A stretch of DNA of 64,000 bases. Source: Rhodobacteraceae bacterium IMCC1909. GTDB lineage: Bacteria; Pseudomonadota; Alphaproteobacteria; Rhodobacterales; Rhodobacteraceae. Below, in pieces: positions 1 to 64,000 of this stretch. Positions within the stretch are counted from its first letter, which is position 1. Each line of letters starts with the position of its first letter. The notes under the pieces are model-generated. The model searched no databases, was not told where the DNA came from, and was given only the letters and a program-made list of their open reading frames with translations. The position numbers and the translations under genes were made by a program. Location: the NCBI GenBank assembly GCA_030704425.1, contig JAPDHM010000001.1:620001-684000 (forward strand), given 5' to 3'.

Positions 1-1443
1 GCGTTGACGGCTGTGTTGAATGCCCGATTGATCGGGATGACCCATAAGCTCATTGGTCGGGCGGAGGACATTTTGCGCGAGATTGGCCTCTCCGCGCCCC
101 TGATGGTCGTGCGCGGCGACGGAGCTTTGATCTCTTCGCAAAAGGCCAAGGAGCGGCCTATTGAAACCATTCTGAGCGGTCCCGCCGCTTCCATTGTAGG
201 GGCCCGCTGGATGACGGGACGGGATCATGCTTTGGTGTCTGATATTGGCGGGACCACGACGGATATCGCCCTGTTGCGTGATGGACAGCCGCAGATTGAC
301 CCGGCTGGGGCGCAGGTTGGCCCCTATCGCACGATGGTCGAGGCGGTGGCCATGCGCACAACTGGTTTGGGTGGAGACAGTGAGGTGCATTTTCGCTCTG
401 AGGGTCTTGCGGGGGGGGTCACCTTGGGCCCGCGCCGGGTCTTGCCAATGTCTTTGATCGCCCGAGAGGCGCCAGAGGTGGTATTGCCCGCCCTTGATCG
501 GCAGCTGCGCGCGGTCATGCCCGGCGACTATGATGGGCAATTTGTGCGCGCGGTGCCAGGCGGCGACACCGCCGGTCTCAGCGCCCGTGATCAGGCCGTA
601 TTTGACCGCATAGGCACGCAGACCCATCCTCTGGACCGGCTTTTGTCCACGCGGGTCGATTACCTGTCTATTCAACGCCTGGTGGCGCGTGGCTTGGTTC
701 AACTCTCCGGTGTCACCCCCTCCGATGCCAGCCATGTCTTGGGGCTATTAAACGCTTGGGACCGTGAGGTGGCTGCGATTGGTCTGGCTTTGATGGGGCG
801 CAGGCGCACGGGAGCCGGCGAGCCTTTGGCGCGGGCCCCCGAGGATATGGCGAAAATCATCATTGATCAACTCACCGCTCAAACCTCTAAAGCCCTGCTC
901 ACGGCGGCCTTTGCGGAGGAGATCGACCCCTATAGCGGCGCGCCGGCGGAATTGGCTGGCCATGAGCTGCTGCGGCGCGGATTGCGGCGCGCGGCGGGAT
1001 TGGTGAAGATCGAAGCCTGTCTGGATGTGGCTGTGATCGGGCTTGGGGCTTCGGCGGCCACCTATTACCCATCAGTGGGCGAGGCGCTGAAGTGCGATGT
1101 TATTTTGCCCGAGCATGCCGCTGTGGCCAATGCCATTGGCGCCGTCGTTGGACGCATCACGATGCGCCGTTCCGGCACGATGACGGCTCCGTCCGAAGGG
1201 GTCTTTCGGGTGCATTTTACCGAGGGACCGCAGGATTTTCACAACGAGGATGACGCCTTGCTGGCGCTGGAGACTTGGCTATGTGACAGCGCCCGCGCGG
1301 AGGTGGAGGAGAGCGGCAGCGACACTGTACAGGTCTCAAGCCATCGTGATATTAAACGTGCGCGTAGCGAGGCGCGTGAGATATTTATTGAGGCCGTGAT
1401 TTCAGTCGAAGCAACCGGTCGGCCCCGCGTTGCGCGGGAGTAG
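1..1443 (+). CDS. Hydantoinase/oxoprolinase family protein (HyuA-like), 5' end outside window
   Basis: The reading frame is open at the first base of the window and ends at TAG 1441-1443, so the N-terminal part (probably about 200 residues) is missing. The segment DIGGTTTDIALL at about residues 80-91 is the glycine-rich phosphate-binding motif typical of the actin/hexokinase-like HyuA fold, and ILSGPAASIVGA upstream of it is also characteristic. Family members use ATP to open 5-oxoproline, hydantoin or related cyclic amides, or carboxylate acetone or acetophenone. The sequence alone does not choose among these, and no HyuB partner follows downstream, although one could lie upstream. The family call is firm and the substrate is unknown. 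Confidence 0.85.
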   Translation, partial: ALTAVLNARLIGMTHKLIGRAEDILREIGLSAPLMVVRGDGALISSQKAKERPIETILSGPAASIVGARWMTGRDHALVSDIGGTTTDIALLRDGQPQIDPAGAQVGPYRTMVEAVAMRTTGLGGDSEVHFRSEGLAGGVTLGPRRVLPMSLIAREAPEVVLPALDRQLRAVMPGDYDGQFVRAVPGGDTAGLSARDQAVFDRIGTQTHPLDRLLSTRVDYLSIQRLVARGLVQLSGVTPSDASHVLGLLNAWDREVAAIGLALMGRRRTGAGEPLARAPEDMAKIIIDQLTAQTSKALLTAAFAEEIDPYSGAPAELAGHELLRRGLRRAAGLVKIEACLDVAVIGLGASAATYYPSVGEALKCDVILPEHAAVANAIGAVVGRITMRRSGTMTAPSEGVFRVHFTEGPQDFHNEDDALLALETWLCDSARAEVEESGSDTVQVSSHRDIKRARSEAREIFIEAVISVEATGRPRVARE

Positions 1444-1542
1444 GGACGCTGAAGGCAGAGGGGTCCTTGATTTTTTGCGGATAGTTTTGTGAGTATGTAT
1501 TTTATTAATCGATTTTGAAGAAAGTAATTGAAGGAAATAGCA

Positions 1543-1941
1543 TTGAAACCGCGCACTGTTTCGAGGCTCGCTTTGGCGCTTGGCCTGTAGTGTTGTATGC
1601 CCATAGCTGGATTGGCCCATGAGGGCGTCAAGTGTTCCCAACGCAATCTGGATCAAGCCATTCGGGCTTTGGGATCCCGTAAGACCGCTGAAACCTATTT
1701 CACCCATTATGTCACCCTCACGAAAAAGGATGTCTATTGGGCGCGCAGTGAATATCGCATTATGGGATTGACTGACGATCAGAGCCGATCTGAGGTTCAT
1801 GGCACAACCCAATGGAACGGGGTTGAGATGACATTGATGTATCATGAGGCGGCACAGGCGCTTTGGGTGACAATGCAGCCGCGGCGCAAGGGCCAGGTGA
1901 TTCCGACGGTAGTCTATACCAAATGCGCAACGCTTGATTGA
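1543..1941 (+). pseudogene. Small secreted protein gene with an in-frame stop in its signal peptide
   Basis: The best start is TTG 1543, preceded by AAGGAAA at a suitable distance. It reads MKPRTVSRLALALGL, then TAG at 1588-1590, then continues in the same frame as CCMPIAGLAHEGVKCSQ to TGA 1939-1941. Read through, the product is about 132 residues with a basic N-terminus, a hydrophobic core and a plausible signal-peptidase site, followed by a short mature domain containing two cysteines. Starting at the internal ATG 1597 would lack both a ribosome binding site and the signal peptide. I do not recognise the mature domain. The gene converges on ssrA. It is either a recent nonsense pseudogene or an assembly error at one base. 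Confidence 0.5.
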
Positions 1942-1944
1942 TGT

Positions 1945-2284
1945 GAAGTCCAGGTATGTGAGGGGGAAGGTGCAGGTTTCTGTTGCCAGGTACCTGCGGA
2001 CCCCGCCTGACGCTGCAAGGCGACAGGGCTTAAGGTTTCAATGTTTCGGACTGCTTACGCAGCCAGAGCCATTGGAGCTTTGTTGTCATTTGCAACTAGC
2101 TTAAATGAACCGATAACGGTGGTATCTCACCGAGCCAAAGCTAACCCCTTTAGACGTCCGTCGATCCTATTTCAGCCCCATCTGTCCCCAAATGAGGGAG
2201 GTTTGGTGGAGCTGCCGGGTACCGCCCCCGGGTCCGATCCGTTTATTACGAGCGCGTTTATGACCATAGTCCCGAGGGACAGAT
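1945..2284 (-). ncRNA. ssrA: tmRNA, permuted two-piece alphaproteobacterial form
   Basis: Rescues stalled ribosomes. On the minus strand the acceptor piece comes first and ends in CAGCTCCACCA with its terminal A at 2204. After a 24-nt spacer the coding piece starts at 2179 with GGGGCTGAAATAGGATCGACGG, the usual tmRNA 5' end. The two ends form a 7-bp acceptor stem with a G-U at the third pair, the alanyl-tRNA synthetase identity element. The tag frame at 2093-2055 encodes ANDNKAPMALAA followed by TAA. A T-arm-like hairpin CCGGG...CCCGG lies upstream of the CCA. The spacer (2180-2188) pairs perfectly over 9 bp with the precursor leader (2276-2284), forming a probable processing stem. Outer limits are approximate. 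A 90-codon frame on the opposite strand here is not a gene. Confidence 0.93.
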
Positions 2285-2427
2285 CAGATGTAATGCGCTT
2301 TGCGCGCAATTAAAAGGGGCGCGAGAGGCTAAATTCATAAAGAGCTGGATAAGTTTTCGTGCCGGCCTCTGGCACTTGGGCGCGATTGGCGTTAGCAGGA
2401 AAGGATTGTATAATCCTGGAGAGCCCA

Positions 2428-3414
2428 ATGTTTAAAGCCTTAGTTGTTGAGAAAACGGAAACCGGCACCCAAGCCGATCTGCGGCAAATCTCATATGACG
2501 ATTTACCCGCGGGCGATGTGACTGTGGCGGTTGACTATTCCACCGTGAATTACAAAGACGGTCTGTGCATCGGTCCGGGCGGTGGTTTGGTCCGCGCGTA
2601 TCCGCATGTGCCAGGAATTGATTTTGCAGGCACTGTCGAAAGCTCCGATGATCCGCGCTATCGTCCGGGGGATAAAATTATTCTGACCGGCTGGCGCGTT
2701 GGTGAGGTCCATTGGGGCGGCTATGCGCAAAAGGCGCGGGTCAAGGCAGATTTCCTTGTGCCTCTGCCGCAGGGGTTGACGACTCGCCAGGCTATGGCTG
2801 TGGGCACTGCTGGCCTGACGGCCATGTTGGCCGTTATGGCGCTTGAAAATCATGGGCTTGAGCCGGGCAAGGCGCCTGTTTTGGTCACCGGTGCGGCTGG
2901 CGGTGTGGGCTCGGTTGCCACCGCGCTCTTGGCCAATTTAGGCTATGAGGTGGCTGCGGTCACGGGCCGTCCTGAGACAGCAGATTATCTTACCGCCCTA
3001 GGAGCAACGCAGATTGTCGCGCGCAGTGAAATCAACGAGGTGACCAAACGGCCCCTTGAAGCGGAGCGCTGGGCGGGCTGTGTTGATGCGGTGGGCGGCG
3101 ACATGCTGGCGCGGGTCTTGGGGCAAATGTGCTATGGCGCGTCTGTGGCGGCTGTAGGCCTGGCGGGCGGGGCAAGCCTGCCGGCGACGGTCATTCCCTT
3201 TTTGCTGCGGGGAGTGAACCTCTTGGGCATCGACAGCGTGATGCAACCTTTTGAAAATCGGCAAAAGGCTTGGGCAAGGATCGCCAAAGATCTGCCACTC
3301 TCTAAGCTTGAAGGCATGATTGTTCCGGCGGTTCTGTCCGATCTGCCGCGCTTGGGTAAAGACATTCTCAAAGGCCAAGTGCAGGGCCGCGTTGTGGTTG
3401 ACGTGAACGCCTAA
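2428..3414 (+). CDS. acuI: Acryloyl-CoA reductase (NADPH), AcuI type
   Basis: Medium-chain dehydrogenase/reductase of 328 residues that reduces acryloyl-CoA to propionyl-CoA, the detoxifying step of DMSP and 3-hydroxypropionate metabolism. It starts MFKALVVEKTETG and contains STVNYKDGLCIGPGGG, the AcuI/YhdH signature, then HVPGIDFAGTV and the nucleotide-binding stretch VTGAAGGVGSVA near residues 150-160. Both the length and the C-terminus GRVVVDVNA fit AcuI. ATG 2428 is chosen over an in-frame start 69 bases upstream because GGAG precedes it and family alignments begin at MFKAL. No dmdA or acuK gene is in view, so its local role in DMSP use is inferred from the family. Confidence 0.92.
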   Translation: MFKALVVEKTETGTQADLRQISYDDLPAGDVTVAVDYSTVNYKDGLCIGPGGGLVRAYPHVPGIDFAGTVESSDDPRYRPGDKIILTGWRVGEVHWGGYAQKARVKADFLVPLPQGLTTRQAMAVGTAGLTAMLAVMALENHGLEPGKAPVLVTGAAGGVGSVATALLANLGYEVAAVTGRPETADYLTALGATQIVARSEINEVTKRPLEAERWAGCVDAVGGDMLARVLGQMCYGASVAAVGLAGGASLPATVIPFLLRGVNLLGIDSVMQPFENRQKAWARIAKDLPLSKLEGMIVPAVLSDLPRLGKDILKGQVQGRVVVDVNA

Positions 3415-3516
3415 GAACCGCAAGGTGAGGTCCAATTGGGCCTCATCTTACAGCGGCTCGCAAATCCTGTTTCTCGTCTGGCTCGCCCGAGGAGCCATAT
3501 GTCAAGGACCAACGCC

Positions 3517-4740
3517 ATGCAGCTTGATCTAGAGTTTATCCGTCAAAATTTCCCGGCCTTCGACGTGCCGTCTTTGCAGGGGCAATCATTTTTCGAAAAT
3601 GCTGGGGGCTCTTACACTTGCGTGCAAGTTCAGGATCGTCTGGCCCGCTTCTACCGGGAGCGTAAAGTACAGCCCTATGCGCCTTATGAGGCGTCGCGTT
3701 TGGGCGGAGAAGAAATGGACGAGGCCCGCTCGCGCCTGGCCGCTATGCTGGGTGTGCACAATGATGAGCTGAGCTTTGGGCCCTCCACCACCCAAAATAC
3801 CTATGTTTTGGCGCAAGCGGTCGGGCAATGGCTGGAACCGGGGCAGTCCATCATTGTCACCAATCAAGACCATGAGGCCAATTCGGGCCCTTGGCGGCGC
3901 TTGGCCGAACGCGGGGTTGAAGTGAAAGAATGGGCCATTGATCCGCAAACCGGTCTGCTGGATCCACAAGATTTGCAGGCTCTGCTGGACCCATCTGTGC
4001 GGATGGTGTGCTTTCCGCATTGCTCCAATGTAGTCGCGGCGGTCAACCCCGTGGCGGAAATCACCGCGATGATCCGTGCGGTAGGTGCTTACTCTTGTGT
4101 TGATGGGGTGAGTTACGCGCCGCATGGTTTTGTGAATGTGTCGGAGTTAGGCGCGGATATCTACCTGTTTTCCGCCTATAAAACCTATGGGCCGCATCAA
4201 GGGCTGATGGTGATCCGGCGTGATCTTGGAATGCGCCTTCCCAATCAAGGGCATTATTTTAACGAAGGCAGCCTGTATAAGCGTTTTACACCCGCCGGTC
4301 CCGATCACGCTCAGGTGGCGGCCTGCGCGGGCATGGCCGATTATATGGATGCGGTCTATGCTCACCACTTTTCAGTGGAGGCCACAGCTGCACAGCGGGC
4401 TGCAAAGGTGCATGATCTGTTCAGAGCTCACGAGGCACGTTTGGCTCAACCGATTTTAGACTATCTGAGCGCTAAAAATTCCGTACATTTGCTTGGCCCG
4501 GCTGAGGCTCAAAATCGCGCGCCAACCATTGCCGTGCAACTCGCGATGCCGGGCGAGGTGGCGGCCAAGAAACTTGCCCCTTTCGGCGTTATGGCGGGGG
4601 GTGGTGATTTTTACGCGGTGCGCCCCTTGTCAGCGCTTGGCATTGAGCCAGAACACGGGGTGCTGCGCCTGTCATTTGTGCATTATACCGGTCCCGATGA
4701 TGTTGACCGGCTTTTAAATGCCCTAGATCGCGTACTATAG
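3517..4740 (+). CDS. Class V aminotransferase, cysteine desulfurase-like
   Basis: PLP-dependent fold-type I enzyme of about 407 residues. The lysine that should form the Schiff base is in FSAYKTYGPHQG, with the expected small-residue/K/T pattern. SFGPSTTQNTY binds the phosphate and SCVDGVSYAPHG carries the aspartate under the PLP ring. It resembles the NifS/CsdA-like group that is often annotated cysteine desulfurase-like but usually lacks a proven substrate. ATG 3517 has AAGGA eight bases upstream; ATG 3499, with GGAG, is the alternative. The gene runs directly into the photolyase, whose leader begins at its stop codon, so co-transcription is likely. Confidence 0.85.
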   Translation: MQLDLEFIRQNFPAFDVPSLQGQSFFENAGGSYTCVQVQDRLARFYRERKVQPYAPYEASRLGGEEMDEARSRLAAMLGVHNDELSFGPSTTQNTYVLAQAVGQWLEPGQSIIVTNQDHEANSGPWRRLAERGVEVKEWAIDPQTGLLDPQDLQALLDPSVRMVCFPHCSNVVAAVNPVAEITAMIRAVGAYSCVDGVSYAPHGFVNVSELGADIYLFSAYKTYGPHQGLMVIRRDLGMRLPNQGHYFNEGSLYKRFTPAGPDHAQVAACAGMADYMDAVYAHHFSVEATAAQRAAKVHDLFRAHEARLAQPILDYLSAKNSVHLLGPAEAQNRAPTIAVQLAMPGEVAAKKLAPFGVMAGGGDFYAVRPLSALGIEPEHGVLRLSFVHYTGPDDVDRLLNALDRVL

Positions 4741-4760
4741 TGGTTTGTGAAGGACGCGAT

Positions 4761-6173
4761 ATGACCCCAACTTTATTGTGGTTCCGGCGCGACTTGCGTC
4801 TGCAGGACCACGCGGCGCTGACGGCAGCTCTTGCCCGGGGTGGCCCGGTGATTGCCGTATTCATCTGTGATGCTCAGGTTGAGACCTTAGGATCAGCGCC
4901 AAAATGGCGACTGGGGCAGGGTATTGCGGCCCTTCAAAAGGCAGTTGCCGACAAAGGCAACCGCTTGATTTTGCGGTGCGGCGCGGCGATAGATGTGATC
5001 CCCAAGCTTGTCGAGGAAACGGGTGCGACCGCCGTCTATTGGCAGCGGGCCTATGATCCAGCCAGCCAGGCGCGTGATGCAGAGGTGAAAGCGTTCCTCT
5101 CGGCCATGGGGCTTGAGGCCAAAAGCTTCAAAGGCCACCTGTTGTTCGAACCTTGGACGGTGCAGACAAAGCTGGGTGGATTTTACAAAGTTTACACGCC
5201 GCTTTGGAAGGCTGTGCGCGGCAGAGAGGTGCCGGAGCCCGTGCCGGCGCCAGCACGGATTCCGGGTCCAGAGACCTATCCGAGCTCAGAGGTGCTGGGC
5301 GCATGGGGCTTGGGACGCGCCATGCAACGCGGCGCTGCGATCGTGGAACGATACGCGCGGGTTGGTGCGGATCTGGCACAGGAGAGATTGGCGGAATTCA
5401 CCAGCGGCGCGTTGCGGCATTATGGCGAGGGGCGGGATATTCCCGGTGAAGATGGCACGTCAAAATTGGCGGAAAACCTAGCTCTGGGGGAAATTACCCC
5501 CGCACAATGCTGGCACGCCGGGCAAGCTGAATTGAACCGTGGCAATCCGGGGGCGGAAATTTTCCTCAAAGAATTGGTCTGGCGCGAGTTTGCCTATCAC
5601 TTGCTGCACCATACACCGCAAATCCTGACGCGAAACTGGAAACCGGCTTGGGATGCCTTTCCGTGGAGCGAGGAGGCCAGCAGCGCCAAATTTACCGCGT
5701 GGAAAACCGGGCGCACGGGGCTTGAGTTTATCGATGCGGCGATGCGCGAGCTTTATGTCACGGGCACCATGCACAATCGTGGGCGGATGATTGTCGCGTC
5801 CTATTTGACCAAACATCTTATGACCCATTGGCGGCTTGGGCAGGCTTGGTTTGAAGATTGTTTGATCGATTGGGATCCCGCGAGCAATGCGATGGGATGG
5901 CAATGGGCGGCGGGCAGCGGCCCGGATGCGGCGCCCTATTTCCGCGTGTTCAATCCCGAAACCCAGATTGAAAAATTTGATGCAGATCGGCGTTACCGCA
6001 AGATGTGGATTGCAGAGGGGCAGGCAAATCCGCCGGCCAGCGCGCTGCAATATTTTGACTCTATCCCAATGTCTTGGACCCTGTCGGCGCAGAGCACCTA
6101 CCCTACGCCGATCGTTTCAGCCAAAGAGGGGCGCGAAATCGCCCTGTCGTCTTATAAAACCCGTGACTTTTAA
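4761..6173 (+). CDS. phrB: Deoxyribodipyrimidine photolyase (cryptochrome/photolyase family)
   Basis: Light-dependent repair flavoprotein of 470 residues. The N-terminal antenna domain opens with LLWFRRDLRLQDHAAL. The C-terminal FAD domain contains TGRTGLEFIDAAMREL, TGTMHNRGRMIVASYL and NAMGWQWAAGSGPDA, all core class I CPD-photolyase motifs. The conserved tryptophan-rich chain is present, for example in LTRNWKPAWDAFPW. ATG 4761 follows AGGA by six bases, and an upstream GTG at 4740 overlaps the previous stop and is less likely. Blue-light repair suits a surface-ocean bacterium. A cryptochrome role cannot be ruled out from sequence, but the DNA-repair class is the best fit. Confidence 0.93.
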   Translation: MTPTLLWFRRDLRLQDHAALTAALARGGPVIAVFICDAQVETLGSAPKWRLGQGIAALQKAVADKGNRLILRCGAAIDVIPKLVEETGATAVYWQRAYDPASQARDAEVKAFLSAMGLEAKSFKGHLLFEPWTVQTKLGGFYKVYTPLWKAVRGREVPEPVPAPARIPGPETYPSSEVLGAWGLGRAMQRGAAIVERYARVGADLAQERLAEFTSGALRHYGEGRDIPGEDGTSKLAENLALGEITPAQCWHAGQAELNRGNPGAEIFLKELVWREFAYHLLHHTPQILTRNWKPAWDAFPWSEEASSAKFTAWKTGRTGLEFIDAAMRELYVTGTMHNRGRMIVASYLTKHLMTHWRLGQAWFEDCLIDWDPASNAMGWQWAAGSGPDAAPYFRVFNPETQIEKFDADRRYRKMWIAEGQANPPASALQYFDSIPMSWTLSAQSTYPTPIVSAKEGREIALSSYKTRDF

Positions 6174-6247
6174 TCACCGCGAGGCTTGCTTCTCACGCCT
6201 GCTTCGTTAATTTACTGTAAACTCCAATCTTTACGGGAGATGCCTAT

Positions 6248-7456
6248 ATGATCCTGACTTCCACCGATGGGCAGAAAAACTTGCCGCGTTATTTTGCCAC
6301 CGCCTTTGGCGTTGCGCAAAAAGGACAAAATGGGCGAATAGATTTTGCTTTTGACGATGGCCGCATCTTCCGCGCGGAAGGTCCGGGCGCCGGGCCGGTA
6401 TGCGAGGTTCGTATTCACGACAAAGGCATTTTCGAGCGCTTGCTGCGTGAAGGGCAGCTTGGGTTTTGTGATGCCTATTTGGATGGCCAATGGAGCACGC
6501 CGGATTTGCAGGCTTTCATGGATTATATTCATGCGGATAATGAAGAGGTGTTTGACAGTTTCCCAGGACAAAAGCTGGTACAGCTCTATGAAAAATTCCG
6601 TTTCTGGATGCAGGGGAATTCCAAGGGGCAGGCGCGCAAGAATATCAGCTATCACTATGATTTGGGTAATGATTTCTACGGTCTGTGGCTCGACAAGACC
6701 ATGACCTACTCATCGGCGATTTTTGAAACTGGGCATGAAAATCTTGAGCAGGCCCAGACAGCAAAATACGCCAGTATGGTCGATCAAATGGGGGTGAAAC
6801 CTGGCGATCATGTGCTGGAAATCGGTTGCGGCTGGGGCGGCTTTGCCGAATATGCTGCAAAAGAGCGCGGTTTGAATGTGACCTGTCTGACCATTAGCAA
6901 AGAGCAGTTTAAATACGCCGAAGATCGGATTGCGGCCGCGGGCTTGCAAAATATGGTGACGTTTAAACTGCAAGATTATCGCGATGAAACCGGCGTTTAT
7001 GATGGTATCGCCAGTATTGAGATGTTTGAAGCGGTGGGGGAGAGATATTGGCCCTCATATTTCAGCACGGTATATGGCCGGCTCAAAAAAGGTGGGCAGG
7101 CGACGCTGCAAATCATCACAGTGCGGGATGATCGGTTTGAAGATTACCGTAAATCTGTGGATTTTATTCAAAAGTACATTTTCCCGGGCGGTATGTTGCC
7201 CTCACCACTTGTGCTGGGCCGCGAGGCTGAAAAGGCCGGCCTGGACTGTGTGAAATCGATTGAATTTGGTGAGAGTTACAGCCAGACTCTGAGGCTTTGG
7301 CACAGTCGGTTCAATGACAAATGGGATCAAGTGGCGGCGATGGGCTTTGATGATCGTTTCCGCCGGATGTGGAATTTCTACCTGACCTCATGCGCTGCGA
7401 CTTTTCATTACGCAAATTGCGATGTGACGCAAATTACCCTCTCTAAGTCTGAGTGA
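6248..7456 (+). CDS. cfa: Cyclopropane-fatty-acyl-phospholipid synthase family methyltransferase
   Basis: SAM-dependent methyltransferase of 402 residues that adds a methylene bridge to unsaturated acyl chains of membrane phospholipids. The SAM-binding motif LEIGCGWGG spans residues 190-198. The family block SYHYDLGNDFYGLWLD is at 134-149, followed by MTYSSAIF, and IEMFEAVGERYW and QKYIFPGGMLPS lie further on. The N-terminal 100 residues form the usual lipid-binding domain. GGGAG precedes ATG 6248. It sits seven bases ahead of the next gene, so the two are probably one transcript. Paralogues that act in other lipid modifications exist, so the exact product is somewhat uncertain. Confidence 0.9.
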   Translation: MILTSTDGQKNLPRYFATAFGVAQKGQNGRIDFAFDDGRIFRAEGPGAGPVCEVRIHDKGIFERLLREGQLGFCDAYLDGQWSTPDLQAFMDYIHADNEEVFDSFPGQKLVQLYEKFRFWMQGNSKGQARKNISYHYDLGNDFYGLWLDKTMTYSSAIFETGHENLEQAQTAKYASMVDQMGVKPGDHVLEIGCGWGGFAEYAAKERGLNVTCLTISKEQFKYAEDRIAAAGLQNMVTFKLQDYRDETGVYDGIASIEMFEAVGERYWPSYFSTVYGRLKKGGQATLQIITVRDDRFEDYRKSVDFIQKYIFPGGMLPSPLVLGREAEKAGLDCVKSIEFGESYSQTLRLWHSRFNDKWDQVAAMGFDDRFRRMWNFYLTSCAATFHYANCDVTQITLSKSE

Positions 7457-7463
7457 GCCAAAT

Positions 7464-8582
7464 ATGACGGATGTATTTTTGTTCGGCACGCTCTGCTGGC
7501 CTGAGCTGCTGCGTCTTGTGGGCGGGGCAAGCTGTCCCGTTGGCGTGGATGCCGAATTGCCCGACTACCATGTCAGCTGGGCCAAGGGGCAAGCCTTCCC
7601 AGCAATCCATCCCAAGGCGGGCTGTCGGGCGTGGGGTATTTTGCTGCGGGGATGTGACGCGCAAGTTTTGGCGCGTATGGATCACTATGAAAGCGGCTTC
7701 GGCTATAGGCTGCACCCGGTCACGGTCATGGCAGCAGGACTTCAGGTCGAGGCGCAAGTTTATCTGCCGCCTGAAGGTCTGGCGCCGGGGCCAGAGTGGT
7801 CTTTGACCGATTGGCAAGAGGCACATGGGGCTTTGGCTTTGGAAGCTGCTTGGGAGGTTATGGCCGTGATGGGGCAGATGGCACCGGCAGAACTGGCACG
7901 GGCCTATCCGATGATGCGCGTCCGGGCGGACGCACGGCTCAAGGCGCAGTCAGACCCGGCGCCGTCGTCGCCCTCGGGCCTGAGCCGCACCGATGTCGTG
8001 GTGCATGACCACAGCCAGCCCTACACAAAATTTTTCGCTTTGCAGCAGGCCGCGCTTTCCGTCCCGCGGTTTGATGGGGCACGGAGCGAGCGGGTGGAGC
8101 GGGCGGCCTTTGTCGGCACAGATGCCGCCATTGTTCTGCCCTATGATCCCAAAACTGATAAGGTCTTGTTGGTGGAACAGTTTCGGTTTGGCCCCTTTGT
8201 GCGCGCTGATGCCCACCCTTGGCTGATGGAGCCGGTTGCAGGGCGAATTGATGTGGGCGAGACACCTCAAGCCGCTGCAATCCGTGAGAGCTTTGAAGAG
8301 GCGGGATTGAAAATTCGTGATCTGCATAGGGTACATAGCGGCTACAGCTCACCTGGATGCAGCACTGAATATTTTCACATTTTTGTTGGCCTTACGGATA
8401 TTGATGAGGCGGCGGCGATTGTGAGTGGGTTGCAGGACGAAGATGAGGATATCCAAGGGCATGTCCTAAGCTTTGACGAGTTTTACCACCGCCTTACGAC
8501 CCATAAATTGCCCGTGGTGCCGCTGGCTTTGGCAGGATATTGGTTGGCACAAAATCGAGACAAGCTGCGTAAGAATTCTTGA
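7464..8582 (+). CDS. GGCT-like domain fused to NUDIX hydrolase (TrgB-like)
   Basis: Two-domain protein of 372 residues. Residues 1-110 resemble gamma-glutamylcyclotransferase-like proteins (opening VFLFGTLCWPELL, then AWGILLRG and MDHYESGFGYR). The C-terminal half is a NUDIX hydrolase of the ADP-ribose pyrophosphatase type, with the complete box from G260 (GRIDVGETPQAAAIRESFEE) to L282 and the supporting segment VLLVEQFRFGPF. The same fusion next to cysK is known from the tellurite-resistance locus of Rhodobacter sphaeroides, where it is called trgB. That assignment rests on domain order and context. ADP-ribose or a related nucleoside diphosphate is the likely substrate of the NUDIX half. Confidence 0.82.
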   Translation: MTDVFLFGTLCWPELLRLVGGASCPVGVDAELPDYHVSWAKGQAFPAIHPKAGCRAWGILLRGCDAQVLARMDHYESGFGYRLHPVTVMAAGLQVEAQVYLPPEGLAPGPEWSLTDWQEAHGALALEAAWEVMAVMGQMAPAELARAYPMMRVRADARLKAQSDPAPSSPSGLSRTDVVVHDHSQPYTKFFALQQAALSVPRFDGARSERVERAAFVGTDAAIVLPYDPKTDKVLLVEQFRFGPFVRADAHPWLMEPVAGRIDVGETPQAAAIRESFEEAGLKIRDLHRVHSGYSSPGCSTEYFHIFVGLTDIDEAAAIVSGLQDEDEDIQGHVLSFDEFYHRLTTHKLPVVPLALAGYWLAQNRDKLRKNS

Positions 8583-8630
8583 GCTTCTGTCTCGCGCGCC
8601 TTAGGAAGAACAAAAGATAAAGGGTTTCTG

Positions 8631-9665
8631 ATGTCGACTATCTATTCCGATTTGGCTGCCGCCGTAGGCAATACGCCATTGATCCGGCTCAATGCGGCCA
8701 GCGAGGCAACGGGATGTGAAATCCTTGGCAAAGCGGAATTTATGAACCCAGGACAATCTGTTAAGGATCGTGCGGCTTTGTATATCATCAAAGCGGCTGT
8801 GGCCTCAGGTGAATTAAAGCCGGGTGGCACGATCGTTGAAGGTACGGCGGGCAATACAGGGATTGGCTTGGCGCTGGTTGGCGCCTCAATGGGCTTTCGC
8901 ACGGTGATCGTCATACCCGAAACGCAAAGCCAAGAGAAAAAAGATATGTTGCGCCTTGCGGGTGCAGAGCTTGTCGAAGTCCCTGCCGCCCCATATAAAA
9001 ACCCTAATAACTATGTGCGCTATTCGGGGCGTTTGGCCCAAGAATTGGCCAAAATAGAGCCTAATGGTGCCATATGGGCCAATCAATTTGACAATACTGC
9101 CAATCGCCAAGCGCATATTGAGACCACCGGGCCTGAAATATGGGTGCAAACCGAGGGCAAATTGGATGGGTTCATTTGTGCTGCCGGCTCGGGGGGAACC
9201 GTGGCGGGCATGGGACTGTATTTGCAACCCAAGGGTGTAAAGGTAGGCCTTGCCGACCCGGATGGCGCGGCCTTGCACAGTTTTTACACCATAGGGGTTC
9301 TGGCCTCAGAGGGTGGCTCGATCAGCGAAGGCATCGGTCAAGGTCGGATCACCAAGAACCTAGAGGGCTTTACGCCGGATATGTCCTATAACATTCCTGA
9401 TGCAGAGGCTTTGCCCTTTGTCTTCGATCTGCTGCGCAATGAGGGCTTGGTTCTGGGAGGATCTTCTGGAATCAACATTGCCGGCGCTGTGCGCATGGCG
9501 CGTGACCTTGGCCCTGGTCATAGAATTGTCACTATTTTGTGTGATTATGGTACGCGTTATCAATCAAAACTCTTTAACCCTGATTTCTTGCGCTCAAAAG
9601 GTCTTGAGGTGCCAGAATGGATGGAGACCAGCCGTGATATTCAAACTGTTTTTGAACCTGTCTAG
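8631..9665 (+). CDS. cysK: Cysteine synthase A
   Basis: PLP enzyme of 344 residues that makes cysteine from O-acetylserine and sulfide. GNTPLIRL near residue 13 and NPGQSVKDRAA, with the PLP-binding lysine at K45, are diagnostic. EGTAGNTGIGLALVG is the asparagine loop and GSGGTVAGMG binds the phosphate. The C-terminal extension of about 30 residues is common in alphaproteobacterial forms. The 3' end overlaps the next gene by 32 bases. Its position after the GGCT-NUDIX fusion repeats the trgB-cysK order and suggests a thiol-linked stress role in addition to biosynthesis, which is inference. Confidence 0.93.
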   Translation: MSTIYSDLAAAVGNTPLIRLNAASEATGCEILGKAEFMNPGQSVKDRAALYIIKAAVASGELKPGGTIVEGTAGNTGIGLALVGASMGFRTVIVIPETQSQEKKDMLRLAGAELVEVPAAPYKNPNNYVRYSGRLAQELAKIEPNGAIWANQFDNTANRQAHIETTGPEIWVQTEGKLDGFICAAGSGGTVAGMGLYLQPKGVKVGLADPDGAALHSFYTIGVLASEGGSISEGIGQGRITKNLEGFTPDMSYNIPDAEALPFVFDLLRNEGLVLGGSSGINIAGAVRMARDLGPGHRIVTILCDYGTRYQSKLFNPDFLRSKGLEVPEWMETSRDIQTVFEPV

Positions 9666-11970
9666 ATTTTTTCTGATTGTCTGGTTGGGGCTGTGGGCCG
9701 CGCTCGCGAGTGCCCAAACATCGGCACAAGTCACACTGGATTATAACCGATGGGCTTCGACGGCCAATATGGCTCAAGATACGCTCGAAGCCGGCACCGC
9801 AAGTGGGGCTTTTTTGATCGAACTGCGTAAGCAATTGGCCCTGCGGCGTTCTGAATTCTCAGAAGTGCAAAATTTTAGCCCCGCAAGATTGGCCACTTTG
9901 GAGGAGCAGTTGGCCGCCCTTGGGCCCGTGCCCGAAAGCGGCACAGAACCGGCTGAAATTGCCGAGCGCCGCATGATCTTGGCTCAGGAGATTAAGGTCT
10001 TAAATGCATCGCGCCTAAGGGCTAGAGAAGCCTATAAACAAGCCGATGGTTTGATTCGTGAAATCGATGACGCGCTATCGGCGAAAGACACCGAAAACCT
10101 GCTCCAGCTGCGCCCGTCGCCCATTGATCTTCGTCTCTGGCCCGAGGCTGTTTTGCAAGTTACAGAAAAATTAAAATCCCTTGTGGGCAGCGTATCGACC
10201 GCCTGGAATACCCCCGTTTTGCGCAACAAAGCGCATGATCAATTGTCACTTATCGTGACGCTGCTTTTGGCTGCAGGCGTCTTGCTGACACAAGGCCGTC
10301 GCTGGCTGGCCCGCGCCCTGCGCCGCCTGTCCCGCTCAGACGATGCCTATGGCGTCGATCTGGCCCGATACTTGCTCGGCTTGGGAAAGCTGGTGAATGT
10401 GCTGCTCTGCGTGTTCTTGGTGTCAGTTGCTTGGAGTATTTCTCGGCTATATGATTTTGATTTGAGCGTCCTGCTGCAAGCTTCCCCTGGGATTGTCGCA
10501 CCGTTCTTCATCAGCTGGTGGTTGGCGACACAACTTTGCCCCATCGATGAGACGACTCGAAGCGTTCTTGCACTGCCCAGCGGTTCCCGTGTGCAGGCGC
10601 GTTTTTTGATCCGCTTTCTGGGTGTAGCCATCTCCGCAATGATCTTTATGGCCTTTCTGAACGCTATGGGCGATTTTTCGAGTGGAACTGTGGCAGTGAT
10701 CGTCGTTGTCCTCGTGTCCATCGCGGGCGTTGGAACCTTGCGGCTTGGCGGATTGTTGTGGCGCCAAAGCCATGGATCACACGCCGCCGCAGGGGCCGAG
10801 CAAGTGCCCCACAGGATTGTGGTGCGACTTGGGCAAGGGCTGGCCGTTGTTGCGGCAATCTGTATCGCCCTTGCGGTGATTGGCTATTCATATTTGGCCA
10901 TCGAGTTGTTGATGACTGTTCTTCTGGCGACCGAGTTTTTGGGCATACTCTTTGTGACATTTGAGGCTGTGCGCAATACAGTTGCAATGCTGTCTCAAGA
11001 TCGTAACGCCGGGTATGATAGCCTGGCTGCGGTCGTGGTGAATGCAGCTTTGATTTTGGCCTCTTTACCGGTCTTTGCCTTGATCGCGGGCGTGCGCGCA
11101 TCCGAGCTGATGGAGCTGTGGTCGACCTTTCAATCTGGCGTTACACTTGGGGAGGTGCAGCTGTCGCCCAGCGTTGTGCTGCAACTGATCGTTGTTTTTG
11201 TTATCGGCCTGTTACTGACGCGGCTCATTCAAAGGACATTAAAAATCCGCATTTTGGCGAAAACCAAGATCGATGCTGGCGGGCAGAATGCTATCGTCTC
11301 GGGCATCGGTTATTTCGGAATTTTCTTGGCGGCGGTCGTGGCGATTACCTATGCTGGACTTGATTTGTCGTCACTAGCAATTGTCGCTGGTGCCCTGTCG
11401 GTCGGGATCGGTTTTGGTTTGCAAAATATCGTATCCAACTTTGTGTCTGGCATCATCTTATTGATCGAGAGGCCCATCAGCGTTGGCGATTGGATCGAGG
11501 TGGGCGGGAATATGGGGATTGTCAGAAAAATCTCCGTTCGTTCCACGAGCATCCAGACCTTTGACCGTACGGATGTGATCGTGCCCAATGCGGATTTGGT
11601 CTCGGGAACGGTGACCAACTACACCCATGGCAGCTCTGTGGGGCGCATCATTGTCCCGATCGGCGTGGCCTATGGCAATGACACGCGCAAGATTGAAGAG
11701 CTCTTGCTGCCACTTGCGGAACAACATCCTCTGGTGCTGAAAGATCCGGCGCCCTCGGTGGTGTTCCAAGGATTTGGCGCAGATTCTTTGAACTTTGAAA
11801 TTCGCGCATTGCTTGCCGATATAAATTATGGGCTCACGGTGCGCTCCGAACTGAACCATCAGGTCTATGAGGTGCTGACCGCCAATGGCATAGAAATTCC
11901 ATTCGGGCAGCGCGATATTTGGATCCGTAACCCAGAGGCCCTGGGCGCCGTACGCTCTGAGCCGTCGTAA
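9634..11970 (+). CDS. Large MscS-family mechanosensitive channel with DUF3772-like N-terminus
   Basis: Inner-membrane channel of about 778 residues. GTG 9634 is chosen because GGAGA lies just upstream and the frame then opens with a clear signal peptide (hydrophobic FFLIVWLGLWAAL, cleavage near ASAQ). A periplasmic, coiled-coil-rich domain with LDYNRWASTA and LAALGPVPE matches DUF3772. Many membrane segments follow, then the MscS pore and beta domain: GALSVGIGFGLQNIVSNF, RPISVGDWIEV and TFDRTDVIVPNADL. Such large MscS proteins release osmolytes during hypo-osmotic shock. It overlaps cysK by 32 bases. The frame extends further upstream, but that part would lie wholly inside cysK. Confidence 0.9.
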   Translation: MIFKLFLNLSRFFLIVWLGLWAALASAQTSAQVTLDYNRWASTANMAQDTLEAGTASGAFLIELRKQLALRRSEFSEVQNFSPARLATLEEQLAALGPVPESGTEPAEIAERRMILAQEIKVLNASRLRAREAYKQADGLIREIDDALSAKDTENLLQLRPSPIDLRLWPEAVLQVTEKLKSLVGSVSTAWNTPVLRNKAHDQLSLIVTLLLAAGVLLTQGRRWLARALRRLSRSDDAYGVDLARYLLGLGKLVNVLLCVFLVSVAWSISRLYDFDLSVLLQASPGIVAPFFISWWLATQLCPIDETTRSVLALPSGSRVQARFLIRFLGVAISAMIFMAFLNAMGDFSSGTVAVIVVVLVSIAGVGTLRLGGLLWRQSHGSHAAAGAEQVPHRIVVRLGQGLAVVAAICIALAVIGYSYLAIELLMTVLLATEFLGILFVTFEAVRNTVAMLSQDRNAGYDSLAAVVVNAALILASLPVFALIAGVRASELMELWSTFQSGVTLGEVQLSPSVVLQLIVVFVIGLLLTRLIQRTLKIRILAKTKIDAGGQNAIVSGIGYFGIFLAAVVAITYAGLDLSSLAIVAGALSVGIGFGLQNIVSNFVSGIILLIERPISVGDWIEVGGNMGIVRKISVRSTSIQTFDRTDVIVPNADLVSGTVTNYTHGSSVGRIIVPIGVAYGNDTRKIEELLLPLAEQHPLVLKDPAPSVVFQGFGADSLNFEIRALLADINYGLTVRSELNHQVYEVLTANGIEIPFGQRDIWIRNPEALGAVRSEPS

Positions 11971-12122
11971 CTATCATGAGGCGTCACCTAAGGTGCCAGC
12001 CTTGATCGGAAAGGTTGACGCATGGGCGCAAGAGCCGAGGATCAGATTTTTTAAATCATGAACTAGGAAATCTATTTTAGGCTCTTGAAAACCGAGCGCC
12101 AGTCTCATAGACCACGCCCAAC

Positions 12123-12212
12123 GGACAGGTGGCCGAGTGGTCGAAGGCGCACGCCTGGAAAGTGTGTAGGCGGGAGACCGTCTCCAGGGTTCGAATCCCT
12201 GTCTGTCCGCCA
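12123..12212 (+). tRNA. tRNA-Ser(GGA)
   Basis: The 90-nt class II tRNA has acceptor strands GGACAGG and TCTGTCC. The anticodon stem CACGC/GTGTG encloses the loop CTGGAAA, with anticodon GGA at 12157-12159. A long variable arm (GGCGGGAGACCGTCTCC region) and the T-arm CAGGGTTCGAATCCCTG follow. The discriminator G is followed by an encoded CCA at 12210-12212. It marks the border between the core-like region and the repeat-rich accessory region. Class II tRNA genes are common integration sites, but no integrase gene remains next to it. Confidence 0.97.
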
Positions 12213-12215
12213 TGT

Positions 12216-12588
12216 ATACCAATTAAGTATCTGATTTAATATAATTATAATATTACAACAAATATCTACCCACAACGCTACCCACAATGAAACATCAGAT
12301 CAAAACAGAGTTAATCAGGGGTTACTGTGCCTAATCGCTACAGTTCACCCGCAGGACCACGGACCGGGCCCCCCTATCATAGGGCCCCGCGTCTCGGACC
12401 ACGGGCCTTTAGTATTAGCGTTGTAAATTCATTCGGGGGCGGTTTTGTTTGGTAACTGCATCTCCACCCACGCACCAATTTCAAGCCCACCCGTCCCGCC
12501 GCTCTCGCTGAGTGGCGCCAACTATTGAGCGCATAGGTTCAGGCTGCGCTAGCAATCTGATGCGAGTTCTCATTCGTCTGACAGCACC
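12216..12588 (+). mobile_element. IS6-family derived relic: non-coding module C, transposase tail and right end
   Basis: This fills the gap between tRNA-Ser and the next gene. It starts with a non-coding module (called C here) containing the tandem unit CTACCCACAACG/CTACCCACAATG near 12270 and an unusually GC-rich stretch near 12360-12410. Then come the last codons of an IS6-family transposase (reading PAALAEWRQLLSA then TAG) and the right terminal repeat TCTGACAGCACC at 12577-12588. Module C recurs, nearly identical over its first 110 bases, at about 20680-20800, and parts recur at 24585-24730 and 58735-58860. The element ends only 10 bp from the stop codon of the following minus-strand gene. 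Confidence 0.75.
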
Positions 12589-12598
12589 GTCTGCCGTC

Positions 12599-13579
12599 TT
12601 AACTTGCGTAAAGGCCTGCAACTTTTCCGCGCAACGCCGCTAAGGCCAGAACAGTGTCAATTGTCGGTGTGGGCGTTTGAGTGATCAAACCAAGTTCTTT
12701 GACAGAGCCAATGAGTGCATCGATTTCCATTGGACGGCCCTGATCAAGATCTTGAAGCATAGAAGTTCGATGCGCGCCAACGGCTGCGCCGCCTTTAATA
12801 CGTCGGTCAACATCAATTGGAAATTTTACACCGAGTTTTTCAGCCACAGTTTTCGCTTCTAGCATCATTTTGCGCGCAACCTCTCGGGTGCCTGGGTCTG
12901 TGCAAAGAACGTCCAAAGTGGACTGGGTCAGCACGGAAATCGGATTGAATGAGAGGTTGCCCCAAAGTTTTATCCAAATTTCGTCGCGAATTTTGGGCCG
13001 GATTGGCGCTCTTAGTCCTGAAGCGGAAAGTGCCTCCGACAGTGCGAGGGCGCGATTGGACTTAGACCCGTCTGGCTCTCCCAATGAGAAACGATTGCCC
13101 TCAATATGCTTGACGACACCGGGCTCAACCACCTCTGCTGCGGGATAAACCACGCAGCCGAGCATACGATCAGGACCGAACCCATCCCACTGGGCATCGC
13201 CTGGATCAACCGTTTGCAAGCGTGTCCCTTCCAGAGCTCCACCGATCTTATGAAAATACCACCAAGGCACTCCGTTCACGCCCGAAACAACTGTCGTGTT
13301 ATCGTTGATGAGCGGCTGCATATGCGGCACGACTGAGGGTACGGAATGTGCCTTCAACGTGACAATAACGTAGTCTTGTGGGCCAAGGTCTGATGCAGCG
13401 TCAGAGGCGGTGACTTTGACCGTACTTATGCCGGTTTCTTCGATGAGGCGCAGGCCATTTTCCTGCATGGCTTTCAGATGTGGCCCACGGGCAACGAGGC
13501 TGACATCAGCGCCCGTCGCTGCGAGTTTTGCGCCCATATAGCCACCGATCGCACCGGCGCCAAAAATGCAAATCTTCAT
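12599..13579 (-). CDS. 2-dehydropantoate 2-reductase family protein (PanE/ApbA-like)
   Basis: NAD(P)-dependent oxidoreductase of 326 residues. The Rossmann motif GAGAIGGYMGAKLA is at residues 7-20. The reductase C-terminal domain carries IWIKLWGNLSFNPIS, with the lysine expected at the catalytic site, then a glutamate-rich helix. Family members reduce ketopantoate or other 2-keto acids. It is the last gene of a three-gene minus-strand run with an acyl-CoA ligase and an FAA hydrolase, which argues for a role in degrading an unidentified acid rather than pantothenate synthesis. Its stop codon lies 10 bp from an IS6 right end. Confidence 0.85.
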   Translation of the reverse strand: MKICIFGAGAIGGYMGAKLAATGADVSLVARGPHLKAMQENGLRLIEETGISTVKVTASDAASDLGPQDYVIVTLKAHSVPSVVPHMQPLINDNTTVVSGVNGVPWWYFHKIGGALEGTRLQTVDPGDAQWDGFGPDRMLGCVVYPAAEVVEPGVVKHIEGNRFSLGEPDGSKSNRALALSEALSASGLRAPIRPKIRDEIWIKLWGNLSFNPISVLTQSTLDVLCTDPGTREVARKMMLEAKTVAEKLGVKFPIDVDRRIKGGAAVGAHRTSMLQDLDQGRPMEIDALIGSVKELGLITQTPTPTIDTVLALAALRGKVAGLYAS

Positions 13580-13595
13580 TGTGCCCCGTGCCCCC

Positions 13596-15110
13596 TCAGA
13601 CCAAACCTAATTTTTCCGCAAGGCCGATGCGCTGGAGTTTCCCAGTGGCGCCTTTCGGCATCTCATCAAGAATTAAGATTTTCCGTGGCACTTTGAAAGC
13701 CGCCAGACGCGCGCTGGCAAAAGACCGGATGTCGCTTTCGGTCGCAGTGGCGCCCTCTTTCAGCACAACGGCGGCTCCGACATCTTCGCCTAATTTTGGG
13801 TGTGGCATCGCAAAAGTCACGCATTGACCCACCGCAGGGTGATCGGAGAGAATGCCATCCACCTCAAGCGGGCTGATCTTTTCGCCGCCGCGGTTAATGA
13901 TTTCCTTCAGGCGCCCGGTGAGAGACAAATAGCCATCGGCATCAAACATGCCCTGATCGCCGGTTCGGAACCAGCGCTTTCCTTCTGCTTCAAAGAAATT
14001 TTTCTCATTGGCCTCTGGGTTGGCCTCATAGCCGGGGGTGACATTGGGGCCGGAAATGGCGATTTCACCAATGGTATGGATAAGCCGATTTTCAATTTCA
14101 TGGGCGATGCGCACCTCTGGACCTGCGGGCAAGCCCACTGCGCCGGGTTTTTGTCGGCCTGGTTCGATTGGATTACAGCACATTTGATGCGCCGCCTCGG
14201 TCATCCCATAAGCTTCGACGACAGGCGCCCCGAATGTTTCCGCCAGTTCAGTCATCACAGGGCCGGGAAGGGAGGACGAAGAGGATCTTAAAATCCGAAG
14301 CCGCGCATTTTTGATGATGTCCAAATTTCGTGGAGCACGGGCTAAAATGGCTTGGTGCATAGTCGGCACTGCGGTATACCAGCTTGGGTTTACTTCTTTG
14401 AGCCAGCCATAAAACTTCAGTGCATCAAATCCTGAAGCGCAGCTGATGGAAGCACCGGATGCCAGAGAGGCAGTGACCGCGGCAATGAGCCCGTGAATAT
14501 GGAACAAGGGCATCACGTTTAGGCAGCAATCGTCTGGAGTGAGGGCTAAAGATTTCTGAATATTTTGCGCGGAAGCGGCTATGTTAGACTGCAACAAAGG
14601 TACAATTTTGGGGCGTGATGTCGTGCCAGATGTGTGTAATATTAGAGCGATATCATCTGCTTGGGGCTCACAGTCCTCGGCCGCGCCGGTTGTCTCTGTT
14701 GTTAGTGCAAATTGACCCGCTTTCGCGGCTGGGTGCAATTCTATGACACTCATATCAAAGCGCTGCGCGGCAGAGCGCGCCGGTCCCTGATAGCCTGCTT
14801 CAAGGATGATGGCGCGGGCCTTGAGATCTTCAAGATAAAAGGCGAATTCTTCTTCCTTATAGGCCGGGTTCAAGGGCGCTGTGGTTGCGGATTGTGCAAC
14901 GGTGACAAAGGCTGCGGCCATTTCAGGACCATTGGGCAACACAATCGCCACGCGCTCGGTTGCGCCAATGCCAGCGGATCTTAAAATCTTGCGCACATCC
15001 TGGCTCAACGATTTAAGTTCACCATAGGTCATCCATTCTCGACCAGGTGCTCCAATCGCAGGGGCATTGTCTGGGTGCTCGGCGAAAAGTGACTTTAATG
15101 TATGTGCCAT
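13596..15110 (-). CDS. Acyl-CoA synthetase (AMP-forming), class I adenylate-forming ligase
   Basis: Ligase of 504 residues that adenylates a carboxylate and transfers it to CoA. The P-loop LHTSGTTSRPKIVPL, the A5-type motif VEAYGMTEAAHQ, the hinge FRTGDQGMFDADGYLSLTGR and the C-terminal lysine in PKGATGKLQR are all present. Overall it resembles the AAE3-like group that includes oxalyl-CoA synthetases, but the substrate cannot be fixed. ATG 15110 is preceded by AGGAA at six bases. A frame extends 37 codons further upstream without support. It lies 16 bp before the PanE-like gene and is co-directional with the FAA hydrolase. Confidence 0.88.
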   Translation of the reverse strand: MAHTLKSLFAEHPDNAPAIGAPGREWMTYGELKSLSQDVRKILRSAGIGATERVAIVLPNGPEMAAAFVTVAQSATTAPLNPAYKEEEFAFYLEDLKARAIILEAGYQGPARSAAQRFDMSVIELHPAAKAGQFALTTETTGAAEDCEPQADDIALILHTSGTTSRPKIVPLLQSNIAASAQNIQKSLALTPDDCCLNVMPLFHIHGLIAAVTASLASGASISCASGFDALKFYGWLKEVNPSWYTAVPTMHQAILARAPRNLDIIKNARLRILRSSSSSLPGPVMTELAETFGAPVVEAYGMTEAAHQMCCNPIEPGRQKPGAVGLPAGPEVRIAHEIENRLIHTIGEIAISGPNVTPGYEANPEANEKNFFEAEGKRWFRTGDQGMFDADGYLSLTGRLKEIINRGGEKISPLEVDGILSDHPAVGQCVTFAMPHPKLGEDVGAAVVLKEGATATESDIRSFASARLAAFKVPRKILILDEMPKGATGKLQRIGLAEKLGLV

Positions 15111-15278
15111 TATCATTTCCTGTTCATCCGGTTCGGTTTCATAAAACCCCGAAAGTGATTTTTTGCGGAGTACTGACCCTAAAGGCCTCCGCGCATCGGT
15201 GCAATGTTGATATGGTCGCACGGCTCAGGGAGGCTCGAAAAATTTATCTTTGCCAGCTTAGCCGTGCGCAATTGGGTT

Positions 15279-15965
15279 TTAGGTTACCTTAACTTCTAAT
15301 CTGCCCAAACCATCGATGGTCAGCGCCATGACATCGCCCTTTTCTACGGCAGCAACGCCAGAGGGCGTGCCTGACATGATGACATCGCCGGCTGCGAGTT
15401 CGAAGTATGTTGACAGGTAAGAAATCATTTCCGGCACCTTCCAAATCATTTGATTTAGATCGGCCTCTTGCCGCACTTCGCCATTGACGGTCAACAAGAG
15501 CGCGCCGTGCTCGGGATGGCCGACTTCAGACACGCGATGAAGCGGGCCGCAGGGCGCGGATCTTTCAAAGGCTTTGCCAATTTCCCACGGACGCCCCAGC
15601 TTTTTTTGAATGCCCTGTAGATCACGTCGGGTCATATCCAACGACAACCCGTAGCCGAAAACATGGGTTAGGGCGCTTTCGACCGATATATTGGTGCCGC
15701 CAGATTTCAGAGCCACCAGCATTTCTGCTTCGTGATGCACGTCGCTTGATTCTGGTGGATATGGAAATTGACCACTCGTATCTAGATTGTTGGGATTTTT
15801 TTGGAAGAAAAATGGATCTTCTTTATCCGGATCATGGCCCATTTCAATTGCGTGAGCTGCATAGTTGCGGCCAATGCAATAAACGCGGCGGACTGGAAAC
15901 ATCGCCTCTTCCCCAACCACTGGAAGAGTTGTTATTGCCGGTGGGGCGAACGCCAGTTCAGTCAT
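15279..15965 (-). CDS. Fumarylacetoacetate hydrolase (FAA) family protein
   Basis: Enzyme of 228 residues of the short FAH class, which includes fumarylpyruvate hydrolases, acylpyruvases and oxaloacetate decarboxylases. The segment RVYCIGRNYAAHAIEMG opens the fold. Metal-binding acidic residues are in DVHHEAEMLVAL, and GDVIMSGTPSGVAAVEKGD is the typical C-terminal block. AAGGAG precedes ATG 15965. It is the first gene of the minus-strand run and diverges from the GntR regulator 170 bp away, which probably controls both sides. A C-C bond hydrolysis step on a keto acid is the likely role. Confidence 0.88.
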   Translation of the reverse strand: MTELAFAPPAITTLPVVGEEAMFPVRRVYCIGRNYAAHAIEMGHDPDKEDPFFFQKNPNNLDTSGQFPYPPESSDVHHEAEMLVALKSGGTNISVESALTHVFGYGLSLDMTRRDLQGIQKKLGRPWEIGKAFERSAPCGPLHRVSEVGHPEHGALLLTVNGEVRQEADLNQMIWKVPEMISYLSTYFELAAGDVIMSGTPSGVAAVEKGDVMALTIDGLGRLEVKVT

Positions 15966-16055
15966 TTGTATCTCCTTATTTCAAAAATCTCTCCGACATC
16001 TTACACAGTCTCTCGCTTTAGATCAATTCCGACCAATATCGATATTTCAACTATT

Positions 16056-16068
16056 TTGGTTCCACCAA
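16056..16068. promoter_or_regulatory. Candidate GntR operator between the FAA hydrolase and GntR genes
   Basis: The inverted repeat TTGGT-TCC-ACCAA lies in the 172-bp divergent intergenic region. It matches the TGGTnnnACCA layout used by many FadR/FCD-type GntR proteins. Related half-sites (GACCAAT and AATTGGT) occur within 25 bp on either side. The assignment is by motif and position only. Confidence 0.5.
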
Positions 16069-16137
16069 TAAATTGGTATAAAGTGATCTCGAATTTTATC
16101 GTTGATATATTGAATTAAATAATGATAGCGTGGATAT

Positions 16138-16866
16138 ATGAATAAATTGATTGATCAATGCGGCGAATTGGCTGGAGGAAACTCGCTCTTGGGGGCGGGG
16201 TCTCAATTGAGCGGTGTTGATGTGCTGCGGCGGTTGATTGATAAGGGGCAATATGCTCCTGGCGACAGGCTGCCCTCCGAGCGACAGCTGATTGAAGTTC
16301 TCGGCTTGCGGCGCAATGCGCTGCGGAAGGCGCTTGATGAGTTGGAGTTTGAGGGCGCTATTTGGCGTCATGTAGGTAAAGGAACTTTTGTATCAGCGCC
16401 GTCTGATGCCAAAGGCGCACGCATTGCGGATGATATCGGTCGGAAAATGACACCTATTCGCATGGTTCAGGCGCGGCTTTGCATTGAACCGGCATTGGCT
16501 AAAGAAGCAGCAATTCATGCGTCGAGCGGAGCAATCGAACGGATGAGACAAGCTATTTTCGCGTCTCGTGGGGCGACGACTTGGCCTGAATATGAAAAGC
16601 AAGATGGTTTTTTTCATCGTGCCGTGGCTGAAGCATCTGATAATATACTTTTATTACAGCTATTTGATCAGTTCAACGAAGTTCGCAAGGTGGTGGTTGG
16701 CGACACGGTGGTTCGTGACACGTCCCGCCCGACAGAAACCCACAAGAGTTTTGTGGAGCACGACAATATCTTGGCGGCTGTTGAACGTCGCGACCCGCAA
16801 GGCGCTTATGATGAAATGAAAAAACACATTGGGTCGGTGGCGAGCCGACTTTTTGGTGAGCTGTGA
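16138..16866 (+). CDS. GntR-family transcriptional regulator, FCD (FadR) subfamily
   Basis: Regulator of 242 residues. The winged helix-turn-helix spans about residues 20-85, with YAPGDRLPSERQLIEVLGLRRNALRKAL and the wing GKGTFVSAP. The all-helical FCD effector domain follows and keeps the histidine-containing FHRAVAEASDN that normally binds a metal and carboxylate ligand. It stands divergent to the FAA hydrolase run and directly ahead of the ABC transporter genes, so it is the likely local repressor. No strong ribosome binding site precedes ATG 16138. The effector is unknown. Confidence 0.9.
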   Translation: MNKLIDQCGELAGGNSLLGAGSQLSGVDVLRRLIDKGQYAPGDRLPSERQLIEVLGLRRNALRKALDELEFEGAIWRHVGKGTFVSAPSDAKGARIADDIGRKMTPIRMVQARLCIEPALAKEAAIHASSGAIERMRQAIFASRGATTWPEYEKQDGFFHRAVAEASDNILLLQLFDQFNEVRKVVVGDTVVRDTSRPTETHKSFVEHDNILAAVERRDPQGAYDEMKKHIGSVASRLFGEL

Positions 16867-16944
16867 GAATAAAAACGAAGACCCGATAGAAAGTGGAGCA
16901 GGCACATTCGGGCTTATTCATAATCAAAACTAGGAGAGGAAGTC

Positions 16945-17925
16945 ATGAATAATATTTTTAAGAGTGTACTCAAAGCTGCGGTCGCGATTCCCTTGGCGGT
17001 TGGCCTGACCGTCGGCGCTGCTCAGGCGGAGAAAATCCGTATTGCATTGGCGGAAACGCCTTCTGACGAATTGGCAGCATTTTTCGTCGCACTGGACCGT
17101 GCGAAGGCCAATGGGCTAGACTACGAGTGGACGGCATTTTCGGACGAAGAACTAGCAATCCAGTCAGTTCTGAGTGGACAGATGGATATTGGCTTTGGCA
17201 CTCCATATGCAGCAATGCAACGCTCACGGGCTCCCCTACGGATTATCTTTCAGCTTTCAAAGCTGAAATTCTTTCCTGTAACAACGTCTAAGTATTCGTC
17301 ACTAAAGGACATGGATGGCGAGCCAATTCTTTTGCACTCGCGCGGCGGCGGGACGGATTCAATTGCGAATGTGATTGAAGAACGCATTGGAATTAAGTTC
17401 GGAGATCGCTCCTATGTATCTGGCTCCTCCAACCGAGTGGCGGCTCTGCTGGGCGGCCGTGCTGATGCAACAATCATTGATTTGTCAAATAAAAACAAAT
17501 TGATGAGAAGTGAAGCCGGTGCAGAATTCAACGTATTAGAAATGTTTGATGTTGAAGCCAGTGACGAGGCCTTGTTCGGCAATCTCGACTGGATCAAAAA
17601 CAACGAAAAAGATGTTGCCATTTTCGTGAATGCGCTGGTGAGCACCTGGCAAGACATGCATAAAGATCCGTCGATTATTCGCCGGGAGACCAGTCCAGAT
17701 GGACCGATTGGCCAATTGCCCGCCGAAATTTTGGCGGAGCTTGATGGGTTCTACTCGGATGCTGTTGCTGGTGGGCTGTATGATCCTAATGGCGGTGGTC
17801 GTAAGGCTGCGAATGCAGATATGGAATGGTATTCTGCCGCGGGCCAACTTGATGGGACCCCGGACACTCTAAACATAGAAGATTTTTGGTATCTTGCCCC
17901 GCTTGACGCGGCAATGAAGCAATAA
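16945..17925 (+). CDS. ABC transporter substrate-binding protein, NitT/TauT-like
   Basis: Periplasmic binding protein of 326 residues. The signal peptide (basic start, hydrophobic VAIPLAVGLTVGAAQA) is probably cleaved after AQA. The mature protein has the two-lobe layout of the SsuA/TauA/NMT1 group, with VLSGQMDIGFGTPYAAMQ and LLGGRADATIIDLSN as repeating lobe motifs. GGAGAGGAAG precedes ATG 16945. It heads an operon with two permeases and one ATPase. Ligands in this group include sulfonates, nitrate, pyrimidine precursors and aromatic acids; the neighbouring ligase and hydrolase favour an organic acid. Confidence 0.87.
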   Translation: MNNIFKSVLKAAVAIPLAVGLTVGAAQAEKIRIALAETPSDELAAFFVALDRAKANGLDYEWTAFSDEELAIQSVLSGQMDIGFGTPYAAMQRSRAPLRIIFQLSKLKFFPVTTSKYSSLKDMDGEPILLHSRGGGTDSIANVIEERIGIKFGDRSYVSGSSNRVAALLGGRADATIIDLSNKNKLMRSEAGAEFNVLEMFDVEASDEALFGNLDWIKNNEKDVAIFVNALVSTWQDMHKDPSIIRRETSPDGPIGQLPAEILAELDGFYSDAVAGGLYDPNGGGRKAANADMEWYSAAGQLDGTPDTLNIEDFWYLAPLDAAMKQ

Positions 17926-17933
17926 AAAACTTG

Positions 17934-17960
17934 GCCGCCGCATAGACTCCTTGCGGCGGC
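17934..17960 (+). promoter_or_regulatory. Intercistronic hairpin after the binding-protein gene
   Basis: GCCGCCGCA (17934-17942) and TGCGGCGGC (17952-17960) form a perfect 9-bp stem with a 9-nt loop, just after the binding-protein stop codon and before the first permease. There is no run of T residues after it. Such stems commonly protect the upstream message or cause partial termination, so that binding protein is made in excess over membrane subunits. Confidence 0.6.
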
Positions 17961-17989
17961 TATACCTCTTGAATGAAAGATCTATCTGC

Positions 17990-18751
17990 ATGATTAAACG
18001 CGCAAATCTTCTGAAGATCGTCTCGGCTGTTGTGCTTTGCAGTGCTTGGGAAATCGCAGGCCGAATACCTGTAAGCTATGCTTTTCCGACCTTCTTAGAC
18101 TCGATGCGATCATTTTTTGAAATGATTGGAAACGGGATGATGTTGGAGGCCTATAAGGAAACACTGCAACCATTGGTCATCGGCGTACTAATATCAGCCT
18201 TTTTAGGTATCGGGCTGGGTCTTTGGATTGGCCTCAACAACTTCTTCGACTGGCTTTTTTCGCCGATATTCATCGTGATGCAAGCTGCGCCTTTAGCAGC
18301 CTTAATACCGCTTTTAGTGCTCGCCTATGGCATTGGTTTAACATCGAAGGTCATGGTCGTATGCATTATGGCAATGCCAGTGATTGTGCTCAACACGAGT
18401 GGTGCTGTTCGAAACACGCCAGAATCTTTCAAAGAGATGGGGAAGTCATTTCTTGCGTCTCGGGCATCAATCCTGCTGCGGATTATCATACCAGCAGCAT
18501 CACCAGTAATTTTTGCAGGCCTGCGCCTGGGCGTTTCTGCGGGGTTTATCGGCGCCATTCTGGCGGAGCTGAAAATTACACCAACGGGTGTGGGCGATAT
18601 CATAACCTATAGCCGGTCGATTGCGGATTACCCCAGTATGTACGCAGCAATTTTCTCAATTATTCTTTTGGCTGTTCTGTTTTTGAACTTAATTGAGAAA
18701 CTTGAAACAGTTCTATTTAAAGGAAATCAACGTGGCTATGTCTCAGATTAA
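17990..18751 (+). CDS. ABC transporter permease, NitT/TauT-like (first)
   Basis: Integral membrane subunit of about 253 residues with six predicted hydrophobic segments. The cytoplasmic EAA loop is seen in EMGKSFLASRASILLRIIIP followed by AASPVIFAGLRLG, the motif that docks on the ATPase. ATG 17990 (MIKRANLL) is preferred. An upstream in-frame start lies in the intercistronic hairpin region. The 3' end overlaps the ATPase gene by 20 bases, indicating translational coupling. It probably forms a heterodimer with the second permease downstream. Confidence 0.87.
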   Translation: MIKRANLLKIVSAVVLCSAWEIAGRIPVSYAFPTFLDSMRSFFEMIGNGMMLEAYKETLQPLVIGVLISAFLGIGLGLWIGLNNFFDWLFSPIFIVMQAAPLAALIPLLVLAYGIGLTSKVMVVCIMAMPVIVLNTSGAVRNTPESFKEMGKSFLASRASILLRIIIPAASPVIFAGLRLGVSAGFIGAILAELKITPTGVGDIITYSRSIADYPSMYAAIFSIILLAVLFLNLIEKLETVLFKGNQRGYVSD

Positions 18752-19538
18752 TCACAAAACAACCGAGAAGAACTCAACAGATATCGGTTCCGCGGTTTCA
18801 GTCCAAAATATTTCAAAGAACTATGGGGATGTGGAGGCTTTGCGGGACATGTCTTTGGAGTTTCCACGCGGCCAATTGACCTCTCTTCTCGGGCCGTCCG
18901 GTTGTGGGAAGACGACTCTTCTGAAAATTATAGCAGGCCTTTTAGAGCCCACCTCTGGGCACGTCGAAGTCAACGGAATAAATGTGTCTGGTCCTGGGCC
19001 TGACCGCGCTTTTGTTTTTCAAGATTTTGCTTTGTTACCATGGGCGACTGTTCTAAAAAATGTAGCCTTTGGCCTGCAAATGCGTGGCGTTGCCGCGTCT
19101 GAAAGAGAAGCGATTGCAGAGCGGTATATCAAAAGTGTTGGGCTGGCTGGATTTGAGAATAGCTACCCGCACGAGTTGTCTGGTGGGATGCGCCAACGGG
19201 TCGGCCTGGCCCGCGCTTTGTCTGTAGATGCGGATGTGTTACTTATGGACGAACCTTTCTCTGCGGTTGATGAGCAGACGCGTCGAAAGTTTCAAGAAGA
19301 CCTTCTAAGTCTCGTGCGCGATGAAAATAAAACGTTTATATTCGTAACGCATTCGATTGAAGAAGCTGTTTATGTCTCTGATCAAATTGCTATTTTACTT
19401 CCGCGCCCAAGTCGTGTTTCGGAGATCATTAGACCGTCGAGCTTCCGAAATAAGGGGGTGGATAACATTCGTCGGGATTCTGAGTATTTGGATATTGTGG
19501 ACAACATATGGTCGTCGCTACGAACCTATGTCGAATAG
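18732..19538 (+). CDS. ABC transporter ATP-binding protein, NitT/TauT-like
   Basis: ATPase of 268 residues. Walker A is GPSGCGKTT, the signature is LSGGMRQR, Walker B is VLLMDEPFSAVD and the switch histidine is in FVTHSIEEA. GTG 18732 is chosen because AAGGAAAT ends about seven bases before it; ATG 18738 is two codons further in. The gene overlaps the upstream permease by 20 bases and is followed 12 bases later by a second permease. It powers the importer of this cassette. Confidence 0.9.
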   Translation: MAMSQINHKTTEKNSTDIGSAVSVQNISKNYGDVEALRDMSLEFPRGQLTSLLGPSGCGKTTLLKIIAGLLEPTSGHVEVNGINVSGPGPDRAFVFQDFALLPWATVLKNVAFGLQMRGVAASEREAIAERYIKSVGLAGFENSYPHELSGGMRQRVGLARALSVDADVLLMDEPFSAVDEQTRRKFQEDLLSLVRDENKTFIFVTHSIEEAVYVSDQIAILLPRPSRVSEIIRPSSFRNKGVDNIRRDSEYLDIVDNIWSSLRTYVE

Positions 19539-19550
19539 GAGTTAAAGGGT

Positions 19551-20303
19551 ATGTACATCTTTGGGTATAGGCTTCCTGGCATGTCGTCATTGGTTGTATG
19601 GGGATTTTTGTGGGAAATGATTGGGCGTGCTGACGTTACTTTTTTTGTTCCGCCGTTAAGCGAAGTGTTCACAACATTATATTCTATAATCGGCACGGTA
19701 GCTTTTAAAAATGCATTGGCTGAAACGGCCTACGCCTTTTCCCTCGGCGTTTTCTTTGCGGTAACAATTGGTGTTATTATTGGCATACTAATGGGAAAAA
19801 ATCGCTTATTAGATGAATTGCTACTGCCATGGGTGAATGTGTTTCTAAGTGCACCGCTTACGGCACTGGTTCCAGTGTTGATGGTGTTATTTGGATTTGG
19901 CATGAAGTCTATCATCATAACGACATCCCTATTCGCGGTATGGATCATTATATTGAATTCCAGAGCGGGCGTTAAACAGATCAACCGGTCATTGGTTGAG
20001 ATGGCCAATAGCTTTGGGGCGTCGCCAATCGATGCGTTTTTCAAAATCTATTTCTGGGCCGCTTTGCCAGAGATTTTAGGCGGTGTTCGCATTGGTATTA
20101 TTCGAGCTGTAAAAGGCGTGATAATTGGCCAGCTTTTGATATCAATCGTCGGTTTTGGTGCGCTTTTTGAATTATATTCTGCCAATTTTTTGATGGGCCA
20201 CTTTTGGGCAGTCTTACTTGTACTATTTGGCTTAGCCTTTTCGATCTCAGAATTCTTGGCTTACTTGGAGCGCAAAGTGGCCTACTATGCTGCGAAAAGA
20301 TAA
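19551..20303 (+). CDS. ABC transporter permease, NitT/TauT-like (second)
   Basis: Membrane subunit of 250 residues, a distant relative of the first permease. It carries an EAA loop, EMANSFGASPIDAFFKIYFW, followed by AALPEILGGVRIG. Six hydrophobic segments are visible. Having two permease genes flanking a single ATPase suggests a heterodimeric channel. It is the last gene of the cassette: an IS6-family left end starts 12 bases after the stop codon. Confidence 0.87.
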   Translation: MYIFGYRLPGMSSLVVWGFLWEMIGRADVTFFVPPLSEVFTTLYSIIGTVAFKNALAETAYAFSLGVFFAVTIGVIIGILMGKNRLLDELLLPWVNVFLSAPLTALVPVLMVLFGFGMKSIIITTSLFAVWIIILNSRAGVKQINRSLVEMANSFGASPIDAFFKIYFWAALPEILGGVRIGIIRAVKGVIIGQLLISIVGFGALFELYSANFLMGHFWAVLLVLFGLAFSISEFLAYLERKVAYYAAKR

Positions 20304-20314
20304 TCTGTGCCGCG

Positions 20315-20970
20315 GGTACTGTCAGATTGAATTTGCTTGAGCCGCAAGGCGCGGTTTCGTAGCCTTGCGGTATGACAAAACACCCCCCCATTCAGGTACA
20401 TGAAACCTGGCCCGGGGTTCCTGGACCATCGTGCCTAGGCCCGTGGACCGGGAACCAAGAGCCACGGCACTATCGGACCGTAGAGCACGCACCTTCGTCC
20501 TGCCTGTCGCGTTGCTGTGGCTCGATTTGCGTTGGTTAGTTTTGCTCGAGCCGTGGTCGGAGGACCAAGCCACGCATGCCTAGCCAAGCCATCTAATTTG
20601 GGGTATAATAAAACCCCATAAACCGATGATAGTTGAGCACAATGAAAGCCAACCCCAAACCATGGGGAGGCTCAAAACCAATTAAGTAGCTGATTTAATA
20701 TAATTATAATAGAAAATTAAATCTCTACCCACAATGCTACCCACAATGAAACATCAGATCAAAACAGAGTTAATCAGGGGTTACTGTACCTAATAGCTAC
20801 CTTTGATCTGTGGAATCCAGGCCTGGGGCTCCGTATCATAAGGCCCCGCGCCTCGGACCACGGGCCTTTAGTATTAGCCTTGTAAATTCATTGGGGTGGA
20901 GTTTTGGTGGGGGCAACCGTGTCTAATCATGCATAAATTTCAAGCTGAACTGTGCCGCTATCACTCGCAA
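20315..20970 (+). mobile_element. IS6-derived mosaic element: left end, transposase start, modules B and C, transposase tail
   Basis: It starts with the left terminal repeat GGTACTGTCAGATT at 20315. A transposase start at 20372 (ATGACAAAACAC) is followed about 30 bases later by a non-coding module B (about 20402-20640), with inverted repeats such as GGTTCCTGG...CCGGGAACC and a GGGGT...ACCCC hairpin. Module C comes next (about 20677-20930) and then a remnant of the transposase 3' end (ATTTCAAGCTGAAC). The right terminal repeat is lost. Module B recurs at 60110-60340 and module C at 12216. Nearly all transposase coding sequence has been replaced by non-coding DNA, so this copy cannot move by itself. 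Confidence 0.7.
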
Positions 20971-21172
20971 TGTCTAAGATTGCGAAATTTATCCCTATAG
21001 TATTATGCCACACCAAAATAAAATTGGGAAAGTTTGTTACAAATTCTGAAAAATATCCCTGTGGTATCTCAGAAGTCATAATGTTTGTGGATTGGTATCC
21101 ACAAGCATCGGGATCGATATCATCCCAAATGATCAACTGTGGAACAGTGAAATACGTCCACCACAGATAGCC
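20927..21172 (-). pseudogene. Coding-like fragment of unknown function
   Basis: A minus-strand frame open from about 21172 to TGA at 20927-20929 reads like a real protein tail (for example FVTNFPNFILVWHNTIG and FAILDIASDSG). It has no convincing start or ribosome binding site, and its last codons run into the IS6 remnant. I do not recognise it. It may be the 3' piece of a gene cut by the mosaic element. From here to 21355 nothing else is evident. Confidence 0.25.
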
Positions 21173-21355
21173 TCAAGGTTATCGGCGGCCTGATTAGCAA
21201 CACCAAATCTTTAAATTATACGGACAAGCCTTCGGGTGGATTCCGCTCAAACCAAAGGAACTGGTAATGCTGAATAATTCTTATGAGACTGTCCCCTTAA
21301 AGTTCACCTTGAGTGGATCAAAAGTGGCTAGTCGCTCCCAACATGAGGACTGAGA

Positions 21356-21630
21356 ATGCCATTAAATGACCTTCATCCATACAATTTCATCCAGCTATAT
21401 GGCTATCATTCCAATCACGCAAAACAGGAACCTGAGCCCGAGTGCTTGGGGCCCACATTAGGTACATCTTTTGAGGAATGCTTCAAGACTAATGACAAGT
21501 TTTGTAAATCTTGTGGCGAACCCTTGAAGCAAAGAGATCAACTAAAGTATTCTGTTCGCACGAGTGCAGAGAATATCTGGTAGCTGCCTGCAAACGCATC
21601 AAGAAGTTTAAAATGGCGAACTTTCAGTAA
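21356..21630 (+). pseudogene. Small zinc-finger protein gene with a frameshift
   Basis: ATG 21356 has GAGGA about seven bases upstream. The frame encodes an acidic start and then CKSCGEPLKQRDQLKY, after which it runs out of phase near 21551. In the next frame the sequence continues CSHECREYLVAACKRIKKF to TAA 21628-21630. Joined, the cysteines form CxxC-x13-CxxxC, a treble-clef zinc finger, so the shift near TATTCTGTT is most likely a mutation or a sequencing error. The function is unknown. The gene converges on the glutamine-synthetase-like gene and overlaps its last codons by a few bases. Confidence 0.45.
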
Positions 21631-23108
21631 AGCCCAAAATACTCAGCTTGCTCCCATTCGGATACGGTAAGGTGGTAGCGGTTCCATTCTGCTTGGCGGA
21701 TGGTTGTGAGATAGTCTACGAACGCATCACCCAAAGCTGTTCGATAGAATTTTGATCCGTCGAAAAGCTGAATTGCGCGAAGCAGGCTATCGGGCAAGTA
21801 TGGGGCATCGGTCTCGTAGGGGTTTTCCACCGGATCGGGCGCCGATAAGCTGGATGTTAGCCCATCTAAGCCGGACAAAATTTGGCTAGTGAAGAAGTAA
21901 TAGGGGTTGGCTGTGGTCTCGGCCACCCGGTTCTCGACTCGTGAGGCGGGATCGCCGGCTGCCATCAGGCCACGGATCATCGCGCCTCGATTGTCACGGC
22001 CCCATTGGATGCGGTCGGGCGCCAGTTGATGTGGGCGGTAGCGCTTATAGCCGTTGATAGTTGGGGTTGTAAGCAGGCAACTTTCGGAGGCATAGGCCAA
22101 AAGTCCTGCGATCCAACCACTTGCCTCATCACTGATCGTGCCATCTGCGTTGGGGATCATCATGTTGCGACCAGTTTTGCGATCCATCAAAGACTGGTGG
22201 AGATGCCACCCACTGGCCGCGGTGTTCTCAAGGTTGGGGCGACACATGAACGTGGCGTGCAGCCCGCATGCAGCACAGATCTCTTTTACCATGGCGCGGA
22301 ACATCATCATGTTATCGGCATGCGTCAGAGGGTCGGCTGGATCAAAGGTGAACTCAAACTGGCTTGGGCCCATTTCGATTTCCATCGAGCGAACGGGCAT
22401 GTTCATCGCCTGACAGGAGCGGCGTAGCTCGTCTAATATTGGCTCGGCTTGTGCGTAGCGGTCTTCTGTCAGAAATTGATAGCCAGGTGTGAGATTGCGA
22501 GTCTTAGCTGGCTGGCTGGGCATTCCGGCGTCGGCATGCTCTAGCATTTGATCAGTTCGCTCGAAGACATGAAATTCGACCTCAAGCCCGACCATGAGAT
22601 CTAGGTTATGCGCCGCCAATTTAGCGATTGCTGATTTGAGCATATCACGCGGCGAAAACGGCATAACTGCGCCGGATTTGAAGCGAGGGTCACAGAAGAT
22701 CCATGCGGAATGGGACGACCAGGGCAAAATGCGGAAGGTTGCGGGGTCAGGCAACATCAAGATGTCAGCAGCACCAGCCATATTACCTTCAGAACTGAGG
22801 TCGATGCCGAGGTTTTTAGACCAAATTGGGAAAACTGTGCGGTGCGAGGTATCTTTGAGCAGTAAAGTCGACGGTACGGCAAGCCCACTGGTAAAGATCG
22901 AGGGCAGCGCGTCTGCGACGATAGTTTTGCCGCGCAAGATACCATGTTGATCAGCAAACAAGACGCGGACCGTTTCAAGATCACTATCCGCAACCTGCTT
23001 TAAAAGTGCCGTAGCGGCGACGATGGTCGTTGCATCTAGCAGGCCTGCCCTGGCAAGGGCGCCGCTCTCAATCTGCTCTTTAAATTCGTTCAAATCGTCG
23101 CATCCCAA
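21624..23108 (-). CDS. Glutamine synthetase-like gamma-glutamyl ligase
   Basis: Type I GS-fold enzyme of 494 residues. It carries MEIEMGPSQFEFTF and GWHLHQSL (metal and ATP sites) and the C-terminal NRGAMIRG and RVENRVAETTANPYYF blocks with the arginine and glutamate that bind phosphate and substrate. It belongs with the divergent group (PuuA, GlnT, FluG, aniline-pathway GS) that glutamylates amines other than ammonia. The start is TTG 23108, with AAGGA eight bases upstream inside the preceding gene, an overlap of 19 bases with the Rieske oxygenase. That coupling suggests that one product acts on the amine handled by the other. Assimilatory GS is unlikely. Confidence 0.85.
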   Translation of the reverse strand: MGCDDLNEFKEQIESGALARAGLLDATTIVAATALLKQVADSDLETVRVLFADQHGILRGKTIVADALPSIFTSGLAVPSTLLLKDTSHRTVFPIWSKNLGIDLSSEGNMAGAADILMLPDPATFRILPWSSHSAWIFCDPRFKSGAVMPFSPRDMLKSAIAKLAAHNLDLMVGLEVEFHVFERTDQMLEHADAGMPSQPAKTRNLTPGYQFLTEDRYAQAEPILDELRRSCQAMNMPVRSMEIEMGPSQFEFTFDPADPLTHADNMMMFRAMVKEICAACGLHATFMCRPNLENTAASGWHLHQSLMDRKTGRNMMIPNADGTISDEASGWIAGLLAYASESCLLTTPTINGYKRYRPHQLAPDRIQWGRDNRGAMIRGLMAAGDPASRVENRVAETTANPYYFFTSQILSGLDGLTSSLSAPDPVENPYETDAPYLPDSLLRAIQLFDGSKFYRTALGDAFVDYLTTIRQAEWNRYHLTVSEWEQAEYFGLY

Positions 23109-24409
23109 TCGTTACATCCTTCGCGCCGTGCACGGTCGCTTGTCTCAAAAGCTTCACGCCACGCATCTTTGTCACCGATGGTATCGTTTGAGATAGGTCC
23201 GTAGATGGTTTTCACGTCTTCGCCACCCACCATCGGCAATGCGTCGGGGCTACCTTCGCTCAAGCTAGCAATAGCGGCGCGCATCATACGGCGGTATTTG
23301 ATAATTGCGACATCGGTTTTGCCCAGATGTTCCTTGGTCCGGTCAAAGATCGCACCGGGGCTTTCGACTGCCCATTGATCGTGCACGTTGATGTCTAAAC
23401 CCATACCAGTATAGGTCTTATGCTTCTGTTCTTCGGGGTTAAAGCCGTAGGTGTTAGTTTTATTTTTTAATGGCGCGTAATCTGGCAAGCGGTGTTCTTT
23501 TAGCCGTTGGGCGCGCATGACCTCTTTGTCGACGGGTTTGTCAAAACTGGTGAACATCGAATACCAATAGCAATGCTCGTCATCGATGGGGACGTGCCAC
23601 TGCGTAATAATCATCTCGCTGCTCATTGGGATTGAAATTGCTTCTGGGAAGATTTGATTGGTGATGCGGACATGGGTTTTGTTGTTGCCCAGATGCCGCA
23701 GCGCGATGATCCGCATCCCGTAATCTGTTTCCTCGACCGAGATGTCGGGGCGTGGATAGTCACGCAATAATTTAGTCATCGGGATGTCAGTGTCAGCAGC
23801 CTTGTCGCGGAATTGTTTGCCGTAGCTATCCTCTGGATCTTCGTCCTCGAGAAAGCGATGCAAGAATGAGGCGTGTGCGGGGTCGATTCCTACTTCCATG
23901 GCTTGCAGCCAGTTGCAATCCCACATGCCTTTGAAGGCGAAAACATGGGTGTCAGGAGCACGAAAACAGTCAAAGTTGGGGAATTCAGGGGGTGCGCCAG
24001 GCCCCATATAAGCAAAAATGATACCGTTTTTTTCGATCACTGGATAGGAGGTGTTTAGGATGCGCTCGTGCATCCGTGAGCCATCGGGTTCGCCGGGTTG
24101 CTCGACACATTGGCCATCACGGTTAAAGTGCCAGCCGTGGAAGGGGCAGCGCAAACCGTTGTCTTCCAGCCGACCATAGCAGAGGTCGGCCCCGCGGTGC
24201 GGACAGGCGCGCCCGATCAGACCCAACTCACCGTCGTTGTCGCGAAACAATACAAGGTCTTCACCCAACAGCTTGACCGGCACAACGGGGCGATTACCTG
24301 CCAGTTCGTCGCTAAGTGCTGCCGGTTGCCAATAGTGTCGCATGACCGCGCCTGCGTCGCTGCCCGGGCCAGTACGGGTTAGCAGGTCGTTAAGTTCTTG
24401 GCTGATCAT
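23090..24409 (-). CDS. Rieske non-haem iron oxygenase, alpha subunit (phthalate dioxygenase type)
   Basis: Oxygenase of 439 residues. The Rieske cluster ligands are C69, H71, C88 and H91 in ACPHRG and RCPFHGW. The mononuclear iron site is IDPAHASFLH, with H179 and H184. The layout resembles single-component homomultimeric oxygenases such as phthalate 4,5-dioxygenase, vanillate demethylase and N-demethylases. No reductase or ferredoxin gene adjoins it, so electrons must come from elsewhere; the flavin reductase-like gene at 37.4 kb is one candidate. AGGA lies six bases before ATG 24409. Hydroxylation or demethylation of a ring or amine compound is expected. Confidence 0.88.
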   Translation of the reverse strand: MISQELNDLLTRTGPGSDAGAVMRHYWQPAALSDELAGNRPVVPVKLLGEDLVLFRDNDGELGLIGRACPHRGADLCYGRLEDNGLRCPFHGWHFNRDGQCVEQPGEPDGSRMHERILNTSYPVIEKNGIIFAYMGPGAPPEFPNFDCFRAPDTHVFAFKGMWDCNWLQAMEVGIDPAHASFLHRFLEDEDPEDSYGKQFRDKAADTDIPMTKLLRDYPRPDISVEETDYGMRIIALRHLGNNKTHVRITNQIFPEAISIPMSSEMIITQWHVPIDDEHCYWYSMFTSFDKPVDKEVMRAQRLKEHRLPDYAPLKNKTNTYGFNPEEQKHKTYTGMGLDINVHDQWAVESPGAIFDRTKEHLGKTDVAIIKYRRMMRAAIASLSEGSPDALPMVGGEDVKTIYGPISNDTIGDKDAWREAFETSDRARREGCNDWDATI

Positions 24410-24540
24410 GGAATATCCTGACGTGTAAATTGTTCACATAACGCACACTATTTAACACTCATTACACATCTCGAAAGCATGAACTGTCAAGAATGATTGA
24501 TGGTACATGTTCGAGGTCACACTTTGACGCTGCCTGAGCC

Positions 24541-24735
24541 CAATCCGCGTTGGTTAGTTTTGCTCGGGCCGCGGTCCATGGACCAACGACAGGGGTTACT
24601 GTGCCCAATCACTACAGTTGAGCCGCAGTATGCAGGACCACCCCGCCCCTATCCTAGGGCCCCGCGCCTCGGACCACGGGCCTTTAGTATTGACGGCGTA
24701 GATTCATTCGACGGTGGTTTTGTTTGCCAGCACCA
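24541..24735 (+). repeat. Rearranged relic of modules B and C
   Basis: Bases 24541-24577 match the tail of module B (GTTGGTTAGTTTTGCTCGGG), joined directly to the part of module C that begins CAGGGGTTACTGTGCC, followed by the GC-rich block and CGGGCCTTTAGTATT. Neither transposase sequence nor terminal repeats are left. Together with flanking non-coding sequence it fills the 496-bp gap between the Rieske gene and the deaminase gene, and I see no gene there. Confidence 0.65.
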
Positions 24736-24905
24736 ACTGAGGAAGCAGACATTGCTTAGGCTAAGCGCCGACGACTGCTATGCGGGACAAAGTGTGAATT
24801 CGCTGCAACTGCGCCAATGGCCGCTTTTGTGGATCCCACATCTTGCGCCAACCTTTCCGCGTCCAACGATTTTACTACTCAACATCAGTGTGGGAGCGTC
24901 CAAAA

Positions 24906-26189
24906 TTACGTGGTGCCTGGGCTGTGCCTTCTTCTCGAAGATTTTGGACGCCCTGGCAGACACAACGTTGCGTCAGCCCGAGGCGTCTGGCTAATAACTC
25001 GGCCGTTGGCGACGACGTAAAGTCGGGCAGCACGTAGCCGCAAAGCTTCAATCGGGTTGCTGGCATCAAGGACAACCAAGGACGCCTTAGCTCCGATGCG
25101 CAGTCCGTAATCCGTCAAGCCCATTGTTTTGGCATTGTTCACTGTGACCATGTCAAAGCAGGTCCGCATATCATCAGGGCTGGTCATTTGCGCAACATGC
25201 AAGCCCATGAATGCCACATCAAGCATGTCGGCAGTGCCAAGCGAATACCAAGGGTCAAGCACGCAATCTTGGCCCCACCCGACATTGATACCCATAGCCA
25301 ACATTTCTTTTACGCGCGTCAGGCCGCGACGCTTGGGAAAGGTGTCATGCCGCCCCTGCAGCACAATATTAATCAGCGGGTTTGGGATCACGTTGATTTC
25401 AGCTTCGGCGATAAGCGGAAGCAATTTCGAGACATAGTAGTTGTCCATCGAATGCATTGACGTCAAATGTGATCCCGCGACCCTGCCATTAAGGCCCAGC
25501 CGCTGTGTTTCGTATGCAAGTTTTTCGATGTGACGTGAATGTGGATCGTCCGATTCATCACAGTGCATGTCCACTTGCAAACCACGCGCCGCTGCGATTT
25601 CGCAGAGTTCTGTCACCGACGTCGCGCCGTCTTCCATTGTGCGTTCGAAATGCGGGATACCACCAACAACATCGACGCCCATGTCCAAGGCACGTATGGT
25701 GTTATCACGTGCCATGGGATCGCGGTAGAAACCGTCCTGTGGGAATGCAACAAGCTGCAGATCGATATAGTCTTTGACCTGCTCTCGGACTTCAAGAAGC
25801 GCTTCGACGCCCAAAAGCCGATCGTCACAGGTATCAACATGGCTGCGAATTGCCAAAAGCCCCATGCTCGCTGCCCAATCGCAATAAGTCAGCGCGCGTG
25901 CTATGATATCGTCTTGGGTCATGACCTGCTTGAGTTCGCCCCAAAGCCCGATGCCCTCAAGAAGTGTGCCGGACGTGTTGACCCGTGGCAGGCCGTAGGA
26001 CAGCGTTGCGTCCATGTGAAAATGTGGATCGACGAAAGGCGGGCTGACTAAATCACTCGATGCATCAATCACTTGGCCAGCTTCCGCTGTTTCAAGCGCT
26101 CCGATAGCCGTGATTTTGTCGCCCACAACCCCAATGTCTGAGACTTGCCCATCCGGCAGCGTGCCGCCTTTGACGATCAGATCAAACAT
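24906..26189 (-). CDS. codA: Cytosine deaminase-like amidohydrolase
   Basis: Metal-dependent deaminase of 427 residues that follows E. coli CodA closely. It has the HxH metal pair in PHFHMD (H56, H58), PHFERTMEDG, VDMHCDESDD, ASHLTSMHS and NPLINIVLQGRHDTFPKRRG. The catalytic aspartate motif reads WGQDCVLDPWY where E. coli has GHDDVFDPWY, so a cysteine replaces the aspartate known as D314, a position that tunes substrate preference. A cytosine analogue or another N-heterocycle is therefore possible. AAGGAG lies seven bases before ATG 26189, which overlaps the upstream permease stop (TGATG). The last 15 residues are unusually basic and may have been altered by the adjacent repeat. Confidence 0.85.
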   Translation of the reverse strand: MFDLIVKGGTLPDGQVSDIGVVGDKITAIGALETAEAGQVIDASSDLVSPPFVDPHFHMDATLSYGLPRVNTSGTLLEGIGLWGELKQVMTQDDIIARALTYCDWAASMGLLAIRSHVDTCDDRLLGVEALLEVREQVKDYIDLQLVAFPQDGFYRDPMARDNTIRALDMGVDVVGGIPHFERTMEDGATSVTELCEIAAARGLQVDMHCDESDDPHSRHIEKLAYETQRLGLNGRVAGSHLTSMHSMDNYYVSKLLPLIAEAEINVIPNPLINIVLQGRHDTFPKRRGLTRVKEMLAMGINVGWGQDCVLDPWYSLGTADMLDVAFMGLHVAQMTSPDDMRTCFDMVTVNNAKTMGLTDYGLRIGAKASLVVLDASNPIEALRLRAARLYVVANGRVISQTPRADATLCLPGRPKSSRRRHSPGTT

Positions 26190-27133
26190 CAGCGTTCTCC
26201 TTTATTGAACGGAACCATGAGCGCGGCAGGCACTTCGGCGCGCCGTGACATGAGGATAAGCGCGAATATCGATAGGATAAAGGGCATCATCAGGAATATT
26301 TGGTAGGGAATATGGGTGCCCAAACTTGTTTGTTGTACCCGGATCTGTAGCGCATCAAAAGCCGCGAAAAGAACCGCGCCCAACAGTGCCTTGCCGGGTC
26401 TCCACGTTCCAAAGACAACTAACGCAATACAGATCCAACCACGGCCATTTACCATCTCAAAGAAGAAGCTGTCGAATGCCGACATAGTCAAGAAAGCGCC
26501 GCCGACGGCCATCAGGCCGCTGCCAACCATCACGCTCCCCATGCGGATCGCCGTGACGGATAGACCTTGTGCCACCACGGTTGCGGGATTTTCACCGGCT
26601 GCGCGCACGGCGAGTCCAAGGGGAGTGCGGTAGAGAACCACGCCGACAACCGCGACAAGAATGAAAGCAAGATACGTCAGCGGTGTTTGAGAAAATAGTG
26701 CCGGTCCAAGTAACGGAATGTCTGACAGGATCGGGATTTCATATGGTTGGAATGCTTCAATTTTTGGCGGGCTTGTCACCTCCGGCAACGCCAACCGATA
26801 GGCGTAATAGGTCGAGGATGTTGCAAGCAATGTCACGCCAAGCCCCACAACATGCTGAGATAAACCAAACGGCACTGTGAGTGTGCTGTGGAGCAAGCCA
26901 AATAGCATCCCGACCAACATTGCGACACACACACCGGCCCAAAGCCCTGTGCCAGAATAAACTGCCATCCAGCCCGCAAAAGCACCAGCGACCATGATGC
27001 CCTCAATCCCGAGGTTCAACACGCCTGCACGTTCACAGATCAACTCTCCCAATGTGGCAAAAATCAGTGGGCTGGAGATGCGAATTGCTGCGGCCCAAAA
27101 GCTAGCGGTGAAGAGGATGTCGATAATTTCCAT
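26189..27133 (-). CDS. ABC transporter permease, BMP/nucleoside type (second)
   Basis: Membrane protein of 314 residues of the branched-chain/ribose permease superfamily, in the subgroup paired with BMP lipoprotein-type binding proteins (NupQ/YufQ-like). Diagnostic stretches are LGELICERAGVLNLGIEGIM near residue 25 and PLGLAVRAAGENPATVVAQG. About nine hydrophobic segments are visible. It starts 4 bases after the preceding permease stop and its stop overlaps codA. It forms the channel with the product of the neighbouring permease gene. Confidence 0.9.
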   Translation of the reverse strand: MEIIDILFTASFWAAAIRISSPLIFATLGELICERAGVLNLGIEGIMVAGAFAGWMAVYSGTGLWAGVCVAMLVGMLFGLLHSTLTVPFGLSQHVVGLGVTLLATSSTYYAYRLALPEVTSPPKIEAFQPYEIPILSDIPLLGPALFSQTPLTYLAFILVAVVGVVLYRTPLGLAVRAAGENPATVVAQGLSVTAIRMGSVMVGSGLMAVGGAFLTMSAFDSFFFEMVNGRGWICIALVVFGTWRPGKALLGAVLFAAFDALQIRVQQTSLGTHIPYQIFLMMPFILSIFALILMSRRAEVPAALMVPFNKGER

Positions 27134-27137
27134 GACG

Positions 27138-28187
27138 CTAATCCCTCACCACGCGAAAGCGCGTCAGCATGATGGCCAGCACCATAAGAAGAAGCGCTGT
27201 TGCAAGCATGATATCGGCTAAATACGTCGGCACATCAGCCGCACGGCTCATACTGTCAGCACCCACAAAAATACCCGCCACGAACAAGGCCGCCACGATC
27301 ACGCCAAGCGGATTAAGCAATGCCAACATCGCCACGATGATCCCCGTGTAGCCAAACCCCGGCGACAGATCGAGTGTGAGGCTACCCTTTAAACCGGCCA
27401 CTTCTGAAAAACCCGCGAGCGCTGCAAGACCACCAGAAAGAAGCGCCGTTTTCACGATCACAACGTTGACCGGAATGCCCGCGAAAGCAGCTGCATCTCT
27501 ATTTAGTCCAACGGCGCGCATTTCGTAGCCCAAAGTGCGACGGTTCTGGATGATCCAAATGCAAATGGCCGAGAATACTGCAAGACCAAACCCCCAGTGC
27601 AGGCGTAGCCCATCCACAATTCGCGGTAATTTCGCTTCGGGTATGATGCGGGCTGATTTAGGCCAACCCATACCCATCGGGTCTTTGAGAACCCCTTCAA
27701 GCAGCATAGAGATAAACAGTAAGAAAATGAAGTTGAACAGCAGTGTTGTGACAACTTCATCAACGCCAAACCGTATTTTCAGGAGCGCGGGAACCAACAG
27801 AACGACGGCACCCGCTAAGATAGATGCGACAATGATCAAAGGTAAAATCGCGAAACTTGGCCAAGGAAAAACACCCGTGCCCAGTAGAACCGTCATAAGC
27901 GCACCTGCATAAAGTTGCGCCTCTGCACCGATATTCCAAAACTTCGCACGGAATGCGACCGCGACCGCGAGGCCAGTGAAAATCAAAGGAGTTGCGCGGT
28001 TAAGGGTTTCTAGGATTGCGAATTGTGAGCCAAACGAACCTTTAAGGATCAATCCAATGACCGAAAACGGATTTGCACCTGCAACCATCGCCAAAAACGA
28101 TGCGATCACGACGGTCGAGATAAGAGCGATTGCAGGTGGGACAAGTTTGCGAACCAGAGTTGGATTCTTAATGGGTTCAAGACGCAT
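27138..28187 (-). CDS. ABC transporter permease, BMP/nucleoside type (first)
   Basis: Membrane protein of about 349 residues, YufP-like partner of the adjacent permease. FWNIGAEAQLYAGAL, IRFGVDEVVTTLLFNFI and GYEMRAVGLNRDAAAFAGI are family hallmarks. ATG 28187 (MRLEPIKN) overlaps the ATPase stop by 11 bases; TTG 28205, six codons upstream with AGGGA before it, is an equally possible start. It is part of a five-gene operon from the binding protein to codA. Confidence 0.9.
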   Translation of the reverse strand: MRLEPIKNPTLVRKLVPPAIALISTVVIASFLAMVAGANPFSVIGLILKGSFGSQFAILETLNRATPLIFTGLAVAVAFRAKFWNIGAEAQLYAGALMTVLLGTGVFPWPSFAILPLIIVASILAGAVVLLVPALLKIRFGVDEVVTTLLFNFIFLLFISMLLEGVLKDPMGMGWPKSARIIPEAKLPRIVDGLRLHWGFGLAVFSAICIWIIQNRRTLGYEMRAVGLNRDAAAFAGIPVNVVIVKTALLSGGLAALAGFSEVAGLKGSLTLDLSPGFGYTGIIVAMLALLNPLGVIVAALFVAGIFVGADSMSRAADVPTYLADIMLATALLLMVLAIMLTRFRVVRD

Positions 28188-29718
28188 AGGCAATGTCCGT
28201 TTCAAATCCCTGACCGGCCATCCAAAGTCCCAGTTGCGCTGGTGTCATCTCGCCTCGCCTAAATTCTGGTGAAAGCCGTCCATCCGCAATGACATGGATC
28301 ACATCCGAAAGTGCCATGACCTCATCCAAATCCTCAGAAATCAATAGCACCGCTGCACCGCGTGCCCGGGCCGCCAACAATTGGCTGTGCACATAGTTGA
28401 CCGCACCAATATCGAGACCACGAACAGGTTGATTAGCAAGAATTATCTGTGGATCAGCCTCAAGCACGCGCCCAAGGATCAGCTTTTGCATGTTACCGCC
28501 AGACAGCAGCCGGATCGGGGTTTCTGATCCGGGGCAACGCACATCGTACTTATCGATAATACCATCTGCAAATGCCCGCGATTTGCGCCAGTTCAGCCAT
28601 CCGCCATTACTAAAAGCGGGCGATTTGTATCGTTCCAATATTGCGTTCTCAACGAGGTCAAAATCAGCAATCGTGCCGGTCTTGTGTCGGTCTTCAGGGA
28701 TACGCGCGATACCGCTTTGTACCGCTATACGGGGCGTCCATTTCTGAACCGTTTCGCTGCCCAGAATGACTTGCCCTTCATTTGGATTTAACAATCCGCC
28801 AACGACATCAGCCATTGCTGCCTGCCCGTTGCCAGACACGCCCGCAAGACCAACGATCTGCCCCCCTTTTAGGGCCAATGAAACGGATTTCAAACCGGGT
28901 ACGCTGCCGACATCAGCGGTCGTTACATTTCGGAAGGCAAGCAACGGCGCATCTGGTTTCGCAGGCGAGACTTCAGGCGGCGTCGCTTCGGTTCCCATCA
29001 TCATCTCGGCCAGCGCGTTTTTATCGGTGTCTTTCGTATTTACACCACCTGCCATCTTTCCGTGCCGCAACACAACGACGCGGTCCGCGATTGCCATAAC
29101 TTCATGCAATTTATGCGAGATGAAGATGATTGAAAGCCCTTCTGCGATTGCAAGTCTGAGGGTTGCGAACAGGTCATCCGTCTCTTGTGGTGTCAAAACC
29201 GCTGTCGGTTCATCAAGGATCAGAATACGCACATCGCGGTACAGCGCCTTGAGGATTTCGACCCTCTGGCGTTCGCCCACCGAAAGCGTTCCGACACGTG
29301 CATCCGGCGAAACGGCAAGGTGAAATTTCTTTGACAACGCAGCAATCCGCGTCTTTGCTGCAGCCCGCCCCAAGCTAGGCTTTAACAGTGAATGAACACC
29401 CAACGTGATGTTCTCTTGAACGGTTAGGTTATCAGCCAACGTAAAATGTTGATGCACCATGCCGACACCTGCATCCAATGCGGCCCGCGAATTACCCGAT
29501 GGCAATGTGTCACCAAATACGCGCACGGTCCCGCTGTCAGCCGTATATTGGCCGAACAAAATATTCATCAGGGTGGTTTTTCCCGCGCCGTTCTCACCCA
29601 AAAGGGCGACAACTTCACCGACGTTCACGGCAAGGCTGACCGCATCATTCGCGGTCAGCTCTCCAAATCGTTTGGTTATGGCGTTAAGGGAAAGTGCCTC
29701 AACTGCATCTTTGGACAT
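28177..29718 (-). CDS. ABC transporter ATP-binding protein with two nucleotide-binding domains, nucleoside/simple sugar type
   Basis: Duplicated ATPase of 513 residues. The first domain has Walker A GENGAGKTT, signature LSVGERQRVEI and Walker B ILILDEPTAVLTPQE. The second domain has a degenerate Walker A (GVSGNGQAA), signature LSGGNMQKLILGR and a Walker B ending in NQPVRGLD, where the usual acidic residue is replaced by Q. This asymmetry is usual for RbsA/NupA-like proteins, in which one site is non-hydrolytic. It stands between the binding protein and the permeases. Confidence 0.92.
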   Translation of the reverse strand: MSKDAVEALSLNAITKRFGELTANDAVSLAVNVGEVVALLGENGAGKTTLMNILFGQYTADSGTVRVFGDTLPSGNSRAALDAGVGMVHQHFTLADNLTVQENITLGVHSLLKPSLGRAAAKTRIAALSKKFHLAVSPDARVGTLSVGERQRVEILKALYRDVRILILDEPTAVLTPQETDDLFATLRLAIAEGLSIIFISHKLHEVMAIADRVVVLRHGKMAGGVNTKDTDKNALAEMMMGTEATPPEVSPAKPDAPLLAFRNVTTADVGSVPGLKSVSLALKGGQIVGLAGVSGNGQAAMADVVGGLLNPNEGQVILGSETVQKWTPRIAVQSGIARIPEDRHKTGTIADFDLVENAILERYKSPAFSNGGWLNWRKSRAFADGIIDKYDVRCPGSETPIRLLSGGNMQKLILGRVLEADPQIILANQPVRGLDIGAVNYVHSQLLAARARGAAVLLISEDLDEVMALSDVIHVIADGRLSPEFRRGEMTPAQLGLWMAGQGFETDIAYAS

Positions 29719-29724
29719 GATCGA

Positions 29725-30732
29725 TTAGGACGACGATGGTTCGCTGTCGTTAATCGTGACCGAGAACGCGCCAGACTTAATCTCAGCCTCGCGTTGCGCC
29801 AAAAGCGCAAGTGCCGCTGCTGGAACTTTGCCGTCAAACGTGCCCAAAGGCGCAAGACTTGTACCACCTTGATTCATAAACGAATAGACACCGTAGTCCG
29901 TGGCGGTAAAGCTACCAGCCTGCACTTCAGCGATGGCTTTATCCAGCGTTGGTTCAAAATGCCAAATCGCAGAGGCAACAACCGTGTCAGGATAATCAGC
30001 CTGCGTATCAATAACGTTACCGATGGCAAGAATACCTTTCTCCTGGGCGGCATCAGAAACACCAAAACGCTCTGCATAAAGTACATCCACGCCGTTTTCG
30101 ATCATCGCGAACGCAGTTTCCTTGGCCTTTGGCGGATCGAACCAGCTGCCAATAAAGCTCACCTGGAATTTAATGTCAGGGTTTATTTCAAGTGCACCAG
30201 CCATGAATGCGTGCATTAGACGGTTTACTTCGGGAATTGGGAACCCGCCGACCATGCCGATGTTGCCGGATTCAGTCATCGCACCAGCAATGATGCCTGA
30301 CAGATAGGACGCGTCTTGAATATAGTTATCAAAGACCGAGAAATTCGGCAGTGCGGCGTCTTCTTTAAAGCTTGAACCCATCAAGAATGCTACGTTTGGA
30401 TATTCAGCGGCAACTTCGCGTGCTTCTTGTTCAGCACCAAAGACTTCGCCGATGATCAGTGTATTACCCGCCTCAGCGTATTCACGCATCACACGAGCAT
30501 AATCAGTATTGCTGACATTTTCCGAGAACGAATAAGCGATGTCGCCGCGATCCTGCGCTGCAAGTGCGGCCTTATGAATACGGCTGACCCATTGCTGTTC
30601 GACAGGTACAGTATAGATACCCGCTGTTTTGATCGGTTCAGCGGCCAAAGCTCGCCCAGCCCCAAGTATCAGCGATGTTGCTGCGGTCGTCGCCATAAAG
30701 TGGCGACGGCTAAGGTTTGTTGTTTTCGTCAT
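29725..30732 (-). CDS. BMP-family substrate-binding protein with Tat signal
   Basis: Periplasmic binding protein of 335 residues of the Bmp/PnrA family, which bind nucleosides and related compounds. The N-terminus MTKTTNLSRRHFMATTAA is a twin-arginine signal (SRRHFM) followed by a hydrophobic stretch and cleavage near ALAA. Family segments include NIGMVGGFPIPEVNRLMHAF and VDVLYAERFG. ATG 30732 is supported by GGGAGGG eight bases upstream. It is the first gene of the importer/deaminase operon. Its presence with a cytosine-deaminase-like enzyme supports uptake of a nucleobase, nucleoside or analogue. Confidence 0.9.
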   Translation of the reverse strand: MTKTTNLSRRHFMATTAATSLILGAGRALAAEPIKTAGIYTVPVEQQWVSRIHKAALAAQDRGDIAYSFSENVSNTDYARVMREYAEAGNTLIIGEVFGAEQEAREVAAEYPNVAFLMGSSFKEDAALPNFSVFDNYIQDASYLSGIIAGAMTESGNIGMVGGFPIPEVNRLMHAFMAGALEINPDIKFQVSFIGSWFDPPKAKETAFAMIENGVDVLYAERFGVSDAAQEKGILAIGNVIDTQADYPDTVVASAIWHFEPTLDKAIAEVQAGSFTATDYGVYSFMNQGGTSLAPLGTFDGKVPAAALALLAQREAEIKSGAFSVTINDSEPSSS

Positions 30733-30967
30733 CGTGTCATCCCTCCCATGTTTCGACTGAGTAACTCTTCTTTTAACCATTTGGTCAAGAATTTTATTTG
30801 CTGGTCGAGATGGCGATGCTCACTGCGCTTTGCCAAATGGACTCACAACTCAAATGCACTTGACCTGTACCGGACATCTCATGCACCAATAGAACTCGCA
30901 TGGCTCAAGTCCAAGTCTCCACAAAACCATCATTTCAATGGGGCAGTCGCAGCCTTTCCACAATAGC

Positions 30968-31054
30968 AGCAATCTGAGTGGCGTCAATTATTGAGCGCAT
31001 ATATTTAGGCTGCACCAGCAATTCGATGCGAGTTCTCATTCGTCTGACAGCACC
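30968..31054 (+). mobile_element. IS6-family right-end relic
   Basis: The sequence CTGAGTGGCGTCAATTATTG encodes the last transposase residues (EWRQLLSA-like). It is followed by the conserved subterminal region and the right terminal repeat TCTGACAGCACC at 31043-31054. No transposase upstream of this remains. It separates the nucleoside-transport cassette from the GntR regulon. Confidence 0.75.
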
Positions 31055-31098
31055 TCTCATTGTTCTGAGGGGCAGCACACATCCACAGAATAGATGAA

Positions 31099-31128
31099 AA
31101 TTTCATTTTGGGATCCCAAAATGAAATT
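31099..31128. promoter_or_regulatory. Perfect 30-bp palindrome containing the operator core TTTTGGGATCCCAAAA
   Basis: Every base from 31099 to 31128 is matched by its complement around the centre 31113/31114. The core at 31106-31121 is the best of several copies found in front of the operons of this cassette (39551, 48633, 48767). It lies 236 bp before the TAXI receptor gene. It is the likely binding site of the FCD-type GntR protein encoded at 48796. Confidence 0.75.
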
Positions 31129-31163
31129 AAATCAGTAAAATTTATGTTTATTTTTAAAATTTC

Positions 31164-31192
31164 TTGACTTAAGGATCCCGAAATAATGTATT
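31164..31192 (+). promoter_or_regulatory. Candidate promoter of the TRAP-sulfatase operon with operator half-site
   Basis: TTGACT (31164-31169) and TGTATT (31187-31192) are spaced by 17 bp. AAGGATCCCGAAA, a degenerate copy of the operator core, lies between them. A repressor on this site would block RNA polymerase. The transcript would have a leader of about 165 nt. Confidence 0.5.
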
Positions 31193-31363
31193 GGGGCTCA
31201 GAAGACTGGACTCAAACGAATTGCGAATCTAAAGGTCCGCATTTTTGGGAGTGTCTGGTAGTGAGTTAGACAGGAAAACTGCAGCTCACTTTGTCATCTA
31301 GAGATTGATTGCGCAGCGGTAGCAACAGATTTGCCGCAATGTTTAGAGCTAAGGGAGGACACA

Positions 31364-32419
31364 ATGCTCAAGACTATATTCAAAACGGCCAGCGCCATGA
31401 CGTTCGCGCTAAGTGCAAGCGCGAGTTTCGCGCAAGTTAACTTGACATCCAATGCTGCTGGCGCAGGCACCGCCGGTGCGCTATCCGCGACGTCGCTCGT
31501 TGAGAACGCAGCAGAGCGCGGCATCGCCAATATTCAAATGAAAGATGGGCAAACCGGAACCAAATATATGATGGCCCTCGCGGAAGGTAAAATTGACCTT
31601 GCCAGCGGACCTTTCATTCTACCGTTCTTGATGGCGAAAGCAGCTGGTCCATATTCCAATTTGGAAAAAGACGCAGCTAAAGAGCTTGGTCACAGCATTG
31701 CGATGCTTTATCCATACACATTCTCAATCTTCACGCTCTATGCCTATGATGCCAAGGGAATTTCCGGTTGGGATGACCTCAAGGGCATGAAGGTTTTGAA
31801 TGGCCCGCCACGTGGCACTGCCGCTTTAAACTCACGTAGCTTGATCCAGCTCTTCACCGGCCTGAAGTCAGAAGACGATTACGATACGGTGACAGTGAAC
31901 TGGAGCCAGATGCCATCGGCGATTATCGACGGCACTGTTGATGCTGCTGTAATCCCTGCAATGTTCCCTGGACCGCGGGTGACTCAAGCTTCCGCTGCGG
32001 GTTCAATGACAATGCACTCTATGCCCAAGGAATTGTTCGAAGCGCCGGCAACGCAGAAGTTCTTGAACAAGCCTGGCTCAACGCCTTTCGTTGTGCCGCT
32101 TGCAGACATCAAAGCGGCGATGGGTGAAGGTTGGACCATTGTGTCTGAGGATGACATGTTCCGCGGCAAAGCTGTGCCTGGTGGGGATCTTGTTAACAAA
32201 AGCATGGACGAAGAGCTGGCCTACCAACTCACAAAGTCGCACATCGAGAATTTAGATGAGATCAAAGCGATGGCTCCATTCATGGCGACGCTTAACTTTG
32301 GTGATGTTTCCGAAAAAGCCAACGGTCTTTGCGGCGCAAACATCGTGAAGTTCCACCCTGGCGCGGTGCGTGCTTGGGAAGAAGCAGGACACATGCTACC
32401 TGACTGTTCCAAGCCTTAA
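31364..32419 (+). CDS. TAXI-family TRAP transporter solute receptor
   Basis: Periplasmic receptor of 351 residues. Its signal peptide (MLKTIFKTASAMTFALSASA) is cleaved near SFAQ. The mature part has the TAXI layout: an early glycine/alanine-rich stretch (AAGAGTAGALSA), QMKDGQTGTKYMMALAEG, and the central LKGMKVLNGPPRGTAA. AAGGAGGAC precedes ATG 31364. It is followed by a fused TRAP permease, with which it should form a sodium-driven importer for an organic anion. It heads the first operon of the GntR regulon. The ligand is unknown; association with sulfatases favours a sulfated anion. Confidence 0.88.
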   Translation: MLKTIFKTASAMTFALSASASFAQVNLTSNAAGAGTAGALSATSLVENAAERGIANIQMKDGQTGTKYMMALAEGKIDLASGPFILPFLMAKAAGPYSNLEKDAAKELGHSIAMLYPYTFSIFTLYAYDAKGISGWDDLKGMKVLNGPPRGTAALNSRSLIQLFTGLKSEDDYDTVTVNWSQMPSAIIDGTVDAAVIPAMFPGPRVTQASAAGSMTMHSMPKELFEAPATQKFLNKPGSTPFVVPLADIKAAMGEGWTIVSEDDMFRGKAVPGGDLVNKSMDEELAYQLTKSHIENLDEIKAMAPFMATLNFGDVSEKANGLCGANIVKFHPGAVRAWEEAGHMLPDCSKP

Positions 32420-32454
32420 TTCGGCGAACACTTTAAATTAGGAGGGCGCCAAAC

Positions 32455-34860
32455 ATGCGTCCTCCTTTTCAATTTACCTACTCCAGTAGGCAAAAGGTGG
32501 CTTCCGTCATGTCAGATCAAAACTCTACAAATTCCGCAATACCAGTCAAAAAACCTGTGTTTGTAGAACGACTTGTCTACATTTTGGCACTTCTGCTTGT
32601 TCTGCTTGGTCTCATAAACGTGACACCTGCTATTCCGGGCTGGGACAATCTGTGGAAAGATCTCACAGGGAACGAGTTCTTCAGGATACGTCGGTTCCCC
32701 ACGGAATGGCTGTTTCCGATCACATTCTTCTGGATGATGCTGATCGTAGCATTGAAACATTCAATGTGGCTCAGTTGGACAGACAGAGGCGCTAACGTCC
32801 GTCGTTTTGGAATTTTAATGGACGCCGCGCTTATCATAGCCGCTGCAGCAATTTCACTATCATACTTAATTGAGATAGAAGCCGTATGCTTGATCGATAC
32901 ATTTACCGGAGACCGTGAACGCCTAGTCGCCAAGGCATTACAGGCAGAAATTGACTTCGCTGAGCTTTATGGGTTGCCCGTACCTGACACCGCCGATGAT
33001 CCAGGGTGCGCGACCACAACAGGTAGCTGGTTGATCTTAATCATGTTCAGCGCCGTTGTTGTTTTCCTTGGCTACAATATTAAAGTCTGGGGATTGCCGC
33101 TCGTCCTAGTCTCAATCTTGATAGCCGCTTATACATTCTTTACAATTCTTAACTGGTACTTTTTTGGGCCAGAGGACCAAAACAAGTATTTAGTGACTAT
33201 TTTAAGCAGTGAAGATGTCAGGAGCCTTGGATCTAGCCATGGGTTGTTCCAAGATGCCTTGGTCAATCAATCTTCTGGCCTGCTCGGTCGTTTCATCAAT
33301 GTCCTGCTTGTTCTCGTGTTCCCATATGTCATTCTAGGTGCTCTTTTCGGGAAATGCGCGGGTGGCCAATCTTTGATCAAGCTCGCCTTTGCTGCAACCC
33401 GCAACTTGCGCGGTGGCCCAGCCCATGCGGCCGTCGTGTCTTCTGCGATGTTTGGAACGATCACGGGCGGCCCAGTTGTGAACGTCTTGTCCACGGGCGT
33501 TTTGACGATCCCAATGATGCTCAAGCGGGGCTTCTCCAAAGTCTTTTCAGGCGGCGTAGAGGCTGCCGCCTCTTCCGGCGGTGCAATTATGCCGCCGATC
33601 ATGGGCGTTGCTGCTTTCATCATGGCAGCTTTGACTGGTGTGCCATATCGCGAGATTATCATTGCCGCAACTTTGCCCGCTCTCTTCTACTTCTTCTGCT
33701 TGTTCCTCTCTGTCATGTTCCAAGCGCGTAAGCAAAAAATCGAAGCAGTCGGAGAATTAACTGAAGACATGAAACTAACAGGTGAGGATCGCCTTCATTT
33801 GATGCAAATCTTTGGTCCTGTTTTGTTGGTTCTGATACTTCTGCTTACTCCCAAAGACGCTGTCGGATGCAGCTGGTATTCTATCATGCTGGGCGCAGTT
33901 GTTGATCAAAGAAACGGGACGTGCGAGATCACATCCTTGCCTTGGATCATCGAGCTGTTCCAAAACGCGGCGGGTGATGCAAGCGCGGCGGGATGGTGGG
34001 CGGTGTTCCTCCTACTTATCCTGATGTTCGTCGACAAATCCTTCCGTGCCAAACCGATGAAGATCTTTGATGGTCTGTCGCAAGCGGGCGTGACGATCTC
34101 CACATTGTTCTTAATGTTCGTCGCTGTCACTGTGATCGATGTATGCTTGAACTTCACAGGCCTTGCTAAATTTGTGGCCGTTGATGTGCTTGGTTTCCTC
34201 AATTCCTTTGATGTTTCCGCCAACTCTGCTGGTTTCCAACTGTTCGCATTATTTTTGACAATGCTTTTGGCAGTCCTACTCGGCATGGGAATGCCAGCGG
34301 TGCCAGCCTACATTAACGTTGCGTTGCTGATGGGTCCGATGCTTGTGGGCCTAGGACTTGCGACGTTCACGGCGCATATGTTCATCTTTTACTTCGCAGT
34401 TGCCTCAGCTATCACGCCGCCCGTCGCATTGGCTGCGTTTGCAGCAGCGAGTATCACAAAGGCAGATCCGATGAAAACTGGTTTTTCGGCAGTGCGATCT
34501 GGTATCGTTATGTTCACCATTCCCTTCGTTTTCGCGCTCTACCCAGAATTATTGCTGATCGACAAGGCTGTGATTGATCCAAACAATGGGTTATTCATAG
34601 CGGGCTATGATGGATCCGTTAATTTTGGCTGGTTGGCATTGCTGATGTTCCGCATCGCCATGGCCCTTTATTTGGTGTCCAGCGCCCTTGCAGGGTTTGA
34701 CCGCAAAGCGCTGAAACCGATAATGATCTGCACGCGCCTCGTAATTGCAGTTCTGATCCTAGCGCGTCCGACCGAAATCTATGGTCTGGCATTAGCCGCA
34801 GGTTTTGTTCTGGTGGCATGGCATGCGCTGCGCAGCCGTGATGAACTACCAACAACATAG
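32455..34860 (+). CDS. TRAP transporter fused permease (4TM plus 12TM)
   Basis: Membrane protein of 801 residues with the small and large TRAP subunits in one chain, as usual for TAXI systems. The large domain carries FGTITGGPVVNVLSTGVLTI and EAAASSGGAIMPPIMG, the two transport motifs, and a second repeat with LGMGMPAVPAYINVAL and SAITPPVALAAFAAASI. ATG 32455 has AGGAGG upstream at ideal distance, although the first 18 residues are not hydrophobic; ATG 32509, preceded by AGGTGG, is an alternative. It follows the receptor by 35 bases and runs into the sulfatase gene. Confidence 0.9.
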   Translation: MRPPFQFTYSSRQKVASVMSDQNSTNSAIPVKKPVFVERLVYILALLLVLLGLINVTPAIPGWDNLWKDLTGNEFFRIRRFPTEWLFPITFFWMMLIVALKHSMWLSWTDRGANVRRFGILMDAALIIAAAAISLSYLIEIEAVCLIDTFTGDRERLVAKALQAEIDFAELYGLPVPDTADDPGCATTTGSWLILIMFSAVVVFLGYNIKVWGLPLVLVSILIAAYTFFTILNWYFFGPEDQNKYLVTILSSEDVRSLGSSHGLFQDALVNQSSGLLGRFINVLLVLVFPYVILGALFGKCAGGQSLIKLAFAATRNLRGGPAHAAVVSSAMFGTITGGPVVNVLSTGVLTIPMMLKRGFSKVFSGGVEAAASSGGAIMPPIMGVAAFIMAALTGVPYREIIIAATLPALFYFFCLFLSVMFQARKQKIEAVGELTEDMKLTGEDRLHLMQIFGPVLLVLILLLTPKDAVGCSWYSIMLGAVVDQRNGTCEITSLPWIIELFQNAAGDASAAGWWAVFLLLILMFVDKSFRAKPMKIFDGLSQAGVTISTLFLMFVAVTVIDVCLNFTGLAKFVAVDVLGFLNSFDVSANSAGFQLFALFLTMLLAVLLGMGMPAVPAYINVALLMGPMLVGLGLATFTAHMFIFYFAVASAITPPVALAAFAAASITKADPMKTGFSAVRSGIVMFTIPFVFALYPELLLIDKAVIDPNNGLFIAGYDGSVNFGWLALLMFRIAMALYLVSSALAGFDRKALKPIMICTRLVIAVLILARPTEIYGLALAAGFVLVAWHALRSRDELPTT

Positions 34861-34871
34861 GAGCTATAATA

Positions 34872-36455
34872 ATGAGCGAGCGTTCGAGCTATATCCTCTT
34901 CATCACGGATCAACAGCGTTACGATCACTTGGGCTGTAACGGCCATCCGGTTCTACGCACACCAAATATTGATGCAATGGCAGCTGAGGGCGTGAGCCAC
35001 GACCGGTTCTACGTTGCTTCTCCAGTTTGTATGCCAAACCGTGCAAGCCTTATGACCTGCCGTATGCCATCAAGCCATGGAACACGCTCGCTTGGAATTC
35101 CTCTTAATCATGACAGTGTGACATTTGTTGAACTTCTTGCGAACGCTGGCTATGACACTTGCTTGATTGGCAAAAGCCATCTACAGAACGTATCCGATTT
35201 TGACATACAGATCGAACCAACCAAGCATCGGGAAGGTTTTACAGCGCCACCCGAAGATCTGAATGTCGCAACCCGCTCGGACCTTGATAACGACACGTAT
35301 CAGTACGAGCGTCAGGCGTACTGGGATAAGCCCGACCCTAAAGTCCCAAAACCGTTTTATGGTTTCAAAGAATACTTCGCAGTTATGCGGCATGGCTTCA
35401 ACACAGGCGGAAGTCATCTCGAATGGGTCAAGAAGAACGCACCTGAAACTTTGGCTCTGCGTGGGCGTGACAAACAATTCGATCACGATTTCACCGTTCC
35501 TCAAGCGATCCGTACGAAAGTTCCAGAGGAACATTATTCCACGACCTATATCGCAAATCGTGCGGTTGAGTGGCTCAAAGCGAGGCGTAATAACAATAAG
35601 CCCTTCCTGCTGATGGTTTCCTTCCCTGATCCGCACCATCCGTTTACCCCGCCTGGAAAATATTGGGACATGTACAAGCCCGAAGATATGGTCGTGCCTG
35701 CCGCATATGAAGCTGATGACTGGGATCCGCCCGAGTACATAAAAGTAGCCGAACGTGACCGTGCCAAAGATCCAAAACTGGGTCAAATGGAAGGCTATTC
35801 GGTGGCTGTCTCCAAACAGGAGGCGTTGGAGGCGCGCGCACTGACTTGCGGAATGATCTCGATGATTGACGATGCGGTTGGCCGCGTGCGCGCGGCGGCG
35901 GCAGATGCAGGCGTCTCGGAAAATACTGTGCAAATATATACGTCCGATCATGGCGATCATTTGGGCGAACATCGCCTTTTGTTCAAAGGAGCGGAGCAAT
36001 ACGACAGCCTCACGCACGTTCCATTCATTTGGGCGGATCCGAAAGGCGACAGCGGCACTCGTACAGATGACTTAGCCCAAACACTTGATATTGGAACCAC
36101 CATCCTTGAGCATGCGAAGGTCGAAAAATCGATAGGAATGCAAGGCGTCGTTCTAGCCGCTGCTGGTGGCGTGGGCAGGGAAGCCGCACATATTCAATAT
36201 GAAACGCAACGCACGCAAGAAGCCTTTGGGCCTCGCCCCCGCGTTCATTCAATTGTTTATGAAAACTGGCGTCTCTCAATGTATCTTGGCAAGTGTCCTA
36301 ACGAGCTTTTTGACCTCTCAAACGACCCTGGCGAAATGGTCAATCTTTGGTGCAGCGCTAAACATCAAGACGTGAAAGCGCGATTAGTAGAGCGCTTAGC
36401 GGAGTTGGAGATTGCTGCGGTCGATCGCGTACCTCTCCCCACGGCTCAGGCTTAA
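34872..36455 (+). CDS. Type I sulfatase (formylglycine-dependent)
   Basis: Alkaline-phosphatase-superfamily hydrolase of 527 residues without a signal peptide, so it acts in the cytoplasm. The catalytic cysteine C53 is in VCMPNRASL, matching CxPxR, which an aerobic formylglycine-generating enzyme can modify. Metal ligands appear at ITDQQRYD near the N-terminus and in YTSDHGDHLGEHRLLFKG. The same fold includes phosphonate monoesterases and choline-sulfatases, so the ester class is not certain. It is encoded 11 bases after the TRAP permease, which links it to the imported substrate. No maturation enzyme gene is in the window. Confidence 0.87.
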   Translation: MSERSSYILFITDQQRYDHLGCNGHPVLRTPNIDAMAAEGVSHDRFYVASPVCMPNRASLMTCRMPSSHGTRSLGIPLNHDSVTFVELLANAGYDTCLIGKSHLQNVSDFDIQIEPTKHREGFTAPPEDLNVATRSDLDNDTYQYERQAYWDKPDPKVPKPFYGFKEYFAVMRHGFNTGGSHLEWVKKNAPETLALRGRDKQFDHDFTVPQAIRTKVPEEHYSTTYIANRAVEWLKARRNNNKPFLLMVSFPDPHHPFTPPGKYWDMYKPEDMVVPAAYEADDWDPPEYIKVAERDRAKDPKLGQMEGYSVAVSKQEALEARALTCGMISMIDDAVGRVRAAAADAGVSENTVQIYTSDHGDHLGEHRLLFKGAEQYDSLTHVPFIWADPKGDSGTRTDDLAQTLDIGTTILEHAKVEKSIGMQGVVLAAAGGVGREAAHIQYETQRTQEAFGPRPRVHSIVYENWRLSMYLGKCPNELFDLSNDPGEMVNLWCSAKHQDVKARLVERLAELEIAAVDRVPLPTAQA

Positions 36456-36460
36456 ATGAA

Positions 36461-37357
36461 ATGCCATTTGATACAACTTTTATCACGCTCGGAACCGCTG
36501 GTGGCCCTGTCCCAAAGCTTCATCGCGCTGCACCTGCTCATGCAATTACGTATGGCGATCGCGTGATCTTGATTGATTGCGGCGAAGGCGCGATGCAACA
36601 GTTGATGCGTGCTGGGATCGACTTTCGTCGCATTGATAAGGTCATCCTTTCGCATCATCATTTTGATCATATTGGCAGTCTGTTTACCTGCCTCGGGATC
36701 AATATGATGCTGCAACGCAAACAGCCGATCACGATCTATGGTCCACCGGGCACGCGTCAAATCGTTGAGGGTCTCGCGATGGCCTGTGATATTCCGCAAG
36801 CCATTGGCTTTGGCGTCGTCGGTCAGTCACTTCCACATCCGCGAAATTTTGTTCAGGTTGAGGAAATCGCTCCAGGCGACACGTTTGAAATCGATAATAT
36901 TCGCGTTTCATGCTGCGAAAACACGCATTATCGTGCCGAAACAGAACTGGGAACGAAGGGGCCTATCTCACTTTCTTTACGTTTTGACGCGCCTGATCGC
37001 TCTATAGTTTACACAGGCGACACGGGGCCGTGTCGCATGGTTGAGAATCTCGCCAAAGGCGCGCAACTGCTTGTGGGTGAAATGATGCTTGCAGAGCAAA
37101 TCATAGCGCAGCTTCAGGAGAAGAATCCTCACATGACGTCAGAGCGCATCACGATGATGGGTCAGCACCTTCACAGTCACCACCTGAGCCCAGAGCAATT
37201 GGGGGACCTCGCGGCCCGTGCGGGCGTTGCGCATGTGGTCGCCGTTCATATTCCGCTTGATAGTATCACGCCAGAAACTGCGCCCGACTTTACAGCGCGC
37301 ATTTCTCAAGTTTTTTCGGGTCAGGTTTCAATAGCCAACGATCTCGATCAGTTTTGA
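36461..37357 (+). CDS. Metallo-beta-lactamase-fold hydrolase, RNase Z-like
   Basis: Hydrolase of 298 residues. The zinc motif LSHHHFDHIG (H65-H67, D69, H70) and IDCGEGAMQQL are those of the RNase Z/AtsA-like branch, and VYTGDTGPC supplies the bridging aspartate. Zn-dependent arylsulfatases of the Pseudoalteromonas AtsA type belong to this branch, and the position among sulfatases makes a sulfatase or lactonase role plausible. A tRNA 3'-processing role is less likely in this operon. It starts 5 bases after the sulfatase stop. Confidence 0.82.
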   Translation: MPFDTTFITLGTAGGPVPKLHRAAPAHAITYGDRVILIDCGEGAMQQLMRAGIDFRRIDKVILSHHHFDHIGSLFTCLGINMMLQRKQPITIYGPPGTRQIVEGLAMACDIPQAIGFGVVGQSLPHPRNFVQVEEIAPGDTFEIDNIRVSCCENTHYRAETELGTKGPISLSLRFDAPDRSIVYTGDTGPCRMVENLAKGAQLLVGEMMLAEQIIAQLQEKNPHMTSERITMMGQHLHSHHLSPEQLGDLAARAGVAHVVAVHIPLDSITPETAPDFTARISQVFSGQVSIANDLDQF

Positions 37358-37371
37358 TTTAGGAAAATCAT

Positions 37372-38190
37372 ATGACTTTGACTTCAAAAGTGGCTCAAGC
37401 CGCGCGCAAACGCACAGAACGCCCTATGCCGCGCGTTTTAGTGGTCAAAGATGTTTGGCATCTAACGCCCAATATGATCCGTGTTGTGTTTGCTGGCCCT
37501 GAGCTTGATGGTTTCCCGAGCGGGCGCGACGGCGGAAATTGCAAGCTGATGATCCCCGAAAATGGCGAAACTAAAGAGCATTTTGTCGAGCGTCTGAGCA
37601 GTGGTCCACCGCCCGTTAGACGCACTTACACGGTACGCAAGTTTGATGCCTTTACGCATGAATTAAGCATCGATTTTGTTGCACATGGCGATGAAGGCCC
37701 TGCATCACGTTGGGCAAGTTCTGTTAGGGCTGGAGGTTTTCTGGGTTTCGCTGGTCCAAGTGAACCAAAGTTTATAGATTTTGATGCGGATTGGTATCTT
37801 GTTGCAGCTGATCCTTCGGCCATTCCGGTCGCAGCAGTTGCATTGGAGGCCATGCCACGTGATTCAAAAGGTGTCGCGATATTTGAGATCACTTCGGCAT
37901 TAGATCGACAAGAAATCGACGCACCGGCAGGCATAAAGATACATTGGTTGGTGCATTCTGATCCCCACAAAGCATCTACGCGCCAGGAAGACTTGATCAA
38001 AGCTATTGAATGGCCACAGGGCCGCGTAAAAACATGTATTGCAGGCGAGTCGGCCGTCATCCGGTCCTTGCGAGACTTCCTGATAAACGAAAAACAGGTG
38101 CCCCGCGAGGACACCTATATTTCAGGTTATTGGAAAATCGGTTTGATCGAAGACCAGCATCAAAAAGCCAAGCGAGACGGGGCTGATTGA
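37372..38190 (+). CDS. Siderophore-interacting protein-like flavin reductase
   Basis: FAD/NAD(P)H reductase of 272 residues. The N-terminal flavin domain has VRRTYTVRKFDAFTHELSID, with the RxYT motif, then DEGPASRWASSVRAGGFLGF, which binds FAD. The C-terminal nucleotide domain ends in the family stretch SGYWKIGLIEDQHQ. Relatives such as ViuB and YqjH reduce ferric siderophores. With no siderophore genes nearby, an electron-supply role for the cassette is possible. AGGAAA precedes ATG 37372. It is the last gene of this operon and converges on the alkylsulfatase gene with 17 bases between them. Confidence 0.83.
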   Translation: MTLTSKVAQAARKRTERPMPRVLVVKDVWHLTPNMIRVVFAGPELDGFPSGRDGGNCKLMIPENGETKEHFVERLSSGPPPVRRTYTVRKFDAFTHELSIDFVAHGDEGPASRWASSVRAGGFLGFAGPSEPKFIDFDADWYLVAADPSAIPVAAVALEAMPRDSKGVAIFEITSALDRQEIDAPAGIKIHWLVHSDPHKASTRQEDLIKAIEWPQGRVKTCIAGESAVIRSLRDFLINEKQVPREDTYISGYWKIGLIEDQHQKAKRDGAD

Positions 38191-38207
38191 CCCCCGCTCT
38201 GGAGCTT

Positions 38208-39485
38208 TTAGATGTCGCCTTGTTCCAGTTCTTTCGCATATTGAATATAGTAGTGGCGTGTCGGGCAGTTGATTTGCGCAACGGCGTGCGCGCGAAGTGC
38301 CTCTGCTTTTAGTTGCTTCGCATTGGCAACCTCATAATCCACATTCAGCAGGCGATCCAAAAGCTGTAGTGCCCACTGGAAATCACCATCTTTCAGCGCC
38401 TTTTGGGCAGAACCTAAGACAGCGGCGTTGCCACCTGCCAAGTCAATGAAACGCATTGCTTCATCTTTAGGTGATAACGGCGATAGCGAGGTCGGATTGC
38501 CGTCAAACCAACCCATGGTTCCGACAAAATAGGCACGCACAGAAAAATCAACGCGGCCATAATACTCCCGCAGATGGGGTTTTTCGGCCAAATGATCCGG
38601 CAATTTCACTCTATGCGCGAGTTCGTCAATTGTCAGTCCTGCGTCCATACCATTGCGGGTTTCATCGACAATATGACGGATTGCGTCACGGTAATCTGTC
38701 AAATCACTCTTGATTTTCTCCGCGCCAAAAACCGCTTTTGTGTGACCCGGACCAAGCACCTCTGGTCCAAAACCCATCAGTAAATCCATTGTATCCGCCC
38801 AAGAATCAAAATCTCGATAGGCAGTTCCGCGTGGAGGATAAAGGTTTGGAAAAGAGCGATAGAAATTATCGCCACATATCAACACTTTCTTATCTGCATA
38901 CCAAACAACAATGTGATCAGGGGTTTCGCCAGGTGCGTGTACAAGCTCCAGATCAATACCGTGAAGGCTTAACTTTTCACCTTCATCCCCGATGCGTCGC
39001 GTAGGCGGTAAAGCCCCCGCCCCCATTCCTTTCAGTGGACGCGCGCCTGGACCGACCCCGATGCCAATGATCTCATTGGGATACGATAATCCAATACCGA
39101 ACTGACGTTTTGTTCGGACCTGCATAGCCTTTACTGGCTGTGGATGATTGGATGCAACAAAGAGCGAGTCTTCCGAGAAACCTGTGCTCGCGAGGATCTC
39201 CGGATTACCCCCTTTTGCAAAAATACTGGCACCTGAAACATGATCACGGTGTGAATGCGTAAGGATGATCGTTTTGATTGGTAGATCGGTAATCTTGCGG
39301 AACTCGGCCAAAATATTTTCAGCCGCGACCGTTGTCTCAGACGTATCAACAATGATCAAACCATCATCACCGATGATCATATAAACGTTTGAAGCAGCAA
39401 ACCCGAAAGCTTGATAGACGTTATCTGCCAATTGCACGATTTCTTTTTTGAAATACTCGGGATGAGCTTTGAGTTCTGGGTGCAT
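38208..39485 (-). CDS. Alkyl/aryl-sulfatase, SdsA1-like (metallo-beta-lactamase type III)
   Basis: Enzyme of 425 residues. The zinc-binding motif THSHRDH is at residues 76-82 and a C-terminal alkylsulfatase domain follows. That domain is recognisable from YFVGTMGWFDGNPTSLSPL, FIDLAGGNAAVLGSAQKAL and FQWALQLLDRLLN, which match the SdsA1/BDS1 dimerisation region. The group cleaves the C-O bond of long-chain alkyl sulfates with inversion. There is no signal peptide. ATG 39485 has AAGGA nine bases upstream; two earlier in-frame starts lack one. An operator copy lies 66 bp upstream, placing the gene in the GntR regulon. It is shorter than SdsA1, which has an extra sterol-carrier-like domain. Confidence 0.85.
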   Translation of the reverse strand: MHPELKAHPEYFKKEIVQLADNVYQAFGFAASNVYMIIGDDGLIIVDTSETTVAAENILAEFRKITDLPIKTIILTHSHRDHVSGASIFAKGGNPEILASTGFSEDSLFVASNHPQPVKAMQVRTKRQFGIGLSYPNEIIGIGVGPGARPLKGMGAGALPPTRRIGDEGEKLSLHGIDLELVHAPGETPDHIVVWYADKKVLICGDNFYRSFPNLYPPRGTAYRDFDSWADTMDLLMGFGPEVLGPGHTKAVFGAEKIKSDLTDYRDAIRHIVDETRNGMDAGLTIDELAHRVKLPDHLAEKPHLREYYGRVDFSVRAYFVGTMGWFDGNPTSLSPLSPKDEAMRFIDLAGGNAAVLGSAQKALKDGDFQWALQLLDRLLNVDYEVANAKQLKAEALRAHAVAQINCPTRHYYIQYAKELEQGDI

Positions 39486-39550
39486 GTAACGGTGTCCTTG
39501 CATTTTCAGGGGCGTGCAGAAACAGGCCTGTTTTATAAAATTAAGCAATT

Positions 39551-39564
39551 ATGGGATCCCAAAA
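39551..39564. promoter_or_regulatory. Operator copy upstream of the alkylsulfatase gene
   Basis: The core ATGGGATCCCAAAA differs from the consensus TTTGGGATCCCAAA at a few outer bases. It lies 66 bp upstream of the minus-strand start at 39485, in a 259-bp divergent intergenic region that also serves the DctP gene. Confidence 0.65.
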
Positions 39565-39612
39565 TCAAGTACTTTTGTGAATTTCGGCTGATTTAAGAGA
39601 AAAAACCTTGGT

Positions 39613-39697
39613 ATAGGATCCCATCTGTTGTAACTATGGCACATTATAGAGTTAAATAGGTGGGTTTTTGATTCCATTTTAAAATTTGGGATCCTAA
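39613..39697. promoter_or_regulatory. Two further imperfect operator copies upstream of dctP
   Basis: TATAGGATCCCATC (about 39613-39625) and TTTGGGATCCTAA (39685-39697) each keep one intact half-site. The second ends 48 bp before the DctP start codon. With the copy at 39551 this makes three sites in one divergent region, which may allow cooperative binding. Confidence 0.55.
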
Positions 39698-39744
39698 TTT
39701 ATCTGGTTCTAGTCAAGATTTGGCTCTAACTGAGGGAGAAAACT

Positions 39745-40758
39745 ATGAACTTGAGGTTTAAACTAGCCGCTATTCTTGCTGGATCACTGAGCATTTCCAC
39801 AAATGCCGTATCAGGAGAGGAGCTAAGCGTAGCAACTTTTGTTCCACCAAGCCATGAAACAATCACAGGTGCGCTGGCTTGGTTTGAGAACGAGCTTACT
39901 TCCCGCTCTAATGGCGAATTAACATTAAAAGTGTATGCCGCGGGGCAACTGGGCGCAGGACCTACCCAGCAATATAAACGCGCTGTAAAGGGAGTGGCGG
40001 ATATCACGTTTGGAATCGCAGCTTCGACCCCTACACTCTTCCCAAAGACGATGCTTGCAATACTACCTGGTAAAGCACTTGACGGCCCCGACTCAACTAG
40101 GCGCATGTGGACAGTTTTCGACAAATCCATGGCAGATGAATGGTCCGATGTGAAAGTTTTAGCCGTTGGCAACCCAGCTGGAGGCATGATCATTGCCACA
40201 AAAGACGTTTCAACAATAGAAGGCATGAAGGGCACCAAAATTGTTCCTTGGGCAGCCATAACAACGCCTGTCCTGCAGGGAATGGGAACCGTGCCAGTAC
40301 AGTTAGGTCCAACCGAGCATTACACCGCGTTATCAACTGGAACAATCGACGCAGCAATTTCATCAATCAATAACATCATGCCGCCTTGGAACCTTGATGA
40401 AGTGGCTAATTATGCAGTTGTAAATACACCTGCCACATTTAATCCTGTCTTCTACGTTATGAACAAGGAACGCTACGAAAGCCTGAGTGCAAAACACCAG
40501 AAAATTATTGATGAGATATCTGGCATGCCCTTTTCTATGCAACTGGTGCAGGCGTTTCATGATGCAAATGAAGTAGCGCTGAAGTGGAAGGATGAGAAAA
40601 TTGCCGCAGGCGAACTCAACGTTGAATGGATTGCAACCTCTGATAGGGAACGCGCTAAGATGGAAGCCGCTGCGGCAGCTGGTATGGAAGCTATCTATTC
40701 GGATTACGCAGATCGCGGCATCCAGAATGCGCAAACGATATATGAAGCGCGGACATAA
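39745..40758 (+). CDS. DctP-type TRAP transporter solute receptor
   Basis: Periplasmic receptor of 337 residues with a signal peptide (FKLAAILAGSLSISTNA, cleavage near VSG). LKVYAAGQLGAGPTQQYKRA and the conserved arginine region fit the DctP fold, distinct from the TAXI receptor at 31.4 kb. GAGGGAG precedes ATG 39745. No intact permease follows: a GST gene intervenes and only a truncated DctQ-like frame remains at 41597. It is therefore either an orphan receptor using a permease elsewhere or part of a decaying transporter. Confidence 0.87.
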   Translation: MNLRFKLAAILAGSLSISTNAVSGEELSVATFVPPSHETITGALAWFENELTSRSNGELTLKVYAAGQLGAGPTQQYKRAVKGVADITFGIAASTPTLFPKTMLAILPGKALDGPDSTRRMWTVFDKSMADEWSDVKVLAVGNPAGGMIIATKDVSTIEGMKGTKIVPWAAITTPVLQGMGTVPVQLGPTEHYTALSTGTIDAAISSINNIMPPWNLDEVANYAVVNTPATFNPVFYVMNKERYESLSAKHQKIIDEISGMPFSMQLVQAFHDANEVALKWKDEKIAAGELNVEWIATSDRERAKMEAAAAAGMEAIYSDYADRGIQNAQTIYEART

Positions 40759-40816
40759 AACAGCTTTACAGCGCGCTTTGATTGATTACTTAAATCGAAA
40801 ATAAGGAACACGTCAT

Positions 40817-41578
40817 ATGGCCGTCATAACACCCAAAAACAAGACTGTTGAAACCTTCACAGGACTGCACTTGTACCACGGTGCCATTTCTAACTGCTCG
40901 ATGCGCGTAAGAATGACACTTATTGAAAAAGGGCTGGCTTGGGAAAGCCATCACCTAGACTTGAAGAAAAAAGAAAATATTTCTGATGAATATTTTGGCA
41001 TAAACCCGAACGGCCTGGTGCCAACTTTAATTGACAACGGCGTTGTTCATATCGAGTCAAATGACATAATAGATTACCTTGATGAAACCTATCCAGAACC
41101 ATCGTTGCGAGCAAAAAACAATGTGGAGATGATGGAATGGCTGCATCTTGCTGCAGCTATCCATGTCCCAGGCTGCAAGCCTTACGTGTATGCCATGAAG
41201 ATGGCTCCAAAATTAAAGAAAACAGCAAAAGAGCAGGCGAAGTACGATGATTTGCAAAAAAATCAAGAATTAAAGGCATTTCATTCCAAACATGCCGGTG
41301 ACAAGAGTTTTGAAACTAGCGATCTGGACAAGGCCAAGGCGATTTTGGATACGTCTTTCTTTAAACTGGAACAAACCCTAGAAGGCCGAACCTGGATTAT
41401 GGGACATCAATACACACTGGCTGACATCTCATGGATACCCCTACATTTTGTTTTGAAGGGCTGCGGATACTCTTTTGAAAAATTTCCAAATATTACGCGT
41501 TGGGCAGAAACCTTTTGCGAAAAAGATAGCTATAAAGAGGGTGTTTTGAAATGGTGCCCAGACTTTGCTGAAGTATAA
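40817..41578 (+). CDS. Glutathione S-transferase, LigF-like group
   Basis: GST of 253 residues. The thioredoxin-like N-domain has LYHGAISNCSMRVRMTLIEKG, then INPNGLVPTLIDNG with the cis-proline, and HIESNDIIDYLDETYP, the glutathione-binding segment with its SND (usually ES-T/V-I). The helical C-domain carries WIMGHQYTLADISWIPL. The arrangement resembles bacterial beta-etherases and dehalogenating GSTs. AAGGA precedes ATG 40817. It is transcribed with dctP and so lies behind the same operators as the sulfatases. A second related GST is at 46326. Confidence 0.85.
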   Translation: MAVITPKNKTVETFTGLHLYHGAISNCSMRVRMTLIEKGLAWESHHLDLKKKENISDEYFGINPNGLVPTLIDNGVVHIESNDIIDYLDETYPEPSLRAKNNVEMMEWLHLAAAIHVPGCKPYVYAMKMAPKLKKTAKEQAKYDDLQKNQELKAFHSKHAGDKSFETSDLDKAKAILDTSFFKLEQTLEGRTWIMGHQYTLADISWIPLHFVLKGCGYSFEKFPNITRWAETFCEKDSYKEGVLKWCPDFAEV

Positions 41579-41596
41579 AGATCTGGAAATAACACA

Positions 41597-41833
41597 ATGA
41601 GTGACACACTTTTTTCAAGGATGATGTTGATATCAATATCAGCACTTGATCATTTCCTTAAGTGGACTGCGTTGATCTGTGGTGGAGCCACCCTTAAGTT
41701 TATGACAGGCTTTTCAGTCTGGAATGTGCTTAGTATGCGTAAAGCAATCAACGCACCCATAACAGGCGCAGAAGATTTACTTCTTCTAGCACTCGTTACA
41801 ATGGTAGCGCTTTCGATCCCACTAGTCTTCTGA
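41597..41833 (+). pseudogene. Truncated DctQ-like TRAP small permease
   Basis: The frame of 78 codons starts at ATG 41597 and ends at TGA 41831. Its residues VWNVLSMRKAINAPITGAEDLLLLALVTM match the first half of DctQ proteins, which are normally 160-200 residues long. The second half is missing and an unrelated degraded gene follows at once. This supports loss of the permease that once partnered the DctP receptor. Confidence 0.55.
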
Positions 41834-41849
41834 AGCACAGGTGTGGTTC

Positions 41850-42251
41850 GCGTTGGGTGATGAAACGCCGTCGGTATCTTTCACGTCGTTGCCTTCGGTT
41901 GAGCGCTGTTACACACGGTACTTTACTTGTTCGACACAGACACCGTTGCAATTTCTGGTGGTGAGATTTCAAAACTCTAGATTTAGACTGGGCGGCTTGC
42001 ATTTTTTCACCTTCGTTCCGCTTTCGATCACCTCCACAAACGGTTGGGTGCGCCGCTTTGGGCTTAAGTGGAAATCGCTGCAATGATGGGTTTATAGCGC
42101 CGCAGTTTTGACGTTGCTTCACTTGGCCACGCTGTACGATTATTGGGGCGGCATCGGCTCCACGCTTGTTCAGTTCATGCCGTTGGCGTTGCTTGAGATC
42201 TACCGCGTCTATCTAGACCGACGCAGAGGGTCCCAACGTGTGGGTGCTTAA
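41850..42251 (+). pseudogene. Degraded ferric reductase-like transmembrane protein gene
   Basis: Pieces of one protein can be read across frames: MKRRRYLS..., YLFDTDTVAISGGEISKL, then FFTFVPLSITSTNGWVRRFG, a stop (TGA near 42084), and WVYSAAVLTLLHLATLYDYW ending in TAA 42249-42251. The order and the ITSTNGWVRR / WVYxAAVLxLLH blocks resemble the haem-binding ferric-reductase-like membrane domain (MsrQ/YedZ relatives). At least two frameshifts and one or more stops make it non-functional. Its 3' end overlaps the convergent membrane protein gene by three bases. Confidence 0.6.
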
Positions 42252-42679
42252 TGGCCCGTTTGAGAGCTTTTCTTAAGGCGCTTCCAAACCACCACACAGG
42301 CTAGAATTTCGATCGCTACTATGACAACATGCATACCAAAATCCATCGCCGGACCAGCAGGTGCATTTGCAATCGGGAAGAGTGGATCGATAATCGTCTC
42401 AGTGCCTTCGCGTAGAATGTTCATGAAAAGCACCACAAGGAATTGTCGCGCATTTTGCGTGATCACAACAAAGATCGACGCTGCAGCCATAGTTAACGTG
42501 CGACCGCCCATCTCATAGACAAGATTCAAATCAGGCGTCCCATTGACCGTGACACCTGTCGCAGCAAGCAGATCATGATCGAAGAAATACATGTAGACCT
42601 GACCGAGCATGATCAAAGTCAGCAGAACTTGAAGGACGTTTACCCAGATCGGAATGTCTGATTTCAGGAACTTTTGCAT
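42248..42679 (-). CDS. Small membrane protein of unknown function (four transmembrane segments)
   Basis: The 143-residue product has four hydrophobic stretches (IWVNVLQVLLTLIMLGQVYMY, LTMAAASIFVVIT, QFLVVLFMNILREG and DFGMHVVIVAIEILACVVVW). I do not recognise the family. It may be DoxX/DUF4345-like. ATG 42679 lies one base after the stop codon of the OsmC gene, so it is the last gene of the six-gene minus-strand operon. That position suggests a role tied to the cassette. TTG 42688 is an alternative start. Confidence 0.65.
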   Translation of the reverse strand: MQKFLKSDIPIWVNVLQVLLTLIMLGQVYMYFFDHDLLAATGVTVNGTPDLNLVYEMGGRTLTMAAASIFVVITQNARQFLVVLFMNILREGTETIIDPLFPIANAPAGPAMDFGMHVVIVAIEILACVVVWKRLKKSSQTGH

Positions 42680-42680
42680 G

Positions 42681-43865
42681 TTATGCAATCCGTTTAATCT
42701 TGAGCTTTGTCTTCAAATCCGTCTTGCAGAAGGCATGCAGGAAGCACGTCTTCTCTGAAATATCGAGCATCTCTTGCGCGGTTGCATCGCTCTCAGAGGT
42801 TTCAAGATAGACGTGTGTTTCAATCGGATCCGCACTACCTGCTTTGCCAGTGCCACCGCTTGCGCCACCTAGGCTAAAGTGCGTGTCCTGAACGATGCGG
42901 TAATCAGGCAAGTCGAGTTTGAGCATAGACACGAAGCGTCCGAACTGCGTCATGAAGCAAAACCCGATGCCAGCTGAGATCAGAGTATTCGCATCTGGTG
43001 CGCGGCCATCTTCTGAACTGAGTAGCACGAACGATGTTCCATAGGGCGAGTATTGCATCTGCTGGATTTGCTTAATTCCATCCTTTCGCAATTCAGCCAC
43101 CGCACCAATATTGAGACGTCGGTTCTGCTCATCACTCAGGGAAGACGCGTTGGTCGCAGTACCACCGCTTACGTCTTTTTTTGGTGTTGGTCCAACCTTG
43201 GTCATCAAGTCATCTGTGGCATCCGCAGGCATCGCTTTGGCAAAATGATCGCCAGGGTCAGGCAGTATCGCGCCGCTAAATTCAAAAGCATTGGCAGTCG
43301 CTAGCTCTGAGCCGTTTTTGCTCAACTTAAACAAGCTCTCAATCTTCCCACGCATCAAGCCATTGAGTGGAGATGCATAGGTCGCATTCACCAAAAATTC
43401 ATTCAATGCAGCATCATCTAGATCACAATCAATCTCGACCTGTAGCTCAATATTTTCCGCACCACCCACCATGGTACGCTTCATCATTGAGCCTTTCATC
43501 GTATAGTAATTATCCTGAATAAGCTTGAGCTTACGGATCTCAACACCCTGTTGTTCAGCTAGCGCTGTGATTTCGTTCATGTAACTTGCAGCCATTCCGC
43601 AAGACAGAAACGCAAGTGGGCAGCAAGCCGCGTCATGGCCATTCAGGTACGGTCCTTCATCACTTACAAAACGCCATGTGTCACCGGTCTTGGCAGAGCG
43701 CACTAATGCCTCTTTCTGGAAACCACTAAGCGAGCGCACCCATGTGCGATCTGCATCGCCTATGCGATTTTCAGGTGCTTGAATTCCAATCTCATCTGCA
43801 TTTGCAACTTTGAAGAACGGTGTTTGAGTGCTTCTTCCAATAATATCTTCGCCAAGATGTGCCAT
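42681..43865 (-). CDS. Tandem OsmC-like peroxiredoxin/hydrolase domain protein
   Basis: Protein of 394 residues with two OsmC-fold domains. The first (about 60-200) has a cysteine-rich segment DAACCPLAFLSCGMAASYM (C81, C82, C89), where OsmC proteins carry the first catalytic cysteine. The second (about 250-390) has GFCFMTQFGRF and EKTCFLHAFC for the two redox cysteines. Typical OsmC proteins are 140 residues and homodimeric, so this looks like a covalent dimer. OsmC proteins reduce organic hydroperoxides, and some relatives hydrolyse thioesters or act with glutathione conjugates. It is operonic with GST, SDR, ALDH and sulfatase genes. Confidence 0.75.
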   Translation of the reverse strand: MAHLGEDIIGRSTQTPFFKVANADEIGIQAPENRIGDADRTWVRSLSGFQKEALVRSAKTGDTWRFVSDEGPYLNGHDAACCPLAFLSCGMAASYMNEITALAEQQGVEIRKLKLIQDNYYTMKGSMMKRTMVGGAENIELQVEIDCDLDDAALNEFLVNATYASPLNGLMRGKIESLFKLSKNGSELATANAFEFSGAILPDPGDHFAKAMPADATDDLMTKVGPTPKKDVSGGTATNASSLSDEQNRRLNIGAVAELRKDGIKQIQQMQYSPYGTSFVLLSSEDGRAPDANTLISAGIGFCFMTQFGRFVSMLKLDLPDYRIVQDTHFSLGGASGGTGKAGSADPIETHVYLETSESDATAQEMLDISEKTCFLHAFCKTDLKTKLKIKRIA

Positions 43866-43905
43866 CAGTCAAATTCCTTCTAGAAACCTTATTATTAGTG
43901 TTGGC

Positions 43906-45543
43906 TTAGTGTGCTTTTGGCCCAGATTCGAAATCAGGAGCCGTTGCTGGAGGCTTTACGTCCTCTTCATCCCAGTACCCGATAAGCACGCCAAACTTGT
44001 CCTCAAGACCGACCATTTGCTCCGCCCGTTCTTCTGATACGGTTTCGCGTTGGCGATACTGTAAAGACCAGTCAGCTAAAGCGTAGTGCATATATTGCCG
44101 GGCATCTGTGTGATCATCTGAGTTTCCCAAATCGACAAATTCGTCTGGGTCATTTGTTAGATCAAACAGAATTGGCAAAAATCCGGGTGCGTGGATGTAT
44201 TTCCATCGATCATTCTTGATCATATAGATCCGGCACTCGAGCGGTGCGCGACCTGTCTTTGGGCTGAAGGACTGTTGAAAATAATCATATTCACTAACAA
44301 CGAATTCGCGCCACGGCACGTCATTCCCTTGCAGTAAAGGCATTAGGGAACGACCATCAAGAATGTGCTTAGGCACAGCTCCACCAGCATACTCGATAAA
44401 CGTCGGCACAAGATCAATTGCTTCAACAGGTGCGTTCTGCACACTACCGCGCGTATTGTCACATGACGGATCAGGGTCGGCAATGATAAGTGGGACTTTG
44501 ACGGCAGGATCGTGGAAAAAATCTTTGTCCCCCATCCAGTGATCACCAAAATATTCGCCATGATCTGATGTGAACACAATCATCGTGCTCTTCATAAGAT
44601 CCTTTTTTTCCATGAACTCGAAAAGTATGCCAAGTTGATCATCTATTTGTTTGATCAGACCCATATACGCAGGTATCACAGTCTCGCGGGCCTCTTCCTT
44701 GGAGAAAGTTCGCCCGCAAATCCGTTCTTGGAAGTGCTGTGCAAGTTGGTTGGTATTTTCGCGTTCTGTTTCAGACCTGTGAACATCCTGAACATCCGCC
44801 GCTGAGTACATATCGTTGTAGGGCGCAGGTGCAATGTAGGGCCAGTGTGGCTTGATATAACTCAGGTGAAGACACCATGGCTTTTCGCCATCGTCTTCTT
44901 CGATAAATTGCATTGCGCGGCGGGTCATATAGGGTGTTTCGGAGTCTTCTTCACTTACCCGCGCTGGCAGTTGCGCGACATCATTGAAGAATCCTGAACG
45001 GATTTCGCCCCTGCGCTCAACCGAGTTCGCAGCCCAATGCCAAGGGTTCTCGTGGTCGTCATAGCCGCGTTCTTTGAGGTAATTATTATACGCAACATTT
45101 GGCTTCAAAACGAGGTCGGGATGGATACCATCATCGCGCTCATAAGGTTCGAACCCGATTTGTGAATGATGCACACCGATTGGGCTCGCTGGGTCAATGC
45201 CGAGACGTTTCATCCCTTCTTGATCAGGGATCATGTGGGTCTTGCCTACTAGAACTGTGCGAATTCCCAAAGGCTTGAGATGGTCGCCAATGTTAAGTTC
45301 TCCCACGCGCAAAGGTACGAAATTGGCGGTCGCCCCATGATTAGATGGATAGCGCCCCGTGTATGTACTCATGCGACTTGGGCCGCAAATCGGAGACTGC
45401 ACGTAAGCATTAGAAAAGCGAACACCGCGCTCTGCGAGAGAGTCGATGTTGGGCGTGTGCAAGGTCTTGTGACCTGCACAGGATAGGTAATCATAGCGCA
45501 ATTGATCGCACATGATGAAGAGGATGTTCTTGCGCTGGGACAT
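43906..45543 (-). CDS. Type I sulfatase (formylglycine-dependent), second paralogue
   Basis: Enzyme of 545 residues, only distantly similar to the sulfatase at 34872 and without a signal peptide. C53 lies in ICGPSRMSTYTGRYPSNHG, a full CxPSR sulfatase signature. Metal-binding segments are IMCDQLRYD and FTSDHGEYFGDHWM. The C-terminal part with KYIHAPGFLPILFDL is common in the choline-sulfatase/arylsulfatase branch. It sits between an SDR gene (5 bases) and the OsmC gene (40 bases) in the minus-strand operon controlled from 48633. Two type I sulfatases in one regulon suggest a substrate with several ester groups or two related substrates. Confidence 0.88.
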   Translation of the reverse strand: MSQRKNILFIMCDQLRYDYLSCAGHKTLHTPNIDSLAERGVRFSNAYVQSPICGPSRMSTYTGRYPSNHGATANFVPLRVGELNIGDHLKPLGIRTVLVGKTHMIPDQEGMKRLGIDPASPIGVHHSQIGFEPYERDDGIHPDLVLKPNVAYNNYLKERGYDDHENPWHWAANSVERRGEIRSGFFNDVAQLPARVSEEDSETPYMTRRAMQFIEEDDGEKPWCLHLSYIKPHWPYIAPAPYNDMYSAADVQDVHRSETERENTNQLAQHFQERICGRTFSKEEARETVIPAYMGLIKQIDDQLGILFEFMEKKDLMKSTMIVFTSDHGEYFGDHWMGDKDFFHDPAVKVPLIIADPDPSCDNTRGSVQNAPVEAIDLVPTFIEYAGGAVPKHILDGRSLMPLLQGNDVPWREFVVSEYDYFQQSFSPKTGRAPLECRIYMIKNDRWKYIHAPGFLPILFDLTNDPDEFVDLGNSDDHTDARQYMHYALADWSLQYRQRETVSEERAEQMVGLEDKFGVLIGYWDEEDVKPPATAPDFESGPKAH

Positions 45544-45548
45544 AAGGT

Positions 45549-46307
45549 TTAAAGGTTCACCTTGCCGCCATCGACGTTGATCGTCTGACCAGTGATAAAA
45601 TCGCTGTCAGATGTGCACAAAAATATGAGCGTTCCAAGAAGATCTTCGGGCACCATTTCGCGTTTGATCGAACGGGAATCAACGGTGGGAGCGCGTGCGC
45701 GATCCCATTTTTTGTTGTCGCGAATAGAGCTGCTTTCGGTTAGGCCAACAGCTATTGCATTGATTTGAATATTCTTTTCACCAAGTTCGCGCGCATGACC
45801 ACGGGTCAAACCGATAACAGCGGCTTTGGATGCGGTGTAATGTGATAGGCCGGGAGGGCCATAATAGAACGTACCAGAGGCGATGTTGACAATCTTGCCA
45901 CCACCCGCGCGTACCAGCGCAGGAAGCGCAGCTTTAGTCGATTGGTGAATTGAGCGCGCGTTGATTGTCATAACCTTATCAAATTCGTCATTATCGATCT
46001 GGAAAAACGGTTTCAGTTCCAAGTTTGCAAAGAGACCCGCGTTGTTGACAACGATGTTGAGCGCACCAAATTCGTCTTCAGCTTTCGCGACCATCGCATT
46101 CAGATCATCATCTGATGTTACATCCACAATCATACCAACGGCACGGCCACCCTCTGCAGCGTTGATCTCGGCCACCACCTCTGCTGGGTCAAGAATGTCA
46201 GTCACCATGACGTTGGCCCCCTCATTGGCCAATTTTTTCGCATATTCCGCGCCAATGCCGCGCGCAGCACCAGTGATTGCGGCTGTTTTTCCAATTAGTC
46301 GGCCCAT
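45549..46307 (-). CDS. Short-chain dehydrogenase/reductase
   Basis: NAD(P)-dependent SDR of 252 residues. TGAARGIGAEYAKKLA is the nucleotide-binding motif, NNAGLFANLE follows, and the active site Ser-Tyr-Lys is in NIASGTFYYGPPGLSHYTASKAAV. The end FITGQTINVDGGKVNL is typical of FabG-like classical SDRs. An aspartate near the end of the second strand (VTDILDP) suggests preference for NAD+. AGGAGG precedes ATG 46307. In this operon, oxidation of an alcohol freed by sulfate removal is a sensible role, feeding the aldehyde dehydrogenase or a GST step. Confidence 0.9.
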   Translation of the reverse strand: MGRLIGKTAAITGAARGIGAEYAKKLANEGANVMVTDILDPAEVVAEINAAEGGRAVGMIVDVTSDDDLNAMVAKAEDEFGALNIVVNNAGLFANLELKPFFQIDNDEFDKVMTINARSIHQSTKAALPALVRAGGGKIVNIASGTFYYGPPGLSHYTASKAAVIGLTRGHARELGEKNIQINAIAVGLTESSSIRDNKKWDRARAPTVDSRSIKREMVPEDLLGTLIFLCTSDSDFITGQTINVDGGKVNL

Positions 46308-46325
46308 GTCAGCCTCCTCTATTTC

Positions 46326-47144
46326 CTAGATTTCAATTTCAAGAATCTTAGCAACTTCTGGCCAGCTTTTGATCCCGTTCTCACGCAGATCATTCGTGAG
46401 ATCTTCAGGCACCCAGTCGATAAAGCAAGGTTTGAAATTCTCACGCGCTTCGATGGCCTTGAACCAGCGCTCCACATTGGGCAAACGTCCACCTTCCCAC
46501 ATGCCGCGCATCGACATCATTGCAAGACGATTGATGTAGGGTGTCAGCGCGATGTCAGCGATGGAGAATTTATTGCCAACCAGCCAATCATTACCAGTCA
46601 GCGCTTTGTCCATCTTGTGCAGATAGCTGTCGTAAAGTTTAACTTTTCCCAACGCTCCAGGTGCCTCAAAGCCTTGGCGCACGATAGCATCTTTGAAACT
46701 CTTCCAATCAGATGTGACAGAAAAATCTGGTGTGGAGGCAAGGAATTTATTTGCTCCTTCTTTACCAAGCTTGCGCAAAACTGTGTGGCGGTGCGAACAT
46801 AAAAACGTCATCGCGCCACAAGCAGGATGCAGATCCTCATCCACCGCTTTGGTCCAATAGCGCGCCTGCGCGCGCTCCCAAGGATCTTTGGGATGAGTAG
46901 AATTTTCTGGTGCAATTTGATCGAGGTATTCGATGATCACAGTACTGTCTGGGATAACCAAGTCATCATGCACAAGTGTTGGCACAACCGACTTCGCATT
47001 GATCTTTTGATACTCGGGTGTGAATTGCTCACCTGCAAGAATATCGATGTAAACACCTTCCCATTTCATGCCTTTTTCCGCCATCGCAAAGCGAACCTTA
47101 GCAGCGCATACTGATGATCCGTGATGATAAAGTGTAAAAGTCAT
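46326..47144 (-). CDS. Glutathione S-transferase, LigF-like group, second paralogue
   Basis: GST of 272 residues. LYHHGSSVCAAKVRFAMAEKG starts the thioredoxin-like fold, KSVVPTLVHDDLVIPDSTVI holds the cis-proline and glutathione site, and WLVGNKFSIADIALTPYINRL is the C-domain motif. Length and inserts match the bacterial beta-etherase (LigF) group better than housekeeping GSTs. ATG 47144 overlaps the aldehyde dehydrogenase stop (ATGA). A 46-codon upward extension of the frame lies wholly inside that gene and is rejected. Its coupling to ALDH and SDR genes points to a catabolic, not detoxifying, use of glutathione. Confidence 0.86.
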   Translation of the reverse strand: MTFTLYHHGSSVCAAKVRFAMAEKGMKWEGVYIDILAGEQFTPEYQKINAKSVVPTLVHDDLVIPDSTVIIEYLDQIAPENSTHPKDPWERAQARYWTKAVDEDLHPACGAMTFLCSHRHTVLRKLGKEGANKFLASTPDFSVTSDWKSFKDAIVRQGFEAPGALGKVKLYDSYLHKMDKALTGNDWLVGNKFSIADIALTPYINRLAMMSMRGMWEGGRLPNVERWFKAIEARENFKPCFIDWVPEDLTNDLRENGIKSWPEVAKILEIEI

Positions 47145-48577
47145 AATTGCACCGTAACCCATTTGAGTTCTGTCATTGCTTCCATGTCTGCGTCCGTGCC
47201 TTCGCGACCTACGCCGCTTTCGCCATTTCCGCCAAAGGGCACATGGGCCTCGTCGTGAATGGTTGGACCATTTATGTGGCACATGCCCGCTTTGGAATTA
47301 CGCACGAAGTGGAAAGCTTTGTCGATGTCTTTGGTGAATATCGCAGATGATAGCCCATATTCAGTGTCGTTCGCTTTTTCCAATCCTTCCTCGTAGTTCT
47401 CAATTGGATAGATCGCAGTGACTGGGCCAAATGTTTCAGTTTGGCAAACAGTCATGTCCTCCGATACCTCTGTGAGCAAAGTCGGCTGGCACCGATTACC
47501 TTCCCATTCGCCGCCGATCACATTTGCACCTTTGGCGCGCGCGTCGTCGACATGGCTTTTTATTCGTTCTCGTTGTCGTGGCGAAATTATTGGCGCGATA
47601 ACAGTATTCGGGTCGCGCAGATCGCCCATACCAAGTTTGCGGATGATCATCGAGAAACGCTTTACGAATTCATCGTATAAAGGTCGTTCCACATAGAAAC
47701 GGCTCGACGCTATGCAGGCTTGTCCTGCGAACATAAAGACAGAGCGCGCGGCAAGCGGCATCACGTTGTCCAAGTCGGCATCTGCGAGGATTATCGTGGG
47801 GCTTTTACCGCCCAATTCCAGCGTGTTCGGCGTTTTATTCTTGGCGCAGATCTCGTTGATATGCTGACCCACCAACGTTGAGCCTGTGAACGTCAAAAAA
47901 TCGATATCTTTGTGGCCGGTCAGATCATCGCCAATCTCTGCGCCCATGCCTGTTACCACATTATACACACCATCGGGGATACCAGCTTCTTCAACGATCT
48001 CCGCGAAGATCAAACTCAGATGAGGGGCCATTTCAGAGGGTAGATGGACAACCGTGTTTCCGACCGCCAAGGCATTGGCCACCAAACGTGTAGTCTTTAT
48101 CAGTGGCACATTAAACGGTGTGATCACTGCGACAACACCAAGCGGTTCACGGATGGACATCGAGAACGTACCGGGGCGATCAGATGGGATCGTCTCGCCA
48201 CGCACATTGCGACACAAACCGGCGGCGGCACGGATCATCGTCAAGCCTTTAGTGAATTCAAACATTGCCTTTTGCACGGGTGAGCCGATCTCGTCGATCA
48301 AGCAATTTACCAGATCTTTCTGACGCGCTTCCATGATTTCTGCGACCCGCAAGAGCCAGCGCTCGCGCTCGGTTGGCGTTGTTTCTTTGTAAGATGTGAA
48401 GGCTGCCTTTGCTGCCGCCACTGCATTGAAGATATCTTCGGTCGTTCCTTTCGCAGCAAAAGCATAATGCGAGTCGTCAAGAGGGTTAAACACTTCGAAC
48501 ATTGCACCAGCCGCTGCATCGACCCATTGCCCTGCAATAAAGTGCTTCAAGGATTTACTGTCTGTCCCACCATCCAT
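47141..48577 (-). CDS. Aldehyde dehydrogenase (NAD(P)+), aromatic aldehyde-type
   Basis: ALDH of 478 residues. The general base is in LELGGKSPTI and the catalytic cysteine in FAGQACIASSR. VVAVITPFNVPLIKTTR and FTGSTLVGQHI bind the coenzyme. Overall the sequence resembles the vanillin/salicylaldehyde/benzaldehyde dehydrogenase branch, though aliphatic aldehydes cannot be excluded. AAGGAG lies eight bases before ATG 48577. It is the first gene of the operon and an operator copy is centred 63 bp upstream of its start. Confidence 0.9.
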   Translation of the reverse strand: MDGGTDSKSLKHFIAGQWVDAAAGAMFEVFNPLDDSHYAFAAKGTTEDIFNAVAAAKAAFTSYKETTPTERERWLLRVAEIMEARQKDLVNCLIDEIGSPVQKAMFEFTKGLTMIRAAAGLCRNVRGETIPSDRPGTFSMSIREPLGVVAVITPFNVPLIKTTRLVANALAVGNTVVHLPSEMAPHLSLIFAEIVEEAGIPDGVYNVVTGMGAEIGDDLTGHKDIDFLTFTGSTLVGQHINEICAKNKTPNTLELGGKSPTIILADADLDNVMPLAARSVFMFAGQACIASSRFYVERPLYDEFVKRFSMIIRKLGMGDLRDPNTVIAPIISPRQRERIKSHVDDARAKGANVIGGEWEGNRCQPTLLTEVSEDMTVCQTETFGPVTAIYPIENYEEGLEKANDTEYGLSSAIFTKDIDKAFHFVRNSKAGMCHINGPTIHDEAHVPFGGNGESGVGREGTDADMEAMTELKWVTVQL

Positions 48578-48632
48578 GAAAAGGCTCCTTTTGACGCGCG
48601 TTACTTGGCATGGGTCTGAACTTTATAACCGG

Positions 48633-48646
48633 TTTGGGATCCCAAA
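48633..48646. promoter_or_regulatory. Operator copy upstream of the aldehyde dehydrogenase operon
   Basis: TTTGGGATCCCAAA is a perfect 14-bp palindrome. It lies 56 bp from the ALDH start codon in the 218-bp divergent region shared with the GntR gene. This is the exact consensus of the set. Confidence 0.75.
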
Positions 48647-48706
48647 AAAAGAGCAGGCCACAGCTTCACGCTAGATTCTGTGTATTGAAGCCTATACAAT
48701 TACCAT

Positions 48707-48719
48707 TATGGATCCCAAA
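48707..48719. promoter_or_regulatory. Imperfect operator copy in the aldehyde dehydrogenase-GntR intergenic region
   Basis: TTATGGATCCCAAA keeps the right half-site intact and has two changes on the left. It lies midway between the two perfect or near-perfect sites at 48633 and 48767 and could support looping or cooperative binding. Confidence 0.5.
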
Positions 48720-48761
48720 TCAAGCACAAAATTTTAAAATCGATAAGTTTTGGTCGCAATG

Positions 48762-48790
48762 TTGACTTTGGGATCCCAATAGGCTGAATG
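48762..48790 (+). promoter_or_regulatory. GntR gene promoter overlapping an operator copy
   Basis: TTGACT (48762-48767) is followed directly by the operator TTTGGGATCCCAAT (48767-48780) and, at 17-bp spacing, a weak TGAATG (48785-48790). Transcription would then begin almost at ATG 48796, giving a leaderless message, which fits the absence of a ribosome binding site. Binding here would produce autoregulation. Confidence 0.55.
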
Positions 48791-48795
48791 GGCCT

Positions 48796-49584
48796 ATGGA
48801 ATCTATTGATACAGAACTTGCAGCGCGAATTCGCAATGACATCGTGCTCGGCAATTATGGTGAAGAAGAACGCATCTCCGAGGCGCGCTTGTGCGATACC
48901 CACAAGGTTTCGCGCACGCCGGTGCGCCTTGCTCTTCGTATGTTAGAGCATGAAGGGCTCATTCGACGCAGCGAAGGGCGCGGCTATTTTGTTAACGCAC
49001 CAAATGTAAATGACGTCTTGCAAGCAGTGCAGGTACGCGGCCACCTCGAAAGCCTCGCCGCGCGGCTCATGGCGCAATCGCCTGATCGACTCAGCACACT
49101 TCCTATCTTGGAAGCGGCGATTGAAGAGATCGATAGGCTTATTTTAGTGGGCAAGATGGATCACGCTTCAATTCGCTTAATACAAAAACAGAATGCAGTG
49201 TTTCACAAAACGATTTTGGAATGTTGCGGCAATGATTTTATCGGCTTTACGTGTAGTCGTATCAGTCACATGCCGATGCTAGAGGTTGGGGCCATGGTTT
49301 TCGATCGGCAAGTTCTGTCCACAAAAGAGGGCAAGGAGAGGAGCAACTTCCGCCTTAAACTTGGAAATTCACAACATAAAGTGATCTTTGAGGCTATTCA
49401 AAAGGGCGACGCTGTGCGAGCCGAAGGCGTTATGCGCGAGCATTCGAACACTATGATTGAATACATTCAGGTTTTTGAAAAGCGCACAAAAGAAGAGCTG
49501 ACAATCAAAGATTTGATCGACTATTCTGGCCTCAGTGTTATGCGCAAAGAGCATGACACGATTGGGAAAGAAAAATCGCTGTAG
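48796..49584 (+). CDS. GntR-family transcriptional regulator, FCD subfamily (proposed regulator of the sulfatase-GST regulon)
   Basis: Regulator of 262 residues. The winged helix has RISEARLCDTHKVSRTPVRLAL and the wing RRSEGRGYFVNAP. The FCD domain follows, with NAVFHKTILECCGNDFIGF and the second histidine in REHSNTMIEYIQ. It is divergent from the ALDH operon with an operator over its own promoter. Because the same palindrome precedes the TRAP-sulfatase, alkylsulfatase and DctP operons, this protein is the natural candidate for their repressor. The inducer is probably a small carboxylate made from the imported substrate, as for other FCD proteins. Confidence 0.9.
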   Translation: MESIDTELAARIRNDIVLGNYGEEERISEARLCDTHKVSRTPVRLALRMLEHEGLIRRSEGRGYFVNAPNVNDVLQAVQVRGHLESLAARLMAQSPDRLSTLPILEAAIEEIDRLILVGKMDHASIRLIQKQNAVFHKTILECCGNDFIGFTCSRISHMPMLEVGAMVFDRQVLSTKEGKERSNFRLKLGNSQHKVIFEAIQKGDAVRAEGVMREHSNTMIEYIQVFEKRTKEELTIKDLIDYSGLSVMRKEHDTIGKEKSL

Positions 49585-49879
49585 CTAAGTAAGATATGCT
49601 TCCTTTTTGCTGCTTGAGTAACCTGTTCACTTCTTCAGAGTAGTAGCGGCAGTCAGCGAATACTCCCTTTAGAGTTGGCTCATTGCTGTGAGTTGGTGAT
49701 CGAGCAAACTACTTTAACCCTATTGGTCATCATATGTTTTAAGACATAGGGCGTTTCGACTTTGAATGCTCATCGCTCATCTGTGGTTATGTAAGTAGCG
49801 GATTTGGCGTGCTGCAAGCGCCTTAGCCTCATGGCCAAGAGGTATATCGTCTCGGCACATTATTTTTAAGCCTTTTTAA
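49585..49879. other. Intergenic stretch without a recognisable feature
   Basis: This stretch follows the GntR gene. No frame with a start, a ribosome binding site or family resemblance is seen on either strand, and there is no match to the IS6 modules. It may be decayed insertion-sequence DNA belonging to the relic that starts at about 49880. Confidence 0.4.
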
Positions 49880-50275
49880 AACACCACAAGAAAAACGTCA
49901 TCGACGTTGAGGCAATCGTAGAATCTGATCGTAAAGTTGTGCGTGCACCGCAGATGTGAAAGATGAGAATTAGCAAGCTTAGGCAATGATATGCTGAGAA
50001 AAAGAGATGTTTTTTGGCAACTTACTCAGCTAATAAACGTGGTCCTGGCGGAACTCACGGAATATGAGATCATTTTGCCGCTGCACACGGCAATGGCCGC
50101 TCGTTTGCAAAACACTGCCAATCAGAATTCGGCAATGCTCCAGAAATCGTCACCGCGATGATTAAGAGCTGCCTGAAGCAGATCGAGCCTGTTGATGATG
50201 AAATTGCCGAACTTGTTATCGAGATCAAGAAAGGTGTTTTGCAGAACCCTGAGGCTAGCGGATTCTGGGGATGAC
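49880..50275 (+). mobile_element. IS110/IS1111-family transposase relic
   Basis: Across two frames one can read VIDVEAIVESDRKVVRAPQM, MLRKRDVFWQLTQLINVVLA with ELTEYEI, and CLKQIEPVDDEIAELVIEI, in that order. These correspond to the DAEAIxEA...RPxM, TRxLLxRQRTQLINALRGHLAEFGI and LLxQIExLDxxIAELExEI blocks of IS110/IS1111 DEDD transposases. Several stops and shifts separate them and neither end of the element is identifiable. From here to 50532 nothing else is seen. Confidence 0.55.
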
Positions 50276-50532
50276 AGACAAAGAACAAGATTATGAAACT
50301 CAAATCGCCGCCCAGCCTGGGGCTAAGATACCAATAGCACTAAAAGGACAAAGTTAAGCAGCCGTAGTCTTGGGCATTTCGTTGCCGGTCTGCACTCATG
50401 GGTTACTTCGTCACACGCATCCAAAAGTTACAAGAACCAGGAGGTTTCCACCCATGATCTATTATTAATTTCGCGGATCAACATGTAGCCTGGCTGTACC
50501 TTGGGATCTTTGGTTGGCAGCTTTAACCCCAG

Positions 50533-51420
50533 TTAGGTCGTCCAATACAATCGCATGGGATTTGTAACCAACAACTTGTGTATCTGTTCTTGTGTGCCGG
50601 CGATGCGTGGAATGTAGTCCACCAGCGCGCCGTCATCTGGCATATGCGATTTCATATTTGGGTGCGGCCAATCCGTGCCCCAAAGAACGCGGTCTTCAAA
50701 GCGATCAACGATGGCTTGGTAATAGGGCACAACTTCGTCATAGGATGCACCGGTCGTCGTCAATCGTTCGGGACAGGTTACTTTGGTCCAAATATTTTCA
50801 TTTTTGGTCATAAAGTCTATGAACCGCGTAAAATCCGGATGATTGACTCCTTTGGTGACGTCAGGCCGGCCCAGGTGATCAACCACAACGATGCCAGGCA
50901 GTTGTTTTAGAAACGGCTCAAGTTCTTCCAGATCGGTGGCCTCGAAGTAGACCACGATCGACCAGCCAAATTCTTGAATTTTATCGGCGATCGCAATAAA
51001 GGCTTCCTTGGGCGTAGCATCTACCAGACGCTTGACGAAATTGAACCGTACTCCACGAACGCCAGCATCATGCATTTCAGCCAACTCTTTATGTGTGATA
51101 TCTGCACCAACGCTTGCGATACCGCGCGCCAAATCACCGCCCGCCCGGCAGGCATCGACCATCGCGCTGTTATCCTTGCCATGGCATGTTGCCTGTACGA
51201 TGACATTGCGCGAAAATCCAAGGTGGTCGCGCAGGGCAAACAGGTCGTCCTTGCTTGCGTTGCAGGGGGTGTATTTCCGTTCAGGTGCAAAAGGAAATTC
51301 TGGTGACGGACCAAATACATGGCAATGGGCATCAACTGCGCCGCCGGGCAGAACAAAGTCGGGTATCTTCGGATTCGGATGAAAGACCAGCCAATCGGTA
51401 TCCATTTTCTGCTTGGTCAT
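50533..51420 (-). CDS. ligI: 2-pyrone-4,6-dicarboxylate hydrolase
   Basis: Amidohydrolase of 295 residues that opens the lactone 2-pyrone-4,6-dicarboxylate to 4-oxalomesaconate. GGAVDAHCHVFGPSPEFPF carries the HxH motif, and FALRDHLGFSRNVIVQATCHG, GVRGVRFNFVKRLVD, VVDHLGRPDV and the final aspartate in LWGTDWPHPNMKS match Sphingobium LigI closely along the whole length. The start overlaps the galD stop by four bases (ATGA). It is the last gene of the minus-strand half of the protocatechuate 4,5-cleavage cluster. Confidence 0.93.
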   Translation of the reverse strand: MTKQKMDTDWLVFHPNPKIPDFVLPGGAVDAHCHVFGPSPEFPFAPERKYTPCNASKDDLFALRDHLGFSRNVIVQATCHGKDNSAMVDACRAGGDLARGIASVGADITHKELAEMHDAGVRGVRFNFVKRLVDATPKEAFIAIADKIQEFGWSIVVYFEATDLEELEPFLKQLPGIVVVDHLGRPDVTKGVNHPDFTRFIDFMTKNENIWTKVTCPERLTTTGASYDEVVPYYQAIVDRFEDRVLWGTDWPHPNMKSHMPDDGALVDYIPRIAGTQEQIHKLLVTNPMRLYWTT

Positions 51421-52472
51421 ACAAATACCTTTCCATCCATCAACTTGCGCATGGTGCGCAGGATTGCGGTCTCGACAACCGCTCCACTCTCATTCAAAGT
51501 CGCAACAACAGTCATTTCACCAGTGGGGTGTTCGACCGAAATTTTGCGTTCATGTCCATGCCCTGTTTGCGCCAAATCGTAAGCCGGCGTGCCCTCAATT
51601 AGGCACGCAGTAGCAACGCTGACCGCGCCCAGAACACCAATTGTCTTATGGCATCTGTGAGGAATAAATGTACGCGTTGATATGGCACCGCCATGCTGTG
51701 CCGCACTAACCATCGTCATCTTTGGCACTGTTTTTTTGGACACGTCGCCGAGGTTCATCAGCGTGCCGCATGCCAACCGGATTTTTTCTAGCTTTTTGCG
51801 CAATATCGTATCAGATTCCAAGTCTTCGGGCGCTTCCTGGCCTGTGATCCCTAAATCAGCGGCACGCATCACGACGCAGGGCATGCCATTGTCGATCATT
51901 GTGACCTCGATGCCTTCTATCACATCAACAGCATTGCCTGTGGGCAGCAATGTGCCACAGCTAGATCCAGCCGTGTCCTGAAAGGTGAGCGACACCGGAG
52001 CAGCTCTCCCGGGCACCCCGTCGATTTGTGCTTCACCTTCGTAACTGACAACGCCGTCAGGCGTCTGCACTTTTGCGATCGCAATCTGGCCAGTATTCTC
52101 CATATAGATGGACACGTGTGTCTCACCATTATCGGCAGCAACAAGCCTGCGTTCGACTGCAAAAGGTCCGACACCGGCCAGAATGTTTCCGCAGTTCTGC
52201 GCATCTGTCACGATGGGTTGATCTACAAATACCTGCAAAAACAGGTAATCTACATCGACACCAGAACGCGTCGATTTGCGCACTATCGCCACTTTGGACG
52301 TCAGCGGATCTGCCCCGCCCATCCCGTCAATCTGGCGCACATCAGGGGATCCCATCGCCCGCAGCAATGCTGCATCACGTTCCGCCAGGTCGGTGGGTAG
52401 ATCATCCACTAGAAAGTATCCGCCTTTCGAGGTGCCACCCCGCATCCACATGCATGGTATGCCATCAGACAT
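51417..52472 (-). CDS. galD: 4-oxalomesaconate tautomerase, PrpF family
   Basis: Isomerase of 351 residues that shifts the double bond of 4-oxalomesaconate between keto and enol forms. Its sequence begins [17 protein letters not shown], the PrpF/GalD signature, followed by [19 protein letters not shown] and [16 protein letters not shown]. The lysine and cysteine expected in the active site are in GTSKG and NCGN. It agrees with the GalD/LigU group rather than methylaconitate isomerases. The gene overlaps ligK by 8 and ligI by 4 bases. It couples the LigI product to the hydratase step. Confidence 0.9.
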
Positions 52473-53157
52473 ATTTCAGGCCCTTTTCTGCCAACCTTCC
52501 GCGCATGTCATAGATATCCAGGCCCAATTCACCCGCTTCAAATTTGGCGCGCTTCGCCGATTCATTCGTTTCTCGCGCTTGTGCTTTCACCAGAACTTCA
52601 GCCGCTTCTTCTCGCCGTACAACACAAACTCCGTCATCATCCGCCACGATGATATCACCAGGATTAACCAACGCATCCGCGCAAACGACTGGTACGTTCA
52701 CAGAACCCAACGTTTCCTTGATTGTGCCTTGGGCATGCACCGATTTGGACCAGACTGGGAAATTCATTTCTGTCAAATCGCGGATATCGCGAACGCCCGC
52801 ATCGATAATTAATCCTCTACAGCCCCTTGTGATGGCCGAACTGGCCAATAAATCACCAAAGTAGCCCGAATTGGAAGGCGTGATTGTGCCCAAAACTAAC
52901 ACGTCACCCGCCTCCAACTGTTCAATCGCTACGTGAATCATCCAGTTGTCACAAGTCGGCGCAAGGATTGTCACAGCAGAGCCTGCAATACGTGCACCGG
53001 CATAGATTGGGCGTATGTAGTCCGCCAGCAAACCTTTGCGCCCTTGCGCCTCGTGTACGGTCGAAACTCCGCAGGCTGCAAGCCCGTCAATCACTGAAAT
53101 TTCAGCACGATCAATATTCTGGACGACAATGCCCGTGGTACCTGGCTGGTAGCTCAT
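52465..53157 (-). CDS. ligK: 4-carboxy-4-hydroxy-2-oxoadipate aldolase, RraA-like
   Basis: Class II aldolase of 230 residues that splits 4-carboxy-4-hydroxy-2-oxoadipate into pyruvate and oxaloacetate, the last step of the pathway. [40 protein letters not shown] and [20 protein letters not shown], with the R-D pair that binds substrate and metal, are characteristic of HMG/CHA aldolases, as is [14 protein letters not shown]. RraA regulators share the fold, but the gene context decides for the aldolase. Start and upstream stop overlap by one base (TAATG). Confidence 0.92.
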
Positions 53158-53891
53158 TACAACTCATCCACAGTACTAGGAAACACGGTCTCGAACCCTT
53201 CGGCGTATTTGGCGGCGACACCGCCTGCTTGCCCACCTGAGTTGCGGCGGAAGTGGTTGGCGCGGTTTTCAGCCACGTTCTTGTAGAAGCTCCATAGGTG
53301 TTCCTGACCCTGCATGCACTGGATCGCAGCCCACTTTTTGTCCCAGACATCCGTGATGTTGAGAAAGGTTGTTGGTTTCCATTCCATCTGCTCTGATTGA
53401 TGGGGTTCAAACAGATACAACTGTGGTGCGCCTAAAACTTTTTCGCCAGGGTTATGGCCCCAGGCTTGTGCAATCATCCGGCACTGTAATGCAAACTGCG
53501 TCGTGTGCATGTGGTCCGTATTGTAAGGGTCCCACTTGGAATGAGACATCATGAATTTGGGCTGTACTTCGCGGATCACATCGACCATGCGGTCTTGCGT
53601 GTTGCGTTCCAGATCAAGGGGATAGTCGCCCACATCAAAAAAACGGATGTCGTTAATACCCAACGCAACAGCTGCATTTTCGGCCTCTTTGCGCCGCTCG
53701 GTTTTCACCTTCTCCAGTGTCATACCTTTTTGTTTCCAGAGCTTAGCGCTTTCTCCACGCTCTCCATAAGACAGACAAACAACGGTGACGTCATAACCTT
53801 TAGCTTGGTGCAGCGCGATGGCACCACCAGCACGCCAGACGAAATCTGCGGAATGCGCGCTGATGACCAGTGCAGTTTTTTTGTCGGACAT
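53157..53891 (-). CDS. galB: 4-oxalomesaconate hydratase, GalB type (PIG-L/LmbE fold)
   Basis: Hydratase of 244 residues that adds water to 4-oxalomesaconate. The fold is that of PIG-L deacetylases but the motif is [19 protein letters not shown] instead of AHPDDE, as in GalB of the Pseudomonas gallate pathway. Other family segments are [12 protein letters not shown] and [20 protein letters not shown], with metal-binding histidines. This replaces the LigJ amidohydrolase of Sphingobium. It is the first gene of the minus-strand operon galB-ligK-galD-ligI, divergent from the LysR gene 130 bp away. Confidence 0.9.
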
Positions 53892-53972
53892 GGTGTGAAG
53901 CCTCTCTGCTTGTCTTCCAATCGGTCATGCAGACCTGTCGCGATCGTACTTACCTTGTATGTTCTTGAATTG

Positions 53973-54001
53973 CCTATTTCGAATTCAGTCTTTAAAATAG
54001 G
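53973..54001. promoter_or_regulatory. Candidate LysR binding dyad between galB and the LysR gene
   Basis: CCTATTT (53973-53979) and AAATAGG (53995-54001) are perfect inverted arms with a 15-bp spacer, in the 129-bp divergent region. A smaller dyad, TTCGAA, overlaps the left arm. The size is compatible with a LysR recognition site controlling both directions. Confidence 0.45.
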
Positions 54002-54020
54002 AAAAAGCTATAGGGATGAT

Positions 54021-55235
54021 ATGCAAAGCAGTTTTCCAAACATCCGGCACATGCGTGTTTTTGTTGAAACGGCCCGTACAGGATCAGTTTCTACGGCTGC
54101 AGAGCTGTGTCATTTGTCGCAACCCGCGGCAACTCAGGCCGTTGCCAGTATTGAGGCTAATTTCGGCACGGCGCTGTTGATACGCAACCGTCAGAGATCA
54201 ACCCTGACATCGTGCGGGATACATGTAGAATACCGAACAAAAGCCGCACTGAAACATTTACGGGACGGGGCAAGAAATGCTCTGCGTGAAGCGGATCACA
54301 AGGCTGTGCGCCGTCAAACTTTTGAGCTAGCAGTAACCGCTTCTCAATTGCGTAATTTAATCGCGATTGCGAATACTGGAAGCTTTACAATGGCAGCCCG
54401 CTCGCTGGGGTTATCCCAACCAACCGTTCATCGTACGGCACGCAACTTGGAGGCTGTAGCAGGCTTGCCATTTTTTATCGCTCGCCCCTCTGGTGTCCAT
54501 TTAACGGCCGCAGCAGATGCTTTCATGCGGGGGGCCAAATTGGCACAAAGTGAGCTGAGGCAAGCCGTGGAGGACATCAGCCGAGAAACTGGCAAGGAAC
54601 GCGGTACATTTGTTCTGGGTAGCCTACCATTGGCCCGAACGGCCATTGTTCCTAAGGCTCTTCATGCGATGGTTAGCACAGTCGAAGGGTTCCAAGTGCG
54701 TGTTGTCGAGGGACGGTATGCAGAGCTCCTGCGGTCTTTGCGTGAAGGCGATATTGATTGCTTGATCGGTGCGCTCAGACACCCAATCCCTGCAGACGAT
54801 ATTGAACAAGAATTACTGTTTCAAGATGCTTTAGCCATCGTTGCACATCCCCGCCATCCTTTGGTGGACCAGCGCATGGTCACGCTTGGCGACACGGTTA
54901 AATTCCCTTGGATCGCTCCTCCCAAAGAAACGCCAGCCGGCCAGTATTTGTTCGATACGCTACAAATTGATAAGCGCGCGCAATCTCCTGTACGTGTGGT
55001 TTCTTCGTCTATGGCTGTGTTGCGGGGTGTCCTTGCAGAGGGGCCTTACGTTTCAATAGTTTCGCGGCACCAAATCAACCTGGACGAGGCGTTGGGCACC
55101 ATAGCGGTTCTGGATGTGCCACTTTCAGGCCAAGTCCGTGATATTGGACTGACCTACCGCCGCGGCTGGGCGCCAACCAAAACTCAGTCGCTTTTTATTG
55201 AGCATCTGCGAAATTTCAGTACATTGGTGCACTAA
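54021..55235 (+). CDS. LysR-family regulator with two N-terminal helix-turn-helix domains
   Basis: Regulator of 404 residues, longer than the usual 300. The first LysR-type HTH is at residues 8-65 (FVETARTGSVSTAAELCHLS). A second, better conserved copy is at about 107-165 (LIAIANTGSFTMAARSLGLS). A substrate-binding domain from about residue 190 follows, ending in the usual LysR C-terminal strands. AGGGA lies six bases before ATG 54021. A frame running 172 codons further upstream is antisense to galB and rejected. It lies between the two halves of the pathway and is the likely activator; the effector may be protocatechuate or a ring-cleavage product. Confidence 0.85.
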   Translation: MQSSFPNIRHMRVFVETARTGSVSTAAELCHLSQPAATQAVASIEANFGTALLIRNRQRSTLTSCGIHVEYRTKAALKHLRDGARNALREADHKAVRRQTFELAVTASQLRNLIAIANTGSFTMAARSLGLSQPTVHRTARNLEAVAGLPFFIARPSGVHLTAAADAFMRGAKLAQSELRQAVEDISRETGKERGTFVLGSLPLARTAIVPKALHAMVSTVEGFQVRVVEGRYAELLRSLREGDIDCLIGALRHPIPADDIEQELLFQDALAIVAHPRHPLVDQRMVTLGDTVKFPWIAPPKETPAGQYLFDTLQIDKRAQSPVRVVSSSMAVLRGVLAEGPYVSIVSRHQINLDEALGTIAVLDVPLSGQVRDIGLTYRRGWAPTKTQSLFIEHLRNFSTLVH

Positions 55236-55461
55236 ATTTGAGCTAGGATTTGAGTGCAATATAGCTTTTTCCAATATTGGTTCGATCAAATGAATTGGCC
55301 ACAAAGCGTGACGCACTGCTATGCTTAATGGTGAAGCAGATGCTGAAAAGATCTATGAACACTGAGACATCAAAACCACCGCAATCGGAAGAGTAAGAAC
55401 CGCATAGGATTTTACAACAGGGCTCAAAAAGAAGACGTCCCACAATACATAGGAACAGCAC

Positions 55462-57679
<2,218 letters not shown>

Positions 57680-57715
57680 GGATATTACCAGACAGGGAAT
57701 TTTACATGTCTGAGA

Positions 57716-58136
57716 GGTACTGTCAGATTAAACTTAGCCGAAGCGGGCAGGCGGATTTATGGCGTGCCTAAATGACAAAACACTCCCCATTTAGGTACTT
57801 TAAAACGAGCCCTGAGATCATCCGCTTGGCTGTGATGCTATATGTGTGGTTTCCGCTCTCATTCCGTAATGTGGAAGATCTTTTGCACGAACGAGGCATT
57901 GAGATCAGGCATGAAACAGTTCGGTTTTGGTGGAATAGATTTGGTCCGATGATAGCAGAAGTTCGTTACCGTCCACTCTTCAGTCCGCAACCATTTCAAT
58001 CAGAAGCGCCATTTCTATTCACGAGACAATTTCAAGCTCAATCGAACCGCCGCTCTTACTGAGTGGCGCCAACTATTGAGCGCATAGATTCCGGCTGCGC
58101 CAGCAAACTGATGGGTTTTCTTAATAGTTTGACAAA
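57716..58136 (+). mobile_element. Internally deleted IS6-family element
   Basis: The left end GGTACTGTCAGATT starts at 57716. The transposase start at 57772 reads MTKHSPFRYFKTSPEIIRLA, then LYVWFPLSFRNVEDLLHERG and VRFWWNRFGPMIAEV, the IS6 zinc-ribbon/HTH region. At about 57960-58020 the catalytic core is missing and the sequence resumes at the C-terminal tail (RDNFKLNRTAALTEWRQLLS in another frame), then a degenerate right end near 58136 (GTTTGACAAAATT). A full IS6 element is about 800 bp, so roughly half is lost and it cannot transpose alone. Confidence 0.85.
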
Positions 58137-58175
58137 ATTAATCTAAAAAATGTTCCAAGTATGTCCTGGGCGCTC

Positions 58176-58604
58176 TTAAGATAAAAATTGATCTATTTCT
58201 CTGGAATGCCGCACAAAAACTTCCATTGCATCATTTTTTGATAAACGGTCCAAAATTCCATCTATCACTTCGCTTTCCGTCCACATCCAGTCCTTGGCCG
58301 GATCACCTTTCATGGCCCAATTGGAAAACAACCGTCTTTTGGATCTTGTATCCTCTAAAAGTTTGATTTCCCTATGGCGGGCATCAACTTTAATCCTAGA
58401 ATACAGGTCATCTATTTTATGAGCGGGTCCTTCTAAAAACTGCAAATACAAGTCTGACCGACAAATTAAAGCCCCAGTTATGTTGTTTTTTTTGTTGTTG
58501 ACAGCAGATTGAGCAAGAATTCGATCGAGAATTTTCTCATCAAAACCTATGGGTTTGGATACATAGATAACCTGCTTGATTAATGAGTGATTTCGCTTCT
58601 CCAT
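58176..58604 (-). CDS. BLUF-domain blue-light photoreceptor
   Basis: Single-domain protein of 142 residues. The FAD-binding BLUF fold shows VIYVSKPIG with the photoactive tyrosine Y14, SAVNNKKNNITGALI with the conserved asparagine (N37), and LYLQFLEGP with the switching glutamine Q55. RIKVDARHREIKLLED and FSNWAMKGD complete the domain. Light makes these proteins change hydrogen bonding and a partner then carries the output. No effector domain is attached and no partner gene adjoins; the gene sits alone between IS6 relics. The ribosome binding site before ATG 58604 is weak. Confidence 0.88.
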   Translation of the reverse strand: MEKRNHSLIKQVIYVSKPIGFDEKILDRILAQSAVNNKKNNITGALICRSDLYLQFLEGPAHKIDDLYSRIKVDARHREIKLLEDTRSKRRLFSNWAMKGDPAKDWMWTESEVIDGILDRLSKNDAMEVFVRHSREIDQFLS

Positions 58605-58734
58605 TCTGCGAATGTTGCAATAAAATTTGTTAAAGTCAAATTCCGACTCACATTCGGCAATTGATCCAAAACTAAATTATGCTGCGGTCCAAATAACTCA
58701 TGGCTAAATATTTTGTACGGACAACTGACCTCGG

Positions 58735-58925
58735 ATCACCGACTGTGGGCCTTCGACCTTGGGCCGTTAGTATTGGGGGCGTGGGTTCATTGGGGAGTAA
58801 TTTTGTTGGGCTTTACATCTCTACCCACGCACTAATTTCAAGCTGAACCGCGCCGCCGCTCTTACTGAGTGGCGCCAACTATTGAGCGCATAGATTTAGG
58901 CTGTGGCAGCAATCTGATGCGTATT
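58735..58925 (+). repeat. Relic of module C and IS6 transposase tail
   Basis: A diverged copy of the module C end (GGGCCGTTAGTATTGGGGGC, then CTCTACCCACGCACTAATTT) is followed by the transposase tail (TTCAAGCTGAACCGCGCCGC, CTTACTGAGTGGCGCCAAC) and AGCAATCTGATGCG. The right terminal repeat is absent. With flanking non-coding sequence it fills 58605-59088, where no gene is supported. Confidence 0.65.
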
Positions 58926-59088
58926 TTCATTATTTTGTGTGGGCAAACGCTGGTTCGAGTTTAAATATACGCAGGCGCTGTCCATGAATGCCTCGACGGC
59001 AATGGCCAATCGTGCCAGGCTTGTTTGAGAAAAGAACCGTATAATATCGACTCAATGGCTTAGTCGGCTCGATGGAAAATGAGGGATC

Positions 59089-60015
59089 GTGGCAAAACAG
59101 TTGTACGGCATTCAAGGGGCAAGCGCATTTTGGAAACGTCAAACACCTGTCATGCGCGGGATAGTGTTGATGTGCTTGTCCACGGTCGCATTTTCAATCA
59201 TGCACGGACTGGTTCGCTTCGTCGCGGAGGTCCTGCCGCCATTTCAGATCGCCTTTTTCCGTAACATCTTTGGCTTGGCTTTTCTTTTTCCACTTTTGAT
59301 GCAGTCTCGATTTGCTATTCTACGCACAAAGCGGCTTGGGTTGCACGCGCTGAGAGGCGTAATCAATATGGCGGCGATGTTAATGTTTTTCACGGCGCTC
59401 TCGATTTCACCGATTGCGAAGGTTACGGCTCTTAGCTTCACCGCGCCTATCTTTATGGCCATTCTTGCCGTTCTAATGCTGGGTGAGCGCTTTCGCATCT
59501 ATCGCTGGGTGGCTATCTTATCGGGTTTCGTGGGCATGCTGATCATCCTGCGGCCGGGCCTAGCGGTTATAGACACGGGTGCGCTATTGGTCACCATGTC
59601 GGCAGCGCTTTGGGCTGTGGCGATGATCATTATCAAGATTCTATCACGTACAGAGTCGAGCCTAACTATTGTCGCTTATATGGGCATTTTCCTTGGGGGT
59701 TTCTCGATCGCTCCGGCGCTATGGGTTTGGCAGCCATTCGGGCTTGAGACACTGGGCTGGATGGTGTTGATTGGTCTGTTCGGCTCAATTGCGCAAATGG
59801 CAATTAGCCAGTCTCTCAAGGAAACCGATCCAACAGCAGTTATGCCGTTCGACTTTCTCAAGCTGATCTGGACCGCAATGATCGGTGCCTGGTTCTTCGC
59901 AGAGATCCCGGATATTTACACTTGGATTGGTGCAACCGTGATTTTCTTGTCTGGTTTCTTCATTGCGCTTCGTGAGCGTAGCGCGAAAGGCTGGCGTATT
60001 TCGGGTCCTTCCTAG
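59089..60015 (+). CDS. DMT-superfamily (EamA) transporter
   Basis: Inner-membrane protein of 308 residues with two EamA repeats and about ten hydrophobic segments. PPFQIAFFRNIFGLAFLFPL and SISPIAKVTALSFTAPIFMA in the first half, and SLKETDPTAVMPFDFLKLIW in the second, are typical drug/metabolite exporter motifs. Substrates of this family range from amino acids to nucleotides and cannot be told here. GTG 59089 is used, although GAGGGA sits only two bases before it; ATG 59152, at the first membrane helix, is a shorter alternative. A degraded IS6 left end begins about 10 bases after the stop. Confidence 0.85.
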   Translation: MAKQLYGIQGASAFWKRQTPVMRGIVLMCLSTVAFSIMHGLVRFVAEVLPPFQIAFFRNIFGLAFLFPLLMQSRFAILRTKRLGLHALRGVINMAAMLMFFTALSISPIAKVTALSFTAPIFMAILAVLMLGERFRIYRWVAILSGFVGMLIILRPGLAVIDTGALLVTMSAALWAVAMIIIKILSRTESSLTIVAYMGIFLGGFSIAPALWVWQPFGLETLGWMVLIGLFGSIAQMAISQSLKETDPTAVMPFDFLKLIWTAMIGAWFFAEIPDIYTWIGATVIFLSGFFIALRERSAKGWRISGPS

Positions 60016-60024
60016 CCATTAAAT

Positions 60025-60340
60025 GGTCTTGCCAAACAAAACCATTTGAGACGGGCAGGGCCATTTTGTAACCCCATCTAATGACAAAAAACCCAGCATT
60101 TCGCTATATGAAACCTGGCCCGGGGTTCTTCGACCATCCCGCCTAGGCCCGAGGACTGGGAACCAATAGCCAGTCCACTATCGGATCATATATCACGCAC
60201 CCACGTCTTGCTTATAGCGTTGCTGCAACACAGTTGGGCTTGGTTAGTTTTGCTCGGGCCGCGGTCGGAGGACCAAGCCACGCATGCCTAGCAAAGCCAT
60301 CCAAGATGGGGTATAATAAAACCCCATAAACCAATGATAT
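60025..60340 (+). mobile_element. IS6-derived mosaic relic: degenerate left end, transposase start and module B
   Basis: A degenerate left end (GGTCTTGCCAAAC near 60025) is followed by a transposase start at 60081 (ATGACAAAAAACCCAGC, reading MTKNPAFRYMKPGPG) and a copy of module B to about 60340, including ATGGGGTATAATAAAACCCC and CGGAGGACCAAGCCACGC. The order left end, transposase start and module B is the same as at 20315, which shows that the hybrid spread as a unit. Module C and the right end are missing here. Confidence 0.7.
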
Positions 60341-60348
60341 GTGTGTGG

Positions 60349-60732
60349 TTATCAGCTATATGAATCATTGGGTATCGCGCGAGATGATCGGGAAAGGCGC
60401 GCAGAACAAATGATGCAAAATTTCAAATTTTTTTTGGCGCTCCCCATGTCGCAATCATAACAACCGAAGCTGATCTGGGTTCCTATGGCGCAATGGATTG
60501 TGGTGGGTTTATAGCATTGTTCACATTGGCAGCACGCGCAATGGGTGTTACATCCGTTGTCCAAGCCTCAGTTACAGGGTATGCTCCATCAATTCGTCGC
60601 CACTTTGGAATTCCTGAAAATAGGCTGATACAAACATCCATTACGTTTGGGTACGAAGACAAAACACATCCGTCAAATGGGTTTCGCACGGAACGTGCAG
60701 AAATTGAGGATGTTGTGAACATTGTGAAGTGA
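60349..60732 (+). pseudogene. Nitroreductase, C-terminal remnant with frameshift
   Basis: From about 60356 one frame reads LYESLGIARDDRERRAEQMM up to a run of eight T residues near 60425. After a shift it continues as FFGAPHVAIITTEADLGSYG, then MDCGGFIALFTLAARAMGV and the typical nitroreductase ending IRRHFGIPENRLIQTSITFG to TGA 60730-60732. This is the last two thirds of an FMN-dependent nitroreductase. The N-terminal FMN-binding part was lost at the junction with the IS6-derived relic upstream. Confidence 0.65.
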
Positions 60733-60837
60733 TGAAATCAGCCAAAGGCATAAAGACTTCCATAGAATAATTTTTAATTCTTGAAATCAATTGTTAATGC
60801 AAAAAAGGACCCGATAACTCTAAGTAGGTGGCTAACG

Positions 60838-61387
60838 GGTACTGTCAGAAGAAAATTGGTTGATGTGGGCAGGACAGGCACCTATCGTCATCGGATGACA
60901 AAACAGTCCCTGAGATCATTCGGATTTTTGTAGTGCTGTATGTTTGGTTTCCAATTTCGCTTCGTAATGTAGAACAACTTCTTAGCCGCATTGAAATTCA
61001 TCTAAAAATCTATGAAGCAGCACGGAAATCCAAACTTTATCGTAACTGATAAGCCGTGATCTTACCGCGCAGCGATGACGATAATAGGAAATGCTGACCG
61101 CCAAGAAACAGGCCGCTGCGTCAACAACAGAGCTGAAAACTCTCATCTGCCGTTCCGACAACGAGAAAGGGCGATGCTTAAGTTTAGGCTTGGGCCGACC
61201 TTACAGAAATTCGTTTACGTCCAAGCGGCACTCCAGAACCACTTCAACCTGGAACGCCACCTTTACTCACGCCTCAATTTCAAGCTGAACCGCGCCGCTG
61301 CTCTTGCTGAGTGGATTCAATTATTGAGCGCATAGATTTAGGCTGCACCAGCAATTCGATGCGGGTTCTCATTCGTCTGACAGCACC
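60838..61387 (+). mobile_element. Internally deleted IS6-family element with both ends
   Basis: The left end GGTACTGTCAGA is at 60838 and the right end TCTGACAGCACC at 61376-61387, 550 bp in all. N-terminal transposase codons (EIIRIFVVLYVWFPISLRNV) are kept, then the catalytic core is deleted. The C-terminal third is readable: MKQHGNPNFIVTDK, a stop, then SYRAAMTIIGNADRQETGR, VNNRAENSHLPFRQRERAML and LNRAAALAEWIQLLSA. This shows plainly that the dispersed tails and ends elsewhere in the window come from an IS6-family element. Confidence 0.88.
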
Positions 61388-61649
61388 GCCATATATTTAA
61401 TATTTAATTTCAATACACTAATAAATTTATGAGAAATCAACCCCCACACCAGCCCCCACAATGTTGACCATACCCGCTATTTCCGCCATGCGCCCGCCCG
61501 CCTGCGCATCGTTGCAAACATGAGCGGTTTTGCATGCGGTTACGTGGCTGTTTGCGTGTTGAGGCGGCCCATGGTCCGCTCAAGCTGCAACATGGGCAGG
61601 GCGTTGGGTCAGGTTGACTGTGAGGGGTACAGGAGCGCCACTTCAACCT

Positions 61650-61767
61650 ACGAGACAATTTCAAGCTCAATCGAACCGCCGCTCTTACTGAGTGGCGCCA
61701 ACTATTGAGCGCATAGATCAGGCTGCGCCAGTAATTCGATGCGAGTTATCATTCGTTTGACAGCACC
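61650..61767 (+). mobile_element. IS6-family right-end relic
   Basis: The transposase tail (GACAATTTCAAGCTCAATCG onward) ends at a TAG near 61717 and is followed by the right terminal repeat TTTGACAGCACC ending at 61767. Between the previous element and this one (61388-61649) there is a GC-rich stretch with CCCCCACACCAGCCCCCACA, similar in style to the doublet of module C, but no gene. It abuts a nitroreductase fragment. Confidence 0.75.
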
Positions 61768-62011
61768 TACTGGAGCGATGACGTATGGGTTAGTTCTTGC
61801 TGCATGGAGCAAGGGCCTTGGAACCGTTATTAACGGCCAGGGGATCATGCAAAGCCCGGTGGTGCGCGAAGCAGCTAATATTCCTGAAGATCAAGTTATA
61901 CTAACTTGTGTAGCCCTTGGTTGGTCTGATAAGGAGTTTGTTGCTAATTCAGTTGTGTCGCGCCGACGGCCTATCGAAAATGTCACAAGATACCTCGGGT
62001 TTGAGGAATGA
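61768..62011 (+). pseudogene. Second nitroreductase C-terminal remnant
   Basis: Directly after the IS6 right end the frame reads LVLAAWSKGLGTVINGQGIM, QSPVVREAANIPEDQVILTC and ALGWSDKEFVANSVVSRRRP to TGA 62009-62011. This matches the last 80 residues of a nitroreductase of a different subgroup from the fragment at 60349. The rest of the gene is gone. The frame opens inside the IS end, so no genuine start exists. Confidence 0.7.
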
Positions 62012-62419
62012 ATTGGACCGTGAAGCTCTGACCTCAGTACTTAAAGCTCCTGTTCTTGGGACGATGGCACAGTAGTTCGCAGGGTTAATAAAGTTTTGAT
62101 AAGCCACAATAGGTGAGAGGGGGGGAGAAAAACAGCCGCCTTTTTGTAGTGATATGTCCTGCTCTCGCATTTTTTCTGGAAGTTTTCTTCGTAATTTTAA
62201 TTATTTGGAATCAGCTTCCGAGGCGTTGCTGTGTGTTGTCTAAATCTTGGAGCACAATATTAACAAATATCCACTTGTGGCCAATGGCCCTAAATTGACC
62301 TTGGAAGTCGGTACAGCGAATAGCAGAACAGGGCCTATGGTTGACGCTAACATTTACGGCATGCATTGAGACAAAATTGGATGTCCAATTAGTTTCTTTT
62401 TACGTCGTCAAACATTAGT
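62012..62419. other. Intergenic stretch without a recognisable gene
   Basis: About 400 bases lie between the nitroreductase fragment and the convergent amidase gene. A purine-rich stretch (GAGAGGGGGGGAGAAAAACAGCC near 62115) stands out, but neither a coding frame with a start signal nor a match to the IS6 modules is evident. Confidence 0.4.
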
Positions 62420-63847
62420 TTAAACACTTTCTCGAGGCGTAATAGGCAGCTGTGTCGATATGCCAACAGCCTGTTCAAAGCGCTTTGCTGAGCGCAATAG
62501 GGCGGCTTCTCCCCTCGGTTTACCCATGATTTGAATGCCAACTGGCAAGCCTTCAGATGTAAATCCGCAGGGCACGCTGATTGTTGGGCAGGCTGTCATT
62601 GTCAGCGCAAAGGTGATCGAGAACCAGTCGATATAGGTCTCGCAGGGCTTGCCATCGATTTCTGTTACGTAGCGCTGATCGACTGGAAATGGGGCGATGG
62701 ATGCAGCGGGGCAAATCAGCAAATCATGTGTCTCAAAGAAAGCTATGACCCTCTTGTACAGCTCTATCCTAGCCCGCTCTGCGTCAAATATTTGGGATGG
62801 GGTAATATTCAAGCCGCGTTCGATATTACCAATGATTTCTGGTGCAATCTGTTCGCGATGCTTCGTTAAAATCGGCTCCATCATGGTTGCAAATAAAACG
62901 GCTCGTAGGGTTTGGAATGCCTCAAGCACACCAGTGAAATCGGGAATGTCGTCTGTTACGTCTGCCCCGAGATCGGCAAAAATCGTAGCTGCACCACAGC
63001 AGACTTTTGCGATTTCCCTCTCCATCGAAACAATGGAGAGATCAGGGCTGAACGCGACCCGCTTTGGCATGCCCGTTCCCTGTAACGCTTCCACGAAGGA
63101 TGGCCCGGCATGATCAAAAGACAAAGGGTCATCAATCTGCTGGCCCACGCCCGCATCCAGCATAAGCGCTAGGTCGTCAACATTGCGCGCCATTGGCCCT
63201 TCTACCCAAAGGGTATCCATAGCCGGCAAGCGCGTGCCGCGTGGCACACGGCCCGGACCGGGACGCAAGCCGACAATTCCATTAAATGCAGCCGGTGTAC
63301 GCAAACTGCCGCCCAAGTCATTACCTGTGGCGAGCCATACCGATCCACTGGCTAGCGCTGCGCTCGATCCGCCAGAGGAGCCCCCCGCGCTTTTGCGCAT
63401 ATCCCAAGGATTGCGGGTTAGGCCGTTAAGGGGATTAAAAGTGTGACCGCCCGCCCACTCTGGAACATTGGATTTGGCCACGGCAATTGCCCCGTTGCGT
63501 TCCAACTGTCGGACTGTGGCGTCAGACTGTTGAGCGACATTTTCAGCAAATATGGGGGAGCCATACGTTGTTACAGCACCGCAGAGATCGTTATAGTCTT
63601 TTACAGCGATAGGTAAGCCACAGAGTGACTTAGGGTTCGCCGAATGCGCTTCTAAGTCTAGGGATTTTGCTTGATCGCGGGCTTGCTCAAAACAATGAAT
63701 GGGCAAAGCGTTAACCTTAGTATCAACAGCCTCAATGCGCTGGATGGATGCCTCAACCAAATCCAGGGGCGACACCGCTTTTGAACGAAGACGAGCAACA
63801 GCTTCGGTTGCTGTTAGTCTGAAAAGTTCATTGCTTGCATCGCTCAT
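62420..63847 (-). CDS. Amidase signature family protein
   Basis: Hydrolase of about 475 residues that cleaves carboxamide bonds. The Ser-cisSer-Lys triad is visible: K83 in PIAVKDYND, the cis-serine in AGGSSGGSSAAL (about 155-165) and the nucleophile S181 in GNDLGGSLRTPAAF. The C-terminal half has the usual LPVGIQIMGKPRGEAALLRS. Substrates in this family range from simple amides to Glu-tRNA, but absence of GatB/C neighbours and the sequence type favour a free amide. ATG 63847 is seven bases after AGGA; the codon before it is also ATG. Confidence 0.88.
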   Translation of the reverse strand: MSDASNELFRLTATEAVARLRSKAVSPLDLVEASIQRIEAVDTKVNALPIHCFEQARDQAKSLDLEAHSANPKSLCGLPIAVKDYNDLCGAVTTYGSPIFAENVAQQSDATVRQLERNGAIAVAKSNVPEWAGGHTFNPLNGLTRNPWDMRKSAGGSSGGSSAALASGSVWLATGNDLGGSLRTPAAFNGIVGLRPGPGRVPRGTRLPAMDTLWVEGPMARNVDDLALMLDAGVGQQIDDPLSFDHAGPSFVEALQGTGMPKRVAFSPDLSIVSMEREIAKVCCGAATIFADLGADVTDDIPDFTGVLEAFQTLRAVLFATMMEPILTKHREQIAPEIIGNIERGLNITPSQIFDAERARIELYKRVIAFFETHDLLICPAASIAPFPVDQRYVTEIDGKPCETYIDWFSITFALTMTACPTISVPCGFTSEGLPVGIQIMGKPRGEAALLRSAKRFEQAVGISTQLPITPRESV

Positions 63848-63956
63848 CATTAAGTCCTGACTACGTTTTATTTCAATTTATAAATTGTGCGCTCTGAAAC
63901 AGTTTACTGATAGATATCGTGGCTGACTACTGCATTATTATTGATCGACTTTGAAT

Positions 63957-64000
63957 GGAACGGCAGAGAAAACTAACTTGAGCCGTGCAGGGCGGTTTCG
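63957..64000 (+). mobile_element. Start of another IS6-like left end at the window edge
   Basis: GGAACGGCAGAG followed by AACTTGAGCCGTGCAGGGCGG lines up with the left end and subterminal region at 20315-20356 (GGTACTGTCAG then GCTTGAGCCGCAAGGCGCGG). The copy continues beyond the window. It supports the pattern of cassettes bounded by IS6 ends. Confidence 0.55.

Follow-up and report, generated by a model that had tools for sequence, protein, structure and literature searches.

We propose that a VanR-group FCD-GntR repressor, the product of the gene at position 48796, binds as a dimer to the 14-mer TTTGGGATCCCAAA, an even-centred palindrome present in eight copies in the window (the whole 64,000-nucleotide stretch of DNA analysed), that it would silence its targets by promoter occlusion together with bridging of operators by a tetramer or cooperating dimers, and that a metabolite would induce five transcripts; we place the probability of this reading at roughly 0.85. 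The copies occupy three intergenic regions, 964 bp together, which serve five promoters in a single cassette of Planktomarina (Rhodobacteraceae). Matches with at most three mismatches number 13 in the window against 4.3 expected, a count reached in 0 of 100 shuffles, so the copies are not a product of chance. All eight had been listed in an earlier note, from whose positions the exact starts differ by 0-2 bases, and the perfect 30-bp palindrome described there is real. That the copies are confined to the upstream regions of the cassette's operons was also borne out, the sole other window site of at least 11 bits (at 1668) being intra-ORF; of the “four operons” named at the time, the upstream placement stands and the number does not, for there are five promoters, those of the TAXI operon, the alkylsulfatase, the DctP operon, the ALDH operon and gntR. 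New here are the regular intervals between sites and the -35 boxes abutting them. The features, with no strand assigned to operators, are as follows.

31099-31128: perfect palindrome, 30 bp.
31107-31120: predicted auxiliary operator TTTGGGATCCCAAA, 0 mismatches, within the 30-bp perfect palindrome, 62 bp upstream of the 31169 site.
31169-31182: predicted operator TTAAGGATCCCGAA of the TAXI operon promoter, 3 mismatches, abutting the -35 box TTGACT (31164-31169).
31331-38190, plus strand: operon for TAXI binding protein, fused TRAP permease, sulfatase, MBL hydrolase and SIP-type FAD reductase (Pfam, NCBIfam).
38208-39548, minus strand: SdsA1-like MBL alkylsulfatase (Pfam; PDB 2cfu, 185 bits).
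39550-39563: predicted operator TATGGGATCCCAAA, 1 mismatch, followed by ATCAAG, the -35 box of the alkylsulfatase promoter (minus strand).
39608-39613: -35-like TTGGTA near the weak operator, probable DctP promoter.
39612-39625: weak predicted operator TATAGGATCCCATC, 4 mismatches, 14.4 bits by weight matrix, probable DctP promoter.
39685-39698: predicted auxiliary operator TTTGGGATCCTAAT, 2 mismatches, 73 bp from 39612.
39745-41578, plus strand: operon for DctP TRAP binding protein and GST.
42681-48577, minus strand: operon for aldehyde dehydrogenase (ALDH), LigF-like GST, SDR, sulfatase and OsmC-family protein, in minus-strand order.
48633-48646: predicted auxiliary operator TTTGGGATCCCAAA, 0 mismatches, no conserved -35 box; the middle site is 73 bp away.
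48706-48719: predicted operator TTATGGATCCCAAA, 2 mismatches, followed by TCAAG, the -35 box of the divergent ALDH promoter (minus strand).
48762-48767, plus strand: gntR -35 box TTGACT, abutting the operator; TTGAC is invariant in 19 loci.
48767-48780: predicted autoregulatory operator TTTGGGATCCCAAT within the -35/-10 spacer of gntR, 1 mismatch, 30 bp before the ATG.
48796-49584, plus strand: FCD-GntR (VanR-group) regulator gene, 262 aa (Pfam GntR and FCD), with Atu1419 of Agrobacterium fabrum nearest by sequence and fold.

At the gntR, ALDH, TAXI and alkylsulfatase promoters the predicted operator fills the -35/-10 spacer beside a TTGA(C/T) -35 box, a placement that points to repression by occlusion, in which a dimer of the 48796 repressor on the even palindrome would block RNA polymerase; the arrangement is less clear at the DctP promoter. 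The copy at 48767 had been described as overlapping the gntR -35 box; it does so by one base only, and it fills the spacer as well. Each of the three intergenic regions also holds one auxiliary operator without a promoter, and the phasing of these auxiliary sites suggests that dimers cooperate on one DNA face, most simply as a tetramer bridging two operators. Such a tetramer (Atu1419-like), or two cooperating dimers, would bend the DNA between the operators. A metabolite of the sulfate-ester breakdown pathway would then bind the zinc-containing FCD pocket and free the DNA, and this release would induce all five transcripts, among them that of the repressor itself.

Orthologues of the 48796 product (57-100% identity) occur in three further Planktomarina genomes, elsewhere in the Rhodobacteraceae, and in MAGs labelled Rhizobiaceae, Geminicoccus and Gammaproteobacteria; loci almost identical to the present one carry annotations as Planktomarina and Rhodobacterales MAGs. 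The sites are retained with orthologues down to 57% identity, in ~20 genomes, and are kept where the intervening and flanking DNA has been randomised. In 19 of the 19 loci having a proximal site it starts exactly 30 bp before the gntR ATG, with TTGAC preceding it, and after the middle site comes TCAAG or a near variant of it, the -35 box of the divergent gene; that gene is ALDH in some genomes and DctP or GST in others, and the sites persist. Rearranged alkylsulfatase, sulfatase and TAXI promoters carry sites too. The -35 boxes at the proximal and middle sites reach up to 2.0 bits of information per base, and the distal or auxiliary site, which has no -35 box, is conserved equally with the other sites (1.64 bits per base). 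In an orthologue from the Planktomarina genus (G019, 64% identity; L019 1420-1501), CTTGACTTTG is kept upstream of the gntR start and the remainder of the proximal operator is lost, which suggests that autoregulation has been lost there and counts against the proposed reading. At the gntR start in our window (48780-48796) no Shine-Dalgarno sequence was seen, and because 19 orthologous loci conserve a -10-like TnAAT ~6 nt upstream of the ATG, the gntR mRNA is probably leaderless.

In 29 arrays, counted after near-identical loci of Planktomarina had been collapsed and with the gap in L113 left out, neighbouring sites lie 53, 54, 60-64, 73-75 or 96 bp apart, which at 10.5 bp per turn corresponds to ~5, 6, 7 and 9 turns. 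Triads at orthologous loci are spaced 73/62, 73/61, 64/62 or 53/63, so that the distance of the distal site shifts in ~10 bp steps (73, 64, 53). One exception counts against this regularity: in L113 (9825-10241), the gntR-proximal site lies 416 bp from the middle site, with about 350 bp between it and the remainder of the array. Common descent accounts for part of the constancy and inflates the array counts, and an independent set of spacings was therefore sought. Distant homologues (27-34% identity) often have TGTATACA upstream, some of them in pairs spaced 63 and 73 bp; one homologue at 36% identity has two TTGGATCCA sites 52 bp apart. When 395 Rhodobacteraceae genomes, almost all one per genus, were scanned for paired Atu1419-type TGTATACA at centre spacings of 48-78 bp, a range picked after 52, 63 and 73 had been seen, so that other spacings may occur (e.g. 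36 bp in L035), 21 pairs were found versus 4 for the reversed control pattern. A GntR homologue adjoins 19 of the 21, with spacings of 52 (1), 62 (5), 63 (10), 73 (2) and 74 bp (1), giving a Rayleigh p of about 2e-8 at 10.5 bp in a test that resolves the period no better than about 10-11.5 bp; the DNA between the paired sites varies from pair to pair. Extending the scan to the class yielded four extra pairs (62, 63, 73 and 74 bp), and a GntR homologue lies near two or three of these; the other class-wide pairs (50, 51, 54 and 66 bp, 25-bp repeats) look unrelated, have no GntR neighbour and were set aside. A literature search on this operator word and on helical spacing in GntR regulators returned nothing relevant.

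The fixed spacing could conceivably arise with independent dimers, as the mere geometry of back-to-back promoters that each have an operator beside the -35 box; the proximal and middle operators do adjoin facing -35 boxes, and promoter distance alone would set the interval between them. We regard this as possible but clearly the less probable account, because the auxiliary operators, which have no -35 box, are phased too (53, 62, 64, 73-75 and 96 bp), because the spacing moves in ~10 bp steps, and because relatives with another operator word show the same step set. Bridging of phased operators by a tetramer or by cooperating dimers is the best-supported mechanism. It would require a sharp DNA bend, since 63 bp amounts to ~21 nm of DNA against ~10 nm between the palindromes on the Atu1419 tetramer, and we take this geometry to be compatible with bridging by an Atu1419-type tetramer. 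A wider generalization, to which we give about even odds, is that a VanR-group GntR lineage of the Rhodobacteraceae and some other Alphaproteobacteria obeys a six-turn rule, whereby a tetramer would occupy a pair of palindromes at 62-63 bp, or more rarely at 52 or 73-74 bp, with the DNA bent round it, and the words (TGTATACA, TTGGATCCAA, TTTGGGATCCCAAA) would have diverged while the spacing was kept.

The 48796 product is an FCD-type GntR protein, with PF00392 at 55.9 bits and PF07729 at 52.9 bits, both above the cut-off. A six-helix FCD domain defines the VanR group; the predicted structure (pLDDT 75; built from a shallow alignment and informative on fold only) has six long C-terminal helices, and Foldseek ranks Atu1419 first and other VanR-type entries, e.g. 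AlkR, after it, so that the modelled protein qualifies for the VanR group on both helix number and nearest structures. Its putative metal ligands N133, H137, H194 and H216 are invariant in 13 orthologues and align with the zinc ligands N137, H141, H192 and H214 of Atu1419, and the residues matching the DNA contacts of Atu1419 (R26, E29, S39, R40, T41 and R44) are equally invariant in these 13.

Operators are predicted in the regulator's own promoter and at the neighbouring operons and are conserved in orthologues, the pattern of an autoregulated local regulon. The link between regulator and palindrome, earlier deduced from position, gains support from the footprints at ~20 orthologous loci, from the way the sites track rearranged genes, from co-occurrence and from the homology to Atu1419, and two paralogues (40-41% identity) have none of these sites alongside. 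Five genomes contain the exact word (G000, G002, G011, G020 and G039), all with an orthologue, compared with 0 of 54 genomes lacking one (Fisher p 3.5e-6, a value that, like the other p-values, counts events in related genomes as independent when they are not); in G019 and G033 the orthologue is accompanied by near-exact copies only. Alkylsulfatase homologues of at least 71% identity were found only in genomes with the regulator, and hence no regulator-free promoter could serve as a negative control. It could be argued that the palindrome belongs to another regulator or to a nucleoid protein and that the GntR gene is just one more target, since a target gene could likewise carry such a site; this is quite improbable, given that a GntR orthologue is present in every locus with a site array despite shuffled neighbours, that exact copies are missing from genomes without an orthologue, that a 36% homologue has TTGGATCCAA pairs, and that the half-site matches the FadR-subfamily consensus with a 2-nt centre (PMC4494728). 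Comparative evidence therefore strongly supports the sites as operators of the 48796 FCD-GntR product.

Exact copies of TTTGGGATCCCAAA number two in the whole genome (3.27 Mb), both in the cassette. Four of the six copies with at most one mismatch fall in 31099-48796, as do 6 of 30 with at most two (binomial p 1e-8), and all six of the latter lie within the 964 intergenic bp (p 4e-16). A genome scan by weight matrix, proposed in the earlier note and carried out with a matrix built from orthologous loci, placed its five top scores on cassette sites, and none of the outside sites listed in it has a spaced partner 50-130 bp away. Nor are sites equally frequent in unrelated intergenic DNA: the outside sites of at least 15.6 bits whose placement was checked (L005, L006, L013, L097, L098, L100 and C2:819158, thus all but C2:520219 and C1:1585718) are intra-ORF. 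As further regulon members we considered and rejected window site 1668 (inside ORF 1597-1941), L005 (purC), L006 (acyl-CoA synthetase), L097, L098 and L100 (all intra-ORF) and a cluster at C2:817-819 kb, which lies in a single 915-aa ORF. Enrichment of a BamHI-like palindrome by chance or base composition, for which scattered one-mismatch copies in the genome and its relatives might speak, is already rejected by these counts and retains a negligible probability, as the scattered copies examined are intra-ORF and without spaced pairs and the enrichment is concentrated in the intergenic bases.

In total the cassette encodes two type-I sulfatases, the SdsA1-like alkylsulfatase, a second MBL hydrolase and two GSTs, one with LigF nearest over its whole length. 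The likely route is import of a sulfate ester with its desulfation and oxidation, in which a glutathione-dependent step on an ether or thioether may take part; for the ligands of the TRAP binding-protein PDB entries, our literature search found no paper. The listed alkylsulfatase start (TTG at 39548) falls in the promoter, and the true start is probably ~60 bases downstream; the protein is shorter than SdsA1 (446 vs 658 aa). The LigF-like GST ORF (46326-47282) and the ALDH ORF (47141-48577) overlap by ~140 bases, and homology suggests that the GST starts near residue 44-48. A remnant of a TRAP small permease at window 41597-41833 matches the first third of the L052 DctQ at 73% identity, and DctM is missing, leaving the DctP operon without its permease in this genome; both are intact in G011 (L095 14093-15957), where the counterpart of operator 39612 scores 18.6 bits by weight matrix against 14.4 bits here. 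The adjacent cassette at 50533-53891, with a 4-sulfomuconolactone hydrolase/LigI-like amidohydrolase, a PrpF-like isomerase and an RraA-like aldolase, resembles a pathway for aromatic ring cleavage and is without sites of the 48796 regulator.

One repressor thus appears, from these genomic patterns, to switch a set of sulfate-ester genes in a marine bacterium. For a regulator uncharacterised so far, in an abundant group of marine bacteria, this gives a new operator word and a predicted five-promoter regulon, and the spacing rule is common to relatives with differing words. Targets of this large, mostly unassigned family could be sought by a practical criterion, two sites spaced 52, 62-63 or 73-74 bp with a GntR gene next to them. 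As Atu1419 has been reported to be a DNA-looping tetramer, bridging of phased operators by such repressors becomes directly testable.

How do these operators compare with known ones? According to the parts of PMC4494728 drawn on here, FadR-subfamily operators with a 2-nt centre (UxuR, HypR, PrpR and others) have TKGT/ACMA-like half-sites, and the divergons of the subfamily have double sites, a fraction of them at constant distance. The present sites share the 2-nt centre, the TKGT/ACMA-like half-sites and the doubling in divergons; they differ in that T at -2 is G here (TGGG-AT-CCCA), and the helical-turn rule seen here is not reported for FadR-subfamily operators in those parts of the paper. 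BusR offers a parallel: this GntR-type repressor is a tetramer and requires a pair of sites, a set distance apart, on the same face of the DNA (PMC8517857). Its sites, however, are 22 bp apart, it has a coiled-coil ruler and a c-di-AMP ligand and is not an FCD protein, and it is reported not to loop DNA, which counts against the analogy with bridging (PMC8517857).

Closest is Atu1419, a VanR-group FCD GntR repressor (PDB 6z74/6za3) and reported tetramer on an even palindrome, in which an essential G at position 3 is read by Arg45 and for which a DNA loop between sites 190 bp apart has been seen by electron microscopy; it regulates hydroxycinnamate genes, with methylenetetrahydrofolate as the proposed effector (PMC7797058). 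The two proteins are only ~28% identical. The Atu1419 operator is ATGTATACAT, against TGGGATCCCA here, the present word being TTTGGGATCCCAAA and that of more distant homologues TGTATACA. Its loop-partner sites are reported at spacings of 190 and 109 bp, as opposed to 62 here, and the 109-bp interval does not correspond to whole helical turns, which again counts against the bridging analogy (PMC7797058). Atu1419 is nevertheless the best match in both sequence and fold, with conserved DNA-contact and zinc residues, and the two systems have in common an even A|T centre with G at -3, an operator in the -35/-10 spacer of the regulator's own gene and more than one operator per region.
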